A stretch of 64,000 nucleotides of DNA from NCBI RefSeq assembly GCF_013376105.1, contig NZ_JAAMFM010000018.1, forward strand, positions 1 through 64,000, given 5' to 3'. The stretch comes from Arthrobacter wenxiniae (GTDB lineage Bacteria; Actinomycetota; Actinomycetes; Actinomycetales; Micrococcaceae). This document shows, one piece after another, positions 1 to 64,000 of this stretch (its first letter is position 1; every line of letters starts with the position of its first letter). Both the position numbers and the translations under genes were made by a program. The notes under the pieces are model-generated. The model searched no databases. It saw only the letters and a program-made list of their open reading frames with translations, and was not told the origin of the DNA.

Positions 1-33
1 ACTCCTGCGAGTGGAACCCATAACAATAGTCTC

Positions 34-1434
34 CTACAGTCGGGAACCCGGGCCAACCTCATCCGTGTGCACCAAACCGGGGACGCTCCAGTTGGCGGGG
101 CTCTGTGACGGTACGGCCGCCGGAACAACCATCGACCGCAGGGTCGGTGAAGACCCGGCGGTAGTCGGTTTGCTGGTTGCCAGCGGCTTGCTGGTTGCGA
201 GCGGCTTGCTGGTTGCGAGCACTGTGAATGGAGTAGACAGTGTGCTGGTACCGGGGGCGGTGACAGTTATGTTCCGGGTCCCGGCGCTGGCCGTTGGTAC
301 GGTGCCGTTAATCCTGAAGGTACCGTGGGCGTCGACGATCGCAGACCCGATTCGAAGGCCGCTTGTGCCGAAGGCCGCGGTGACTTTAACTCCCGGCGTG
401 TACCCGGCTCCTGCGATGACAAAGCCCGCACCTGCCGCGCCTGTGCCGGCTGACAGTCCAATCTGCGGATGCACGGATGCATCAAGGACGGTGTACTGCG
501 CGGTTTGGGGCGCTGTAGTCCGCGATCCGACCACGGTGACCATGTCCGCCCCCGCTGCCGCCCCGTATGGGACATTGGCCAGAACATAGGTCGAGGCGTC
601 AGTACCGACGGTGGATTGTTGGATCAACTGCCTGTTGGGGCCGAAGAGGACCTGCACGGTTTCGTTCGGAATGTAGCCGGCAACGTTCACCTTGAATTCC
701 GCCCCGGGTATCCCTGAGGCGGGGGTCAGGGAGAGCGCCAGGGATGGGGCAACGACGTCGAACGCGAACTGTTGTGATGGGTCCTGGTCCGAGGACACCT
801 CGATTGTCTGCTGTCCGGCGGGGATCATATACGGCACAGTGACAGGAAGGGAGAACGTGCCGTTCCCGGCCCCCGACACCTGCGCCGAACCCAACTGCAT
901 GCGGCCCAGAAATACCGTCAGGGTCTCCCCCGTGGTGTAGCCAACACCGGAGACCGTGAACCCGGATCCACGGATCCCAGCCATGGCGGACACAGACATA
1001 ACCGGTGGGAGTACAGTGAATGGCAGACTCTGGAGCGGTTGGGACGCCATGTCTCGCAAGGTGATGACCTGCTGACCCGGCGCGGTGCCGGCCGGAATGC
1101 TCACCAACACGGAGAATGTTCCATCCGCCGCCACCCGGGCGGTGCCCAAAAAATCTCCCATGTCGTAACCGGAGTTCGGTCCCATGAATACGTTCAACTG
1201 CTCGCCGCTGGGATAGCCGGAGCCCGACACTGTGAAGGGCGATTCCTGGTAGCCGGTGGCGACACTGAGCTGCATCGCAGGTTGACCCGTAACGGCCGGT
1301 TGCGATACCGGGGACGGGGCCACGGCGGGCGTCGAAGCATCGGCTGCCGTGATGCCCGCGGTCGAGCTCGCGACCAGCAGCAACCCGCCGACCGCTACAG
1401 ATATCCAAGCCCCTGCGCGTGATTTGATCTTCAA
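34..1434 (-). CDS. Secreted protein with four tandem Ig-like/IPT-type repeats
   Basis: 466 aa. An N-terminal signal peptide (about residues 1-34, positive start then a hydrophobic stretch) points to export. Four repeats of about 85 residues follow (about 55-142, 144-228, 231-316, 325-405), each opening with a pattern like 'GSGFTVSGVGYTTGE' followed by a strand ending in VFLG or similar, as in Ig-like/IPT-fold adhesion modules. Residues 406-423 are three perfect copies of LATSKP, and the tail is Ser/Pro/Thr-rich. No LPXTG sorting motif or C-terminal membrane helix is visible, so it is probably released or loosely wall-associated. The ligand is unknown. It lies outside the catabolic blocks and is followed leftward by the window edge. 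Confidence 0.75.
   Translation of the reverse strand: MKIKSRAGAWISVAVGGLLLVASSTAGITAADASTPAVAPSPVSQPAVTGQPAMQLSVATGYQESPFTVSGSGYPSGEQLNVFMGPNSGYDMGDFLGTARVAADGTFSVLVSIPAGTAPGQQVITLRDMASQPLQSLPFTVLPPVMSVSAMAGIRGSGFTVSGVGYTTGETLTVFLGRMQLGSAQVSGAGNGTFSLPVTVPYMIPAGQQTIEVSSDQDPSQQFAFDVVAPSLALSLTPASGIPGAEFKVNVAGYIPNETVQVLFGPNRQLIQQSTVGTDASTYVLANVPYGAAAGADMVTVVGSRTTAPQTAQYTVLDASVHPQIGLSAGTGAAGAGFVIAGAGYTPGVKVTAAFGTSGLRIGSAIVDAHGTFRINGTVPTASAGTRNITVTAPGTSTLSTPFTVLATSKPLATSKPLATSKPTTAGSSPTLRSMVVPAAVPSQSPANWSVPGLVHTDEVGPGSRL
171..221. repeat. 18-bp tandem repeat, nearly three units
   Basis: Units start at 171, 189 and 207. The first two differ by one base and the third is partial. In the minus-strand gene they encode the three LATSKP hexapeptides near the C-terminus. 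Such in-frame repeats commonly vary in copy number by slippage, which is inference here. Confidence 0.85.
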
Positions 1435-1867
1435 GACGTCCTCGGTATCAGTGACGGAAGTTGATGTTCTTCAACCCTCCGCAACCAATACAGGATGCGA
1501 CCCACTCCATGGGTGGCATCCAACGTTGCCGACTATCGACACGTAGCTACCTTTGCGCACGTGCGGGCTCGCCCGGCCGTAACACGCCCGCAAGCATCCG
1601 CAGGGCTGGCCGCCTGATGTCGGGCGCTCCGTCAAAGGCGACGGAAAACCGCCTCGGTACTGGAGCGTCCCCGCTGCGGTGATCTGGCCGGCACGGCCGC
1701 GCGGGAGTTTGCCGCGATCCGGCAGCGCCGACCCCCGGCCTCTGGCCGGACAAGCAGGACGCCCCCGCCAGGGTGGCCCACTGACCACCACCGTCACCAC
1801 CCCGCGCCCCTCCGTCCGCACGTCCAAAGTGTTGCCAAAGTCTTTATTTGTCCAACCTTGGGGCAAT

Positions 1868-1909
1868 AAAAGCCCCCCAACCTGCCGTCTACCGCAGCTC
1901 AGGGGCTTT
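1868..1909 (-). terminator. Bidirectional-looking hairpin terminator
   Basis: The arms AAAGCCCC and GGGGCTTT form an 8-bp stem around a loop of about 25 nt, with A/T runs at the ends. It sits directly 3' of the minus-strand tRNA remnant, where a tRNA gene's own terminator would be expected. Confidence 0.55.
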
Positions 1910-1911
1910 CG

Positions 1912-1947
1912 GGTGGAGCCAAGGAGATTCAAACCCCTGGCCTCCTC
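1912..1947 (-). other. tRNA-Ala 3'-end remnant, possible attachment-site scar
   Basis: Read on the minus strand, this 36-bp segment holds a T-arm-like sequence and an acceptor 3' end finishing in CTCCACC. Over the 28 bases that can be compared it matches the tRNA-Ala at 63973-64000 with four mismatches. The 5' half of the tRNA is absent. Integrative elements that enter tRNA 3' ends leave such displaced fragments. The orientation is opposite to the tRNA at the right edge, so the two are not a simple attL/attR pair. Confidence 0.55.
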
Positions 1948-2057
1948 TCAGGGGAGGGCACTTTTGGGCAGTTGCGTTAGGTCGCTAAATCTCTGAGTTT
2001 CCGCGAATTTTGAGGCTGTTTTGCGGCATTCGAAGCTTCCCATATGTGGTCATTTTC

Positions 2058-2086
2058 GATCGTTTCCGCGGGGTAAACGTGGGGTG
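2058..2086. repeat. 29-bp dispersed repeat, copy 1
   Basis: 26 of 29 bases match 43749-43777, in the same orientation. On the minus strand both copies can be read as 'HPT-x-TPRKRSK'. This copy lies about 110 bp from the tRNA remnant and the second abuts the right end of an IS256 element. It may be the tail of a lost integrase or other mobile gene (inference). Confidence 0.5.
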
Positions 2087-2202
2087 AGATTCCTGCGCAT
2101 CGTTCGCATGCACAGAACCGATCCCAGTTCTCGCCGCAAGGGCCGCAACTTCGGAGCACGTGATCCGCGGTCAAGGCCGCGCCCAGCTTCCGCAAGTGCT
2201 TC

Positions 2203-2826
2203 CTACGTCCAAGCCTTAATGGTCTGACCAGTTTCAGCGCCATAGACGCTGCGTACAAAGGCGGCCGCTGCCACGCCGCCGGGAACAGGCTGGAAACCTG
2301 GGAAGACTGACGCATATGCGTCGGCTGACTCTTCCAGCACCGTGGCGCTGACAGTGTTCAGCCGCAAATTCGGCAGTTCTGCGGAGGCGCTTTTGACGAA
2401 TGCGTCGAGCCCGATGTTGACGATGGCGCTGGGTGACCCACCGTGGAAGACGTAATGGCCCACGATGCCACTCGTGAGCGTTATTGACCCGCCCGTACTA
2501 ACGTGGACTCGAGCCGCCAGCGCAATGCGAAGCTGGCACAACAATTTACCTTCGAGCGTCGACTTGTACGTTCCAAGGTCAGCCTCCGAAGCCGATGCCC
2601 ATTTGGCGCCGCCAATGGTGCTCACCACTGCATCCACGATGCCGACTTTTTCAAAGAGTGACCGGACGCTCAGGTCGTCGTGGCAATCAACAGGGTACTC
2701 CGACGATGAACGTGAGGCACTGAGGATTTCAAGGGTTCCCGTGCAGTATCTGGCGTGGTGCGCCTGCAGCGCATTCACGACGTTCTTCCCCAAGGCGCCC
2801 GTGGCACCGATGACGAGTATTCGCAT
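2203..2826 (-). CDS. Short-chain dehydrogenase/reductase-like protein
   Basis: 207 aa from the ATG at 2826. The upstream ATG at 2841 is less likely because GGAGGA, a good ribosome site, lies between the two. The Rossmann motif GATGALGK is at residues 7-14. A Ser in 'TSGIVGHY' fits the SDR serine, but the usual YxxxK is not evident; the equivalent stretch reads GGSPSAIVN, as in some short atypical SDRs. It is the last gene of the minus-strand unit with the ABC importer and DadA-like protein. Its role in that unit is unknown, and an imine or keto intermediate would be a reasonable substrate guess. Confidence 0.75.
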   Translation of the reverse strand: MRILVIGATGALGKNVVNALQAHHARYCTGTLEILSASRSSSEYPVDCHDDLSVRSLFEKVGIVDAVVSTIGGAKWASASEADLGTYKSTLEGKLLCQLRIALAARVHVSTGGSITLTSGIVGHYVFHGGSPSAIVNIGLDAFVKSASAELPNLRLNTVSATVLEESADAYASVFPGFQPVPGGVAAAAFVRSVYGAETGQTIKAWT

Positions 2827-2879
2827 GATTGTGTCCTCCATTGTCGGTTCTCAAAAATGTTTGGATTGCGCCCTGGGTC

Positions 2880-4127
2880 TTATGGACGCAAGGGGTCGAA
2901 ATCCCTAATTTCCGGTGGGATCGTTCCGGTCATGATCTGCTCTGCCAGGAGTTGTCCCGTTGCCGGGCCGAGTACCATTCCCCACATGCCGTGTCCCCCA
3001 GCCGCATAGATTCGGGGCGGGGCCAGGCGCCCGACGACTGGTAGGCCGTCGGGTGTAACGGGCCGGGAGCCGACCCACTCATCTCGTCGTGACGACCAGT
3101 CGATGCCTTGCAGGAGAGGACGAACAGCTCGCACCACAGAGTCGAGTCGGGAAGTGTTCATGGGCTCATCCGGGCGAAGAAACTCCATGGTGCCGGCAAT
3201 TCGGAGAGCACCTTGATAGGGGGTGCAAACGACTCGTTGTTCCGGGAAGTAAAGCGGCCCTGCCGGCAGGCGGTCACCGTCGACGGTGAATGAATAGCCG
3301 CGGCCGGCCTGAACCCCAATTTTCAGTCCCCATTTTTTTGCGAGGCCGTGTAGCCAAGCTCCGGTGGCGAGGACAACGACATCGGCTTGAATGGTTCGTC
3401 CGTCGTCGGTGGATACTTCTGCCGTTGCCAGGCCGGCATCGATCGCGGAAGCGCAGGTACCTTCCAGGATTTGCCCGCCGCGCGACTTAAAGTCTCTGGC
3501 AAGGTCGCCAACAAATTCCCCAGGGTCCAGGTAGCTCTGCCCGGTCATTTCCACGCCTTGAACCACGGTGCTCGAGAGTATTGCCGGGCGGCGCTCGGCA
3601 TTGATCCGGCTCACGCCGATGTTTTGGCCCATGTCCTGCAGGTGTTCAAGTTCGGCCAGGAATGTCTCCGCTGCTTTGGCGTTGGTGAAGCCGGCAACGT
3701 AGGGGGCGGCCAAAACTGGTGAGGCGATGCCGTTGGCCTGCATGAACGCGAAGGATTCGTCGACCATCCTGGTGATGGGCCCCAGCGAAGCCATGGTCTT
3801 TTGCCACCGCTTCGCGTTCATATTCATGGCGAAGCGGACCAGGAACTTCCACAGCTGAGGGTCCAACCTGAGCGGGACGTGCAGGGGCGCATTCGGGTCC
3901 GTAATGCTTTGAACGGCATATTTCCAGGCTCCGGGTTCGGCCAGCGGCATGACCAATCCCGGTGTCACCCATCCTGCGTTTCCCCAACTTGCTCCCGCGG
4001 CCGGCCCCTCTTTGTCGATGACCGTGACTGCTACCCCACGTTTCTGAAGATGCCAAGCGGTGGACAGTCCGATTATTCCTGCACCCACGACCAGGGCGGT
4101 TCGTGGAGTTTCCGGCTGGTTGGTCAT
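2880..4127 (-). CDS. DadA-like FAD-dependent D-amino-acid dehydrogenase
   Basis: 415 aa from the ATG at 4127, which is preceded by AGGAGATGGGG. The FAD-binding GxGxxG (VVGAGIIGLSTAW) is near residues 14-26, followed by the typical 'SWGNAGWVTPGL' of DadA. A C-terminal 'GGHGMWGMVLGPATG' closes the DAO fold. DadA-family enzymes oxidise D-amino acids to imino/keto acids and pass electrons to the respiratory chain. The gene lies 14 bp downstream of a polar amino-acid permease gene, with a mu-crystallin-family reductase in the same unit. D-lysine oxidised to 1-piperideine-2-carboxylate would fit the divergent HglS pathway, but the substrate is inferred. D-proline or D-hydroxyproline are alternatives. 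Confidence 0.85.
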   Translation of the reverse strand: MTNQPETPRTALVVGAGIIGLSTAWHLQKRGVAVTVIDKEGPAAGASWGNAGWVTPGLVMPLAEPGAWKYAVQSITDPNAPLHVPLRLDPQLWKFLVRFAMNMNAKRWQKTMASLGPITRMVDESFAFMQANGIASPVLAAPYVAGFTNAKAAETFLAELEHLQDMGQNIGVSRINAERRPAILSSTVVQGVEMTGQSYLDPGEFVGDLARDFKSRGGQILEGTCASAIDAGLATAEVSTDDGRTIQADVVVLATGAWLHGLAKKWGLKIGVQAGRGYSFTVDGDRLPAGPLYFPEQRVVCTPYQGALRIAGTMEFLRPDEPMNTSRLDSVVRAVRPLLQGIDWSSRRDEWVGSRPVTPDGLPVVGRLAPPRIYAAGGHGMWGMVLGPATGQLLAEQIMTGTIPPEIRDFDPLRP

Positions 4128-4141
4128 CAATTCCCCATCTC

Positions 4142-4798
4142 CTAGAGGTGCCGGCTCAGTAGGCGTTCCGCGCCGACGGACAGCCACGTTGCGGGGATCG
4201 AAATGGCGGCATAAAGTAGGCCGGCAACGATGAAGACGGGCAAATATTGGAACGTGGACGAGCCGATGGAGTAGGCCTGGCTCATGAGTTCCGGTACCGC
4301 GACCGAATACGCAAGCGACGTGGCTTGGAAGAGGAGGACCGCAAATCCCATCAGTGATGGAAGCGCGATGCGCAGCCCCTGCGGGATGACAACGAATCGA
4401 AGGCAGTCTCGGTAACTCATGCCAAGTGCGTGGGAGCCTTCGATTTCACCCGAAGGTACGGACTGCATTCCGCCGCGGATTAATTCGGCGCTGTAGGCAG
4501 CAGTCGTCCACGTTAGTGCCAGGCATGCCGAAGCCATGGAGCTCAGCGTGAGGTTGGCATTAGGCAGGCCGTAGTACATGAGTTGAAGGAGGACCAGGGC
4601 TGGCGCACCACGACCAACCTCGACGAAGAACACTGAAATATAACGGAATGCCTTGTTCTTTGCCGTGACACCAAACGAGAAGAGAAGGCCAATCGGCAGG
4701 CCCAGGGCCAGGCTGAGGATCGTTAGCGTGAGGCTGACTTTAAGCCCGCCAAGCAGTGTTGGACCGTATTCGATCGCGACATCCACGAGATTGTTCAT
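4142..4798 (-). CDS. Polar amino-acid ABC transporter permease (2nd)
   Basis: 218 aa. A hydrophobic protein with about five membrane segments and a cytoplasmic EAA-type loop (EGSHALGMSYRDCLRFVVIP, about residues 111-130), typical of the His/Glu/Gln/Arg family. Its ATG overlaps the stop of the preceding permease gene by 4 bp, so translation is probably coupled and the two form a heterodimer. It works with the ATPase at 5437 and the lipoprotein at 7332. Confidence 0.92.
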   Translation of the reverse strand: MNNLVDVAIEYGPTLLGGLKVSLTLTILSLALGLPIGLLFSFGVTAKNKAFRYISVFFVEVGRGAPALVLLQLMYYGLPNANLTLSSMASACLALTWTTAAYSAELIRGGMQSVPSGEIEGSHALGMSYRDCLRFVVIPQGLRIALPSLMGFAVLLFQATSLAYSVAVPELMSQAYSIGSSTFQYLPVFIVAGLLYAAISIPATWLSVGAERLLSRHL

Positions 4799-5433
4799 CG
4801 GGCGACCGCCTTCCGCATCTTCACGTCAAGATGCCTCGAGAGCAGCCCCAGCGGAACGCTCAAAAGTATGTAAATACCCGCCGCGACGAAAAACACCAAA
4901 ATCCCGGATCCTGATTGCCGTGCATATTGGCTGGACATGAACACGATCTCGGAAACGCCGATCGTGGAGGCAATCGATGAGTCTTTGAGCAGCCCAATGG
5001 CAAACGTCGTGTACGCAGGGATTGCTGCCCGCGCGGTTTGCGGACCGACGATTCTGGTCCAGACGGTGGCCCGGTGAAAGCCCAGGGCAGAACTGGCTTC
5101 CCATTGACCTTTGGGGACCGCGGAAATTGCGCCCCGGAAGATTTCCGCCAGGTAGGCGGCGGCGACCACCCCCAGCCCCAGGACTCCAGCCTGCAACGCC
5201 GAGAGCCTCACGGCCCCGATGGAAATGCCGTAGTAAAGCATGAAGAGCCACACCACAGGCGGGATGCCGCGGAGCAGGTCAACGAGTCCGCGGGACATCA
5301 GCCAAATGAGCCGATTTCTGCTTCTCAGCCCGGCTACGATCGGGAGTGCCACGACCGTGCCAATCATCAGGGCCAAGATTGTCACCAGAACTGTGAGTGG
5401 CAGGCCGATGGCAATCGCCTTGAGCATCTCCAT
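4795..5433 (-). CDS. Polar amino-acid ABC transporter permease (1st)
   Basis: 212 aa, about five membrane segments. The EAA loop appears as 'WEASSALGFHRATVWTRIVG'. It lies 3 bp after the ATPase gene and overlaps the next permease gene by 4 bp. Together with 4142-4798 it forms the membrane channel of the importer. Confidence 0.92.
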   Translation of the reverse strand: MEMLKAIAIGLPLTVLVTILALMIGTVVALPIVAGLRSRNRLIWLMSRGLVDLLRGIPPVVWLFMLYYGISIGAVRLSALQAGVLGLGVVAAAYLAEIFRGAISAVPKGQWEASSALGFHRATVWTRIVGPQTARAAIPAYTTFAIGLLKDSSIASTIGVSEIVFMSSQYARQSGSGILVFFVAAGIYILLSVPLGLLSRHLDVKMRKAVAR

Positions 5434-5436
5434 GGC

Positions 5437-6222
5437 TCAGCGCTCCAGCACGGCACGGAGGAAGCGGCGGGTACGCTCATGCTGGGGATCCTTCAGGATC
5501 TGTCCGGGATGACCCTTTTCGATGATTCCTCCGTCGGCCATCACTACCAGTTCGTCTGCTACGTTTTCTGCGAACGCCATCTCATGAGTCACCACGACCA
5601 TCGTCATGCCAGTGGAGGCAAGTTCCTTCATGACTTCCAGAACTTCGACCCCCACTTCTGGATCCAACGCCGAGGTTGGTTCGTCAAACAGCATGACTCG
5701 GGGGCCAAGTGCCAGTGCCCTCGCAATGGCAATGCGCTGTTGCTGGCCGCCGGAGCAGCGCGAGGGATATTGGTCGGCTTTATCTGCCAGCCCCATGCGC
5801 TTGAGCAACTCCATGGACTTCTCATTGGCCTGCTCACGGCTACATCCAAGGACCCGCTCCTGGGGGAGACTGACATTGCGAAGAACCGTCATGTGGGGGA
5901 AGAGATTGAAGTGTTGGAAAACCATGCCCGCGCTGCGTCTCAGAGCCGCCAGGCTCTTCGGGCTGGTCTTCTTGCCCGCATTGATGCAGTGCCCGTCAAT
6001 AACAATTTCACCGCTGTCTGGTTGCTCCAACAGGTTCATGCAGCGCAAAACAGTGCTCTTGCCGGCGCCGCTTGGCCCGATCATTGCCGTCACGGATCCT
6101 TCGGCCACGGACAGTGATACATCGCGAAGCACTACGTTTGACCCGTAGGCCTTGGCAAGATTCTTCACCTGAACAACCGGCTGTGTGGTCTGGGGATTGA
6201 GTTCAATCATCAGTTGTTCCAT
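5437..6222 (-). CDS. Polar amino-acid ABC transporter ATP-binding protein
   Basis: 261 aa from the ATG at 6222, which has AAGGAC upstream. The open frame runs on to 6369 but that extension looks non-coding. Walker A is GPSGAGKST, the signature is CSGGQQQRIAIARAL and Walker B is VMLFDEPTSALDP, followed by a switch His in VVTHEM. It has the GlnQ/HisP family length and motifs. It powers the importer with the two downstream permeases. In the operon it sits after the mu-crystallin-like gene, so uptake and catabolism are transcribed together. Confidence 0.93.
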   Translation of the reverse strand: MEQLMIELNPQTTQPVVQVKNLAKAYGSNVVLRDVSLSVAEGSVTAMIGPSGAGKSTVLRCMNLLEQPDSGEIVIDGHCINAGKKTSPKSLAALRRSAGMVFQHFNLFPHMTVLRNVSLPQERVLGCSREQANEKSMELLKRMGLADKADQYPSRCSGGQQQRIAIARALALGPRVMLFDEPTSALDPEVGVEVLEVMKELASTGMTMVVVTHEMAFAENVADELVVMADGGIIEKGHPGQILKDPQHERTRRFLRAVLER

Positions 6223-6308
6223 TTCTAGTAGTCCTTCCGTGTCGTTCACTGGGGCGCCTTGGCCGAAGGTATGCCCGCTGGGTAAATCCGATGCGCGACA
6301 ATCCAGTG

Positions 6309-7280
6309 CTAGGCAGCTTTTGAAGAGAATGCTTCGTAGACTGCCGTTGCCACCGCCAGGTCTTCCCACGGCATGCCTGTGGTCTTAAAGACAGCCGGCC
6401 TGTCGACGGGCACCTCCGTGCGCCCCACGACCAAATCAGCCAAAGTGACCAGCTGTGCCTCGTCCGCTATGGCGCCGGACTCCAGTGCCTGGATGACGTC
6501 ACCAGCCTCACGTGTTGCCGAGTCACGCGATTCAACACAGACTGTGGCCCTTGACAAGAGGGCGTCATCCAGCTCGCGGTGGTCGCGGTCATGTGATCCT
6601 ATGGCCACCACGACGGCGGTTGGTTTCACCATGGTGCCGTCAAAAAGCGGCGTCGACGACGCTGTGGCGCAGACGACGAGATCGGCATCCTTCACGGCAT
6701 CGGGGCCCGCTGCGGTGGCGTGCAATCCGATCCCTTGGGCGTCTCTCGCCATGTCCTTCGCCGTATCCGAATTCCGGCCAACGATTTCCACGCTGGCCAG
6801 GTCAAAAAGTTCAGCAAATGCGACGATGTGAGCCCAAGCCTGGACGCCAGTGCCGAAAACAACTAGCCGCTTGGTTCCTGGAGACGCCAGCAAAACTGCC
6901 CCCATCACCGAAACCGAAGACGTTCGCAAGTTGGTCAATGCAACTCCATCAAATACCGCGAGCGGTCGCTGGTCGCCTCCACCGAAGAGCGCGTAGAGTC
7001 CCTGGATTACAGGGGACGCCGTTGTCGCATTCCCCGGCGTGATCGTCAGGAGTTTTGTCCCGACGAATGTGCCGCTGGCGGCAGGCATCTGCATGAAAGT
7101 TCCGCCCTCGGTCTCAAGACGGGTCCTGGGTGCGCCGGATTCGGGATCGAACCCGGAAGCAAGGAGCGATTTCATGGAACCGACGGCCGCGCGCACCGTC
7201 AGTGAACCGGCAACCTCGGCATCATCGAGGTAGACGGGGCCTGACCGTTGTCGCTCAAGGAAGCTGAGGCTTGAATCCAT
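6309..7280 (-). CDS. Ornithine cyclodeaminase / mu-crystallin family protein, probable ketimine reductase
   Basis: 323 aa, start supported by AGGAGAG 8 bases upstream. The nucleotide-binding segment reads 'LVVFGTGVQAWAHIVAF' at about residues 140-156, and 'TNLRTSSVSVMGAVLLA' precedes it. The family includes ornithine cyclodeaminase, alanine dehydrogenase, 1-pyrroline-2-carboxylate reductase and mammalian mu-crystallin, which reduces 1-piperideine-2-carboxylate. Next to a D-amino-acid dehydrogenase and an importer, and opposite a pipecolate-type pathway, reduction of 1-piperideine-2-carboxylate to L-pipecolate is the best contextual guess. True ornithine cyclodeamination cannot be excluded from sequence alone. 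Confidence 0.82.
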   Translation of the reverse strand: MDSSLSFLERQRSGPVYLDDAEVAGSLTVRAAVGSMKSLLASGFDPESGAPRTRLETEGGTFMQMPAASGTFVGTKLLTITPGNATTASPVIQGLYALFGGGDQRPLAVFDGVALTNLRTSSVSVMGAVLLASPGTKRLVVFGTGVQAWAHIVAFAELFDLASVEIVGRNSDTAKDMARDAQGIGLHATAAGPDAVKDADLVVCATASSTPLFDGTMVKPTAVVVAIGSHDRDHRELDDALLSRATVCVESRDSATREAGDVIQALESGAIADEAQLVTLADLVVGRTEVPVDRPAVFKTTGMPWEDLAVATAVYEAFSSKAA

Positions 7281-7331
7281 GGAATTCTCTCCTATTGGTG
7301 ACTGTACGAAGGGTGCTGCGCGGAGTCGGAC

Positions 7332-8177
7332 CTATTTCACCAGGCGGGGTGCACCCGTATCGGCTGCGGATTGAGGCAGACCATAGGCCTTCACGATCTC
7401 CGCGATCTTGCCGCTGGACTTCATGGAGGCGATGGACAGGTCGACGGCCTTGGTCATGTCAGTGTTGTCTTTACCGATGGGGAAACCGATTTGGGCAGGT
7501 TCTTTGGACGCAATCACCCGAGCGTCAGGTGTGGCACCTTCAACCTTGTACTTGGAATCGGTCTTGTACATTTCGACGGCGGATCCGAAGCCATCGAGAC
7601 CGGCCTGTATACGCCCGGCCTTGAGGTCAGCCTGCATTTCGACGGCGCTGGGGTAGATGGTCAAATTCGCGCCCATCACCTTCTTCATGTCCTGCACCCA
7701 GAGGTAGCCGTCAACGGTGCCGACCTTGAGGCTCTCGAGGTCCTTAATGTTTTTGACGCCGGATTCGGAAATGATCCCCATCTGATCCGTGTAGATGGGG
7801 TCGGACAAGCTGACGATGTCCGCCCTGATTGCGGTCCGGTAGTAGCAGCCAATCGCCACATCTGCACGTCCGCTCTGGACGGCCGGAATGGTTCCTGCAT
7901 AGGCCGTCGACTCGACCTTGATGTCGAGACAGTTCTTGGCTGCGAATGCCTTGATGACGTCGGCGTCAACGCCGGTAAGCTTTCCATCCTTGTTGGAAGA
8001 AAACGGCGGAAATTCCGGGGCAGCGACGGTCAGAAAACCGGCGTTTATTGTCTTGAATGTTGATTCAGGCTGGCACCCCTTCGCAACGCTGCTCGCTGCA
8101 GAACCCCCGCAGGCGGTCAGTGAGAGTGCCAGCAGCGCAATGGACGTGCCGCCTACCAGGAGCTTTCGAGCATTCAT
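7332..8177 (-). CDS. Amino-acid ABC transporter substrate-binding lipoprotein
   Basis: 281 aa. The signal peptide ends in a lipobox LTAC with the lipidated Cys at residue 23, so it is membrane-tethered outside the cell. The body matches the family-3 solute-binding fold: 'GFLTVAAPEFPPFS', then 'GVDADVIKAFAAK', and 'IGCYYRTAIRADIV' in the hinge region. The start has GGGGATC upstream. It is the first gene of the importer operon and probably sets its specificity, perhaps a basic or cyclic amino acid such as lysine or pipecolate (inference from neighbours). Confidence 0.92.
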   Translation of the reverse strand: MNARKLLVGGTSIALLALSLTACGGSAASSVAKGCQPESTFKTINAGFLTVAAPEFPPFSSNKDGKLTGVDADVIKAFAAKNCLDIKVESTAYAGTIPAVQSGRADVAIGCYYRTAIRADIVSLSDPIYTDQMGIISESGVKNIKDLESLKVGTVDGYLWVQDMKKVMGANLTIYPSAVEMQADLKAGRIQAGLDGFGSAVEMYKTDSKYKVEGATPDARVIASKEPAQIGFPIGKDNTDMTKAVDLSIASMKSSGKIAEIVKAYGLPQSAADTGAPRLVK

Positions 8178-8427
8178 GGTGATCCCCTTTGATCAGTGCT
8201 GATATTTTGTCGATGCCGAACGATTCGAGACACAGCCACCGGCTACAATGGTGATGTATGACACACAATCGATTGTCGATAACCAATCTCTATTGATTCC
8301 CCACGGATGTCAAGTGGCAAGCCCGTAAGAACCAAATGGACATCGGCCAGCAGCTGGCAAAATCCGCCCGATTGTCACCTACGTTTGACTTAGGGTTAGC
8401 CATAACGACCACTGACTGAGGAGCAAA
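8178..8427. promoter_or_regulatory. Divergent promoter region with perfect palindrome
   Basis: Between the importer operon and the GntR gene lies ACAATCGATTGT (8265-8276), a perfect 12-bp palindrome inside an AT-richer stretch. GntR/FCD regulators bind short palindromes of this size, so it is a plausible operator for the adjacent regulator. Confidence 0.45.
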
Positions 8428-9093
8428 ATGACAGAACAGCGAAACCCCGTTGTGGGAATATCCGGCTTGGCGGAAAGCCGGCCGACCCTCAAGGACGAAG
8501 CCGTCTCCATCGTTCGACGCGCCCTCATGTCAGGAGACATGCAGCCCGGCAAGATCTACTCGGCCAATGCCTTGGCAAGCCAGTTGGGCGTCTCCAACAG
8601 CCCTGTCAGGGAAGCCATGATGGCGCTAAGCGAGAAAGGGCTGCTTGAAGTCGTGCGCAACAGGGGTTTCCGCGTTGTGGAAATGAGTCCGGACGATCAG
8701 CGGGAGGTTTACGATCTTCGCCTGCTGATTGAAGTTACCGCTGTCGGCCGGGTCGCCGATCGAGGCGTATCCACTGAGGATGGCCAACGACTGGCTGCCA
8801 TGGTAGACGCCACTCTCGCAGCCGCCAGGCCCGACAACATGATCGACTATCTGGAGCGGGACCAGGAATTCCATTTGTCCATGGTTCAACTCTTGGGCAA
8901 CACTCGAATGACCAAAATCATTGAAAACCTCAGGGACCAAAGCCGCGTGAGCGGCTCTTACCATCTTGCCGAGCGCGGGCTGCTCGTCGCAAGTGCAGCC
9001 GAACACGGACCTATTCTGGCCGCCCTTCTCAGCGGCGACCGAAACCTCGTCGAATCCCTCATGACAGAGCACCTCAGCTACTCGCTGCCATGA
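8428..9093 (+). CDS. GntR-family transcriptional regulator, FCD type
   Basis: 221 aa, start preceded by GAGGAGC. The N-terminal winged helix (about 22-88) carries 'ALASQLGVSNSPVREAMMAL' and 'RGFRVVEM'. The C-terminal all-helical FCD effector domain (about 95-215) has the 'YDLRLLIEVTAV' opening and the Asp/His-type metal-site context 'RDQEFHLSMVQLLGN'. Divergent from the importer operon and upstream of the pipecolate/HglS operon, it probably controls both in response to a pathway acid. Confidence 0.92.
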   Translation: MTEQRNPVVGISGLAESRPTLKDEAVSIVRRALMSGDMQPGKIYSANALASQLGVSNSPVREAMMALSEKGLLEVVRNRGFRVVEMSPDDQREVYDLRLLIEVTAVGRVADRGVSTEDGQRLAAMVDATLAAARPDNMIDYLERDQEFHLSMVQLLGNTRMTKIIENLRDQSRVSGSYHLAERGLLVASAAEHGPILAALLSGDRNLVESLMTEHLSYSLP

Positions 9094-9141
9094 CCGGCAC
9101 CCTTTAGCCCGGCCCCCACCCCACGTAGAAGATTAGATGCT

Positions 9142-9214
9142 GGGGTCGGTTCGCCGCCAAAGGGGGCCACTTTGGCGCGCCCTCTACCCCATTGGCCGCT
9201 GGCGGACCGACCCC
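9142..9214 (+). terminator. Nested hairpin downstream of the GntR gene
   Basis: Outer arms 9142-9155 and 9201-9214 pair with one mismatch (GGGGTCGGTTCGCC against GGCGGACCGACCCC). Inside them is a perfect 8-bp stem, CGCCAAAG (9155-9162) with CTTTGGCG (9170-9177), around a 7-nt loop. No T run follows, so it may end transcription of the regulator or form another structure. Confidence 0.45.
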
Positions 9215-9373
9215 GGAACGTCCATCGGCGAACAATGATTAAGCCGCAAGGGTCGCGTCGCCAAGGGCGCCTGGCGACCTCGATGAGCAATCTCACGGAA
9301 GTCCACTCGCAAGCCGGTCCCTGAAAAATCGATAACGCGACAGCTTGACGCAGATCACACTCTGACTCATGAT

Positions 9374-9387
9374 GGTTATATATAACC
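9374..9387. promoter_or_regulatory. Perfect 14-bp palindrome, candidate operator
   Basis: GGTTATATATAACC lies just downstream of TTGACG (9345-9350), a possible -35 element, and about 65 bp before the flavoprotein start. Its place at the head of the catabolic operon makes it a good operator candidate for the GntR protein. Confidence 0.5.
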
Positions 9388-9452
9388 CGTTACCGATAGT
9401 TGATACCCACGGAGTGGTGGGTACAACATCCGCATCTGAGACAGGACGATCA

Positions 9453-10643
9453 ATGTCACGTGTGGTCTCGCTTCAGCTTCCCCCCGGAACCAAACAACCT
9501 TCGCACGCAGATGTGGTCATCATCGGCGGAGGCATTATGGGAACCAGCATCGCGTTTCATCTTGCCGAGGCCGGTATTCGCAACATCGTTCTTGTTGACC
9601 GGTCCGAGCTCGGCACCGGGTCCTCCGCCAAGCCGCTTGGCGGCGTGAGGGCGACATTTTCAGACCCCGCCAACATTGTCCTGGGCCAGCGCAGCCTGGC
9701 CGCTTTTGACACTTTCCAGCAGCGATTCTCCACCGACATTGGATTGCGCAAGGTCGGATACCTCTTCCTGTGCCGCAGCGAGTCAGAAATGCTTGACTGC
9801 GAGCGAAGCACAGTCATCCAAAACAGTTTGGGCGGGGACAGCCGGATGATTTCCCCTGCCGAGGCCGTCAGGATCAACCCCTTCCTGAGCCAGGACGCCC
9901 TCATGGGCGCTTCCCACTCACCACAGGACGGATTTGCCGAGCCCGGAAAGGTTGTCCGGGCCTACGCCGATGGGGCGGCTGCCCTTGGCGTGCGCATTCT
10001 TGAACACACGGAAGTCATGGATGTCGGCACGACCGGCGGAAGCATAAGTTCCGTGACCACCAATCGCGGCACCATCAAGACGGCCGCCGTCATTTGTTGT
10101 GCCGGCGCCTGGTCCAAGCGAATTGGCGGAATGGTTGACGTCAGTCTTCCGGTGGTACCGGTGCGGCGCCAGATTGGCATGACCCGCCAAATGAGCACAC
10201 CAATGCCTACCGTACCGTTCACGTTGGATCTTGCGACCACGATGTACTTCCACAACTATGGCAACGGCATGCTCCTCGGCATATCCAACTCCAACCAGGA
10301 ACCTGGGTTCGACCGGGACTTCACGCACGAATGGCTGCCCGAGTTCACGGCGGCGGCCCGGGTGTGTGCGCCCGCATTGGCTGCCCCGGACCTGGAAGGC
10401 GGCTGGGCCGGTCTCTACGAGAACACTCCCGACCACAACGCGCTCATCGGCACGTCCCATTCCGTCGAGGGATTCTACTACGCCACCGGATTCTCCGGAC
10501 ACGGCTTCCTCCAGGGACCCGCCGTCGGCGAACTCATTCGAGACCTCTATCTGGGCCGGGAATCCTTCATGGACCACACCTCGTTCTCCGCGGACCGATT
10601 CGAAACGGCCGATCATCGCATCCAAGAAGTCCACATCATTTGA
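9453..10643 (+). CDS. FAD-dependent amine oxidoreductase, probable L-pipecolate oxidase
   Basis: 396 aa from the ATG at 9453, which has AGGACG upstream. An upstream in-frame ATG at 9369 overlaps the promoter palindrome and is unlikely to be used. DAO fold: FAD motif 'VVIIGGGIMGTSIAFHLAE' near residues 20-38, 'GTGSSAKPLGGVR', and a C-terminal 'YATGFSGHGFLQGPAVG'. The family includes sarcosine oxidase beta, glycine oxidase and pipecolate oxidase (AmaA). As first gene of an operon with HglS and an AmaB-like dehydrogenase, L-pipecolate is the favoured substrate, giving 1-piperideine-6-carboxylate. That assignment is contextual. Confidence 0.82.
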   Translation: MSRVVSLQLPPGTKQPSHADVVIIGGGIMGTSIAFHLAEAGIRNIVLVDRSELGTGSSAKPLGGVRATFSDPANIVLGQRSLAAFDTFQQRFSTDIGLRKVGYLFLCRSESEMLDCERSTVIQNSLGGDSRMISPAEAVRINPFLSQDALMGASHSPQDGFAEPGKVVRAYADGAAALGVRILEHTEVMDVGTTGGSISSVTTNRGTIKTAAVICCAGAWSKRIGGMVDVSLPVVPVRRQIGMTRQMSTPMPTVPFTLDLATTMYFHNYGNGMLLGISNSNQEPGFDRDFTHEWLPEFTAAARVCAPALAAPDLEGGWAGLYENTPDHNALIGTSHSVEGFYYATGFSGHGFLQGPAVGELIRDLYLGRESFMDHTSFSADRFETADHRIQEVHII

Positions 10644-10706
10644 TACTGGCCCCGTAGCACCCGGCAATCTCGCATCATCAACGCATTTATCGAAAGGAAC
10701 CATGCA

Positions 10707-12107
10707 ATGACCGTCCTTGAAACGTGGGAACTTCGGGCCGAGTTCGCACGGCGGCTCTCCGTCATGTACGGAGAGGAAGTACCTGCCTACAACACGCTCG
10801 TCGACGTTTCCAAGGAAGTGAATGAAGCCTATGTCGCCAAACACGGCGCCGAGGCTGAACGGCTGGGAAGCATTTCACGCGTTACTGCTGAGCGCCACGG
10901 TGCCATTCGTGTCGGATCGCCGAAGGAAATGGCCCAGGTTGCCCGCATCTTTGCCGCTTTTGGCATGTACCCGGTGGGTTTTTATGACCTTCGAGACGCC
11001 TCCTCCAGTTCGGTGCCAGTGGTTTCGACGGCGTTCCGTCCCATCGACAGCAACGAGTTGGCAAGGAATCCCTTCCGCGTCTTCACGTCCATGCTCGCAG
11101 CGGAAGATCCGAGGTTCTTTGACAGCGATCTACGTGCCGAGCTGGCCAGATTCATCGGGGCACGAAAACTCTTTGGTGAGGATCTGCTGCGTCTGGCCGA
11201 CAAGGCCGCGGCCGATGGCGGGCTTGACCAGGACGACGCCGAGCGTCTCCTCGATCTTGCGACGGCGGCCTTTGAACTCTCAGGAGACCCTGTGGACTAC
11301 CAGTGGTATAGGAAGCTGGAGGCCGTCTCAGCCGTCGCCTCCGACATCGGCGGCGTTTCCACTACTCACATCAACCACCTCACACCACGCGTCCTGGACA
11401 TCGACGATCTCTACGCGCGCATGCAAGCCCGCGGAATCACCATGATCGACGAGATCCAGGGTCCCCCGCGCTGGGACGGACCTGATGTGCTCCTTCGCCA
11501 GACGTCCTTTCGGGCACTGGGAGAAAACCGAGTATTCCGCTACGCGGACGGTTCCACTAATGAAGGTGAGCTACGGGTTCGCTTCGGCGAAGTCGAGGCG
11601 CGCGGCATCGCCCTGACCGTGAGCGGGCGCGACCTCTACGACCGCATGGTTGCCGAATCTGACGCCAGACTCGCAGAGGCTCCGCCCGGAACGACGCGCG
11701 TTGAGGCAGCAGCCGGGGTGTGGGCCGAGAATCTTCCGCGCACGGAGAAGGAACTGGCACTGCAGGGCCTGGCGTACTTCACCTACCGACTGGACGAGGG
11801 GCAGCTTGGTCAAACGCCTTTCGCCAGCCCGGTCACATTGGCCGACCTTGTCGAAGCCGGCATCGCCGTGCCGGAACCGATTGTTTACGAGGACTTCCTC
11901 CCCCGCTCTGCCGCCGGAATCTTCCAGTCGAATCTGACCGAGGAAGGCTCAAAGGACGAGGAGCAGACCGGCACCAACTACGACATCCACCGAATGTCGA
12001 GCATTGTCGGCACGAAAGTCCACGACCCCAATGAGCTTTACCAGCGCCAGCAGGAGGACTCGATTGCATCCCTCGCGCAACGCCTCAATGTCTCCATCAC
12101 CAATTAA
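10707..12107 (+). CDS. hglS: 2-oxoadipate dioxygenase/decarboxylase (HglS, DUF1338 family)
   Basis: 466 aa with AAAGGA upstream. It matches the DUF1338/YdcJ family: the early 'VPAYNTLVDV', 'HGAIRVG', the metal-ligand context 'STTHINHLTPRVLDIDDLY' and the late 'PIVYEDFLPRSAAGIFQSNL'. Characterised members (Pseudomonas putida HglS) are Fe(II) enzymes turning 2-oxoadipate into D-2-hydroxyglutarate in D-lysine breakdown. It lies between a pipecolate-oxidase-like gene and an aminoadipate-semialdehyde dehydrogenase, and a D-2-hydroxyglutarate dehydrogenase ends the operon, so the steps either side of its reaction are encoded next door. This is the anchor for the lysine-pathway reading. Confidence 0.9.
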   Translation: MTVLETWELRAEFARRLSVMYGEEVPAYNTLVDVSKEVNEAYVAKHGAEAERLGSISRVTAERHGAIRVGSPKEMAQVARIFAAFGMYPVGFYDLRDASSSSVPVVSTAFRPIDSNELARNPFRVFTSMLAAEDPRFFDSDLRAELARFIGARKLFGEDLLRLADKAAADGGLDQDDAERLLDLATAAFELSGDPVDYQWYRKLEAVSAVASDIGGVSTTHINHLTPRVLDIDDLYARMQARGITMIDEIQGPPRWDGPDVLLRQTSFRALGENRVFRYADGSTNEGELRVRFGEVEARGIALTVSGRDLYDRMVAESDARLAEAPPGTTRVEAAAGVWAENLPRTEKELALQGLAYFTYRLDEGQLGQTPFASPVTLADLVEAGIAVPEPIVYEDFLPRSAAGIFQSNLTEEGSKDEEQTGTNYDIHRMSSIVGTKVHDPNELYQRQQEDSIASLAQRLNVSITN

Positions 12108-12153
12108 CCACCCTTCATCCACAGACAATCAATACCAACCACAGGAGATCACG

Positions 12154-13683
12154 ATGACTGAAACTCTGACCCAGACGTCTGAAATTGCAACGATGGTTCG
12201 ATCCTCGCTCGAAGCCTGCGGCGTCAACATTGATGCCCTTGGCGGCGCCCACGAAGCATCTTCGCCCCTCACCGGTGAAGTGTTGATGACCCTGCCGGTC
12301 AACTCGGCCGAGGACATCCACACCATGATCGGGCAGGCACACGAGGCCTTCAAGACGTGGCGCGATGTGCCGGCACCGGTCCGCGGCAATCTGGTCAAAC
12401 GCTGGGGTGAACTGCTGACCGAGCACAAGGACGACCTGGCGCGGATTGTGACAGCCGAGGCTGGCAAAATCCAGTCCGAGGCCCTTGGCGAAGTACAGGA
12501 AATGATCGACATCTGCGACTTTGCCGTCGGCCTGTCCCGTCAGCTTTATGGCAAGACCATGCCGTCGGAGCGTCCCGGCCACCGTCTGATGGAGACCTGG
12601 CACCCACTGGGTGTTGTCGGCGTCATCTCGGCCTTTAATTTCCCCGTGGCGGTCTACTCGTGGAATACGGCCTTGGCCCTTGTCTGCGGCGACACCATCG
12701 TGTGGAAGCCTTCCGGGATGACCATGCTCAGCGCACTTGCTGCTGATGCCCTGCTGGGCCGTGCCGCGAAGGATGTTGGCGCGCCAGAGAACCTCCACAA
12801 GCTGGTCCTGGCCGACCGCACCGGTGGGCAACTGATAGTCGATGACCCCCGTGTTGCACTGCTCTCCGCAACCGGGTCCGTCCGGATGGGCCAGGAAATC
12901 GCCCCCCGCGTGGCACAGCGTTTCGGCCGCGCGCTCCTGGAACTGGGCGGCAACAACGCAGCCATCGTCACGCCGTCGGCCGACCTGGACTTGGCCCTGC
13001 GCGGAATCGTTTTCGCCGCTGTCGGAACCGCCGGGCAACGTTGTACTTCCATGCGCCGACTGATTGTCCACGAGTCGATTGTCGAGGACCTGACGGCCAA
13101 ACTGGTCAGCGCCTACGCGACGCTTCGCATCGGCACGCCGCTGGATGAGGAGAACCTGATCGGGCCGCTGATCAACAAGGCCAGCTTCGAGGGAATGCAG
13201 GACGCCATCAAGTCTGCCCAGGAGCAGGGGGGCACCGTGTTGTGCGGTGGTGGCCGGGTAAACGCCGACGGCGAGCCCGGCGCCTACTATGTCGAGCCGG
13301 CAATCGTGCGCATGCCCTCACAAAGCGCCGTCGTCAAGGACGAGACGTTCGCCCCCCTGCTCTACGTCATGACATACACCGATTTTGATGACGCCGTTGC
13401 CCTGCAAAACGACGTTCCCCAGGGCCTGTCGTCGGCCGTGTTCACCAACGATCATGCCGAGGCCGAACGCTTCATGTCGGCCAGCGGCTCGGACTGTGGC
13501 ATTGCCAACGTCAACATCGGCACCTCCGGGGCCGAGATTGGCGGGGCCTTCGGCGGCGAAAAGGAAACCGGCGGTGGCCGCGAGTCCGGCGCCGACTCAT
13601 GGAAGACCTACATGCGCCAGGCAACCAACACCGTCAATTTCTCCGGTCAGCTTCCACTGGCCCAGGGCGTGAAATTCCTCTAG
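12154..13683 (+). CDS. amaB: Aldehyde dehydrogenase, antiquitin/AmaB type (aminoadipate-semialdehyde dehydrogenase)
   Basis: 509 aa from the ATG at 12154 with AGGAGATC upstream; the open frame extends further left but overlaps hglS. ALDH7 (antiquitin) hallmarks are 'MIDICDFAVGLSRQLYG', 'ISAFNFPVAVYSWN', 'LELGGNNAAIV' and the nucleophile Cys in 'AGQRCTSMRRL', with a C-terminal 'GGAFGGEKETGGGRESG'. ALDH7 enzymes oxidise 2-aminoadipate semialdehyde, in equilibrium with 1-piperideine-6-carboxylate, to 2-aminoadipate using NAD(P). The operon position after the pipecolate-oxidase-like gene agrees. Confidence 0.92.
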   Translation: MTETLTQTSEIATMVRSSLEACGVNIDALGGAHEASSPLTGEVLMTLPVNSAEDIHTMIGQAHEAFKTWRDVPAPVRGNLVKRWGELLTEHKDDLARIVTAEAGKIQSEALGEVQEMIDICDFAVGLSRQLYGKTMPSERPGHRLMETWHPLGVVGVISAFNFPVAVYSWNTALALVCGDTIVWKPSGMTMLSALAADALLGRAAKDVGAPENLHKLVLADRTGGQLIVDDPRVALLSATGSVRMGQEIAPRVAQRFGRALLELGGNNAAIVTPSADLDLALRGIVFAAVGTAGQRCTSMRRLIVHESIVEDLTAKLVSAYATLRIGTPLDEENLIGPLINKASFEGMQDAIKSAQEQGGTVLCGGGRVNADGEPGAYYVEPAIVRMPSQSAVVKDETFAPLLYVMTYTDFDDAVALQNDVPQGLSSAVFTNDHAEAERFMSASGSDCGIANVNIGTSGAEIGGAFGGEKETGGGRESGADSWKTYMRQATNTVNFSGQLPLAQGVKFL

Positions 13684-13692
13684 GTCCCGGAC

Positions 13693-13729
13693 GGAGCCGG
13701 TGCCGGCATATTCTGCCGGCACCGGCTCC
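13693..13729 (+). terminator. Very strong intra-operon hairpin
   Basis: A perfect 16-bp stem (GGAGCCGGTGCCGGCA and its complement) around a 5-nt loop. No T run follows and the next gene starts 58 bp on, so partial termination, mRNA stabilisation or processing between amaB and the dehydrogenase gene is possible. Confidence 0.65.
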
Positions 13730-13787
13730 AACCACCCCGTTACGCCTGCCCAAGAACTTTGCCCTAACACAGAAGGAGTACCCAACG

Positions 13788-14927
13788 ATGGCCAGTCTGT
13801 TCGACATGATGGATGAATGGGGACCGGAAAAAATCGTCTCGGTCAGCGATTCCAAGACGGGGATGAAAGGCGTTCTTGTCATCGACAACACCGCCCGCGG
13901 CATGGGCAAGGGCGGCACCCGGATGCAGCCGGGCGTCACTGTCGAGGAAATTTCCCGGCTGGCCCGGGTCATGACGTGGAAGTGGGCCGGCGTCGACCTC
14001 TTCTTCGGAGGCGCCAAGGCCGGCATCCGGGCCGATCCCCATTCCCCACACAAGGAAGCAATCCTCCGTTCCTTTGTGCGCGCCCTAAGCAACGAGGTCC
14101 CTTCCGAATATGTCTTTGGTCTCGACATGGGTCTGACTGAAAACGATGCAGCCATCATCATTGACGAACTCGGTGACCGCGGCGCCGCGGTGGGCACACC
14201 CTATGACTTAGGCGGCGTGCCCTACGACCAGCTCGGCATCACCGGCTACGGGGTCGCTGAAGTAGCCGATGAGGCAGCAGCAACCATCGGTCTGCAAGGC
14301 CAGCGCGTCGCCATTCAAGGCTTCGGTGCCGTCGGCCATGCAACCGCCGCCCGGCTGCACGCGCTCGACTACAGCGTTGTGTCCATCTCCACGGCGGAGG
14401 GTGCCTTGCACGACCCGGCAGGCCTGGACATTCCGAAACTTTTGGCCATGCGGTCCCGCCTTGGCGACGGGTTCGTAAAGGAGTTCCCGGAACTGGCCAT
14501 CCCGATCGGTTCGGAGTTGTTCGTGGATGCCGAAATCGCGATTCCTGCCGCACTGCAAGATGTCATCAACGAGACAAATGTTGGCGGGATCTCCGCCAAG
14601 CTTGTTGTGGAAGGTGCCAACCTCCCCACCAATGGCGCCGCACAGCAGGCTCTTCGCGCCGCATCCGTCACGGTGGTACCGGACTTCGTTGCCAACGCCG
14701 GCGGAGTCGTAAGTGCAGCCTTTGCCATGGAATCCAGGTATTCGCCGTTCCGTCCCGAAACGGAGCAAATCTTTACCACCGTTTCCACGAAGCTCAGGGC
14801 CAACACGGTCACCGTTCTGGCCGAGGCTGACAGACTGAACTCGACCACACATGAGGCGGCCCGGTCCCTGGCACAGAGCCGTGTGCGCCGCGCCATGGAG
14901 CTCCGCGGCAAGCCCCTGCATTACTAG
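13788..14927 (+). CDS. Glu/Leu/Phe/Val dehydrogenase family protein, candidate 2-aminoadipate dehydrogenase
   Basis: 379 aa from the ATG at 13788 with AAGGAG upstream. N-terminal dimerisation domain with 'DNTARGMGKGGTRMQPG' and the catalytic-lysine motif 'FFGGAKAGIRADPH'. A C-terminal Rossmann domain has 'GQRVAIQGFGAVGHATAARL', then 'VEGANLPTNGAA' and 'PDFVANAGGVV'. It is shorter than typical glutamate dehydrogenases (about 415-450 aa) and diverges around the substrate pocket. No aminotransferase lies in the operon, and deamination of 2-aminoadipate to 2-oxoadipate is exactly the missing step, so this protein may do it. Ordinary glutamate or branched-chain amino-acid dehydrogenase activity is the alternative. 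Confidence 0.88.
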   Translation: MASLFDMMDEWGPEKIVSVSDSKTGMKGVLVIDNTARGMGKGGTRMQPGVTVEEISRLARVMTWKWAGVDLFFGGAKAGIRADPHSPHKEAILRSFVRALSNEVPSEYVFGLDMGLTENDAAIIIDELGDRGAAVGTPYDLGGVPYDQLGITGYGVAEVADEAAATIGLQGQRVAIQGFGAVGHATAARLHALDYSVVSISTAEGALHDPAGLDIPKLLAMRSRLGDGFVKEFPELAIPIGSELFVDAEIAIPAALQDVINETNVGGISAKLVVEGANLPTNGAAQQALRAASVTVVPDFVANAGGVVSAAFAMESRYSPFRPETEQIFTTVSTKLRANTVTVLAEADRLNSTTHEAARSLAQSRVRRAMELRGKPLHY

Positions 14928-14969
14928 TAGCCGCCACACACCTCTGCAGGGAAAAGGAATGCACCGCGC

Positions 14970-17837
14970 ATGAACATCGATCAGGTTGTCCGCGAATTGA
15001 CCGCGGCCGTTGCAGGCATCGTGGACAGCAGCACGCGCCGGCGCGCGGAGTATTCAACGGATGCCTCGAACTACCGCGTGGTGCCCCAGGTGGTGGTCAT
15101 GCCCAAAGACGAGGACGACGTCGTCACCGCCGTCAGAATTGCCCGTAAACACGGACTGGCCGTCACCGGCCGGGGCGGCGGCACATCCTGCGCCGGCAAC
15201 GCGGTGGGTCCCGGGCTGGTGCTGGACTTCAGCAGGTTCATGAACCGGATCATCAGCATTGATCCGGACAGCAAGACTGCCGTTGTCCAGCCTGGCGTTA
15301 TTCTCAGTGACTTGCAGAAGGCTGCAGCTATCCACGGGCTGCGATTCGGACCCGATCCTTCAACGTCCACCCGGTGCACCATCGGCGGCATGATCGGCAA
15401 CAACGCATGTGGCCCCCACGGCCTCGCCTATGGGCGGACAGCCGACAATGTGCGCAGCCTGCGATGGCTGACCGGCTCGGGCCAGGTTGTCGGGTTGGGG
15501 TCCGGGAAGGACGCCACGGCGCAGATCCCCGGACTCGACGAATTTATCCTCTCGAACCTGGAGGTCCTCCGGCTGGAATTCGGACGGTTCGGGCGACAAA
15601 TCTCCGGATACAGCCTCGAACACCTCCTCCCTGAAAATGGACGGAACGTGGCCGCTGCCCTGACCGGCACGGAAGGAACCTGCGGCATCATCCTCGAGGC
15701 CGAGGTCCGGTTGGTGGCACAGGCACCTGCCCCCGCCCTGGCCGTGCTCGGATACCCGGACATGCCGGCCGCGGCCGACGCGGTCCCCCGGTTGCTCCCG
15801 CACCACCCACTGGCACTTGAGGGCCTCGACGCCCAGCTCGTGAACGTCATCCGCACCGCCAAGGGTGAGCACTCCGTCCCGCATATGCCTTCCGGAAACG
15901 GGTGGCTCATGGTCGAAGTCGGCGGATCAAGCTCCGAAGAAGCGATGGCCGCGGCGGAGAAGTTGGTCCTGGACGCGGGGGCACTTGACTCGCTGATCCT
16001 GCCGGCCGGACCCGAGGCAAAACGATTGTGGCAAATTCGGGCCGACGGAGCAGGGTTGGCCGGACGGACCGCAGCAGGGGACCAGGCGTGGCCCGGCTGG
16101 GAAGATTCAGCCGTCCCACCGGAGCATTTGGGAGACTATCTGCGCGACCTTGAGCACCTCATGGCCCGCGAGGAGGTTTCAGGATTGGCCTACGGCCACT
16201 TTGGCGATGGCTGCGTTCACGTTCGGATTGATTTCCCGCTCGACGGCGACGCGGTCGTCATGCGACGCTTCCTGACCGCGGCCGCAGACCTCGTTGCCAA
16301 ATACGGAGGATCACTGTCAGGGGAACACGGCGACGGGCGAGCCCGGGGTGAACTGCTAAAGACCATGTACTCGGCCAAGGCTCTGGCGGCCATGGCAGGT
16401 TTCAAGGCGCTCTTTGACCTGCAGGACATCTTCAATCCAGGTGTCGTCATCAACCCGGAACCCTTCGACGCAAACCTGCGCCGGCCTCAGGCCAAGAACC
16501 TGTTGGCCTCCGATGGCTTTGCCTTTGCGCACGACGGCGGCAACATCACCAATGCGCTCCACCGTTGCGTTGGCGTGGGGAAATGTCGGGCCGACCTGCG
16601 CCAGGAAGGTGGATTCATGTGTCCGTCGTACCTGGCAACCAAGGATGAAAAGGATTCGACCAGGGGTCGTGCACGCGTGCTGCAGGAGATGCTCAACGGC
16701 GGGACCGTGGACATGTCATGGAATTCCCCCGAGGTCCATGACGCACTGGATCTGTGCCTCAGCTGCAAGGCCTGCGCCAATGACTGCCCCACCGGCATCG
16801 ACATGGCCATGTACAAGTCCGAAGCACTGCACCAAAGCTACAAGGGCAAACTGCGTCCCATCAGCCACTACACCCTCGGCCGGTTGCCCACATGGCTGGG
16901 CATGATCGGACCCTTCGGACCGTTGCTCAACAATGTTGCTTCCGTTGGGATCCTTCGTCGGACGATGCTGCGCCTTGCCGGAGCGGACCCCCGCCGCAGC
17001 CTGCCCACTTTCCCGAAGGCACCTTTTCATTCGCTAAAGGAAGCCGCCCGTCCGACGAAGGTCCATTCCCACGGCCCGACTTCCGATCTGACTAACCCCA
17101 CATCCGGCGACGCACCAGCAAGACCACCCCGCGTCCTGCTCTGGGTGGATTCTTTCTCCGACGCCCTGAGTCCCGACGTTCCGATTGCTGCCCTCAAGGT
17201 CCTCCAGGCCGCGGGCTGCGACATCGAGATCGCTGGTCCCGGCGCCTGTTGCGGATTGACACTCATCTCCACGGGGCAATTGACAGCCGCCAAGGCGTCC
17301 CTGCGAAAAACCCTTGACATTCTGTACCCCCACGTCACTGACGGCAGAACAATCATCGGCCTTGAACCGTCCTGCACGGCCGTGTTGCGATCGGACTTGC
17401 TGGAACTGTTGCCGGACGATGAACGTTCCCGGCAGGTTTCCACGGCAACGAAGACAGTGTCGGAGTTTCTGGCATCCATCAGCTGGCAGCCCCCGGCAAG
17501 TGACGAAAGAATCGTTGCCCAGCCGCACTGCCACCAACACGCCGTCATGGGGTACGACAAGGATCTGGCCCTATTGGAATCCATGGGCTGCGATGTAGAT
17601 GTCTCCAACGGCTGTTGCGGGCTCGCAGGAAACTTCGGCATGGAAAAGGGACACTACGACGTCTCGGTTGCGATAGCCGAACAAGGAATCCTGGCCAAAA
17701 TGTCGAACCATCCCGATCGATCCGTCGTGGCGGATGGATTCTCGTGCCGGACGCAAGTGGCCGATCTGGCCGGCCGCAACTCCCGCCACCTTGTGCAGGT
17801 CATCGCCGAGGCCCTGGAAAAAGATGGCAACGAATAA
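14970..17837 (+). CDS. D-2-hydroxyglutarate dehydrogenase-like FAD/4Fe-4S protein (YdiJ type)
   Basis: 955 aa. The N-terminal FAD-binding domain (about 1-480) has 'GRGGGTSCAGNAVGPG' and 'GGMIGNNACGPHGLAYG', and the linked oxidase C-terminal domain shows 'GEHGDGRARGELL'. Two 4Fe-4S cysteine groups follow, ending in 'LCLSCKACANDCPTGID' (about 593-609), and two CCG motifs ('GACCGLTL', 'NGCCGLAGNFGME') lie in the heterodisulfide-reductase-like C-terminus. This is the single-chain YdiJ architecture, known for D-2-hydroxyglutarate oxidation to 2-oxoglutarate. It removes the HglS product as the last gene of the operon. Glycolate or D-lactate are alternative substrates of relatives. Confidence 0.9.
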   Translation: MNIDQVVRELTAAVAGIVDSSTRRRAEYSTDASNYRVVPQVVVMPKDEDDVVTAVRIARKHGLAVTGRGGGTSCAGNAVGPGLVLDFSRFMNRIISIDPDSKTAVVQPGVILSDLQKAAAIHGLRFGPDPSTSTRCTIGGMIGNNACGPHGLAYGRTADNVRSLRWLTGSGQVVGLGSGKDATAQIPGLDEFILSNLEVLRLEFGRFGRQISGYSLEHLLPENGRNVAAALTGTEGTCGIILEAEVRLVAQAPAPALAVLGYPDMPAAADAVPRLLPHHPLALEGLDAQLVNVIRTAKGEHSVPHMPSGNGWLMVEVGGSSSEEAMAAAEKLVLDAGALDSLILPAGPEAKRLWQIRADGAGLAGRTAAGDQAWPGWEDSAVPPEHLGDYLRDLEHLMAREEVSGLAYGHFGDGCVHVRIDFPLDGDAVVMRRFLTAAADLVAKYGGSLSGEHGDGRARGELLKTMYSAKALAAMAGFKALFDLQDIFNPGVVINPEPFDANLRRPQAKNLLASDGFAFAHDGGNITNALHRCVGVGKCRADLRQEGGFMCPSYLATKDEKDSTRGRARVLQEMLNGGTVDMSWNSPEVHDALDLCLSCKACANDCPTGIDMAMYKSEALHQSYKGKLRPISHYTLGRLPTWLGMIGPFGPLLNNVASVGILRRTMLRLAGADPRRSLPTFPKAPFHSLKEAARPTKVHSHGPTSDLTNPTSGDAPARPPRVLLWVDSFSDALSPDVPIAALKVLQAAGCDIEIAGPGACCGLTLISTGQLTAAKASLRKTLDILYPHVTDGRTIIGLEPSCTAVLRSDLLELLPDDERSRQVSTATKTVSEFLASISWQPPASDERIVAQPHCHQHAVMGYDKDLALLESMGCDVDVSNGCCGLAGNFGMEKGHYDVSVAIAEQGILAKMSNHPDRSVVADGFSCRTQVADLAGRNSRHLVQVIAEALEKDGNE

Positions 17838-18291
17838 AGACCCCTTAGGATTAGGGCCGACGACCCCCGCTTGCCGGACAGGGGTTAATACAAACCTGCC
17901 GATGGGTCGTTTTGGCCTTCTCCTGCATGACATGGTTGCAACAATGCAGGATACTAGCTGGCGCCTGTTCTGCCTTCAAAAGTATGAGTTTTGTATGACG
18001 CGGTGGGAACTCCCGCCTGCATGACCTTGAGTGTCGCCGATCGGCCACCGAGCCATGTTCGCTGTTTTCCTCCTGGTTCATCCCGCGGCGCCCAGCTGGG
18101 CAGTTAGACCTCAGGACGTATTCATTTCTCCTTTGATGCCTGGGTCTTTTGGGATGACAGGCGTCGTTAGACGATTACCGGCTGGTCGCGACGGACGGGC
18201 ATCATTTGCCGCTACCGGGCTGGTGTTCCTTAGCTGCACTACCGACGCAGTTCGGCTCGGTGGCAGTCGATCTGGAACCCCCAGCGCCGCT
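17838..18291. other. Non-coding gap
   Basis: No gene recognised on either strand. It separates the lysine-type operon from a run of pseudogenes and marks the start of a decayed stretch. Confidence 0.5.
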
Positions 18292-18963
18292 TCATGCGCG
18301 TATTCCCGCGAGATGGCTCTCGGCGGGCGTGATGTGCCCCAGGCACCGGTTCGGGCGCACGAAGGGCTCGATGTGAACCGCGCTTGGTGGGGCTTGCATC
18401 TGGGCCAGTGCCCCTGGATGAGGCCCGGGTGCACGGCGCAGACGACATCGGTGTGCCCGCGCGCGATGTCGTAGAAGAGGCACTGATGCACCTCGATCGC
18501 CGTCGCGTTCCCGGTGGCGTTCCCCGTGGCGCCGCTGAGGGTCCCGACTGCGGTTGCGTTGCTGACTCGCGGTGCGGACCCCACCTCGTCAAGCAGCCCG
18601 ACGGCACGGTCAAACGCGCGTGCGGAGTCCAGCGGTCCAGCGCCCCGCGTCCATGAGCTGGTCGAGGCGGGAGCCTACCGTATTGGTGTGCAACCCGATC
18701 TGCTTGGCGATGTCCTGAATGTCGAAACAGTCCGACGGTCACCCGCAGGGCACGCAGGACGGCAACCGGGCTTACTCCCGCAGGCACGCGATGCGTGCGG
18801 GAGTCGACCGTTTCAGGAGCGGGCGTTGTTTGCCCATGGCTTGTCGGCAAAATCCATGGGCCCGGCTTCAGCATGAGGTTCGTGACCGCATAAGCCGGTG
18901 ACCATGAGTCAGGTCGCGCATCCCAGGCTTCGCGGCGTCCCCGGACAGAGTGCCTTCGGTCAT
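18292..18963 (-). pseudogene. Decayed HTH transcriptional regulator (paralogue of 23880-24578)
   Basis: Pieces of one protein appear in different minus-strand frames. The helix-turn-helix 'DIQDIAKQIGLHTNTV' lies near 18720. A C-terminal 'VHQCLFYDIARGHTDVVCAV' lies near 18470, and after a frameshift 'EPFVRPNRCLGHI' near 18330. The same order and three cysteines occur in the intact regulator at 23880. Stops and at least two frameshifts break it. It is divergent from the DUF2249 genes, as a regulator of them would be. Confidence 0.7.
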
Positions 18964-19010
18964 GTCGTTGCCTCTTTCGACGGGAGATCGGGTGGTAGCC
19001 AAGATGGTAG

Positions 19011-19034
19011 TTTTTACTAAGAGTATAGTAAAAA
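19011..19034. promoter_or_regulatory. Inverted repeat, candidate operator of the DUF2249 genes
   Basis: TTTTTACTA (19011-19019) and TAGTAAAAA (19026-19034) are perfect 9-bp arms with a 6-bp spacer. It lies between the decayed regulator and the DUF2249 gene start and is AT-rich in a GC-rich setting. It may bind a homologue of the lost regulator. Confidence 0.5.
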
Positions 19035-19082
19035 AGAATCGTGCTCGACGGTCCAGAACCCATCACATGTCAGGAGACCCAG

Positions 19083-19349
19083 ATGTCGCTCGAAACCCAC
19101 CAGTCCTCCCCCACTGCGCCCGCCCCCGACGAACTGGACGTCCGGAACCTGCCGCACGGCGGGCGCCACGACATCATCTTCGCCAACCTCGACCAGCTCC
19201 GCCCGGGCGGCACCTTCGTCATCCTCAACGACCACGATCCCAGGCCGCTGCTGTACCAGACCGAGGCACTGTGGCCCGGACGGTACGAATGGAACTATCT
19301 TGAAGCCGGACCGCTCCTGTGGCGGGTCCCGATCACCCGTGCCGGCTGA
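19083..19349 (+). CDS. DUF2249 domain protein
   Basis: 88 aa from the ATG at 19083 with CAGGAGA upstream. The single DUF2249 domain shows 'LDVRNLPHGGRHDIIFANLD', 'GGTFVILNDHDPRPLLYQ' and 'YEWNYLEAGPLLWRV'. The biochemical role is unknown, but DUF2249 proteins are often encoded near denitrification, hemerythrin and nitric-oxide genes, which fits the nirK cluster 2.6 kb downstream. Its stop overlaps the GTG of the next gene. Confidence 0.82.
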   Translation: MSLETHQSSPTAPAPDELDVRNLPHGGRHDIIFANLDQLRPGGTFVILNDHDPRPLLYQTEALWPGRYEWNYLEAGPLLWRVPITRAG

Positions 19350-19827
19350 AACCGCAGGTCACGAGACCATCGACGGGCTCACCCGAGTCCTGTCGCGAGC
19401 CTGTCGCCACCTCGCTCACGCCGGGCAACCCGAGGAAGCGGGCCGGCTCGCGGCGGATGCGTGGGCCCTGCTCCGCCATACCCATCCCGTTCAGGCCCAG
19501 CGCCTGGACGGCGTCATGCACCATGTCGCGCTCCTGGAAACCAAGCCGGAGGCGACGCCGTCGTCCGACCGAGAGGAAACAACCATGCCCGTCACCGACC
19601 GCATCGTCGATGTCCGTACCGAGATCCCCCGTATCCGCCACCAGCTGATCTTCGACACCTTTGCGTCGCTGGATGCCGGCACGGGATTCGTGTTGGTCAA
19701 TGACCACGACCCCAAGCCGCTGTACTACCAGCTCGCGGCGGAGAACGCCGGCGAGTTCTCCTGGGACTACCTCGAGGAGGGTCCAGAGACCTGGCGGGTG
19801 CGGATCGGGCGGCTGGCTCCTGCCTAA
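19339..19827 (+). CDS. Helical domain fused to a second DUF2249 domain
   Basis: 162 aa from the GTG at 19339, overlapping the previous stop, so translational coupling is likely. Residues about 8-65 are a helical segment ('LSRACRHLAHAGQPEEAGRL', 'DAWALLRHTHP') and about 85-162 are DUF2249 ('FVLVNDHDPKPLYYQLAAE'). An ATG at 19585 with GAGGAAAC upstream could start the second domain alone, so two products are possible. Confidence 0.7.
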   Translation: MPAETAGHETIDGLTRVLSRACRHLAHAGQPEEAGRLAADAWALLRHTHPVQAQRLDGVMHHVALLETKPEATPSSDREETTMPVTDRIVDVRTEIPRIRHQLIFDTFASLDAGTGFVLVNDHDPKPLYYQLAAENAGEFSWDYLEEGPETWRVRIGRLAPA

Positions 19828-19837
19828 GTCAGAAGAC

Positions 19838-20159
19838 TGGCCGCCGAACGGAGCCAGCATCGCAAAGAGCTGACTCCCGGCGTCCAGGACGCTTTCCAGA
19901 CCCCGGCAAGGCCGTCTTCGCTGACGGTGCGCTACCGGAGAAGACCGAGCAACCCGTCGCGGTGGCCTTCGCACACGTAACCCAACGCCCGGACTGCATC
20001 AAGGGCAGCACCGACCTGGCCGTCCGAAAGGGCAACAACCCCGAGGAAATCATGGAGGCGATTCCGGTCGCCACAGAGATGCGGGCCGTGGGTGCTTTCT
20101 CCCACTCGACCCTGGCCCTGGACCCCATCGAGGCCGCGCAGCCACATGTCGTGACCTGA
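19838..20159 (+). pseudogene. AhpD/carboxymuconolactone decarboxylase-like remnant
   Basis: 'ELTPGVQDAFQT' is followed, after a frameshift, by '[20 protein letters not shown]' and then '[20 protein letters not shown]', the AhpD pattern. The redox CxxC is lost: the place where family members have CPYC reads RPDC. There is no start codon in frame. Dead or dying gene. Confidence 0.65.
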
Positions 20160-20224
20160 CGGGCCTCGGCCTGGCCCTGGTCCCTGGACAATGGCCGCCA
20201 CATCACTTCACGTCGGGTGGACTC

Positions 20225-20710
20225 GAGCCGGTTCGGCCACCGCTGCCACTCTTTGCCACGGATTCAGCCGCGCAGACGGTTCAACGCAGAGGACGCCTGA
20301 AACACCCGCGACGCCGAAAGGGTGGCCTCGGCGTCTACCCGGGACTCCCCTGGCGCAACCGCGACTCACGACCTTTTCATTGCTGGTCACGATGCGATCG
20401 TGGAGTTCCTGCGGGGCGAGCGGGAACTGGACGACGTGCTGCGCAAATTCTGGGTCCGCTTGACGCTTACCGCATCGCCGTGCGTTTCCAGTACGAAGAG
20501 CATGACAGCGCGGGCGCCTGGTTTCGTCGGGACGGCAACGACCCATGGGAGTTCGTCTCCGATGGGTTGATGAGACGTGTGAAGCCAGCATCAACGAGGT
20601 GGCCATCGCCGCGCCGGACCGTCGTTACCTCGCGCCGCGGACCCGGGCCCAGACTCGGGCCGACTGGCTGCATCAGAACGGCACCAGTGACACACGCCAC
20701 AAGACTCATT
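20225..20710 (+). pseudogene. DUF1348 (NTF2-like) protein remnant
   Basis: '[15 protein letters not shown]', '[20 protein letters not shown]', '[19 protein letters not shown]' and '[15 protein letters not shown]' follow the order of DUF1348 (nuclear transport factor 2-like) proteins but are spread over different frames. Frameshifts are seen near 20370, 20450 and 20580. Not expected to make a protein. Confidence 0.6.
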
Positions 20711-20726
20711 AGTGTTTTAAACTAAT
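20708..20726. promoter_or_regulatory. Inverted repeat upstream of the multicopper oxidase
   Basis: ATTAGT and ACTAAT are 6-bp arms around a 7-nt AT-rich spacer, about 75 bp before the oxidase start. Candidate operator for the nirK cluster. Confidence 0.35.
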
Positions 20727-20798
20727 TTCAATGATAAAACTTAGAACATTCGGTTAAATGTACTAGACGTAACTAAACGCAAGTGGAGAGAAGAGCTC

Positions 20799-21863
20799 AT
20801 GAACAGCAGAGTGAAACTGACGGTGGCCGCAGTCGCCTTTGCGATCGCCCTGGCGGTTCCGACCTGGGCGAGGGCGGAGCCACTGACCGCCGGCGGTTCT
20901 CCCGCGCCGGGCACGGCAGTTTCCTCCTCGATGCCTGACACGGGGGCAGGTAACGCCACGACGGGGGCGTCCTCGGGCGCTGCGGCCGGTGACTGGAAGG
21001 CGATGGACAAAACGATGGCTGCGCGGGACAAGAGCTTCCCGGCGGCCACCAAGGGGCGCGGCGGACAGCTGTTGGTTCCCAAAGTGCTGGCCGACGGAAC
21101 CAAAGAGTTCCATCTGACCGCCGAGATCGCGAAGTGGGAGATCGAGCCGGGCAAGATCGTGGATGCCTGGACGTACAACGGAACGGTGCCCGGACCAACG
21201 ATCCATGTGAACTTCGGGGACAAGGTGCGCATTGTGGTCAAGAACGAGCTGCCTGAGTCGACCAGCGTGCATTGGCATGGACTTCACGTGCCCAACAGCA
21301 TGGACGGCGTTTCGGACGTGACCCAAGCTCCGATCAAGCCCGGCGCTTCCTTCACTTACGCCTTCAAGATCACCCAGCACGTAGCGGTGAGCTGGTACCA
21401 CTCGCACCATGACGGGACCAAGCAGGTGTCCAGCGGGCTCTGGGGTGCGTTCCTGGTTGGCGAGATGCCTGTGCCGGCCGGGGTGCACGTCAACCAGCAC
21501 GTGAACTTCCAGCTGCAGGACTCCGGCACCATCGGGTTGACCATCAACGGCAAGTCGTTCCCAGCCACGGAGCCGGTCAAGGCTCATCTGGGGGACTGGG
21601 TGGAGGTCAACTACTTCAACGCGGGCACGATGGCCCACCCGATGCACCTTCACGGCGTTGACCAGCTGGTCATCGCCAAAGATGGATTCCCCCTACCGGC
21701 ACCGTATCTGGCAGACACGGTCAATGTGGCCCCCGCTGAGCGTTACACCGTGCTCGTCCACGCCGATGCGCTGGGTACTTGGGCATGGCACTGCCATATC
21801 TTCCCCCACTCCGAAGGGCCCCAGGGCATGTTCGGTTTGTTCACCGAGATGGTCATCTCCTAG
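20799..21863 (+). CDS. Two-domain multicopper oxidase
   Basis: 354 aa with GAGAGAAGAG upstream. Signal peptide about 1-26, then a Gly/Ala/Ser-rich linker to about 65. Copper ligands of a laccase-type oxidase are all present: HWHGLH (158-163), WYHSH (199-203), HPMHLHG (280-286) and HCHIFPH (331-337), with a following Met at 344 as possible axial ligand. Two cupredoxin domains make this the small, trimeric kind. Its place next to nirK suggests a role in copper handling or electron transfer during nitrite reduction. The reductant is unknown. Confidence 0.88.
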   Translation: MNSRVKLTVAAVAFAIALAVPTWARAEPLTAGGSPAPGTAVSSSMPDTGAGNATTGASSGAAAGDWKAMDKTMAARDKSFPAATKGRGGQLLVPKVLADGTKEFHLTAEIAKWEIEPGKIVDAWTYNGTVPGPTIHVNFGDKVRIVVKNELPESTSVHWHGLHVPNSMDGVSDVTQAPIKPGASFTYAFKITQHVAVSWYHSHHDGTKQVSSGLWGAFLVGEMPVPAGVHVNQHVNFQLQDSGTIGLTINGKSFPATEPVKAHLGDWVEVNYFNAGTMAHPMHLHGVDQLVIAKDGFPLPAPYLADTVNVAPAERYTVLVHADALGTWAWHCHIFPHSEGPQGMFGLFTEMVIS

Positions 21864-21977
21864 GGCGCCCGACGTCCTCGTCGCGCTCAGCGGCCCTCAC
21901 CAGAGGTCAATAAGGTGCCAGGCGCCGCGCTATCTTCTTCGCCCTGACAGTCACCCCCTTCCGTTTGGAGTATTTAG

Positions 21978-23378
21978 GTGCCAAATCTCTCATTACAATC
22001 CCTTCGCAGCCATGTCCGCCAGGCTGCAATATCCCTCAACAAGCTCCTGCCGGTGATCGGTACAGCCCTCAGCCTGGGGCTCATCATCGGTCTCATCATC
22101 GCCGGTACCTATCCCTCCACCTCACAGGGCGCGACCATGTCCTCCGCGGGCACGGGACACCCAGCCCTGGCCTCGACCTCGAAGAAAGTCACCTTTGAGA
22201 TCGAGGAAGGAGACATGTACGTCAAGCCGAGCTCGATTACGGTTCCGGCGGGCGCGGACGTCACCGTGCATGTCACCAACAAGGGATCCCAACAACACAG
22301 CCTGGCATTGGAGGGCCAGAACGCTGTGATGATCGACGCCGGGAAGTCGGCGACCTTCCACTGGGGCACGATAGCTCAGTCCACCCAGGCTTGGTGCGTA
22401 GTGCCCGGCCATAAGGACGCCGGCATGGTGCTCGACGTCAAAATCGCCGGCCAGTCCGCAGCGCCGGCCCCAGCCGCCGCTGCTGCAGCCAGTAGCAACG
22501 ACGCGACGATCGATGCGAACGCCAAGCCTGCAGCCGGCTGGAAGCCCCGCGACGCCACACTGCCGCCTGCGGACGGCCAGAAGATCCATTCGGTGACTTT
22601 CCATGTCACAGAACAGAAGATGGAGGTTGCCCCCGGCGTCAAGCAGCTGCGCTGGACGTACAACGGCACAGCGCCTGGCCCGATCCTACGGGGCAAAGTG
22701 GGCGACATCTTCAAGATCCACCTGGTCAATGACGGCTCGATGGAACACTCCATCGACTTCCATGCCTCCAAGGTCGCGCCGAACGTGCAGATGCACACCA
22801 TCAAGCCGCATCAGTCGCTGGACTACCAGTTCACCGCGCACTTCTCCGGCATCTTCACCTACCACTGTGGAGCGAACCCGATGATCTACCACATGGGAAA
22901 CGGCATGTTCGGCGCCGTGGTCATCGACCCGCCCAGCCTTGACAAGGTCGACAACGAGTTTGTCCTGGTTCAGTCCGAGCTCTACCTCGGCCCGAAGGGC
23001 CAGCCCGGCGATCTGAAGAAGATGCTGGCAGGCAAGACCGACGCCGTCGTCTTCAACGGATACTACAACCAGTACGCACTGGCCCCCATCAAGGTCAAGC
23101 CGGGCGCCCGGGTCCGGGTCTGGCTGGACGATGCCGGGCCCAACGAGAACATGGCGTTCCACACCGTCGGCACCATCTTCGACACCGTGTGGAAGGAAGG
23201 CCACTACGAGCTGAAAGCGGACAACGCCGACCACGGCGGCTCCCAAACCCTCGACCTCCAGCCCACCCAGGGCGGATTTGTGGAGTTCACCTTGCCCGAC
23301 GCCGGTACCTATCCCTTCATCACGCACAAGATGATGAACATGTCCAGTGGAGCCCTCGGCCTCTTCCAGGTCGGCTGA
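21978..23378 (+). CDS. nirK: Copper nitrite reductase with N-terminal membrane anchor and extra cupredoxin domain
   Basis: 466 aa from a GTG with TTGGAG upstream. A hydrophobic helix (about 25-43) anchors it outside the membrane. An extra cupredoxin (about 70-157) has a full type-1 copper set: H107, C140, H145, M150. The two NirK domains follow. In the first, H257 and H262 with D260 between, then 'YHCGANPMIYHMGNGM' (295-310), give the type-1 and type-2 ligands. The second gives the catalytic 'AFHTVGTIFD' and the last type-2 His in 'FITHKMMN'. All key residues are intact, so nitrite to nitric oxide activity is expected. The fused cupredoxin probably relays electrons to the core. Confidence 0.93.
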   Translation: MPNLSLQSLRSHVRQAAISLNKLLPVIGTALSLGLIIGLIIAGTYPSTSQGATMSSAGTGHPALASTSKKVTFEIEEGDMYVKPSSITVPAGADVTVHVTNKGSQQHSLALEGQNAVMIDAGKSATFHWGTIAQSTQAWCVVPGHKDAGMVLDVKIAGQSAAPAPAAAAAASSNDATIDANAKPAAGWKPRDATLPPADGQKIHSVTFHVTEQKMEVAPGVKQLRWTYNGTAPGPILRGKVGDIFKIHLVNDGSMEHSIDFHASKVAPNVQMHTIKPHQSLDYQFTAHFSGIFTYHCGANPMIYHMGNGMFGAVVIDPPSLDKVDNEFVLVQSELYLGPKGQPGDLKKMLAGKTDAVVFNGYYNQYALAPIKVKPGARVRVWLDDAGPNENMAFHTVGTIFDTVWKEGHYELKADNADHGGSQTLDLQPTQGGFVEFTLPDAGTYPFITHKMMNMSSGALGLFQVG

Positions 23379-23396
23379 GATAAGATGGAGCAGATC

Positions 23397-23825
23397 ATGA
23401 CCACCACCAGCACCCAAACCACCACTGCCGGCAACGTGAGAATGCGGAGATCCGCGGCGTTGCCGGTGGCAGCCACCGCCTCGGTACTGGCCGGCTTCAT
23501 CCACTACATCGTGATGCCGGAACATCTGGCCGAATGGTGGGTGTATGCCGCGTTCTTCACTGCCATCGGCATGTTCGAACTGATCTGGGCTGCTTTGGTC
23601 TTTACCGGCCGGAATCGACAGGTGTTGCTGGTCGGAGTCCTGGTCAACGTCGCCGTCCTGGCGTTGTGGGTGGTGACGCGCACGACCGGACTCCCTATCG
23701 GTCCCGAGCCCGGCACACCCGAAGCGGTGGGTATCTGGGACCTGGTCAGCTGTGCCGCCGAGACCGTAACGGTCCTGGCAGTGCTCTACAGCCTGCTGGG
23801 CTCCAAGCGAACGCACCATGATTGA
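23397..23825 (+). CDS. Four-helix membrane protein of the nirK cluster
   Basis: 142 aa from the ATG at 23397 (GGAG 8 bases upstream); an ATG at 23385 is possible. Four hydrophobic segments: 'VAATASVLAGFIHYIVM', 'WWVYAAFFTAIGMFELIWAA', 'VLLVGVLVNVAVLALWVV' and 'AAETVTVLAVLYSLL'. His in the first helix and at the segment end could bind a metal or haem. No named family recognised. It lies 18 bp after nirK and is probably cotranscribed. Confidence 0.8.
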   Translation: MTTTSTQTTTAGNVRMRRSAALPVAATASVLAGFIHYIVMPEHLAEWWVYAAFFTAIGMFELIWAALVFTGRNRQVLLVGVLVNVAVLALWVVTRTTGLPIGPEPGTPEAVGIWDLVSCAAETVTVLAVLYSLLGSKRTHHD

Positions 23826-23879
23826 GGCGCGCCACAGCAGAGTCCGACACTTGGCCTCAGCATTTCGAGGAGGCAAGAA

Positions 23880-24578
23880 ATGAAGCTGCAGCATCGTGGT
23901 AAACCTGATCCCGCGATCGGCGCACTGGGAGCTAGCAGAACACGCGTCCTGGAGGTGCTCCAGGACGCGGGCACGCAGCTGAATGTGAACGACATTGCCG
24001 CCAGGGTGGGCCTGCACACCAACACGGTCCGCTTCCACCTCGACGCCTTGGTCGCCGCCGGGCTCGTTGCCAGTAAGGCCGAGGAGCGCGAGCTGCCTGG
24101 ACGTCCGCGGACTCTTTATGCGGCCAACGCTAACAGCGACAACGCCGGGAGCCGGAGCTACTTGCTCCTGGCGGAGATCCTGGCCAGCTCGATGTCGACT
24201 CAGACACCAGAGCCCCGCGAGGCCGCCGTCAAGGCCGGTCAGGAATGGGGCCGGTACCTCGGAGAAAGCCCCCCGCCGTTCAAACGAGTGGATGCCGAGG
24301 AGGCGACCGAGCGCCTTGTCAGTGCGATGGATACTCTCGGGTTCTCCCCAGAAAAAGTCACCCGCGGTCGTCAGCGCCAGGTGTTGCTGCACCACTGCCC
24401 GTTCCGCGAGGTCGCTAAGGAATATCCGGAGGTGACGTGCTCGATCCATCTAGGGCTCATGAAAGGCCTCCTTGCCGAGCTTGACGCACCGCTGGAAGTG
24501 GAGCGGCTCGACCCCTTCGTCGAGCCGACGCTGTGTGTGGCCAGCCTCGCCAGCCTCGCCCCCGGCACCGGCGACTGA
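23880..24578 (+). CDS. HTH regulator with C-terminal Cys triad (Fe-S-type sensor candidate)
   Basis: 232 aa with GAGGAGGC upstream. N-terminal winged helix 'NVNDIAARVGLHTNTVRFHL' (about 38-57). C-terminal region 'LHHCPFREVAKEYPEVTCSI' followed by 'PFVEPTLCVAS' gives three conserved cysteines, as in the SufR-like DeoR/ArsR-type Fe-S regulators. As last gene of the nirK cluster it probably senses nitric oxide, oxygen or Fe-S status. A decayed paralogue lies at 18292-18963 beside the DUF2249 genes, which supports a shared regulon. Ligand type is inference. Confidence 0.82.
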   Translation: MKLQHRGKPDPAIGALGASRTRVLEVLQDAGTQLNVNDIAARVGLHTNTVRFHLDALVAAGLVASKAEERELPGRPRTLYAANANSDNAGSRSYLLLAEILASSMSTQTPEPREAAVKAGQEWGRYLGESPPPFKRVDAEEATERLVSAMDTLGFSPEKVTRGRQRQVLLHHCPFREVAKEYPEVTCSIHLGLMKGLLAELDAPLEVERLDPFVEPTLCVASLASLAPGTGD

Positions 24579-24729
24579 GCTACAAGGAAACGGTTAGCGG
24601 CGTCGGGGCCATATATCTGACCGGACTGGTTTTGTTGACGCCATGGGCGGGCTGACAGCGGGCATTCCATGCTTGGTGGGCGTCCGCGTGGTTAGGACGG
24701 TGTCTGGCTAGCTGTATTGCCCGGGGACA

Positions 24730-25145
24730 TTAGGTACATGCGGCGTGGCTGAGTGGCAAAAAGAAGACCTCTGGGTGAGGTGGAACTTTTCCAGAGATCC
24801 ATTCACCCAACCCGGAGGTCCTCTTCATGTCCCATGTTGATGCTGTTTTGGCTCCGAAGGGGCGGCTGAAGCTGAACCGGTGCGTTGTGGAAGACGGCTG
24901 GCCCGTGCGTCGGGCTGCCGGGCGCGTCAGGTCTCGGCCGCGACCGCGTCCCGGCGGGCGGGCCGCTACCGGGAACTGGGCGATGCGGGCATGAGGGATC
25001 GTTCGTCCCGGCCAAGCCATTCCCCGCATCTGACTCCGGAACGCATGGATCATCAGGGTACGGGTGAAGCGTCGTTGGGGACCGGCCCGGATCGCCTGGC
25101 CCGGATTTTGCCTGATGCTCGGGTTGCCGGCCCGGCGGGGATTTG
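24730..25145 (+). pseudogene. Truncated IS481-family transposase
   Basis: From an ATG at 24827: 'MSHVDAVLAPKGRLKLNRC', then in shifted frames 'QVSAATASRRAGRYRELGDA', 'RDRSSRPSHSPHLTPER' and 'VRVKRRWGPARIAW'. This is the N-terminal HTH half of IS481 transposases. The catalytic DDE half is missing and integrase sequence follows directly. Confidence 0.7.
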
Positions 25146-25299
25146 ATTCTCTGTCGGGCCAGTATTCCTGTGCTGCACGTGCGGCTGGGGCCTCTTGCCG
25201 CTGGGTGGGCGTCAGTTTCCACTGGTGCCCAGGAGTTCGTGCTGATGGTTGGAGGGCGGGTCCTGGGTTTTCAGGACCGCGGCGGGACCCGTTGTCGGC

Positions 25300-25721
25300 G
25301 CTGTGCGAGCTCGGAAATGGCGGCCAGGAAGACCATGGCTGGATTGAGGACGGTAAAGCTGCCACCCTTCGCGGCTGCCACCCTGAAGAAGAAAATTTGC
25401 GAAGAGCGTCCGGAACCCGACGACATGCTGTTCCCATCTTCAACCGGCACCGTTCGAAGCCCCCACAATTTCAGGCGGCAATGGCGGGACGCCCGTGCCG
25501 GTTCCGCCTGCGAGTGGGTCACGCCGCATGTGTTCAGAAAATCCGTCGCCACGCCGATCGACCAGAAATACAGTTCGAAACGGCCGTCCCCCCAGCTGGG
25601 ACACACGGGCACCGCCATCATGGAAAAGCACTATATTGCCAAGGCGTCGGAGACGCCCCACCTCACGGATGCACTTCAAAAGCTTGGCCAGCAGGAACCG
25701 CCGGAGGAACCCGGCAGCTAG
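25300..25721 (+). pseudogene. Tyrosine-recombinase (integrase) C-terminal fragment
   Basis: The reading frame ends with 'GTVRSPHNFRRQWRDARAG', 'WVTPHVFRKSVAT', 'QLGHTGTAIMEKHYIAK' and 'LTDALQKLGQ'. These are the HxxR, LGH and Tyr motifs of phage-type integrases. The N-terminal half is absent, replaced by IS481 sequence. It may date from the mobile element that left other scars in the window. Confidence 0.72.
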
Positions 25722-26727
25722 GCTGTCGGAAAGTTCCGTCCGTAAGAGGCACCTGCCCCACAGATCGTCCTGCGAAGGCCTCCTCGAGTCTCCTAACCAT
25801 CCCTCCGCATAATCTGTCACCGGAGAGGACAACCGTGTAGCTGAGATACAGGTCCAGATCCTGATGGAGTGCGTCTGCCGGACGCTTGATCAGATCATGT
25901 AGGTCGGTGGCGTCTCTTTTCCAGCCAGTTGCCGCCTCGCGGAGGAGACAGGGGCGGGAACTGTCAGGGGATGCTGTCGGGCCGCCTGCTCTCGGAGGAA
26001 CACGTAGTAGTGGATGAGCTTACCCGTCGCATCGCCTGCAGGCTCCTGGATCGACTCTCCTTGGAGATGAGTGATGAGTTCCGTCGCCGCGTCTCCTGGG
26101 GGCCGCCAGATCGATCCAGTAGGGAACGCATAGGCGGGGGACGCTGCGCTTGATGGCGACCACGAGCCTGAGTCGTACTTCACGGACCCTCCGATGACGA
26201 TGCGCTCGAAATCGTTCCTAGTGCCGTCGAGGGCCTCTTGGCCTCTCGGGTAGATCGGGAGTCCTAGGCTATTGTTCCGCATTTCTTTGGGCGAGAGGCA
26301 GTGCCAGTGTAAGTGGAAGACTGTAGCTTCGGCATGGGGGGCGGCCCAGCAAAGTCTCCCTCTGCCCACGGCCGAGGTATGCGGGTCGCTCCAGCAAAAG
26401 CGGGACTCCGCCGACTTCAGGAAGAGTGCCGGCCAGTTGGGCGGGCGCCTGGACCTGCAGGGGACCAAGTCCTTCCGCACTGGCCGGCCGCCCGCGCCAG
26501 CCCCAGAAGTTCGGAGTACCGCGCCAGCGTGGGAATGTAGACCCGGCTGGAGGAGGCGGCAACCACGGCCCCGCTGGACCGTGACGGCGATGGGGGCTTC
26601 CGCCAGCCCCGGGGGCGAGGACAGGACGTCCGCGGTCGTCCTGGCCATCGTGTGAAAGGCAAAATACACGCCCGTGATGAAGGCGACGAATCCGTGACGG
26701 CGTGCCCGGTGCAGGGGCACGGCCAGG
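25722..26727. other. Degenerate stretch, nothing recognised
   Basis: Overlapping open frames on both strands look like shadows and none matches a known protein with confidence. It lies between an integrase fragment and an amidohydrolase tail and is probably decayed DNA. Confidence 0.45.
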
Positions 26728-26870
26728 CTAAGCGCCATGGACCCATCTCCGGCCCACCATGGTGGCCTTCACCACGGCGGCGGAGATGTTGCCGGGTGCT
26801 GTCTGGGCGGCAATGGGGTCCCGGTCGAGCAGAATGAGGTCTGCGACCATGCCTGCCTCGAGGGTGCCCC
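26728..26870 (-). pseudogene. Amidohydrolase C-terminal fragment
   Basis: About 46 codons read 'GTLEAGMVADLILLDRDPIA' and 'AVVKATMVGRRWVHGA' to a stop, the usual end of amidohydrolase-family proteins. The rest of the gene is missing; the IS481 element begins 55 bp upstream of the fragment in gene sense. Confidence 0.6.
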
Positions 26871-26924
26871 CTGCCCGCCCATGCCAACCAAGTCCGCGCT
26901 AATGGCGGGGGCCACGTGAAGGCC

Positions 26925-27926
26925 TCTAGGTGCACTCGGCCGGGACGTTGGTTACATGGTGAAGGGGGTGAAGACCTCTTAGCTTGGTGGTTGCCACACA
27001 CACCGAACGACCAGGAGGTCTTCATGGTCCACCGTAATGCCCGTCCGACTCCTGCTGGTAGGACCATCCTTGTTCAGAGTGTTCTTCAGGGCCGGCCCGT
27101 GGACCATGTGGCGAAGGAAATGGGGGTCTCCCATACCTGCGCGCACCGGTGGTTCCGGCGCTATTTCGAGCACGGCTGGGCCGGAATGGAGGACAGATCC
27201 TACCGTCCGGGTTCGTGCCCGCACGCCACGGCCGAGGCGAAGATCCAGGAGGTCCTCGCGGCGCGGGTGAAGCACCGCGAAGGCCCGGTCAGCGGCGAAC
27301 GCATCCGCGCCCGCCGGGCCACCGACCACCGCTACGAACGCGACACCGCCGGGGCACTGCTGCCCATTGATGTGAAGAAACCCGGGCTGCATCCCCGACG
27401 GTGGCGGCTGGCGGGTCCATGGCCGGCCCGAGGCCGTCAGAGGCCGCGGCATCGGCTACGACTACGTCCACGTCGCCGTGGACGATCATTCCCGCCTGGC
27501 CTACGTGGAGGTCCTGCCCGATGAGAAAGACCCGAGCTGCGCCCGGTTCCTGAGCAACGCCGCGGCGTTCATTGCCGCCAGCGGGGCACCTGTGCAAGCC
27601 AGCGGGGCACCCGTGCAAGAGGTCATGGCCGACAACGCCCTGGCCTGCATCCGCTCCGCGGCCCCCGCCACGGCCCTCGCGGATCCCGGCGCCAAACACC
27701 GGCGCACGAAGCCGCGCAGCCCCCGGCAAAACGGCAAGGCCGAACGATTCAACCGCACCCTCCAGGAAGGCCGGGCCCACAAGAACGCCTACGACTCCAG
27801 CGACCACCGCACACAAGCCCGCACAGGATGGCCAGGCTTCGACAACCACCGCCGCAACCACAGCGCCCTCGCCGGACCACCACCCATCAGCAGATGCAAC
27901 CAACCTCCCGGCCGAGTACACCTAGA
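26925..27926 (+). mobile_element. IS481-family insertion sequence, complete ends
   Basis: Terminal inverted repeats of 29 bp (26925-26953 and 27898-27926) match with two mismatches. The element is about 1.0 kb, normal for IS481, and holds one frameshifted transposase gene. No clear target duplication is seen. Its right end lies at the 3' end of the GntR gene and supplies that gene's TAG stop. Confidence 0.8.
27024..27925 (+). pseudogene. IS481 transposase, frameshifted
   Basis: The N-terminal part 'LVQSVLQGRPVDHVAKEMG' and 'EDRSYRPGSCPHATAEAKI' is in one frame. The DDE part continues in another, with 'VHVAVDDHSRLAYVEVLPDE', 'VMADNALAC' and 'PRQNGKAERFNRTLQEG'. A 21-bp tandem duplication (27577-27618) adds ASGAPVQ in frame near the active site. 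The shift falls around 27400-27480. Probably inactive. Confidence 0.75.
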
Positions 27927-28602
27927 CGGCGAAAAGAGCTTCGCGCACAGCGTGCTCGAAACCACTGATGTGGCTCCGAGCGAGCTCCGCGGCCCGGGCC
28001 TCATCTCCGTCGATAACCGCACGGAGCAGCCCCACATGCTCATGCACATGACGGGAGAGGTCGGGAAGGCGATCCAGGACCATGCACCAGATTCGTGTCG
28101 CGAGATTGTCGTAGCGAATCAAGATATCTTCGAGGTGGGGATTGGCGGCGGCCGCGTAAATGCCTTGGTGCACACGGGCATCGAGGCGCAGGGTTTCAAC
28201 GACGGAGGCCGCATTTGTGTCGAAAGACTCGACGGCCTTCATGACGGCCCGCAATTGCTCTCTCATCGACTCCGTCGCCACGCGAGCAGCGCGGGAGGCG
28301 GCAAGAGGCTCAAGCTGGGCGCGGATCTCGGAAATAAACGCAAGATCAGTGATCTCCACCCGCGACGCGAAAGTGCCCCTCCGCGGATACGCAACTACCA
28401 GGCGATCCAGCTCCAGCCGCTTAAGGGCTTCTCGCACCGGAGTCCGGCCGACGCCAAGGTCCTTGGCGAGGTCATCGTCATCAAGCAGGTCCCCGGGCTT
28501 GATGTCAAGCATCAGCAGCCGGTCCCGGATGCGCTCGTACGCCACGTCGGCCAAGGACTTCTTGACCATGTCTTCCGCGCTTGCCAAAGCTTCAACTGCC
28601 AT
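27922..28602 (-). CDS. GntR-family regulator (FCD) of the dimethylglycine operon
   Basis: 226 aa. Winged helix about 15-80 ('DLAKDLGVGRTPVREALKRL', 'YPRRGTFAS') and an FCD domain about 88-215 ('DARVHQGIYAAAANPHLEDI'). It is divergent from purU-dmg-fchA-folD and likely their regulator. The stop codon TAG lies within the terminal repeat of the IS481 element, so the original last residues may have changed, though the length is normal for the family. Confidence 0.9.
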   Translation of the reverse strand: MAVEALASAEDMVKKSLADVAYERIRDRLLMLDIKPGDLLDDDDLAKDLGVGRTPVREALKRLELDRLVVAYPRRGTFASRVEITDLAFISEIRAQLEPLAASRAARVATESMREQLRAVMKAVESFDTNAASVVETLRLDARVHQGIYAAAANPHLEDILIRYDNLATRIWCMVLDRLPDLSRHVHEHVGLLRAVIDGDEARAAELARSHISGFEHAVREALFAV

Positions 28603-28676
28603 AACCCGGACCTCTTTCCATTCAAGTCAAACAGGCTATTGACCTCGCCCACTGACCAATATACGCTGACTCAAAC

Positions 28677-28712
28677 CTAATATATCAGTTCCTGATCTGA
28701 GAATATATCTCA
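28677..28712. promoter_or_regulatory. Candidate GntR operators upstream of purU
   Basis: CTAATATATCAG (28677-28688) and TGAGAATATATCTCA (28698-28712) are near-palindromes with AT-rich centres. They lie 25-60 bp before the purU start, in the divergent promoter region shared with the GntR gene. Confidence 0.45.
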
Positions 28713-28736
28713 CGAGAAGATACCTAAGGAGGAGAC

Positions 28737-29651
28737 ATGACCCTAGTGGCAACAGACTCATCAACCAGCACGCTGACTCAGCCCGACCCCCGCGTGGAAG
28801 ACCAGGTCCAGAAGTTCGTACTCACACTGTCGTGCGTCGAACGTGCCGGTATTGTCCAGGCGGTCACCACTTTTCTCTTCGAACGCGGCTTCAACATCGA
28901 CGAGCACCAGCAGTTCGACGACGGGCTCCGCGAGACGCTGCACCTGCGCACGGCATTCTCGGGTTCACCCGAATACACGCCGGAGAGGCTCCAAGAGGAG
29001 TTCAGCGCCATAGCGGACCGCTTCGAGATGAAGTTCAGCTTCCATGACCAGACCAAGCAGCGCATTCTGGTGATGGTGTCCAAGTTCGGCCACTGCCTGA
29101 ACGACCTGCTCTTCCGCTGGCGGGGCGGAAGCCTCGGGGGCGACATCGCCCTTGTGGTTTCCAACCATGAAACCCACCGGGCCATGGCCGAGGCCGCCGG
29201 CCTGCCCTTAATCTACCTCCCGGTGACCCCCGAGACAAAGCTGGATGCCGAACAGCGCCTGCTGGAACTGGTGGACGAGCACAACATCGACCTCGTCGTG
29301 CTGGCCCGGTACATGCAGGTGCTCTCCGACGATCTCTGCCGTTCCCTTGAAGGGCGGGCCATCAACATCCACCATTCCTTCCTCCCTGGGTTCAAGGGAG
29401 CTCGCCCGTACCACCAGGCGTACGACCGTGGCGTCAAACTGGTAGGTGCTACTGCCCACTACGTGACAGCTGAACTCGATGAAGGTCCGATCATCGAACA
29501 GGAAGTCATCAGGGTCGACCACAGCTACGGACCGACCGCCTTATCAACCGTCGGCCAGGACGCAGAAGCGCTGGCACTCTCCCGCGCCGTGCGGTGGCAT
29601 TGCGAACACCGTGTATTGCTGGACCGAACCAGCACTGTCGTGTTCCGGTAA
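28737..29651 (+). CDS. purU: Formyltetrahydrofolate deformylase (first copy)
   Basis: 304 aa with AAGGAGGAG upstream. An N-terminal ACT domain (about 25-105, 'VLTLSCVERAGIVQAVT') and a C-terminal formyltransferase-fold domain with 'VLARYMQVLSDDL', 'INIHHSFLPGFKGARPYHQA' and 'LDEGPIIEQEVIRVDH' are present with the catalytic Asn/His/Asp positions. It hydrolyses 10-formyl-THF to formate and THF, freeing folate loaded with methyl carbon by the adjacent dimethylglycine oxidase. First gene of the purU-dmg-fchA-folD operon. Confidence 0.95.
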   Translation: MTLVATDSSTSTLTQPDPRVEDQVQKFVLTLSCVERAGIVQAVTTFLFERGFNIDEHQQFDDGLRETLHLRTAFSGSPEYTPERLQEEFSAIADRFEMKFSFHDQTKQRILVMVSKFGHCLNDLLFRWRGGSLGGDIALVVSNHETHRAMAEAAGLPLIYLPVTPETKLDAEQRLLELVDEHNIDLVVLARYMQVLSDDLCRSLEGRAINIHHSFLPGFKGARPYHQAYDRGVKLVGATAHYVTAELDEGPIIEQEVIRVDHSYGPTALSTVGQDAEALALSRAVRWHCEHRVLLDRTSTVVFR

Positions 29652-32198
<2,547 letters not shown>

Positions 32199-32224
32199 CC
32201 ACGCGACGGACCATTAAAGGACGC

Positions 32225-32264
32225 GCGGCCCGGACTCATGCCGTAGAACCAGAGTCCGGGCCGC
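32225..32264 (+). terminator. Strong hairpin between dmg and fchA
   Basis: A perfect 13-bp stem (GCGGCCCGGACTC and its complement) with a 14-nt loop, 27 bp after the dmg stop. No long T run follows. It probably lowers read-through or stabilises the dmg mRNA. Confidence 0.6.
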
Positions 32265-32326
32265 CGTTCTTCCATGGCCCGTCCCATACACCGCCCAGTC
32301 GACTCGAGCGAAGCCCAGGAAGACAC

Positions 32327-32953
32327 ATGATCAATTCAGAAACAATCACCGAATACCTCGCCAGCCTTGCCTCACGCGAGCCGACCCCAGGCGGCGGCGC
32401 AGCCGCGGCCCTCCACGCCGCGCAGGGTGCAGCGCTCGTCGCCATGGTTGCCAGATACACCACAGGTGCGAAATACGAGCAGCACGCCGAACTCGTTCAA
32501 AGGACCATCAACGCCGCCGACGGACTCGTAGTCGAGGCCCTGCGCCTGGCCGACGCTGACCAACATGCGTTCCAAGGCGTCATCGATTCCTACAAACTTC
32601 CGTCCGGAAGGGAAGACCTCAGGGCCGTGAGAACAGCATCCATCCAGGAAGCCCTCATCCTGGCCGCGCAACCCCCCACACAGCTCGTCAAGCTCGCCGG
32701 CGCCATCGTGGATCTTGCCACGGAACTCTTCGAGGTCGCGAACGCCAACGTCATCAGCGACATCGCCGCTGCCGCCGACGCAGCCCGCGCAGCCGCCACC
32801 ACGGCGCGGGTGAACATCGACATTAACGTTGTCGCCATCAAAGACACAGCAGCCCGTTCACGGTTGGCTGACCAAACCGACGGCCTGGAGGAAAAGGTTA
32901 TCCTGGCAGCGGACTCCCTCGTACGGCGTGTGCGCGAAAGGATTCTCGGTTGA
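32327..32953 (+). CDS. fchA: Methenyltetrahydrofolate cyclohydrolase (FchA, cyclodeaminase family)
   Basis: 208 aa with AGGAAG upstream. The family motif 'REPTPGGGAAAALHAAQGAA' is at about 17-36, and the rest is the four-helix cyclodeaminase fold ending 'VRRVRERILG'. It converts 5,10-methenyl-THF to 10-formyl-THF. Its stop overlaps the TTG start of folD (TTGA). It supplies the activity that the neighbouring FolD appears to have lost. Confidence 0.9.
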   Translation: MINSETITEYLASLASREPTPGGGAAAALHAAQGAALVAMVARYTTGAKYEQHAELVQRTINAADGLVVEALRLADADQHAFQGVIDSYKLPSGREDLRAVRTASIQEALILAAQPPTQLVKLAGAIVDLATELFEVANANVISDIAAAADAARAAATTARVNIDINVVAIKDTAARSRLADQTDGLEEKVILAADSLVRRVRERILG

Positions 32954-33825
32954 GCACCTTACTCCTCTCCGGAAAGACACTGGCAAAGACCATTCAGCAG
33001 AAAGCCCACGATGAGGCCCGCGGCCTCGAGGCCGACGGGCTGCACCCAACGCTCGCCGTGGTTGTGGCCACGGACGACGGCTCCACGCACTGGTATGTCC
33101 GGTCCATCGAACGGGCCGCAGAAAGGGCCGGGATCAGTTGCCGCATTGTGGACCTTGGCCACGATGCTACCGGGGACGACTTGGCCGTTGCACTAAAGGA
33201 CCTCAACGCCGATCCCTCAGTGAACGGCATCATCCTCCAGACGCCTCTGCCTCCCGGTGTCGAGTCAGATGAGCTGGTCGGGCACATTGCCCCGGAGAAG
33301 GACATCGATGGCGCGAACCCGTTGAGTCTCGGCCGACTGGCTGTCGGGCAGCCCTCGTTCGCACCTGCCACGGCCCGCGCCGTCATCGAGATCCTTGACC
33401 ATTTCGACATCCCACTCGCAGGCCGGAACGTCGTCGTCATTGGCCGTTCCGCCGTCGTGGGGAAGCCATTGTCCCTGCTGCTGCTGGAACGCGACGCCGC
33501 CATTACCATCTGCCACTCCAAGTCTGGTCCGCTGGAAAGATACACCAAGACCGCCGACGTCGTGGTCGTCGCAGCCGGGCGCGCCGGCCTGCTCAACGGC
33601 GGCCACGTTTCTTCCGCTGCCATAGTGGTCGACGTCGGCACCAACGTCCTTCCCGACGGCTCCCTCGTGGGGGATGTCGATGAAGCCAGCGTGCGCGGCG
33701 TTGCCGCGGCACTGACACCTGTCCCCGGCGGCGTCGGCTCCGTCACCACATCCCTGCTTCTTCTGCACACCACCCAGGCCGCGCGGCAACAGTCGCGTGC
33801 TTTGATCCCCGGAACCGCCGGATGA
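32950..33825 (+). CDS. folD: Methylenetetrahydrofolate dehydrogenase (FolD), cyclohydrolase lysine missing
   Basis: 291 aa from a TTG overlapping the fchA stop. FolD motifs are present: 'ILQTPLPPGV', 'PEKDIDGANPLSLGRL', 'VVIGRSAVVGKPLSLLL' and 'PVPGGVGSVT'. The usual YVxxK reads YVRSI here (codons around 33091-33105), so the lysine needed for the cyclohydrolase step is an Ile. The dehydrogenase half should still work. With fchA next door the two enzymes probably split the reaction: methylene- to methenyl-THF here, methenyl- to formyl-THF in FchA. Confidence 0.93.
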   Translation: MSTLLLSGKTLAKTIQQKAHDEARGLEADGLHPTLAVVVATDDGSTHWYVRSIERAAERAGISCRIVDLGHDATGDDLAVALKDLNADPSVNGIILQTPLPPGVESDELVGHIAPEKDIDGANPLSLGRLAVGQPSFAPATARAVIEILDHFDIPLAGRNVVVIGRSAVVGKPLSLLLLERDAAITICHSKSGPLERYTKTADVVVVAAGRAGLLNGGHVSSAAIVVDVGTNVLPDGSLVGDVDEASVRGVAAALTPVPGGVGSVTTSLLLLHTTQAARQQSRALIPGTAG

Positions 33826-34001
33826 CCCGCCGAGGGCGCAACTGCCACCGCGCGGAACCCGTTGTCATATCCATCGAAGGCGCCGAGGCGTCTGACGGGC
33901 GGACCCTTGTCTCCGCACTGGTGCAGCTGCCGAGGCTGCAGGAGACCGCCACACTGCCACCCAGCAACCCTGCCAGCTCCCTGTTTCGTGCCCAGATCTG
34001 A
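33823..34001 (+). CDS. Small ORF coupled to folD, unknown
   Basis: 59 codons from an ATG overlapping the folD stop (ATGA), ending in 'SNPASSLFRAQI'. No family recognised. It could be a real coupled gene or the worn 5' part of the following formate dehydrogenase locus, since it runs in the same frame and ends just before that remnant. Confidence 0.3.
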
Positions 34002-35430
34002 AGGAACAATCACAGGTCTTCCAAAGCCCCGTTGCATGACATCGACGAGTCCAGGCTGACCGTCGGCAAACCCAAGACGAAGGCCGTCGGCATTCCCGCG
34101 GTGGTGAACTCGCTGAAGATCTCTCTCCAGCAGATGGGCCCGGTGCGCAGCGTGCAGAGGCTGCTGGCCGTCAACCAGGTCGACGGCTTCGACTGCATGG
34201 GCTGCGCCTGGCCCGAACACGGCAAGCGCAACACGGCGGAGTTCCGTGAGAACGGCGCGAAGGCGGTGATCGCCGAGGAGATGAAAGGGATGGACCACCC
34301 CGACGAAGCGGTTTTCTATACGTCGGGGCGGACCTCCAACGAGGCCGCCTTCCTCTACCAGCTCCTCGTGCGGGGCCTGGGGACAAACAATCTCCCCAAC
34401 TGCTCCAACATGTGCCACGAATCCTCCGGCTCGGCCCTCGTGGAAACCATCGGGATCGGGAAGGGCTCGGTCAGCCTCCTCGACGTGGAAACCGCCTCGC
34501 TGATCTTTGTCGCCGGGCAGAATCCAGGCACGAACCACCCGCGCATGCTCAGCGCCCTGGAATAGGCGAAGAAGAACGGGGCGGGCATCGTCTCCGTCAA
34601 CCCGCGCCCCGAGGCCGGGCTCCTGCGCTTCGAGAATCCACAGACGATCTCCGGCACGCTCGTGGGCACCCAGTTGACCGACGACTTCCTCAAGGACCAC
34701 ACCGTAGGCCTCGAGGACTACCTGGGGTTCCTCCGGAAGGCCCGGTGGGATGACATCGTCGAGGCGACGGGCCTGACGTTGGAGCAGATCCACTCGACGG
34801 GTGAACGCCTGCTGGCCTCCCATGCCACCATCGTGTGCTGGGCCATGGGCCTGACCCAGCACAAGCACTCGGTGCCGACCCTGCGCGACGTCGTCAACGT
34901 GCTGCTGCTCCAGGGCAACATCGGCAAGCCCGGGGCAGGCGTCTGCCCCATCCGCGGCCGCTCCAACGTCCAGGGCGACCGGACCATGGGCATCTTTGAA
35001 AAGATGCCGGAGGAGTTCCACGACATGCTGGACCAGCAGTTCGGGTTCCTGTCCCCCCGCAAGCACGGCTACGACACCGTGGCGGCGATCCGCGCCATGC
35101 GGGACGGGAAGGTCCGCGTGTTCATCGGCATGGGCGGCACCTTCGTCGTCCCCCACCCGCCGCGCGACGCCCGCAGGTTCGAGACGCCGTCGGGCAAGGC
35201 CCACTTCACCGGCAATGAGCTGGAATTCATCAAAATCCCCCCGGGGCGGCTGGTCCTGCAGACGCTGCGCTCACACGACCAGTACAACACCACCATCCAC
35301 GGCAAGGACGACCGATACGGCGGCATCCACGGTGGCCGCCGGGTGGTCATGGTCAACGGGGCGGACATCGCCGAGCTCGGATTCAGCGACGGCGACATGG
35401 TTCACCTGGTATCCGAGTTCCAGGGGGTTG
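34002..35430 (+). pseudogene. FdhF/YdeP-type molybdopterin oxidoreductase, internally deleted
   Basis: Pieces align in order with the intact gene at 44535: 'DGFDCMGCAWPEHGKRN', 'DEAVFYTSGRTSNEAAFLYQ', 'CHESSGSALVETIGIGKGSV' and 'FIGMGGTFV', joined directly to '[16 protein letters not shown]'. A TAG at 34563 interrupts the frame. Segments are missing after the Cys motif (near 34265) and before 'VPHPPRD' (near 35150, well over 100 residues). The C-terminus is replaced by folE sequence. It cannot make a working enzyme. Confidence 0.85.
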
Positions 35431-35747
35431 AGCAGGCCGTCCGCGAATATCTGTTTGCGATCGGAGGGAACCCGGACAGGCCAGGGCTCGTGGATACGCC
35501 CGCGCGGGTAGCCCGGGCGGCTGCGGAGATACTTGGCGGGCTTCACGAGGTCCCCCTGGCAGTGCTGGATAAGACCTTTGACCTTGGGCACGGAGAAATG
35601 GTCCTCGTCAAGGACATCCCCCTCTACTCCGCCTACGAGCACCACCTGGTGCCGTTCCACGACGTAGCCCACATTGGCTACATCCCATCGGCTGACGGTC
35701 TCGTCACGGGACTGAGCAGGCTGGCCCGGCTTGTCGATGCGGGGTGA
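35431..35747 (+). pseudogene. GTP cyclohydrolase I (FolE) fragment fused to the fdh remnant
   Basis: In frame with the preceding remnant: '[20 protein letters not shown]', '[19 protein letters not shown]' and '[20 protein letters not shown]', ending at a stop after '[12 protein letters not shown]'. The zinc-site Cys usually found before 'EHH' is Ala here, and the C-terminal third is missing, so it should be inactive. Confidence 0.75.
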
Positions 35748-36399
35748 CCGGAAGCCCGGGGCCAGGACCATCACTTCAGCCGTCCGCGGGGAGCTGCGTC
35801 TGCCGGCGGCCCGGGCCGAGGCGCTCAGCCTGATCCACGGGCGTTAGGAAATTTCTGGACACACGCCGGCAACGGCGTGACCAGACCGACGAGCTCACGA
35901 ATGTCGGCCCTACGAATCGCCAGGACGACCACGAGCAGGACTTAAGCCACTGCAGGGCTGTGCTGATTGCAGTGGTTGTACTTTCCCCGCGGCAGGCTCT
36001 TCTGCTTGGGGGAACTGCTTCGCATACTCCTTGGCTGTGCCGAATTTCGGCTTCCGCGGCGATTCCCGTGGCAGCCTCGTGGGCCCGGATTTCGTCCAGG
36101 ACTTCAGCTAGCTCTGGCTCAGGCAGCCGATTCACCCGGAGATTGGAAGTCAGGCGTTCCTCGTAGCGCATGGTTGTTCCCGTCGCGTCGTCTGATCTCG
36201 GTAAGAGCTTCGCTCATTCGCCGCCGGGCTGTCCTGAGCGCTCGAATTCCTGCCGGCCCAGCTCAGTGAGTGTGAACTGCTTGCAGCCCGGACCGGTCTG
36301 GCCGTGTTACACCGTCTGCTCGACGAGGCGCCGGCCGCGGACCTGTCGCCACGTTCTAGACCTGCTGGCCCGTCGACAACAACTCGTGGCCATGCGATT
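35748..36399 (-). pseudogene. PadR/HAAS-type gene remnants
   Basis: On the minus strand, 'FTLTELGRQEFERSGQPGGE' and a stop (near 36210-36270) look like the end of a PadR-type regulator. 'MRYEERLTSNLRVNRLPEP' and 'ELAEVLDEIRAHEAATG' (36171 downward) resemble the start of a HAAS-domain protein, soon lost to frameshift. Nothing else recognised. Confidence 0.4.
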
Positions 36400-37347
36400 T
36401 CAGAGATCGTCTTCGGGTCGGGCGGCGAGGATCCGATTGGCACTGACCTGAAGGATGCCGAGCGACTCCTGGATCAGGGGCGATGCGATGCTCCCCTTGC
36501 GCACAGCGGCGACAATGCGGCGCGCGGGCTTTCCGCTTCCCGTGATGCGCAATCTAACCACGTTTTCGGCACTGCGCAGGGGCGCCAGCCGCGGCAGCAG
36601 GCCCACGCCCAGACCCGCACCAACGAAGGCGATCTGGGTTTCCCATTCAACGGCCTCATGAGCAATCCGCGGTGTCACCCCGACTGCAGTGAACGCCGCG
36701 GTAAAAAGGGCATGGTAGGTGGAACCGGCGGCCTCTGTGATCCAAGGTTCCGACGCCAGCTCTTCGAGCGTCACCGTTTCCCGCGATGCCAACGGATGAT
36801 CGGAGGGAATGATCACGTCCAAAGGATCGTCGAGCAGAACAGTCTGCTCGAAGCGCGGATCGTCCTCAACATAGGTGTCGGATTGCATCGCAACGATGAC
36901 GGCGAGGTCGATTCGCTCGGCAACCAACAAGTCGAAGCAGCGAGCCGGATTGGCCTCAAGAACCTGCACGTCCAGCAGGGGACGTGTCGAGCGCAGGGTG
37001 GCGGCCAGCGGCGCGAGCAACTGGGCAGCCGCCGTGGAGAATCCGCCGAGCCCAAAATGGGACTGCACCTGGTCGCCGGCTTCCATGGCCGCGGCGCGCA
37101 GGCTCTCCCATTCCGCGATGAGCGCGTCCGAGCCCGCGACGAGAAAGCGGCCCGTGGCGGTCAGCCGCAGGCCCCGTCCCTCTTTCGTTAATAGCTGCAT
37201 TCCGAGCACGCGCTGGAGCTCTCGCAGTTGCGCGGAGACGGCAGAGGGAGAATAACCGGTGAGCTCCGCAGTGGCGCCTATGGTGCCGCAACGGGCGAAT
37301 ACGCGGAGTGTGACGAGCCTCGCATCGATCATGCATCCATTGTGCAC
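36400..37347 (-). CDS. LysR-family transcriptional regulator
   Basis: 315 aa; an ATG at 37332 is also possible (MIDARLVTL). The N-terminal HTH has 'IGATAELTGYSPSAVSAQLR' (about 25-44), and the effector domain has the 'ERIDLAVIV' and 'HEAVEWETQIAFVGAGLGVG' stretches of LysR proteins. Divergent from gbcAB with 144 bp between, it is the likely regulator of glycine betaine demethylase. Confidence 0.9.
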   Translation of the reverse strand: MHNGCMIDARLVTLRVFARCGTIGATAELTGYSPSAVSAQLRELQRVLGMQLLTKEGRGLRLTATGRFLVAGSDALIAEWESLRAAAMEAGDQVQSHFGLGGFSTAAAQLLAPLAATLRSTRPLLDVQVLEANPARCFDLLVAERIDLAVIVAMQSDTYVEDDPRFEQTVLLDDPLDVIIPSDHPLASRETVTLEELASEPWITEAAGSTYHALFTAAFTAVGVTPRIAHEAVEWETQIAFVGAGLGVGLLPRLAPLRSAENVVRLRITGSGKPARRIVAAVRKGSIASPLIQESLGILQVSANRILAARPEDDL

Positions 37348-37491
37348 TGTGTTCCCTCAAATTTTGCGCTTTTCTTGCAGAACATTTGTGACTAATCTCA
37401 TGGCTACAACATTTGCGAGGACGCCGACGGTTGCACCCCACCTCCTGGCCTCCCGAATCGCACACTTCCCCAGCCCTCCCGAAGGAAACCC

Positions 37492-38796
37492 ATGACGGCT
37501 TCAGTGAACGTACCCCTCAATTCACGCGGAAAAATCGCTTCATCATTGCCTGCCGAGCAGCTGGCAGAAATTACCGCGTTGTTTGAGTTTCGGCGCGCCG
37601 GCCACTCCCTCGATGCCCCCTTCTACACCGACTCGACGATTTTCAAGATCGACATGGAAGCCATTTTCGGCCAGCACTGGATCTTTGCCGCCAGCACCGC
37701 CGAACTTCCGGAGCCGGGCGACTACGTCACCGTCGACTACGGGCCCTACTCCCTGATTGTGCTGCGCACCGACGACGGCGGCGTGAACGTCCTGCACAAC
37801 GTATGCCGCCACCGCGGCGCCCGCGTTCTCACCGAAGCCGCAGGGTCAACCGGGAACCTGGTTTGCGGCTACCACTCCTGGACCTATTCCCCGGAGGGCA
37901 ACCTGATCCATGCCTCCGCGCCCGGGGAAACGAAGTTCGACAAGAGCTGCTTCGGCCTCAAGCGCGCCCACGGCCGCGAGGTGGCCGGACTTATCTTCGT
38001 CTGCATTGCGGATGACCCGCCGGCGGACTTCGACGAAGCCGCAAAGATTTTTGAGCCCTACCTCGCCCCCCACGATCTTTCGAAGACAAGAATCGCCTAC
38101 CAGCAGAACATCATCGAAGAGGGCAACTGGAAGCTCGTCATGGAGAACAACCGCGAGTGCTACCACTGCGACGGCCACCCTGAGCTCGCCTGCTCCCTCT
38201 TTCCCACCTGGGGCCTGACGGAGGGCCTGATCCCGACGCATCTTGAGGAAGTGTGGAACCGAAACAACGAAGCCCAGTCCTCGCTCGAGCAGCGGTGCCG
38301 CCGCTATGGCCTTCCCTATGAGGTCGTCGAGCAGCTTGACACGCGCATCGCGGGAATACGCATCTCTCGGGAATCGCTAGACGGAGACGGTGAATCGTTC
38401 TCGCCCGACGGGCACAGGCTCTCCAAGAAGCTGCTTGGCGACTTGCCCGACTTCCGCCTTGGCCGCTGCTCGATGCACCTGCAGCCCAACAGCTGGTTCC
38501 ACTTCCTCGGCGACCACGTCGTCACGTTCGGCGTTTTCCCCATCAACGAACACCAGAGCCTCGTACGCACGACGTGGCTGGTGGCTGACGACGCCGTGGA
38601 AGGCGTCGACTACGACCTGGAGAAACTCACCTACACCTGGAAGCAGACAAACCTGCAGGACAAGGCGTTCGTGGAGCTGTGCCAGCAGGGCGCCGGCAGT
38701 CCCGCCTACGAGCCCGGCCCTTACATGAAGAGCGAATACCAGGTCGAGGCATTCATCAACTGGTACGTGCAGCGCGTACAGGAGCACTTGGCATGA
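37492..38796 (+). CDS. gbcA: Glycine betaine demethylase oxygenase component (GbcA)
   Basis: 434 aa with GAAGGAAA upstream. Rieske cluster ligands 'CRHRGARVL' and 'CGYHSWTY' (about 103-126), and the mononuclear-iron motif 'ENNRECYHCDGHPEL' (about 218-232) in the catalytic domain. The long C-terminal region matches GbcA-type Rieske oxygenases, which remove one methyl group from glycine betaine as formaldehyde to give dimethylglycine. Its product is the substrate of the dmg enzymes. The stop overlaps the gbcB start. Confidence 0.9.
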   Translation: MTASVNVPLNSRGKIASSLPAEQLAEITALFEFRRAGHSLDAPFYTDSTIFKIDMEAIFGQHWIFAASTAELPEPGDYVTVDYGPYSLIVLRTDDGGVNVLHNVCRHRGARVLTEAAGSTGNLVCGYHSWTYSPEGNLIHASAPGETKFDKSCFGLKRAHGREVAGLIFVCIADDPPADFDEAAKIFEPYLAPHDLSKTRIAYQQNIIEEGNWKLVMENNRECYHCDGHPELACSLFPTWGLTEGLIPTHLEEVWNRNNEAQSSLEQRCRRYGLPYEVVEQLDTRIAGIRISRESLDGDGESFSPDGHRLSKKLLGDLPDFRLGRCSMHLQPNSWFHFLGDHVVTFGVFPINEHQSLVRTTWLVADDAVEGVDYDLEKLTYTWKQTNLQDKAFVELCQQGAGSPAYEPGPYMKSEYQVEAFINWYVQRVQEHLA

Positions 38797-40208
38797 TTGA
38801 AGTCCTCACCGAAACGGCAATCCAGGAACCACAGCGGATTCGCGGTCTTGAAATGCCGTGGAACAGGGTGATGGGCAGCAACGAGGGACCCGCCCGGGCA
38901 GCCCACGCTTTGGGGCCCTGGCATCCGCAGGAGTTCATGGCCGAATGCGTCGAGACCGTTCCCGAGTCCGGTGCGATGATGACCTTCGTGTTCCGCCGCT
39001 GCGACGGTGCGCCCCTGGCGTTCCGAGCGGGCCAGTACGTGAACGTCGCGTTTCCCGTCAATGGCGAGGAGCAGGAACCGGTGGACCGCAGCTATTCGCT
39101 ATCAAGTTCGCCCACCGAACCGTGGACCTTCAGTATTACCGTCAAGTGCGACTCCACGGGACTGGTCTCGCCATGGGTGCACGAGAACGTCAAACCCGGC
39201 ACCGTTCTTGAGATGCTGGGACCGGTGGGCGCATTCCACCTGCCCGATGCCGACCGCCGGGCCCGGTACCTCTTGCTTGCCGCCGGCGCAGGCATCACTC
39301 CCATCATGTCCATGGTGCGGACCATCCACTCCCTGCCCGGACGCGCCGATGTTGCGGTGCTCTACCACGGCTCGGATGCTGGAGGCTTTGCCTTCCACCG
39401 GGAACTCGCCTATATCGCCTCCGTGGACTCACGCATCAAGGTCTACTACTCCCTGGGCGACCGCGGTGTACCGGAACTGTGGGAAGGACTCAGCGGAAGG
39501 CTGACGGCGGCCATGCTCGAGGAGGTGGCCCCGGACGCCAATGGCCGCCAGGTGTACGCATGTGGTCCTGAGGGTTACCTGAACACCGCCACCGAGCTCC
39601 TCAAGAAGGTCGGTGTGGACGACACTTCCATCTACATGGAGTTCTTCTCCGGAGACCGCCAGACCCTCCTTGAATACCAGGCGGAGGTGGCTCTCGCGGC
39701 CGACTTCGCGGAAGAGATCGCCGAGGAGATCGCAGAATCCGCCGAGGACTACTTCGAAAGCCAGCCCGCCGCATTCGGCCTCTACGAGCCGGTTTACGGC
39801 GCCGATGGAACCCTACGGGCCTCGGGGCTGCCGCTGGAAATCGTCGCCCCTGCGGCGCCCGGCTCCGACGCCTCAGCCGAGAGCGCGGGCCGGGAGCCGG
39901 AAGCTGCTTCACCTGATGACTCGAGCTTCGACACCGTGGGTACAGGCAGCCTCACCATGTCATTCATGCGTACCGGCGTCAATGTGCGGATCGACCCCAG
40001 TGAGCTCATCCTCGAGGTGGCCCAGCGTGCGGGCGTCAGAATTGGCGCGAACTGCAAGGAAGGCATGTGCGGCTCCTGTAAGGTCGTCAAGCTTTCAGGG
40101 GAGATCGAGATGAACCACCAGGGCGGGATCCGGGCACGGGAAATCTCTGCAGGCAAGTTCCTGCCCTGCTGCTCCACCGCGCGCACCGACATGGTGATCG
40201 ATGCCTAA
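38793..40208 (+). CDS. gbcB: Glycine betaine demethylase reductase (GbcB) with extended linker
   Basis: 471 aa from the ATG overlapping the gbcA stop. FNR-type domain: FAD motif DRSYSLSSSP, NAD motif 'AAGAGITPIMSMV' and 'VYACGPEGYL'. C-terminal plant-type 2Fe-2S domain: 'CKEGMCGSCKVV' with the last Cys in 'FLPCCSTA'. Between them lies an acidic, Ala/Glu/Ser-rich linker of roughly 90-100 residues (starting 'EVALAADFAEEIAEEIAESA'), longer than in the compact GbcB proteins (about 370 aa). It passes electrons from NAD(P)H to GbcA. Confidence 0.9.
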   Translation: MIEVLTETAIQEPQRIRGLEMPWNRVMGSNEGPARAAHALGPWHPQEFMAECVETVPESGAMMTFVFRRCDGAPLAFRAGQYVNVAFPVNGEEQEPVDRSYSLSSSPTEPWTFSITVKCDSTGLVSPWVHENVKPGTVLEMLGPVGAFHLPDADRRARYLLLAAGAGITPIMSMVRTIHSLPGRADVAVLYHGSDAGGFAFHRELAYIASVDSRIKVYYSLGDRGVPELWEGLSGRLTAAMLEEVAPDANGRQVYACGPEGYLNTATELLKKVGVDDTSIYMEFFSGDRQTLLEYQAEVALAADFAEEIAEEIAESAEDYFESQPAAFGLYEPVYGADGTLRASGLPLEIVAPAAPGSDASAESAGREPEAASPDDSSFDTVGTGSLTMSFMRTGVNVRIDPSELILEVAQRAGVRIGANCKEGMCGSCKVVKLSGEIEMNHQGGIRAREISAGKFLPCCSTARTDMVIDA

Positions 40209-40686
40209 CCGCTTCCAGCTGCTCTATGCCGGGCAGCAACAGGGATCGTTTTCACGGCACGAACACAAGTCCGAGAATGCCAGGCGTGGCGTTTCGTTTG
40301 CCCTCTATGGGTACGCGGGCTCCCCCAACCTCCTCGGGCCTTTCGGGGATATAAACGCACCACCGGCTCAAGGGCATGTTAGGACAAGTGCCGGCCACCA
40401 AACCCCCATCCATCGCGCCAGCCGGCCTGAACGCCTTCGTTGCCCGGTAGCGGTGTGCGTTGCATGTATCAATTAGCCCAACTCACTTCGCGAATACTGG
40501 CAACAACTACCTCGCAGACAGCCTGATGCACCCAGCATCACCGTGAAGCTCATGACTCGCCGAGCAAAGGATTCGCTCGTGGCTACAGGCAATGACTCAA
40601 AACCCCCTACGCCCGAGGAGTTGGCCGCCGAGAACAGCTTGGCACCAGCTTCCCCTGACGCAGAACCCAGAAGGGAACAAATCTCA
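40209..40686. other. Intergenic gap before the MFS gene
   Basis: No gene recognised. The MFS reading frame stays open upstream to 40543 with a polar sequence ('KPPTPEELAAENS') that looks unlike an MFS N-terminus. It could be the tail of a lost transporter or chance coding. Confidence 0.4.
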
Positions 40687-42096
40687 ATGATCCATCCGAC
40701 CAGGACGACGGACTCCGTCGACACCTCCATATCAAAAGAGACCAGCTCCACGTTCAAACGCCGCTTCATGGTGCGGCTTGTCGCTGTCTTCATCGGCGGA
40801 ATGTTCCTCGACGGTTACATCCTCGGAATCATCGGCCCCGTCACGGGACTCATGAGGTCAGAGCTCCATCTCAACGCACTATCTCTGGGCATGATTGCTG
40901 CAGGCCCGCTGGTTGGCATCTTCGTCGGCTCCCCGCTGGCTGGCTGGGCTACTGACAAGTTCGGACGCAAGCCCATGTTCCTCGTGGACATGGGCCTGTT
41001 CCTGGTCGCCTCAGGGGCCCAGTTCTTCGTAACATCCGGAGACGGGGCCGTGATCCAGCTGGCCATCATCCGGTTCATAATGGGCGTCGCGATCGGCGGC
41101 GAGTACTCAATCGGTGGGCCATTGCTATCAGAGTTCTCCCCTCCAAAGCTCCGCGGGCGATTGCTCGGGCTGACTCTGATCGCCTGGTACGTCGGTTTCA
41201 TGATGGCATTCATCATCGGCACGCTCCTGCACGACGCCGGCACCCCCTGGCGCCTCATCATCGGCACGAGCACGATACTCGCATTCGTGCTGTTCCTCGC
41301 CCGCTTGGGCCTCCCCGAATCGCCGAGCTGGCTCATTACGAAGGGACGGCACACGGAAGCACTCGCGATCGCACGCAGCCATGTCGAATCGCCCCAGATG
41401 CACGACAGCATCACCGAAGAGATGGATCTGAGGATGATCCAGGAGGCCCACGCCGCACAGAGTGGGACAAAAATCAAGGGCGCCTCCTTTGGAATGCTGT
41501 TCTCGAGGCAGAACTGGCGCACCACCCTCTTCACCGCAGGTTTTTGGTTCTGTGCGGTCACTCCGTACTTCGCGATCGCGACCTTCGCCGACGACGTGCT
41601 CAACCGATTCGGCTTCGGCGGCTGGACCGGTGGAGTCGGCCTGTCCGCACTTGCGACGGCGGGTGTTGTCACCACCGTACTTCTGATTGACAAGCTCGGC
41701 CGCCGAATCCTCACCGTGCCCGGGCAGTGGCTCTGCGCAGGCATCCTGCTGATCATCGGAGTCTGGGCGGATGCACCAGCGATCATCGTGCTCGTACTGT
41801 TTCTCGCCTTCTCCTTCTTCAATGCCAGCTACACCACGCTGACCCAGGTCTATCCGGCCGAGCTATTCCCCGGCCACCTGCGCGGCATCGGCATGGGCTT
41901 CGCCGCGGCATTCAGCCGCATCGGAGCCGCACTCGGCACCTTCGCGCTGCCATGGGCGATCAGTAACATCGGCCTGGGCCCAAGCATGATCGTAGCCGCC
42001 GCCGTCGCATTACTCGGCGCAGTCCTCTCGCAATGGCTCGCGCCTGAGACGAAGGGGCGCACCCTCGCCGAAATCTCAGCAAACTTCTCCCACTGA
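40687..42096 (+). CDS. MFS transporter (sugar/metabolite porter type)
   Basis: 469 aa from the ATG at 40687 (AAGGGA upstream); an ATG at 40543 is less likely. Twelve hydrophobic segments. MFS signatures are 'GWATDKFGRKPMF' in loop 2-3, 'FIMGVAIGGEYSIGGPLLSE', 'LGLPESPSWL', 'DKLGRRIL' and 'YPAELFPGHLRGIGMGF'. Located after gbcAB, it may move a related amine or organic acid; the substrate is unknown. Confidence 0.88.
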   Translation: MIHPTRTTDSVDTSISKETSSTFKRRFMVRLVAVFIGGMFLDGYILGIIGPVTGLMRSELHLNALSLGMIAAGPLVGIFVGSPLAGWATDKFGRKPMFLVDMGLFLVASGAQFFVTSGDGAVIQLAIIRFIMGVAIGGEYSIGGPLLSEFSPPKLRGRLLGLTLIAWYVGFMMAFIIGTLLHDAGTPWRLIIGTSTILAFVLFLARLGLPESPSWLITKGRHTEALAIARSHVESPQMHDSITEEMDLRMIQEAHAAQSGTKIKGASFGMLFSRQNWRTTLFTAGFWFCAVTPYFAIATFADDVLNRFGFGGWTGGVGLSALATAGVVTTVLLIDKLGRRILTVPGQWLCAGILLIIGVWADAPAIIVLVLFLAFSFFNASYTTLTQVYPAELFPGHLRGIGMGFAAAFSRIGAALGTFALPWAISNIGLGPSMIVAAAVALLGAVLSQWLAPETKGRTLAEISANFSH

Positions 42097-42321
42097 CACC
42101 GGAACTGCACGGTGACTTCGAGCCAGAGCCAAGGCCCCCAGGCGGATCATTGTCAGTAGGCAAATTCGCGCTTTGGGTGCCGGCCTCCTCGGAGAAAGGA
42201 TCTGATACGTGATGTACGATCCGGTCGATCACGGTTGGGCCACGACGGGGTCGCCGAAGACGTCCACCACAAGGCGAACGGAAGATTCGAGGTCAGAATC
42301 AGGCAGGAGTGCTCGTAGTAG

Positions 42322-43740
42322 TGCCCATTAGCGTGGTGTAACAGCCCACCTCGGGCGTGTTGCTACCGGACGTAAGGCGGCCACCGCGTGATTCTTGAAA
42401 CGACCTACCAAAGTACGTTTCGAAAGAGAGCCCACGCGATGACCGCACCCCATGTTATCGATCCTGCCCGCTTCCTGTCAGAACAGCTTGAGCAGGCATC
42501 ACTGGATCTGATGCGATCCATGCTGACCACCTTTATCAACGCGCTGATGAGCGCCGAGGCGGACGCTGTTTGCGGCGCCGAATATGGTGCCCGCTCCGAA
42601 ACCCGGACGAACTCCTGCAACGGCTACCGCCACCGGGACTTCGACACCCGGGTCGGGACCCTGGACGTCGCTATCCCCAAGGTCCGGCAAGGGTCCTATT
42701 TCCCGGACTGGCTGCTGGAGCGACGGCGTCGGGCCGAGGCCGCGCTGACGACGGTCGTAGCGACGTGCTACCTGCTTGGGGTCTCCACCCGGCGGATGGA
42801 AAAGCTCGTCGAGACCCTCGGCATCACGCGACTGTCGAAGTCCCAGGTCTCGGTCATGGCCGCGGACCTGGACGCGCAGGTGGAGGAGTTCCGCACCCGG
42901 CCCCTGGATGCGGGCCCGTACACGTTCGTCGCCGCCGACGCTCTCGTGCTCAAGGTCCGGGAGGGCGGGCGGGTAGTCAACATTCACGCCATGGTTGCCA
43001 CCGGCGTCAACGCCGACGGGCACCGCGAGGTCCTGGGCATCCAGGCCTCCTCCGCCGAGGACGGAGCCGGTTGGCTGGGCTTCTTCCGTGATCTGGTCGC
43101 CCGCGGTCTGACCGGGGTGAAGCTGATGACCTCCGACGCGCACGCCGGCCTGGTCGCGGCGATCGGGGCGACCCTGCCCGGCGCGGCCTGGCAGCGGCGC
43201 CGCACGCATTACGCCGCGAACTTGATGTCAGTGACCCCGAAGGCTTCCTGGCCCTGGGTGAAGACGCTGCTGCACTCGGTCTACGACCAGCCCGACGCCG
43301 TCTCCGTGCATGCCCAGTTCGACCGCGTGCTGGACGCGCTGGAAGGGAAGCTGCCAAAAGTCGCCGAGCACCTGGAGGCCGCCCGGGCCGACATTCTGGC
43401 GTTCACGGCCTTCCCCAAAGGTCTGTGGCGTCAGGTGTGGTCCAATAACCCCCAGGAGCGGCTCAACCGGGAAATCCGCCGCCGCACCGACTTGGTCGGC
43501 ATCTTCCCGGACCGTGCCGCGCTGATCAGCCTCGTCGGGGCCGTGCTGGCGGAGCAGCACGACGAATGGATCGAATCCCGCCGCTACCTCGGGCTCGACC
43601 TCATCCAACAATCCCAAGCCGCCGGCACCGCGCCAGCGACAGAGACAGAACAGGAGGACTCCAACCCCGATCTGGCGCTCAGCGCCTAACCAAAATCAAG
43701 AATCACGCGGCAAACACCTTACACCACGTCAATGGACTTG
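42322..43740 (+). mobile_element. IS256-family insertion sequence
   Basis: Imperfect terminal inverted repeats bracket the transposase: 'CATTAGCGTGGTGTAA' (42327-42342) on the left and the complement of 'TTACACCACGTCAATG' (43719-43734) on the right. Length is about 1.4 kb, normal for the family. A target duplication could not be identified with certainty. Confidence 0.8.
42439..43689 (+). CDS. IS256-family (mutator-type) transposase
   Basis: 416 aa from the ATG at 42439; an in-frame start at 42388 is possible. Family features are 'YGARSETRTNSCNGYRHRDF', 'ISxLV'-like spacing with 'LDVAIPKVRQGSYFPDWLLE', the DDE region 'FVAADALVLKVREGGRVV', 'KLMTSDAHAGLVAAI' and a C-terminal 'NNPQERLNREIRRRTDLVGI'. 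It appears intact and may be active. Confidence 0.93.
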   Translation: MTAPHVIDPARFLSEQLEQASLDLMRSMLTTFINALMSAEADAVCGAEYGARSETRTNSCNGYRHRDFDTRVGTLDVAIPKVRQGSYFPDWLLERRRRAEAALTTVVATCYLLGVSTRRMEKLVETLGITRLSKSQVSVMAADLDAQVEEFRTRPLDAGPYTFVAADALVLKVREGGRVVNIHAMVATGVNADGHREVLGIQASSAEDGAGWLGFFRDLVARGLTGVKLMTSDAHAGLVAAIGATLPGAAWQRRRTHYAANLMSVTPKASWPWVKTLLHSVYDQPDAVSVHAQFDRVLDALEGKLPKVAEHLEAARADILAFTAFPKGLWRQVWSNNPQERLNREIRRRTDLVGIFPDRAALISLVGAVLAEQHDEWIESRRYLGLDLIQQSQAAGTAPATETEQEDSNPDLALSA

Positions 43741-43748
43741 ACCTTTTT

Positions 43749-43777
43749 GATCGCTTCCGTGGGGTAAGCGTGGGGTG
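43749..43777. repeat. 29-bp dispersed repeat, copy 2
   Basis: Matches 2058-2086 at 26 of 29 positions in the same orientation. It begins 9 bp from the right end of the IS256 element and is not part of the IS family's usual end. Confidence 0.5.
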
Positions 43778-43952
43778 GAACTTCAGGCGAGCCTTCATCT
43801 TAAATCTTAAGATGCTGTCCGCCCATAATTGATTTGCCGATGCCCTGGCACCGGGGTGATCTCGGTGGCTATGGCCGCACTCATTGCGGTGGTCTTTCAT
43901 TAGTGGATCGCCGGGGCTGATGTCCACGTGGGCTGGCAGGTGCAGGCGCGTG

Positions 43953-44315
43953 TCAGCCGTGTTCCACGGCGTACCCCTGACCGGGGATTTCCTCGGAGGA
44001 AACCACTGGGCCTGGCGGCGGGACGAATTCATCACCGAGAACTGCTGGCTGGAACGGGGCTTTTCTTGTGCCACGGTGCTGTTGTTTCAGGCGTGCCAGC
44101 GCCCAGCCGGCGATCCCGCACCAGATGATGCTCGTGATCGCAGACGGCCAGGCCGAGTGGTAGATGCTATTGATGATCATCGCCCCTGCGCCCACCAGGT
44201 TCGCTGTCTGAAAGAGGTATCCGTTGGGGATCCGGTGGATCGAAAACAACAGGTAGGCCGCCGCGACGGTCAGGGCCCCGAGCCAGCCGCAAACTTCGAT
44301 TGCAGTGCTGAACAT
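43953..44315 (-). CDS. Small membrane protein, CBU_0592 type
   Basis: 120 aa. Three hydrophobic segments: 'GWLGALTVAAAYLLFSI', 'FQTANLVGAGAMIINSIYH' and 'WPSAITSIIWCGIAGWALA'. This order and the 'NLVGA...NSIYH..WPS' pattern match the small CBU_0592-like domain. Role unknown. The charged C-terminal 40 residues may be altered. It lies downstream of the FdhF gene on the same strand, 219 bp away. Confidence 0.65.
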   Translation of the reverse strand: MFSTAIEVCGWLGALTVAAAYLLFSIHRIPNGYLFQTANLVGAGAMIINSIYHSAWPSAITSIIWCGIAGWALARLKQQHRGTRKAPFQPAVLGDEFVPPPGPVVSSEEIPGQGYAVEHG

Positions 44316-44534
44316 GCGTGTCTCTTCCTATCACTCCGTGAATTGGGTCTGCCCATCGAACCGGAAACGGGCGGTGGCGGTTCTGTGGGCAGGGCGGTCA
44401 TGCTGCCAGGCTCTGGAGGAAGCCCCCGCGCCGGCTGCCCCGTATGAGCCACAGGAGGTGACCTCTGTCGCTGGTGGTCATTTCCTTCACTACTGCGATG
44501 ATGGTCAGCTGGTCTCCGGCAACGATTTCCTGTT

Positions 44535-46862
44535 TTAGGGAAGTTCCAGTTCGCCGTCGTCGTCACGATGCGGTACGAAGCGGACGAACATGGCCTTGAA
44601 ACCCGGGGTGTTCGATTCCCTGGCCACGTTTTCCTTGTGGACCAGGGCATTGGCCTCGGGAAAGTACGCGGCAGCGCAGCCCCTCGCCGTCGGGTAGGCC
44701 ACCAGCCGGAAACTATCCGCCCTCCGGTCCTGTCCCCGGAACGTGCTGACCACGTCCACGCGGTCGCGATCTTGGAATCCGAGTTCCGCCAGGTCCTCCG
44801 AGTGGACCAGAATTACCCGGCGGCCGTTGGAGATCCCGCGGTACCGGTCGTCCAAGCCGTAGAACGTGGTGTTGTACTGGTCATGGCTGCGCATGGTTTG
44901 CAGGACGAGGTGGCCCTCCGGCGGACTCAGGTATTCCAGCGGGCTGACGGTGAAGCGTCCGCGGCCGATGTCTGTCTTGAAGGACCGCGTATCGCGCGGC
45001 GGGTTGGGCAGCACGAAGCCGTTCTTTGTCCGGACACGGGCATTGAAGTCGTCGAAGCCTGGGAGGACCCGGGAGATGTGGTCCCGGATCACGTCGTAGT
45101 CCTCGGCCATTGACTTCCAATCCACCGGATGCCCTGAGCCGAAGGTTGCTTCGGCCATCCGCGCCACGATGACAGGTTCGGCGAGCAGGTGCTCGGACAC
45201 TGGCTGAAGCCTCCCTTGGGTCGAATGGACCACGGACATGGAATCCTCTACGGACAGGAACTGGGCGCCCCTCGGGTGTTTGTCGTCCTTGTCCGTGCGG
45301 CCCAAGGTGGGGAGGATGAGGGAGGTGCGCCCGTGCACCACGTGGGACCTATTCGGCTTGGTGGACACATGAACCGTCAAGCCGATCCGTTGCATGCCTG
45401 CTTCCAAGGTCTCGGTGTCCGAGCACGCCAGCGAGAAATTGCCGCCCATGGACACGAAGACGTCCACCTCGTTCCGCTCGAAGGCTTCCATGGTCTCCAC
45501 CGCGTCATGGCCGTGGTCCCGCGGGGACCGGATGCCGAATTCCTTCTCGAGGGCTTCGAGCAGCCACTCCTGTGGTTTTTCCCAGATGCCCATGGTTCTG
45601 TCGCCTTGGACATTGGAGTGCCCGCGTACCGGGCAGGCGCCGGCGCCGGGTTTGCCGAAGTTGCCCTGCAGGAGCAGAACGTTGATCATTTCCTTGATGG
45701 TGTCCACCGAGTGCGGCTGTTGGGTGACGCCGAGGGCCCAGCAGAAGATGGTTGCCTTGGACCGCCCCAGCATCCCCGCCACGTCCTCGATCTGCTGCCG
45801 GCTGAGCCCAGTGGCCCGTCCAGTCTCCTCCCAGTCAAGTTCGCGGCGTGCCTCGCGGTACGCTGCGAAGCCGTCGGTCTGCGCCGCGATGAAGGAATGG
45901 TCGACGACGGCGCCAGGGTTTTGCTCCTCGGCCTCCAGCAGCAGGTGGCCGAGGGCCTGGAACAGCGCAAGGTCCCCGCCCACCTTGATCTGCAGGTATT
46001 CGTCGGACAGCGGTGTGCCACCGCCGACCACGCCGGAGAGCGTCTGCGGATCCCTAAAGTTGAAAAGGCCGGCCTCCGGCAGCGGGTTGACGGCCACCAC
46101 CTTGCCTCCCTTGTCCTTGCACTCCTTAAGCGCCGAGAGCATCCGGGGATGGTTGGTGCCGGGGTTCTGCCCGACGACGAAGATCAGTTCCGCATCGTGG
46201 ATATCCTCCAGTGAGACGGTCCCCTTTCCGATGCCGATGGTCGGGTTCAGTGCTGAGCCAGAGGACTCGTGGCACATGTTTGAACAGTCCGGCAAGTTGT
46301 TGGTGCCCAGGGCCCGTGCAAAAAGCTGGTACATGAACGCCGTCTCGTTGGCCGTGCGGCCCGACGTGTAGAAGACGCAACGGTCCGGGCTGCTTGCGCG
46401 GAGGTGTTGGCCGACGAGCTCAAAGGCGTCCGCCCACGAGATCGGCGAATAGTGGGTTTCCCCTTCCCTGACCACCACCGGTTCGCTGAGTCTGCCCTGG
46501 TTGCCCAGCCAGTACTCGGTCTTCCCTGCCAGTTCCGCAATGGAATGCGTGGCCCAGAACTCCGAACCGGCCGTGCGCAGGGTACTATCCTCGGCCACGG
46601 CCTTGGCACCGTTCTCACAGAACTCGGCCGCCTTGCGTTTCTTATCCGATTCCGGCCACGCACAGCCGGGGCAGTCGAACCCGCCGCGCTGGTTCAGGCG
46701 CAGCAGTGACTTGGCCGTCCGCGACACCCCGGCCTGGGCCACAGCCCGCTCCAGGGCAACCATCACCGCCTTGACTCCGGCAGCTTCCTTCTTGGGTTCA
46801 TGGACCACAAGGGCATCCTCGTTGATGTCCGCAACGGGGGCCGGCTGCTTGCCAAACTTCAC
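44535..46862 (-). CDS. FdhF/YdeP-family molybdopterin oxidoreductase (formate dehydrogenase-like)
   Basis: 775 aa from a GTG at 46862 (GAGG just upstream). The open frame extends to 47003 but homologues start near 'PVADINEDAL'. 'FDCPGCAWPESDKKRK' is the N-terminal Cys motif, followed by 'FYTSGRTANETAFMYQLF', 'SNMCHESSGSALNPTIG', 'VGQNPGTNHPRML', 'NFGKPGAGACPVRGHSN' and the MGD-binding C-terminal '[20 protein letters not shown]'. Relatives bind bis-MGD and are annotated as formate dehydrogenases. Here it would oxidise formate released by PurU, or act in the adjoining oxygenase pathway. A wrecked homologue lies at 34002-35430. Confidence 0.88.
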   Translation of the reverse strand: MKFGKQPAPVADINEDALVVHEPKKEAAGVKAVMVALERAVAQAGVSRTAKSLLRLNQRGGFDCPGCAWPESDKKRKAAEFCENGAKAVAEDSTLRTAGSEFWATHSIAELAGKTEYWLGNQGRLSEPVVVREGETHYSPISWADAFELVGQHLRASSPDRCVFYTSGRTANETAFMYQLFARALGTNNLPDCSNMCHESSGSALNPTIGIGKGTVSLEDIHDAELIFVVGQNPGTNHPRMLSALKECKDKGGKVVAVNPLPEAGLFNFRDPQTLSGVVGGGTPLSDEYLQIKVGGDLALFQALGHLLLEAEEQNPGAVVDHSFIAAQTDGFAAYREARRELDWEETGRATGLSRQQIEDVAGMLGRSKATIFCWALGVTQQPHSVDTIKEMINVLLLQGNFGKPGAGACPVRGHSNVQGDRTMGIWEKPQEWLLEALEKEFGIRSPRDHGHDAVETMEAFERNEVDVFVSMGGNFSLACSDTETLEAGMQRIGLTVHVSTKPNRSHVVHGRTSLILPTLGRTDKDDKHPRGAQFLSVEDSMSVVHSTQGRLQPVSEHLLAEPVIVARMAEATFGSGHPVDWKSMAEDYDVIRDHISRVLPGFDDFNARVRTKNGFVLPNPPRDTRSFKTDIGRGRFTVSPLEYLSPPEGHLVLQTMRSHDQYNTTFYGLDDRYRGISNGRRVILVHSEDLAELGFQDRDRVDVVSTFRGQDRRADSFRLVAYPTARGCAAAYFPEANALVHKENVARESNTPGFKAMFVRFVPHRDDDGELELP

Positions 46863-47258
46863 TGGATCCTCATTCTTAGGGGGTAGTTCTTCGTTGACCG
46901 CTTCATGGAAAGCGCGGGCTTCGCCCAACTGCCCGCAAAGATGCAATACACCGCGGCGGGAGGCGGCGGACAACCTCATCGCAAAGGCATACGGAGCTGG
47001 CACGGACGCGAACGCGGAAGGCCGGACGGCATCGAGGCAGCATGCCGACCGGTTCGGCGCTGTTCAGTCCATGAAGCCCGGTGTCTCCGGGCACACCCTC
47101 CGATTCTGTCTGGGGAATACCTCCAGCCTTGTCCCGGGTCTCGGGGTGGGGCGTTGAACATTCGCGCGGAGAGCAGCCGGAAGCGGCGATGACCCCGACC
47201 CGAAAGGGGCATGGAATCATCGCCGCACCGCTTTGCCCTCCAGGCGGGCAGGGACGAT
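46863..47258. other. Gap between the FdhF and Rieske oxygenase genes
   Basis: No supported gene. The FdhF frame runs into it for about 47 codons with 'SAASRRGVLHLCGQLGEARA', which does not resemble the start of the family. No terminator was identified with confidence. Confidence 0.45.
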
Positions 47259-48395
47259 CTAGGAGGCTGGGACGACGTCGCCCACCTGGTCCTTGACCCA
47301 GTCGTGGAAGGCCCCGATGTGATGTTCGCTCGGGACCAGGACGCCTCCGTTGGCGTAGATCTTCGAGCCCATCGACGGCTGGCAGCGTTCGCAGGCGTCA
47401 AAGTCCTGCCGGTTGACGCGGTCAAAGAGCTCCACGGAGGCAGTAAGGTCCTTGCCGCTTTCCACGACGCTGGGCAGGAAGAGCCAGTCGCACTCGACGA
47501 TCGTCCGGTCCGCGGCCAGGGGGAACATGCGGTGGATGATGACATGGTCCGGCACGAGGTTCACGAACACCGTGGGCTTGATGGTGATGGCATAGTAACG
47601 GCGATCCTGGTCAGCGTCGATCCCCGAGATCCGTTCCAGGCCCTCGGAGCCGTCCACGGTGAATCCCTTGATGTCCTCGCCAAACTCCGCACCGTGACCG
47701 ACGAAAAACTGTGCGGCGAGGCCGTCGGCGAACTCCGGGAGGACCTCGGTCAGCTCCGGGTGGATGGTGGCACAGTGGTAGCACTCCATGAAGTTCTCGA
47801 TGATGAGCTTCCAGTTGGCTTTCACGTCATAGCGGATGCGGCGGCCGAGGCTGAGATTGGCCACGTCGTAGCCATCGATGGCATGAACGTCACCCAATCG
47901 TTCCTCGATGGCACCCATGACGTCTTCCTCGAAGGACGGAGGTTCGTCCGCGAGGCAGACCCAGACGTAGCCTAGATATTCGCGGATATGGACCTTGACC
48001 AGCCCGTACTCATCGCGGTTGATATCCGGCATCTTCGTCAGGTTCGGCGCCGCGATGAGCTTGCCCTCAAAGTCGTAGGTCCATGCGTGGTACGGGCACT
48101 GGAAGTTACGGGCGACTTCGCCTTTCTCTTCCATGCACAGCTTCACGCCGCGGTGTCTGCAGATGTTGTAGAAGGCGCGGATTTCACCCTTTCGGGTCCT
48201 CGAAATCAGCACGCTCTCGCGCCCGATCTGGACTGTCTGCCAGGCGCCGGGATTGTCCAGGTCTGCCGAACGGATTGCACAGAACCACATCTGTTCGAAG
48301 ATGCGCTCCTGCTCGGCGCGGAATACGGCCTCGTCCACATACGTGGATCCCGGCAGGGTCGGGATCAGGCTGGGGGTGCTTACCTCAATAGACAA
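47259..48395 (-). CDS. Rieske non-heme iron oxygenase, alpha subunit (N-methyl-amine type?)
   Basis: 378 aa from a TTG at 48395 preceded by AAGGAGG. Upstream GTG and ATG (48416, 48413) place that ribosome site inside the gene, so the TTG is preferred. Rieske ligands 'CRHRGVKLC' and 'CPYHAWTYDFEG', and the mononuclear-iron site 'ENFMECYHCATIHPELTEV' (about 200-220). It is more distant from GbcA and has its own reductase (48477) and ferredoxin (49954). In this betaine locus it may demethylate or hydroxylate choline, betaine, stachydrine or carnitine-like compounds. The substrate is not evident. Confidence 0.88.
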   Translation of the reverse strand: MSIEVSTPSLIPTLPGSTYVDEAVFRAEQERIFEQMWFCAIRSADLDNPGAWQTVQIGRESVLISRTRKGEIRAFYNICRHRGVKLCMEEKGEVARNFQCPYHAWTYDFEGKLIAAPNLTKMPDINRDEYGLVKVHIREYLGYVWVCLADEPPSFEEDVMGAIEERLGDVHAIDGYDVANLSLGRRIRYDVKANWKLIIENFMECYHCATIHPELTEVLPEFADGLAAQFFVGHGAEFGEDIKGFTVDGSEGLERISGIDADQDRRYYAITIKPTVFVNLVPDHVIIHRMFPLAADRTIVECDWLFLPSVVESGKDLTASVELFDRVNRQDFDACERCQPSMGSKIYANGGVLVPSEHHIGAFHDWVKDQVGDVVPAS

Positions 48396-48476
48396 TTGTC
48401 CTCCTTGGAACATCACTGGGAAGTGCGGATAATTTTGTGACTGAAAACTCGGGGGCCGGTTCCCGGCACCGGCGCC

Positions 48477-49685
48477 TTAGGGTGATAGGGCTGCAAGCAG
48501 ACCGGGCTGGACTTCCGGTTGGTGGGCGTGGGCGCTCAGATTGCGCCGCCATCTAGTGAACAGCCGTGGCTGGTTCATCCCAAGAACGGCCACCGCGTCG
48601 TCGCCGCGGTAATACACGGCAAGGAAATTGTGCTGCTCAGGATCACCTGCCACTACCTCCACACGGTCGTGGCCGGCGGAGTGTCCGGCGAACTGGATCT
48701 TTACGCCATGCTGATCCGACCAGAAATAGGGCGGCTTCAGCGGCACCTCCGGAGCCCCGCTGTCCAGAAGGGCTTGAATCGCGGGAACGGACTGCTCAAG
48801 GGCGCCGGTCCAATGCTCGATCCGCCGGTGGCCCCCGTGAACCTCGTCGAACCAGGCAGCGCAGTCGCCGACAGCGACTATCCCCGGAACACCGGTGCGG
48901 CCCCTCGCATCGCATAAAACGCCCGGACCCGGGTCGATGCCAGAGCCGTGCAGCCATTCCGTATTCGGCTCGGCACCAATACCCACCACGACGACGTCCG
49001 TTACCAGTTCGCGCCCGTCCCCCAGCCTGAGTCCGGTGACAGCGCCTTCACTGCTGTGGAACTCTTCGATGACCGCGCCGGAGATTAGCTCCACGCCATG
49101 TGCCATGTGCAGCCTGGCAACGACAGCCCCCATGTCCGGCCCGAGTTGGGTGGTAAATGGGACCGGTGCGCTGTTGATCATGGTTACCTGCATTCCCCGC
49201 GATGCACCGGCTGAGGCCACTTCGGCGCCAATGAATCCGGCGCCAATGACAACCATCCGGGCACCGCCCACCAACTTGGACGCCAATCCCTGGGCGTCGG
49301 TGATTGTCCTGAGGTAAAAGACATTGGCCATTCCGGCCAGGGCCGGCAGTTGGCGGGCGCGGGCGCCTGTGGCTATGACAATACCGTCCGCGGTAATGGA
49401 TCGTCCGTCGTGCAGGAGAACGGTGCGTGCCGCCGCATCAAGGCCAATGGCGCCGCCCCCAAGAATCCATTCCGCCTGCAGGCAATCATCCTCCGCTTCC
49501 AGGAGAAGGTCTTCGGCGGTGATTTTGCCCAGCAGGAAGTCCTTGGACAGCGGCGGCCTGTCGTAGGGTCGGTGAGGCTCATCGCCAATGATGAGCAGCC
49601 GTCCCGTGAATCCTTGAGCCCGGGCCGCCCTGGCTGCGGAGAGCCCTGCCAGCGATGCTCCTACAATCGCAAGCGTCTGCATCAT
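48477..49685 (-). CDS. NAD(P)H:ferredoxin reductase of the three-component oxygenase
   Basis: 402 aa; ATG at 49685 or 49682. Two dinucleotide folds are seen: FAD 'AIVGASLAGLSAARAARAQG' at the N-terminus and NAD 'VVIGAGFIGAEVASAGASRG' (about 145-164). 'GDEPHRPYDRPPLSKDFLLG' and 'IVAVGDCAAWFDEVHG' are typical of oxygenase-linked ferredoxin reductases. It lies 82 bp upstream of the oxygenase gene in the same unit and should reduce the ferredoxin at 49954. Confidence 0.92.
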   Translation of the reverse strand: MMQTLAIVGASLAGLSAARAARAQGFTGRLLIIGDEPHRPYDRPPLSKDFLLGKITAEDLLLEAEDDCLQAEWILGGGAIGLDAAARTVLLHDGRSITADGIVIATGARARQLPALAGMANVFYLRTITDAQGLASKLVGGARMVVIGAGFIGAEVASAGASRGMQVTMINSAPVPFTTQLGPDMGAVVARLHMAHGVELISGAVIEEFHSSEGAVTGLRLGDGRELVTDVVVVGIGAEPNTEWLHGSGIDPGPGVLCDARGRTGVPGIVAVGDCAAWFDEVHGGHRRIEHWTGALEQSVPAIQALLDSGAPEVPLKPPYFWSDQHGVKIQFAGHSAGHDRVEVVAGDPEQHNFLAVYYRGDDAVAVLGMNQPRLFTRWRRNLSAHAHQPEVQPGLLAALSP

Positions 49686-49709
49686 TCACCTACTTCTTAA
49701 GTGCTTCAT

Positions 49710-49746
49710 ACGCATCATCATGCGTCATATGCAACAGAATGACGCA
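49710..49746. promoter_or_regulatory. Overlapping inverted repeats in a divergent promoter
   Basis: ACGCAT-catc-ATGCGT (49710-49725) overlaps TGCGTCAT (49721-49728), which pairs with ATGACGCA (49739-49746). They lie between the reductase and ferredoxin genes, close to the reductase start. A TTGACA at about 49813 could be the -35 element of the ferredoxin promoter. Candidate operators for a regulator encoded elsewhere. Confidence 0.45.
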
Positions 49747-49953
49747 CGTCACGCCCACATGTCAACCATCAATGCGGGAATGAAAAACGGCCCGTAACAG
49801 GAAAAAATATCTTGACAAGCAATGTGATCTAGCGCACTCTGTTGCTTAACGCGAAATTGGTCTCTGCTTGCGGAACACGTGAAGCGCGGCACAAGCGCTC
49901 TCATCACTGAACGAAAAACGAATCCCACCCCGTACACAAAAAAGAGGTGCCCC

Positions 49954-50304
49954 ATGCATAAGGCCTGCCCCCTCAGTGAACTCGCCCCCGGGGAGGCGCT
50001 GCGGCTTGATACGGCGCCACCAATAGCGGTCTTCCACACCGAGGAGGGCGAACTTTTCGCTATTGACGACACGTGCACCCATCAGGACGCATCCCTGGCC
50101 GACGGCTGGGTGGAGGGGTGCGAAGTCGAGTGTCCGTTGCATGCCTCCCGCTTTAATCTGCGTACCGGCACCGTGGATGCACCGCCGGCCAAGCGGCCGG
50201 TCCGCGTACATGAGGTGAGCGTGATCGACGGCGACATCATGGTCATCGAATCGGACGCCGCGCCCAATCTGCCTCCCGGTCTGAGCGTCCAGGGCCTCAC
50301 CTGA
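49954..50304 (+). CDS. Rieske-type ferredoxin
   Basis: 116 aa from the ATG at 49954 with AGAGGTG upstream; the frame is open further left. 2Fe-2S Rieske ligands: 'CTHQDASLADG' and 'CPLHASRFNLRTG'. It has the size and pattern of oxygenase-system ferredoxins. Divergent from the reductase and oxygenase genes and first in the purU2-dmg2-betAB direction, it ties that oxygenase to betaine metabolism. Confidence 0.92.
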   Translation: MHKACPLSELAPGEALRLDTAPPIAVFHTEEGELFAIDDTCTHQDASLADGWVEGCEVECPLHASRFNLRTGTVDAPPAKRPVRVHEVSVIDGDIMVIESDAAPNLPPGLSVQGLT

Positions 50305-50352
50305 TGTCCTCCGGCAGTCGCCCGGTTTCCCATTGAAAATACTTATCGCAAG

Positions 50353-51306
50353 GTGGTGAAGGTGAATCAACCTACCCAGACACGGCTCTCCCCGGCTTTG
50401 GCAGTCAAGAATGAGCTCATCCCCGGGCAGGAATCTCCCGGCGACGCACCCTATGTGCTGACACTGAGCTGTCCGGAACGGCCGGGAATTGTTCACGCCG
50501 TCACAAGCTTCCTCGATGGGGGCGGCTTCGACATCCTGGAACATCAGCAGGTCGACGACCACGTCTCGGGCACCCTGTTCTTGCGCACTGCCTTTCGCCC
50601 CGACGGCCTTCGCGCCCACCGGGACGCGGTGTCCGCCGCTGAACTGAGCTCGGCATTTGCCCCGATCGGTGAGCAGTTCGGCATGACTTTTCAGATTAGC
50701 GACGGAAGCCGGGCCCGGCTGCTCATTATGGTCTCCAAGTTCGGGCATTGCCTCAATGACCTGATCTATCGCTGGCGCTCCGGGAGCCTGAGCGCGGACA
50801 TCGTGGCGGTTGTTTCCAACCATGAGGACCTGCGTCCGATGGCCGAGACTGCGGGCCTGCCGTTCATCCACATTCCAGTAACCCCGCAAACCAAAGCCGC
50901 AGCTGAACACCGGCTGCTGGACGCCGTGACGGATTATCAGGCCGATCTAGTGGTTCTGGCCCGCTACATGCAGGTGCTGTCGGACGATCTGTGCGTCGCC
51001 CTCAAGGGCCGGGCCATCAACATCCACCACTCGTTCCTTCCGGGGTTCAAGGGAGCGAAACCATATCACCAGGCCTATGAGCGCGGCGTGAAACTCGTGG
51101 GGGCCACGGCGCACTACGTCACCGCGGACTTGGACGAAGGACCCATCATCGAGCAGGAAGTGATCCGGGTGGATCATTGCCTCGATCCGGCGTCGATGGT
51201 CGCCGTGGGACGCGACGCGGAGGCCTTGGCCCTCTCCCGGGCGGTGACCTGGCACGTCGAACACCGGGTCCTGCTCAACAAGTCCCGGACAGTGGTTTTC
51301 CGTTAA
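50353..51306 (+). CDS. purU: Formyltetrahydrofolate deformylase (second copy)
   Basis: 317 aa from a GTG at 50353 or 50362 (AAGGTGG just upstream). ACT domain about 35-120 ('VLTLSCPERPGIVHAVTSFL') and deformylase domain with 'VLARYMQVLSDDLCVALKGR', 'INIHHSFLPGFKGAKPYHQA' and 'LDEGPIIEQEVIRVDH'. It closely resembles the copy at 28737 but has a longer N-terminus. It is paired with the second dmg gene. Confidence 0.94.
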   Translation: MVKVNQPTQTRLSPALAVKNELIPGQESPGDAPYVLTLSCPERPGIVHAVTSFLDGGGFDILEHQQVDDHVSGTLFLRTAFRPDGLRAHRDAVSAAELSSAFAPIGEQFGMTFQISDGSRARLLIMVSKFGHCLNDLIYRWRSGSLSADIVAVVSNHEDLRPMAETAGLPFIHIPVTPQTKAAAEHRLLDAVTDYQADLVVLARYMQVLSDDLCVALKGRAINIHHSFLPGFKGAKPYHQAYERGVKLVGATAHYVTADLDEGPIIEQEVIRVDHCLDPASMVAVGRDAEALALSRAVTWHVEHRVLLNKSRTVVFR

Positions 51307-53904
<2,598 letters not shown>

Positions 53905-53961
53905 CACCAGGCAGCGGCCCAGCCCGGCCACCACCGTAAATCGTTTGAGGAGACCTGCACA

Positions 53962-55707
53962 ATGACGGAAAAATACTACGACTATGTAATCGTCGGCGGC
54001 GGCAGCGCCGGCTCGGTACTGGCCAATCGCCTGAGCGCCGACGGCACTCACAGTGTGCTGGTCCTTGAGGCGGGCCGAAGCGACTATCCCTGGGACCTGT
54101 TGATCCAGATGCCCGCAGCACTCACCTTTCCCAGCGGCAGCCGGTTCTACGACTGGCGCTACCAGTCCGATCCCGAGCCGCACATGGGCGGACGGAGGAT
54201 CGCCCACACAAGGGGCAAGGTACTGGGCGGCTCAAGCTCCATCAACGGCATGATCTTCCAACGCGGCAACCCGCTGGACTATGAACGTTGGGGTGCCGAT
54301 CCGGGAATGGAGACGTGGAACTACGCTCACTGCCTGCCCTACTTCAAGAAGATGGAGAACACCCTGGCCGCGGCTCCGGACGATAAATTCCGCGGCCATG
54401 ACGGGCCATTGGTCCTGGAACGCGGCCCCGCTCGGAACCCGCTGTTCCAAGCCTTCTTCCGTGCGGCCGAACAGGCAGGCTTCCTGCGCACCGAGGACGT
54501 CAACGGCTACCGCCAGGAGGGCTTTGGCCCGTTCGACCGTAACGTGCACAAAGGACAGCGGCTGTCCGCCTCACGGGCCTACCTGCGCCCAAACCGTGGC
54601 AGGCCAAACTTGCGCGTGCTCACCCGGGCCTTCGTCACCAAAGTCAACTTCACCGGCACGGCGGCAACGTCCGTGAGCTACCGCAGGAACGGGCGGCGAC
54701 ACACTGCGCACGCCACGGAGATCATCCTGTGCGGCGGCGCCATCAACACCCCGCAATTGCTGCAATTGTCGGGAGTTGGCGACACGGCGCACCTGGGGAA
54801 GCTGGGCATCCGGCCGGTTGTCGACCTGCCCGGCGTGGGTGAAAACCTGCAAGACCACCTGGAGGTCTACATCCAGCATGCCTGCACCCAGCCCGTCTCC
54901 ATGCAGCCGAGCCTCAGTCCCTGGCGCTACCCCTTCATCGGTCTGCAATGGCTTCTGGGACGCACCGGGCCGGCGGCCACCAACCACTTCGAGGGTGGCG
55001 GTTTTGTACGCTCAAACGACAAGGTCTCCTATCCAAACCTGATGTTCCACTTCCTGCCCGTCGCCGTGCGCTATGACGGGCAGAAAGCCGCCGCCAAACA
55101 CGGCTACCAGGTTCACATCGGGCCGATGTACTCGGATTCCAGGGGCAGCGTGAAAATCCTGTCCACGGATCCCAAACGCCACCCGTCGATGAAGTTCAAT
55201 TATCTCTCGACGGATCAGGACCGCAGCGAATGGGTGGAGGCGGTACGGATCTCCCGCGACATCCTGGGCCAGGCTGCCATGGGCGCGTTCGACGGCGGGG
55301 AGCTCTCCCCCGGCGCGGCTGTCCAGACCGACGAGGAGATCCTTCAGTGGGTGGGTCGGGACGCCGAGACGGCGCTGCATCCGTCCTGCACCGCCAAAAT
55401 GGGACCGGCATCGGATCCCCTGGCTGTCGTTGACCCGCTCACAATGAGGGTGCACGGCACGAGCGGGCTGCGTGTGGCCGATGCGTCCGCCATGCCGTAT
55501 GTTACCAACGGCAACATCTACGCCCCGGTCATGATGCTCGCCGAGAAGGCGGCCGACCTCATTCTTGGACAACCCCCGCTCACCGCACAGGGCACCGACT
55601 TCTATCGACACGGTTCCAGCCCGCAGGATCCCGACCCGCTGGCTGGCGGGGCGGCCGGCGGCCGTGAGCAACTGTCACCGCAGACACAGGGCAGGACCCA
55701 ATCGTGA
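53962..55707 (+). CDS. betA: Choline dehydrogenase (GMC oxidoreductase)
   Basis: 581 aa with GAGGAGACC upstream. FAD motif '[19 protein letters not shown]' at the N-terminus, GMC signatures '[18 protein letters not shown]' and '[16 protein letters not shown]', and the catalytic His/Asn pair in 'HPSCTAKMG' and '[11 protein letters not shown]'. It oxidises choline to betaine aldehyde at the membrane. The stop overlaps the betB start (GTGA). A Gly/Ser/Gln-rich C-terminal tail of about 40 residues is extra. Confidence 0.93.
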
Positions 55708-57224
55708 GCCCGCAGGCAGTTGACCTGGGCATCCAGGTGGCACGCGGCATCTACGTCGGCGGAACATGGGTGGCGTCGGACGGGGGCGCTGTCCGAACCA
55801 TTTGTTGTCCAGCGGATGGAACCGAGGTTGCCAGCGTGGCCGAGGGCACTGCAAAGGACACGGAGGCCGCCATCGGCAGCGCCCGGCATGCCTTTGATTC
55901 CGGCCTCTGGGCCGGAATCCCGGAAATCCAACGCGGCCGGATGCTGCTGCGCACCGCCGATCTCCTCCAGAGGGACAAGGCCGCCTATGCCACGGCGGAG
56001 GCCTTGGACACCGGCAAGCGGTATGTCGAGGCGGAATACGACATCGATGACGTCATATCCTGCTTCCGGTACTATGGCGGCCTGGCCGGCACGGAGGCGG
56101 GCCGCGTTATTGACACGGGCAGCCCCGCCGCCGTCAGCCGGATCGTCCATGTGCCCGTCGGGGTCTGCGGGCTGATCACACCATGGAATTACCCGCTGCT
56201 CCAGACCTCCTGGAAGGTTGCCCCGGCACTGCTGGCCGGCAACACCTTTGTCCTCAAGCCCAGCGAGTTGACGCCGTCGACCGCGATCCTGTTAATGGAA
56301 ACGCTGGCCGAGGCAGGGGTTCCCGCCGGCGTGGCGAACCTTGTCACCGGCGCCGGACCTGTTGTTGGTGCCGGGCTGGGTACGGATCCGCGCGTGGACC
56401 TGGTTTCCTTCACCGGCGGGCTGGCAACCGGCAGGGTCCTGATGGCAGCAGCCGCTGCGACAGTGAAGCGGGTGGCGCTTGAACTCGGCGGAAAAAACCC
56501 GAACATTGTTTTTGCCGACGCCGACCTCGAGTCGGCCGTTGACTATGCATTGACGGCCGTCTTCCTGCATTCCGGGCAGGTCTGCTCGGCCGGGTCCCGG
56601 CTCCTGGTGGAAGAGTCGATCCACGACGAATTTGTGGCCGAGGTCGCCGTGCGGGCGCGCCACATCCGCCTTGGCGGTCCGTTTGACGAAGACGCCCAGG
56701 CGGGCCCGCTGATCTCCGCGGCCCACCGGGACAAGGTGCACGCCTATGTCACGGCTGGAGTGGCCGAGGGCGCCCGTCTGCTCTGCGGCGGACACATCCC
56801 AACCGAACCCCGCTTGGCGGGCGGCAGCTATTACCCGCCCACCATCCTTGACGGCTGTGCGACGGGGATGCGCGTGGTGCAGGAGGAGTCCTTTGGACCC
56901 GTGCTCACGGTGGAGACTTTCAGGACGGAAGAAGAGGCTGTGAGGTTGGCCAACGACACGATCTATGGGCTGGCGGGAGCGGTATGGACCCGGGATGGCG
57001 CCCGCGCCCAGCGGGTCGCGCAGGCGCTGCGGCATGGCACCGTATGGATCAACGACTACCATCCCTACGTTCCGCAGGCGGAATGGGGCGGATTCGGCCA
57101 ATCCGGGAATGGTCGCGAGCTCGGTTTGGCAGGGTTGGGGGAATACCGGGAGACGAAGCACATATGGCAAAACATTGACCCCGGACCCAGCCATTGGTTC
57201 GATACTTCGACAGCAGGAGCATAG
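55704..57224 (+). CDS. betB: Betaine aldehyde dehydrogenase
   Basis: 506 aa from a GTG overlapping the betA stop. ALDH motifs: '[20 protein letters not shown]', '[13 protein letters not shown]', '[14 protein letters not shown]' with the catalytic Glu, and the nucleophile in '[13 protein letters not shown]'. It converts betaine aldehyde to glycine betaine with NAD(P). Operon with betA upstream and the importer downstream. Confidence 0.93.
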
Positions 57225-57226
57225 CC

Positions 57227-58315
57227 GTGAACAGTCCCGTAATATCAGTCCGAAACCTCTGGAAAGTCTTCGGAACGGGGGGAGAGAAGGTTCCCGGCAA
57301 CGCCGGCCTGTCCGGCCAGAGCTCGGCCGAGCTGCTTGAGAGCACCGGCTGTGTCACGGCCGTGCGAAACATGAACTTCGATGTCGCCAAGGGCGAGGTC
57401 TTCGTGGTGATGGGACTCTCCGGCTCGGGGAAGTCAACATTGATCCGTTGCCTCACCCGGCTGATCGAGCCCACCTCCGGCCAGGTGCTGGTGGACGGCC
57501 GAGACGTGCTGCAGGCCGGCACCGTGGAGTTGCGCGAGCTGCGCCGGCGCAAGATGTCCATGGTATTCCAGCATTTCGGCCTGCTGCCGCATCGCACGGT
57601 GCTGGACAACGTCTCCTATGGCCTGCAGATCCGCGGCACGGCCAAGAAGGAGCGGGAGAGCCGATCCCGCGAAATCATCGAACTCGTCGGGCTGAAGGGG
57701 TATGAACAGCACTACCCCGACCAGCTCTCCGGCGGCATGCAGCAGCGCGTCGGACTGGGGCGTGCCCTCGCTGGGGACCCGGACACCATCCTCTTCGACG
57801 AACCGTTCTCAGCGCTGGATCCACTGATCCGCCGCGACATGCAGGCAGAGGTAATCCGCCTGCACAAGGAGATGGGAAAGACCATGGTTTTCGTCACCCA
57901 TGACCTGTCCGAGGCGCTCAAGCTGGGAGACCGCATCCTGATCATGCGCGACGGCGAGATGGTCCAGATGGGCTCGGGGGACGAACTGGTGGGTTCACCG
58001 GCGGACAGCTACATTGCCGATTTCGTCTCCGAGGTGCCGCGGGCAGATGTCCTGACGCTCAAGTGGATCACGGGGCCGGTGGCCGCCGGCACGCCGTCCG
58101 ACGCCCCTGTTCTGGCGTCGACAACACTCATCAGGGACGCCATCCCCCTGGTGAGCGGTGCCAGCAGCCCCGTCCTGGTGGCCGACGGCGGCGGAAGGAT
58201 CATGGGCCAGATCGACCGGGACAGCATCCTGGCCGCCATCCACAGCTCCGGCAGCCACCACCCGGCCACCCCGGGCAAAGTAGCCGTTGGCGCCAGCAAA
58301 GAATCCGCAGCATGA
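57227..58315 (+). CDS. Glycine betaine/choline ABC transporter ATP-binding protein
   Basis: 362 aa from a GTG at 57227 (AGGAGC upstream), 2 bp after betB. Walker A 'GLSGSGKST', signature '[16 protein letters not shown]', Walker B '[13 protein letters not shown]'. The N-terminus has the OpuA/ProV-type start 'VRNLWKVFG', and a partial CBS-like tail follows at about 280-345. It energises uptake by the fused permease downstream. Confidence 0.92.
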
Positions 58316-60330
58316 TGGCCACGTTGTTTCGTGCCCGACCGGTGCTGGCCGCCGGACCCGGCACCACGGCTGGGAACCGGCGCCGGATCAGCCGGCGGAC
58401 CGCACTGCTGCTGGGCGCCGGAGCCCTCTGGCTGCTGGGCTACCTGTTCCTGCACGGCACCGGCACCTTGGCGCTGCCGGCTTCCGAGCTGACGGACCTG
58501 CACCGGAGCCTGAACCATTTCAATTCCTGGATCGCGGAGAACCGCGCCGGAAACCCAGTCTTCATGTACGTCCTCACTCCGCTGCGCGGCGCCGTAGGAT
58601 CGGTCGCGGGCTTCTTCATGGCCGTCTTCGCTGCCAGCCCCACCGGCCAGGTCATCCCCGTCATGGGCTGGCTGGGCACCGTCGCCGTGCTCACCTGGGT
58701 TGCCTTCGCCGTCGGCAACCTCCGGGTAGCCCTGCTGACCGCCGTCGTGTTCAGCTTCTTCGGGTTCCAGGGTCTGTTCGTCGATGCCGCCTACACCTTT
58801 GCCCTGGTCGTCACGGCCGTGCTGTTGACCTTGCTGGCGGGCATTCCCTTGGGTGTGCTGGCCGGAATCAGCAGCCGCGTCCAGAAGGTTGTCACCCCCG
58901 TTCTGGACTTCATGCAGACCATGCCTTCGTTTGTATATCTGGCCCCGCTGGCGCTGGTCTTCCTGATCGGCCCGGCGTCCGCGGTGATTGCGACCGTGAT
59001 CTTTGCGGCACCGCCAGTCATCCGGCTGACCTCCCACGGCATCCGCAGCATTCCCGAGAACACCAGGGAAGCTTCCGATTCGCTGGGCACAACCGGCTGG
59101 CAGCGGCTGCGCACACTCCAGCTTCCGATGGCGCGCCGGACCATTGTGATGGGCATCAACCAAAGCACGATGGCGGCGCTGTCCATGGTGACCATCGCGG
59201 CCCTGATCGCCGCTCCGGGGCTGGGCCAGGTGGTCGTCGTCGCCCTACAATCGCTGGATGTGGGGACCGCGGTCAACTCGGGCCTGGGCATTGTGCTCAT
59301 GGCCATTGTGCTGGACCGCGTCACCACCGCCGCGAGCCAACGTGCCGAGCCCGGTGCCCGCCGGTCCGGCAGGTTGTCCGGCCGGACCCGGTTCATCGTG
59401 CTCTCAGCAGCCCTGATCCTGACACTGGGACTTGTCCAGGTCTCCCGCACCGTGATGTGGGCCGCCGTCTTTCCGCAGAACCTCAACGTGGGGCCGGCGA
59501 TCAGCGGCGGCGTCAGCGCTGCCAGCGACTGGCTGCAGACCAACCTGTATTTCCTGACCCACTCCTTCCAGGAGTCGGTCACGATCGGCATCCTCAACCC
59601 GTTCCAGTCGCTCCTCACCGACACGCCCTTTTTCGTCCTGGCCGCCGCGATCGCGATCGCAGCCTTCGCCGTCGGAGGCTGGAAGCTGGCAGCGGTGACC
59701 TCCTTTTGCCTGGCCGCGATCATCTCCCTGGGGCTCTGGAACGACACCATGGTGACGCTCGCCAGCAGCCTTTTGGCCATCATTGTCGTGATGGTGCTGG
59801 GTGTGGTCTTCGGCGTGGCCATGGGCCGCTCCAGCAGGATTGACCAGGCCATGCGACCCATGCTGGACGCCGGCCAGACCATGCCGGCGTTTGTCTACCT
59901 GGTTCCCTTCCTGGGGCTCTTCGGCGCGAACCGCTTTACCGCCATCGTGGCCGCCATCATCTACGCCGCGCCGGTGGCCATCAAGATCACCGCCGACGGC
60001 ATTGCCGGGATTTCGCCGACCGTCGTGGAGGCTGCCGTGTCCAGCGGTTCCACACCGTGGCAGGTGATCAGCAAGGTCCAGCTTCCGATGGCCCGCAAGA
60101 CACTGGCACTTGCCGCCAACCAAGGTCTGATGTACGTGCTGGCCATGGTCGTCATCGGTGCCCTGGTCGGCGCCGGCGGCCTCGGGTACGACGTTGTCGC
60201 CGGCTTTGTCCAGAGTTCGGTGTTTGGAAAGGGCCTGGCGGCAGGCCTGGCCATCGTCTTCCTGGGCATTCTGCTGGACCGCATCACCCAGGCCGCCGCC
60301 GCGGCCCCCGTCCGGAAGCGAATCAGCTAG
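58312..60330 (+). CDS. Betaine/choline ABC permease, two fused permease domains
   Basis: 672 aa from an ATG overlapping the ATPase stop (58312 or 58315). Two OpuAB/ProW-like halves: the first has '[20 protein letters not shown]' (about 200-220) and '[20 protein letters not shown]', the second '[18 protein letters not shown]' and '[20 protein letters not shown]'. Both EAA-type loops are kept. The fusion makes one chain do the work of a dimer. It works with the ATPase and the lipoprotein at 60396. Confidence 0.92.
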
Positions 60331-60395
60331 CGAAAATCTCGATTCCCACTACCGCATTCCCACCACAGCGCATTTCCCGCCAAAAGGAGAAAACC

Positions 60396-61370
60396 ATGTT
60401 CAAATCAGCACAGCTATTAAGCCGAAGTCTTCCTGCCGCAGCTGCGGCAGTTGGGGCGCTTTTGCTGCTCACCGGATGCGGCGCTGCATCCGTGAACCAA
60501 GCAGGCGCGGCCGGTTCCGCCAAAACGGACTGCGGGACGGTGAACGTCGCGCTCAATGCCTGGGTCGGCTACACCGCCGACGCGGCCGTGTTCGACTACC
60601 TGGCCAAGAACAAGCTCGGCTGCACGGTGGTGGAGAAGAACCTGAACGAACAGATCTCCTGGCAGGGATTCGCTTCCGGCCAGGTGGATGTCATTATGGA
60701 AAACTGGGGCCATGCCGATCTGGCCAAGCAATACATCACGGACCAGCACGTCGCCGTCGACGCAGGGCCCACCGGCAACGTGGGACACATCGGCTGGTAT
60801 GTCCCGCCGTGGATGGCCGCGAAGTACCCCGATATTACCAACGGCAAGAACCTGAACAAGTATGCCAACATGTTCAAAACCTCCGAGTCCGCGGGCAAGG
60901 GGCAACTGCTCGACGGCGATCCGGCCTTCGTGACCAACGATGAGGCGCTGGTGAAGAACCTCAACCTCAACTACAAGGTGGTCTTTGCCGGCTCCGAAGC
61001 GGCCCTCATCCAGTCGTTCCGGACCGCAGAAGCGAACAAGACCCCGCTGCTGGGCTACTTCTACGACCCGCAATGGTTCCTCTCCGAAGTCCCCCTGGTC
61101 AAGGTCAGCCTCCCTGCGTGGACCCCCGGCTGCGACTCCGACCCGGAAAAGGTGGCCTGCGACTACCCGGTCTACAACCTGAACAAGGTGATCTCCACGA
61201 AACTCGCCAACAGCGGATCCCCTGCCGCGAAACTCATCAAGGCCTTCAAATGGACCAATGCGGACCAGAACGCCGTCGCGAAGGACATCCAGGGCGGCAT
61301 GGCGCCGGATGCGGCGGCCAAGAAGTGGGTGGATGCCCATGCCAGCGTCGTAAACGGCTGGCTGAAATAG
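60396..61370 (+). CDS. Betaine/choline-binding lipoprotein (OpuAC/ProX type)
   Basis: 324 aa with AAAAGGAG upstream. Lipobox LTGC with Cys at residue 28. The mature protein fits the OpuAC fold: 'VNVALNAWVGYTADAAVFDY', 'WQGFASGQVDVIMENWGH' and 'GWYVPPWMAAKYPD', which offer Trp/Tyr residues for a quaternary-ammonium cage. Last gene of the betA-betB-importer operon. Confidence 0.93.
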   Translation: MFKSAQLLSRSLPAAAAAVGALLLLTGCGAASVNQAGAAGSAKTDCGTVNVALNAWVGYTADAAVFDYLAKNKLGCTVVEKNLNEQISWQGFASGQVDVIMENWGHADLAKQYITDQHVAVDAGPTGNVGHIGWYVPPWMAAKYPDITNGKNLNKYANMFKTSESAGKGQLLDGDPAFVTNDEALVKNLNLNYKVVFAGSEAALIQSFRTAEANKTPLLGYFYDPQWFLSEVPLVKVSLPAWTPGCDSDPEKVACDYPVYNLNKVISTKLANSGSPAAKLIKAFKWTNADQNAVAKDIQGGMAPDAAAKKWVDAHASVVNGWLK

Positions 61371-61374
61371 GAGC

Positions 61375-61407
61375 GCGCTGGTGCCCGGAACCCCCGGGCG
61401 CCAGCGC
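61375..61407 (+). terminator. Operon-end hairpin
   Basis: A 14-bp stem (one G-T pair) with a 5-nt loop begins 5 bp after the importer stop. No long T run, but the position fits termination of the betAB-importer operon. Confidence 0.65.
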
Positions 61408-61519
61408 CTCAACCGCATGCTCCTCGGGACCGACGCATAACGGCTGCTCCATGCTCGGACGCCAGTAACCCCTCGGGACCGTCCCTCAACGCCCAAAGCG
61501 GCGCAACCCCGAAGCTGCC

Positions 61520-61700
61520 ACGGCGTCGGCTCAAGATTTCCGACCTCAAAGTCGTCAACAAGCAAATGCTCAAGAAGCCCTCGGCGGCACGATCGTGGGC
61601 AACACGATGGAATGGTATGACGTCGGCGCATTCGGTTACCTCATTACCACCATGGGCCCGGTCTTCCTCCCTGAAGCTGACAAGTCCGTGCAGACACTCT
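61520..61700 (+). pseudogene. ProP-like MFS transporter N-terminal fragment
   Basis: 'KISDLKVVNKQMLKK', a frameshift, then 'ALGGTIVGNTMEWYDVGAFG' and 'LITTMGPVFLPEADKSVQTL' is the start of proline/betaine (ProP-type) transporters. It stops abruptly near 61700 where a GntR fragment on the opposite strand begins. Confidence 0.7.
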
Positions 61701-61976
61701 TCCTGCCACGCGGCGGGCGTCGGAGATGGACTTCAGGTCACGGATGTTCACGTCCGCGCTGATGGTTCCCCGGCGCGGATAGACGGTCAGCATCCGGTCA
61801 GACTCCAGGCGCCTGACCGCCTCGCGCATGGGTGTGCGGCCAACCTTGAGCTCGGCCATTTGGTCGTCTTCATTCAAGGCCGCACCCGGAGGCAGCCGCA
61901 TGTCAATGATGCGCTCCCGCAATTCAAGATAGGCATGTTCCGCCCGGGTCCGGCCGCCAGCAGAAGTTCCATTCAC
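61700..61976 (-). pseudogene. GntR regulator N-terminal fragment
   Basis: 'ERIIDMRLPPGAALNEDDQM', 'VGRTPMREAVRRLESDRMLT' and 'VYPRRGTISADVN' form a GntR winged helix. The reading ends at 'SISDARR' where the ProP fragment begins, so the FCD domain is gone. A DNA-binding-only peptide could still be made. Confidence 0.7.
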
Positions 61977-62130
61977 AATGCCGGGCCACTTCCTCGATCC
62001 AAAGAACCAATTTGCGGCTCACTCTAGATTTATCGGATCCGTTGGCCCGGCACGACGATAGCTGCTCGCGCCTGTTCGGGATGGGAGGGCGGCTCACCAT
62101 CCCGTGCAATGGTGCGGCGAATGTGCCTGT

Positions 62131-62940
62131 CTACCGGCGGGGGTAGCCCATGTTGGCGCTGATCTGCAGGCCCGCCTGCTTCAGTGCTTCGAGGAGTCCA
62201 GGGGTCTTTTCGGGATCGAAGCGAAAGGCCGGCCCAGAAATGCTCACCGCCCCAATGACATTTCCCGCGTGGTTATAGACCGGCGCCGCCGCGGCATTCA
62301 ATCCAATCTCTATCTCATCCCTCGCCACCGCATATCCCACGCGTGAAACCTCCAGCAGCTGGCTCTCAAGCTGGTGGCGGTCGGTGATGGTCCGCGGCGT
62401 CCTTGCGGGCAGTCCCGTCTCCTCCAGGATGCGGGCACGTTCGTCAGCGGTCAGGGCTGCCAGGAGTACCTTTCCGCTGGAGGTGGCATGCAGCGGGGTC
62501 AGGCTGCCCACCCAGTCGTACATGACAAGCATTGAAGGCCCCATGGCCTGGTCGACGTTGACGGCAAAGTTGGAGCGGAGCACGGCAAGATTCACCGTCT
62601 CCTTATATTCCTCGGCCAGGCATTCCAACACCTGACGGGCCTCGTGAACGAGACTCAACCGTCCGGGGATGGAGCTGGCCAGCCGCAGGACCCCGAAACC
62701 CAGCTGGTACTTTCCCCTCCCGTTGTCCTGTTGGACCAAGTCCCTGCCCACGAGGGAGACCAGCAGCCGGAAGATCGTGGATTTGTGGAGGTTCATTTCC
62801 TCGGCAATTTCGCTCACGCCGGCATAGCCGTCGCGGGCCAGAATGTCCAAGACGGCAAGCGCCCTGTCCACGGATTGAACACCTCCCTGGGGGCCCTTGC
62901 CTGCATCAATAGAAGATTCAGCGTCATTATTCGGAATCAC
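62131..62940 (-). CDS. IclR-family transcriptional regulator
   Basis: 269 aa from the GTG at 62940 (GGAAGG 8 bases upstream); a GTG at 62949 is possible. N-terminal HTH 'GVSEIAEEMNLHKSTIFRLL' (about 40-60) and an IclR effector domain with 'TPLHATSSGKVLLAALTADE', 'GYAVARDEIEIGLNAAAAPV' and 'VIGAVSISGPAFRF'. It faces the betAB-importer operon and may control it, though no direct evidence is visible. Confidence 0.9.
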   Translation of the reverse strand: MIPNNDAESSIDAGKGPQGGVQSVDRALAVLDILARDGYAGVSEIAEEMNLHKSTIFRLLVSLVGRDLVQQDNGRGKYQLGFGVLRLASSIPGRLSLVHEARQVLECLAEEYKETVNLAVLRSNFAVNVDQAMGPSMLVMYDWVGSLTPLHATSSGKVLLAALTADERARILEETGLPARTPRTITDRHQLESQLLEVSRVGYAVARDEIEIGLNAAAAPVYNHAGNVIGAVSISGPAFRFDPEKTPGLLEALKQAGLQISANMGYPRR

Positions 62941-63933
62941 GGTGCACACCTTCCAGTAGTTCCCGTGATTGTCCTACCCGCCACAAAGTCATCTCCACCG
63001 CTCGCCCGATTAGCTTCATACTCCAAATCCTAGCGGTGGCCGGATTAGCCGCATGGAATAGGGCCGATCACACCCTGTATTTAACGCGGTAACGGCGGAC
63101 TCAAGGCCGCGCTGTGGTCAACCAATCATGGCGGCCAAAACGGAAAGGTGCAACGAATCCTAAGCTCCGGCACCCCAGCCCGGCGAACGGCTGGCTGTCC
63201 GCGAGCCGTTCCCGCGGCCCGCGCAGGTCCTGCCCCGGCCCGACGCCGCCGACACCGCCGATGGCGCGTTCTCGCTTTGTCGTCAGCCCTATCTGGGCCG
63301 AACGTGTTGCCGGGGATCGGCCCAACCTGCCCAAGGTGGTGATGACAAAGGTCGGGGGACGCTCCTGGCCGTATTCAACAATGGATGGCCCACGGGGCGG
63401 CAGTTGTTATCTTTCAACAGGCCCAGGCAGAGCGTCGTGATCTCTGTCAGCAGCCTCGATCACTCACTGTTCAGCCTTCACGTCAAGATAGAGAAAGACT
63501 CCACCCATCCCCTTGGCGGTCGGCCTCGGGAAGAAACTGAGATACAAAAGGATCCGAGGAAGCTGGCCGCAGCCCCAGGACGTGCAGCCCAAGTTGTAAA
63601 GGACACCACCGTAGAGGAATGCATGGCGCCCTTGTTCTTCCGGCGGGGTGACTGCAGGCATTTCAATGGCGGCGGGCAAGGCAAAAAAGTTCCTTCGCAA
63701 AAACGCCCGCTGCCGGTCAATGCCAGTTACCTTCATGCGGATGTGGTTCATGGGGCTCGTCCTGATTGCCATGGTTGCCTCGCCCCACCGCTGGCCGTTT
63801 GCCGCCGGCGGCAACAAATGTGGTCTTGGCCAGCCGGGGTGCCCCTGGTCAGGCCGTCTCTTCAGCGGGTCGGTTTGGAATCTCCGGCAGTCAGGGCATA
63901 ATCTAGAAAAGTTGACGGCTTCACAGCCGTCAC
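62941..63933. other. Gap before the tRNA gene
   Basis: No recognised gene. A minus-strand frame at 63464-63817 is listed separately with low confidence. Overlapping plus-strand frames look like shadows. Confidence 0.45.
63464..63817 (-). CDS. Hypothetical protein, doubtful
   Basis: 117 codons, with 'FLRRNFFALPAAIEMPAVTP' and 'GVLYNLGCTSWGCGQLPRIL'. Composition is protein-like, but I know no family and see no strong ribosome site, so it may be a chance frame or a remnant. Confidence 0.25.
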   Translation of the reverse strand: MLPPAANGQRWGEATMAIRTSPMNHIRMKVTGIDRQRAFLRRNFFALPAAIEMPAVTPPEEQGRHAFLYGGVLYNLGCTSWGCGQLPRILLYLSFFPRPTAKGMGGVFLYLDVKAEQ

Positions 63934-64000
63934 GGGGCTATGGCGCAGTTGGTAGCGCGCCTCGTTCGCATCGAGGAGGTCAGGGGTTCGAATCCCCTTA
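63934..64000 (+). tRNA. tRNA-Ala(CGC), cut by window end
   Basis: 67 bases present. Acceptor GGGGCTA, D-arm GCGC-AGTTGGTA-GCGC, anticodon stem CCTCG/CGAGG with loop TTCGCAT (anticodon CGC), and T-arm AGGGG-TTCGAAT-CCCCT. The acceptor 3' strand lies beyond the window. Its 3' end is a common integration site for mobile elements. Confidence 0.95.

Follow-up and report, generated by a model that had tools for sequence, protein, structure and literature searches.

Two divergent gene units at 2203-17837 of the window, the 64,000-nucleotide stretch of Arthrobacter wenxiniae DNA analysed here, quite likely serve one catabolic route (Table 1): the plus-strand unit (8428-17837) as an L-pipecolate catabolic operon, and the minus-strand unit (2203-8177) as a GntR-controlled plug-in entry for D-lysine and/or D-pipecolate. 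What the sequence itself provides for this reading is gene content, the HglS and piperideine-6-carboxylate (P6C) dehydrogenase families, catalytic residues, recurrence of the modules and a palindrome. In the proposed core, the flavoprotein would convert L-pipecolate to P6C, the P6C dehydrogenase would form L-2-aminoadipate, the ELFV dehydrogenase 2-oxoadipate, HglS D-2-hydroxyglutarate and CO2, and the FAD/Fe-S dehydrogenase 2-oxoglutarate. On the other strand, the ABC importer would take up a C6 amino acid of D configuration, either D-lysine or D-pipecolate or both, which the DadA-like enzyme would turn into piperideine-2-carboxylate (P2C), and the mu-crystallin-type enzyme would yield L-pipecolate, which enters the core; the whole unit would act as an entry module under the GntR protein.

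Table 1. Features of the two divergent units and of the region between them.
Feature	Position	Strand	Evidence and remarks
SDR (short-chain dehydrogenase)	2203-2841	-	NCBIfam PRK07578.1, 194.8 bits (cut-off 167)
DadA-like FAD D-amino-acid dehydrogenase	2880-~4127	-	PF01266, 196 bits; ORF open to 4187, probable start given
ABC permease, polar amino acid family	4142-4798	-	TIGR01726, above cut-off
ABC permease, polar amino acid family	4795-5433	-	TIGR01726, above cut-off
ABC ATPase	5437-~6222	-	GlnQ-like; ORF open to 6369, probable start from homologue length
Ornithine-cyclodeaminase (OCD)/mu-crystallin family enzyme	6309-7280	-	PF02423
Family-3 amino-acid binding lipoprotein of the importer	7332-8177	-	PF00497
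Operator-like palindrome ACAATCGATTGT	8265-8276	no strand	Divergent promoter region
GntR/FCD-family regulator	8428-9093	+	PF00392, PF07729
DAO-family flavoprotein	9369-10643	+	PF01266, 240 bits; real start probably ~9453
HglS, 2-oxoadipate dioxygenase/decarboxylase	10707-12107	+	NF050083
P6C/2-aminoadipate semialdehyde dehydrogenase	12154-13683	+	NF050084
ELFV (Glu/Leu/Phe/Val) dehydrogenase	13788-14927	+	PF00208, PF02812
FAD/4Fe-4S/CCG D-2-hydroxyglutarate (D-2HG) dehydrogenase-like	14970-17837	+	PF02913, PF01565, PF13183, PF02754

Both units, with every gene that the preliminary description had named, are present. Its inventory left out the SDR that ends the minus-strand unit and the ELFV dehydrogenase, and the latter matters because it fills a gap in the order of reactions then proposed. 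The grouping of the genes is not chance, because the plus-strand set is found again near HglS in many genera, and importer and reductase together lie opposite it in 10 of 117 other loci.

HglS and the P6C dehydrogenase exceed curated equivalog cut-offs, HglS with 735.1 bits against NF050083 (named Myco_VOC_HglS; cut-off 600) and the P6C dehydrogenase with 812.1 bits against NF050084 (cut-off 730). Against the other HglS model, NF049974, the protein reaches 399 bits, under the cut-off of 550. In an alignment with 6w1g, its H64, H224, E295 and R68 correspond to His70, His226, Glu294 and Arg74 of P. putida HglS, numbered as in the available part of PMC7286885, and the equivalents of the His-His-Glu metal triad and of Arg74 are unchanged in all 81 of the proteins compared. 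Val402, a substrate-loop residue of the P. putida enzyme, is replaced by Arg in 79 of the aligned HglS proteins and by Lys in 2. Judged from family and residues, HglS most likely converts 2-oxoadipate to D-2-hydroxyglutarate with release of CO2.

Apart from these two, the metabolic enzymes score too low to pass the models that correspond to the role proposed for each. The AlphaFold model of the flavoprotein has the L-proline dehydrogenase of P. horikoshii (1y56) as its best structural match (TMt 0.91), and the protein scores 63.9 bits against the AmaA L-pipecolate oxidase model NF050086 (cut-off 600). We propose that it is an L-pipecolate oxidase or dehydrogenase by context, and do not file it as AmaA. 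In the ELFV dehydrogenase and its relatives, the equivalent of glutamate dehydrogenase Lys89 is Lys in 34 of 35 sequences and Arg in one, and that of Ser380 is Ala in all 35. The enzyme of the window retains the Lys that distinguishes glutamate from leucine dehydrogenases by the rule in the accessible portion of PMC2723916; the Ala at the Ser380 site, and scores below the cut-off of every glutamate dehydrogenase model, do not fit a glutamate dehydrogenase. It is proposed to be an NAD(P)-dependent L-2-aminoadipate dehydrogenase that produces 2-oxoadipate. The D-2HG dehydrogenase-like protein reaches 413 bits against the YdiJ model NF049975 (cut-off 1350), and the human D-2HG dehydrogenase 6lpn is among its PDB matches with 69 bits, ranking below enzymes for lactate and glycolate; we propose that it oxidizes D-2-hydroxyglutarate to 2-oxoglutarate.

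Stretches fetched around HglS gave 117 loci besides the window, in which genes scoring above threshold were counted. The P6C dehydrogenase lies near HglS in 102 of the 117 loci and the flavoprotein in 74, of which 70 also have the P6C dehydrogenase. Lysine 6-aminotransferase (LAT), the other source of P6C, is found in 12 loci, never together with the flavoprotein, and 31 loci have neither above threshold. The mutual exclusion of LAT and flavoprotein is suggestive only, because it goes with descent: a single genus (g49, presumably mycobacterial) accounts for 11 of the 12 LAT loci, which also include a Pseudonocardia MAG. These loci share HglS with the window and, in 11 of 12, the P6C dehydrogenase, but P6C comes in through LAT, and flavoprotein, ELFV and D-2HG genes are above threshold in 0 of 12. 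Entry through LAT in the A. wenxiniae genome itself was considered and rejected: no LAT passes the cut-off there, nor in any of the 11 genomes of the same family with HglS, this one included. Weaker aminotransferase matches occur in all 15 genomes searched, and only one (G149) passes the LAT cut-off. The flavoprotein-HglS-P6C dehydrogenase loci of Streptomyces, Actinoplanes and Rhodococcus have the same core, often with the ELFV and D-2HG dehydrogenases nearby; unlike the window, they have no mu-crystallin-type reductase above threshold, often a divergent LysR gene, and another gene order. The core is thus common and widespread in actinobacteria, and the importer unit is a rarer plug-in. A compact actinobacterial version of the pathway, as described before, does exist, but it is not special to Micrococcaceae, since the core occurs in many actinobacterial genera.

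The reductase lies near the HglS core in 14 of the 117 loci, with an ABC transporter in 10 of them, a Na/alanine-type symporter in two and neither in two. This distribution bears on the idea that the import unit lies beside the pathway but works independently of it, for instance in D-proline use. In favour of this idea, no reductase scores above threshold in 103 of the 117 loci, and a close relative (L020, HglS 90% identical) has no import unit opposite the core; only further downstream does L020 carry a distant member of the reductase family (28%) and a protein matching part of the ATPase (58%, covering 54% of the query). We consider such independence unlikely, since the 14 reductase loci belong to several genera and differ in their transporters, yet always have the flavoprotein and the P6C dehydrogenase.

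The mu-crystallin-type enzyme has NF004793 (P2C/Pyr2C reductase) as its best NCBIfam match (189 bits, cut-off 322) and scores 122 bits against NF045512 (cut-off 400). It is closest to 4bv8 and to mu-crystallin 2i99. The former, its best solved relative (134.8 bits), is deposited as thiomorpholine-carboxylate dehydrogenase, and we take it to be the mouse ketimine reductase. Lysine cyclodeaminases belong to the same family, and DadA is often absent where the enzyme stays with the importer, so one could imagine that it forms L-pipecolate from L-lysine in one step, with DadA irrelevant. This is highly improbable. The Asp of the GGD motif is catalytic in lysine and ornithine cyclodeaminases; all 13 of the cluster enzymes examined have His there, whereas another family member of the same genome (L113) retains GGDCPGKTE, Asp included, and lysine cyclodeaminase matches with only 49 bits, much more distant than 4bv8. 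On these two grounds lysine cyclodeaminase was rejected as the identity of this gene. Since the cyclodeaminase Asp is absent, the enzyme is probably a P2C (ketimine) reductase yielding L-pipecolate. A paralogue in the same genome, 44% identical, is grouped with proline-racemase and AcnX-family genes, the company that a Pyr2C reductase would be expected to keep.

Within the importer, the best equivalogs of the permease at 4142-4798 are cystine and ectoine transporters and that of the permease at 4795-5433 is EhuC, all under cut-off. The ATPase reaches 300.6 bits against a GlnQ-like model (cut-off 379), and its homologues in L014, L018 and L019 have 257-264 amino acids. The AlphaFold model of the binding protein (pLDDT 88.7) has generic Foldseek matches, namely amino-acid, opine and ectoine binding proteins, including Lys/Arg/Orn-binding ones, with EhuB at rank 34; the protein lacks the Asp that AncQR carries in lobe 2. 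For the DadA-like enzyme, the best NCBIfam match is D-amino acid dehydrogenase (176 bits, cut-off 383), and it is proposed to convert D-lysine or D-pipecolate to P2C. A DadA tree was set aside, as several stand-alone rows came from a crude longest-ORF rule and had long branches. The host genome also has genes of the alanine-racemase family (four PF01168 matches). Genes matching the SDR occupy the corresponding place in L135, L137 and L170 (67-77%) and in L140 (38%), and lie on the opposite strand in L142 and L165 (37-40%), 6 of 80 loci in total; the SDR is the last gene of the import unit but not a constant part of it.

The preliminary description had D-lysine as the starting substrate of the route. 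That D-lysine is what importer, DadA-like enzyme and reductase act on in the cell is a serious candidate that falls short of an even chance. The order of reactions would be that of P. putida, where, according to the available part of PMC6034422, D-lysine is handled by the same chemistry through PP3596, a D-amino-acid dehydrogenase, and PP3591, a P2C reductase. The importer belongs to the polar amino acid type, and its structural matches include proteins that bind Lys, Arg or Orn. However, neither importer nor DadA has a sequence feature linking it to lysine or an equivalog above cut-off, and of the 10 other importer-plus-reductase loci only 5 have DadA (6 of 11 counting the window), the other five lacking it. 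It is possible, tentatively, that the unit instead takes up D- or DL-pipecolate, with DadA and the reductase only inverting D- to L-pipecolate via P2C. Such an inversion needs only these two enzymes, the core always requires L-pipecolate, and transporters and binding proteins for ectoine, a cyclic amino acid, are among the best permease matches and (EhuB) the structural matches, but these matches, of permeases and binding protein alike, are non-specific and far under the equivalog cut-offs. D-lysine is plausible as substrate, and D-pipecolate, or P2C from another source, would fit about as well. Of the route from D-lysine to 2-oxoglutarate, the L-pipecolate half has good support, and it is more complete than described because a candidate 2-aminoadipate dehydrogenase is also present; the D-lysine half depends on DadA and the importer, which their sequences do not tie to lysine.

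The divergent promoter suggests how the import unit may be controlled. The palindrome ACAATCGATTGT is conserved in an alignment of the window and 9 loci, and a TTGACA lies near it on the minus strand (8308-8313). Its 16-base form ACAAYCGRTTGTCGAT occurs once in the 4.33-Mb genome with up to one mismatch; the bare 12-base palindrome, with one mismatch, has a second site at 6173-6184, within the ATPase gene. An initial consensus, TGTAATACACAA, did poorly in five of the ten loci, the number of equally good shuffles out of 200 being 33 in the window, 37 in L135, 49 in L137, 29 in L148 and 39 in L170. The remaining five did well, with 0 or 1 such shuffle in 200, a test that is partly circular because three of these five equal the consensus. 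Of the two elements, the palindrome ACAAYCGRTTGT is to be preferred; it came from the same alignment as TGTAATACACAA, and its independent check is genome-wide rarity. No operator shared between the intergenic regions 8178-8427 and 9094-9368 was found, and generic scans stayed near background, with 3 promoter-like sites (3.9 expected) and 20 terminator-like sites (15.3 expected, sd 4.2). The conserved palindrome, as a putative operator, suggests that the GntR protein controls the plug-in import unit.

In P. putida the step from 2-aminoadipate is catalysed by an aminotransferase, whereas an ELFV dehydrogenase sits here. As far as the accessible parts of the sources go, the D-lysine/2-aminoadipate branch of that organism (D-amino-acid dehydrogenase or AmaD, DpkA, AmaA, AmaB, HglS) runs through the same chain of intermediates, and the two systems have in common the HglS catalytic residues, the P6C dehydrogenase and, as proposed here, entry by D-amino-acid dehydrogenase plus P2C reductase. 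The P2C reductase of P. putida is of the malate/lactate-dehydrogenase type and the putative one of the window of the mu-crystallin type, and the flavoprotein and D-2HG dehydrogenase of the window are far under the AmaA and YdiJ models. Unlike the P. putida system, this locus brings together candidates for all of the steps. LAT and P6C dehydrogenase of actinobacteria appear in beta-lactam biosynthesis in the available text of PMC9854754; an actinobacterial version of the present catabolic pathway was not found in the open-access PubMed Central literature, among the matches listed. The arrangement is new; the pathway itself is known.

We give about an even chance to a broader view, a modular actinobacterial pathway for pipecolate in which L-2-aminoadipate has a dedicated dehydrogenase (of an ELFV subfamily carrying Lys and Ala for glutamate dehydrogenase Lys89 and Ser380) and the entries are interchangeable: LAT, direct pipecolate, or a D-amino-acid importer with mu-crystallin-type reductase and a GntR switch. 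If true, it would account for the use of pipecolate, which the accessible part of PMC9854754 gives as precursor of a plant immune signal, by many actinobacteria, and perhaps for D-lysine use. The ELFV enzyme would be a candidate natural enzyme for 2-aminoadipate; in 2022 a phenylalanine dehydrogenase was engineered to produce this compound, the wild-type affinity for 2-oxoadipate being insufficient, according to the available part of PMC8967036. The locus would also offer a test case for entry modules swapped round a shared core.

The translated ORF list and HMM scans bore out the two divergent units of the preliminary description, which had read them as a D-lysine/pipecolate to 2-oxoglutarate pathway. 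This pathway is real in outline and of a kind that is already known. Judged by homologues, the annotated starts of the ATPase and DadA-like ORFs are probably too far 5'.

Features of the two divergent units and of the neighbouring DNA in the window
Feature	Position	Strand	Remark
Two divergent units	2203-17837		
Import unit	2203-8177	-	short-chain dehydrogenase, DadA-like enzyme, two permeases, ATPase, mu-crystallin-type reductase, binding protein
Unit with the core genes	8428-17837	+	GntR, flavoprotein, HglS, piperideine-6-carboxylate (P6C) dehydrogenase, ELFV dehydrogenase, FAD/Fe-S D-2-hydroxyglutarate (D-2HG) dehydrogenase
Short-chain dehydrogenase	2203-2841	-	not listed in the preliminary description
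ELFV-type (Glu/Leu/Phe/Val) amino-acid dehydrogenase	13788-14927	+	absent from the preliminary description
Secreted-looking protein	34-1434	-	short ATSKPL-type repeat close to the C-terminus (by eye)
Two genes resembling copper nitrite reductase / multicopper oxidases	20799-23378		by eye
HTH regulator	23880-24578		follows the preceding pair (by eye)

HglS and P6C dehydrogenase, for which NCBIfam already has named models, passed their curated equivalog models (735 bits against a cut-off of 600 and 812 against 730, respectively). The window gene is the single HglS match in its own genome (4.33 Mb, 88 contigs). Among named organisms, the closest HglS proteins are those of Arthrobacter sp. PsM3 (86%) and A. 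humicola (85%), which places the host probably in or near Arthrobacter. Alignment to 6w1g equates H64, H224, E295 and R68 of the window protein with His70, His226, Glu294 and Arg74 of P. putida HglS, which are the metal triad and the substrate arginine (PMC7286885). All four are unchanged in 81/81 proteins (the window and 80 named loci). In contrast, P. putida HglS has Val402 where these proteins carry Arg (79/81) or Lys (2/81). The flavoprotein scored 63.9 bits against the AmaA pipecolate-oxidase model, far under the cut-off of 600. The top structural match of its AlphaFold model (pLDDT 86.8) is the P. horikoshii L-proline dehydrogenase (TMt 0.91). The same enzyme, whose PDB entry 1y56 was deposited as sarcosine oxidase, also heads its PDB matches by sequence (196 bits). 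L-proline is the homologue of L-pipecolate with a five-membered ring. The top model for the Fe-S flavoprotein is YdiJ D-2HG dehydrogenase (413 bits, under the cut-off of 1350); in the PDB, lactate and glycolate enzymes match it best and human D-2HG dehydrogenase ranks lower.

The ELFV-type dehydrogenase is the kind of enzyme required for conversion of 2-aminoadipate to 2-oxoadipate. When the window protein and 34 other cluster proteins were aligned to glutamate dehydrogenases, the positions assigned to Lys89 and Ser380 by glutamate dehydrogenase motifs held Lys in 34/35 (Arg in 1/35) and Ala in 35/35, respectively. These glutamate dehydrogenase residues correspond to Leu40 and Val294 in leucine dehydrogenase, according to PMC2723916. 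Thus, the lysine for the side-chain carboxylate is retained and the second residue is smaller, a pattern compatible with a dicarboxylic substrate of greater length, for example 2-aminoadipate. Another ELFV gene of this genome (446 aa, 29% identical, glutamate-dehydrogenase-like) is located elsewhere, at L218 (G000:C1:181000-197000), where a DadA paralogue (43% identical) adjoins it.

HglS was found in 11/148 genomes sampled from the family and 34/394 sampled from the class, own genome counted in each. Up to 20 kb around each of the 43 other matches (10 + 33) and up to 10 kb either side of 80 of 462 confirmed matches were fetched, giving 117 loci once 6 duplicates were removed (window excluded, some contigs short), in which gene presence was scored by fixed bit thresholds of our choice. 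P6C dehydrogenase was present in the fetched stretch of 102 loci, the flavoprotein in 74, ELFV dehydrogenase in 39, D-2HG dehydrogenase in 38 and lysine 6-aminotransferase (LAT) in 12. The search for the gene set in relatives, extended past the family, showed that the core recurs in many genera: flavoprotein, HglS and P6C dehydrogenase occur together in Streptomyces, Actinoplanes, Promicromonospora, Corynebacterium, Rhodococcus, Kocuria and others. Among the open-access papers listed, none on an actinobacterial version was found. In a Chloroflexi MAG (L160, JAHBUZ010000005.1), flavoprotein and P6C dehydrogenase genes adjoin an HglS gene (68% identical), by either transfer or mis-binning.

Flavoprotein and LAT were together in 0/117 loci (7.6 expected under independence), and 31/117 had neither above threshold. 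Since both would yield P6C, their mutual exclusion favours the view that the flavoprotein is another source of this compound. Lineage may account for the exclusion, however: a single genus (g49) supplies 11 of the 12 LAT loci, and a Pseudonocardia MAG the other.

The mu-crystallin-type enzyme is close to HglS in 14/117 loci, every one of which also has the flavoprotein and P6C dehydrogenase. Its transporter partner is an ABC importer in 10 and a Na/alanine-type symporter (PF01235) in 2; the remaining 2 have neither. DadA is among the less constant members of the import unit, being present in 5 of the 10 importer-plus-reductase loci (9 if the closely alike L018 and L137 are counted once), or 6/11 with the window. 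Two of the nearest relatives by HglS lack the import unit of the window. In L020 (HglS 90% identical) the unit is absent opposite the core, and the only matches, further downstream, are one to the reductase family (28%) and a partial one to the ATPase (58%). L136 (HglS 85%) is likewise without it and has distant upstream matches to permease (33%), ATPase (54%) and reductase family (31%). This patchy occurrence indicates that the import unit is a plug-in. A second importer, less closely related (binding protein 46-48% identical), is found in L144, L151 and L155 on the downstream side of the core, not opposite, accompanied by an ELFV gene 59-62% identical.

The closest solved relatives of the mu-crystallin-type enzyme are mu-crystallin and 4bv8 (134.8 bits), which we take to be mouse ketimine reductase; lysine cyclodeaminase is far (49 bits). 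Where the cyclodeaminase-type protein encoded elsewhere in this genome carries a presumably catalytic Asp, it has His. A second such gene of this genome (L219, G000:C2:96000-112000; 44% identical) lies by proline-racemase-family and AcnX-family genes, and one in another genome (L220, G024:C1:1938500-1954500; 39%) lies near proline-racemase-family and DHDPS-family genes and a GntR gene 38% identical to that of the window. Both neighbourhoods look like hydroxyproline use; proline-racemase and AcnX-family neighbours are, we assume, the setting expected for pyrroline-2-carboxylate reductase. Proximity to 4bv8, His for Asp and the paralogue setting make reduction of piperideine-2-carboxylate (P2C) to L-pipecolate the best reading. 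The DadA-like enzyme may form P2C from D-lysine or D-pipecolate, and the mu-crystallin-type enzyme would reduce it. Structural matches of the binding protein model (pLDDT 88.7) comprise many proteins that bind amino acids, with Lys/Arg/Orn, opine and ectoine binders among them. The protein has Gly aligned to the lobe-2 Asp of AncQR, presumably the alpha-amino binder, and a conserved Asp one place earlier, within the motif [LI]D[GS][FY]GSA among the 13 sequences listed. D-lysine, the proposed starting point, is a plausible substrate of the import unit, and D-pipecolate is nearly as likely. The same pair of activities, D-amino-acid dehydrogenase and P2C reductase, serves D-lysine use in P. putida (PMC6034422), and the intermediates of that route are given in PMC12930750.

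A conserved element around ACAAYCGRTTGT lies in the divergent promoter region of the window and 9 importer loci, perfect in 5/10, and all 10 carry TTGACA on the strand of the importer, at a distance of 32-36 bases from the TTGT half of the element. With one mismatch allowed, the 16-base form ACAAYCGRTTGTCGAT occurs once genome-wide, in the divergent promoter of the window, and the 12-base form matches also at 6173-6184 (2 matches against 0.32 expected). No element shared with the region before the flavoprotein gene was found, and in four loci (L140, L143, L146 and L161) gntR and the flavoprotein gene are separated by a LysR gene. These observations suggest that GntR is part of the import unit and that a separate regulator often serves the core. 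What is new in this pathway is the ELFV enzyme, the modular entry and the operator predicted at the conserved element.
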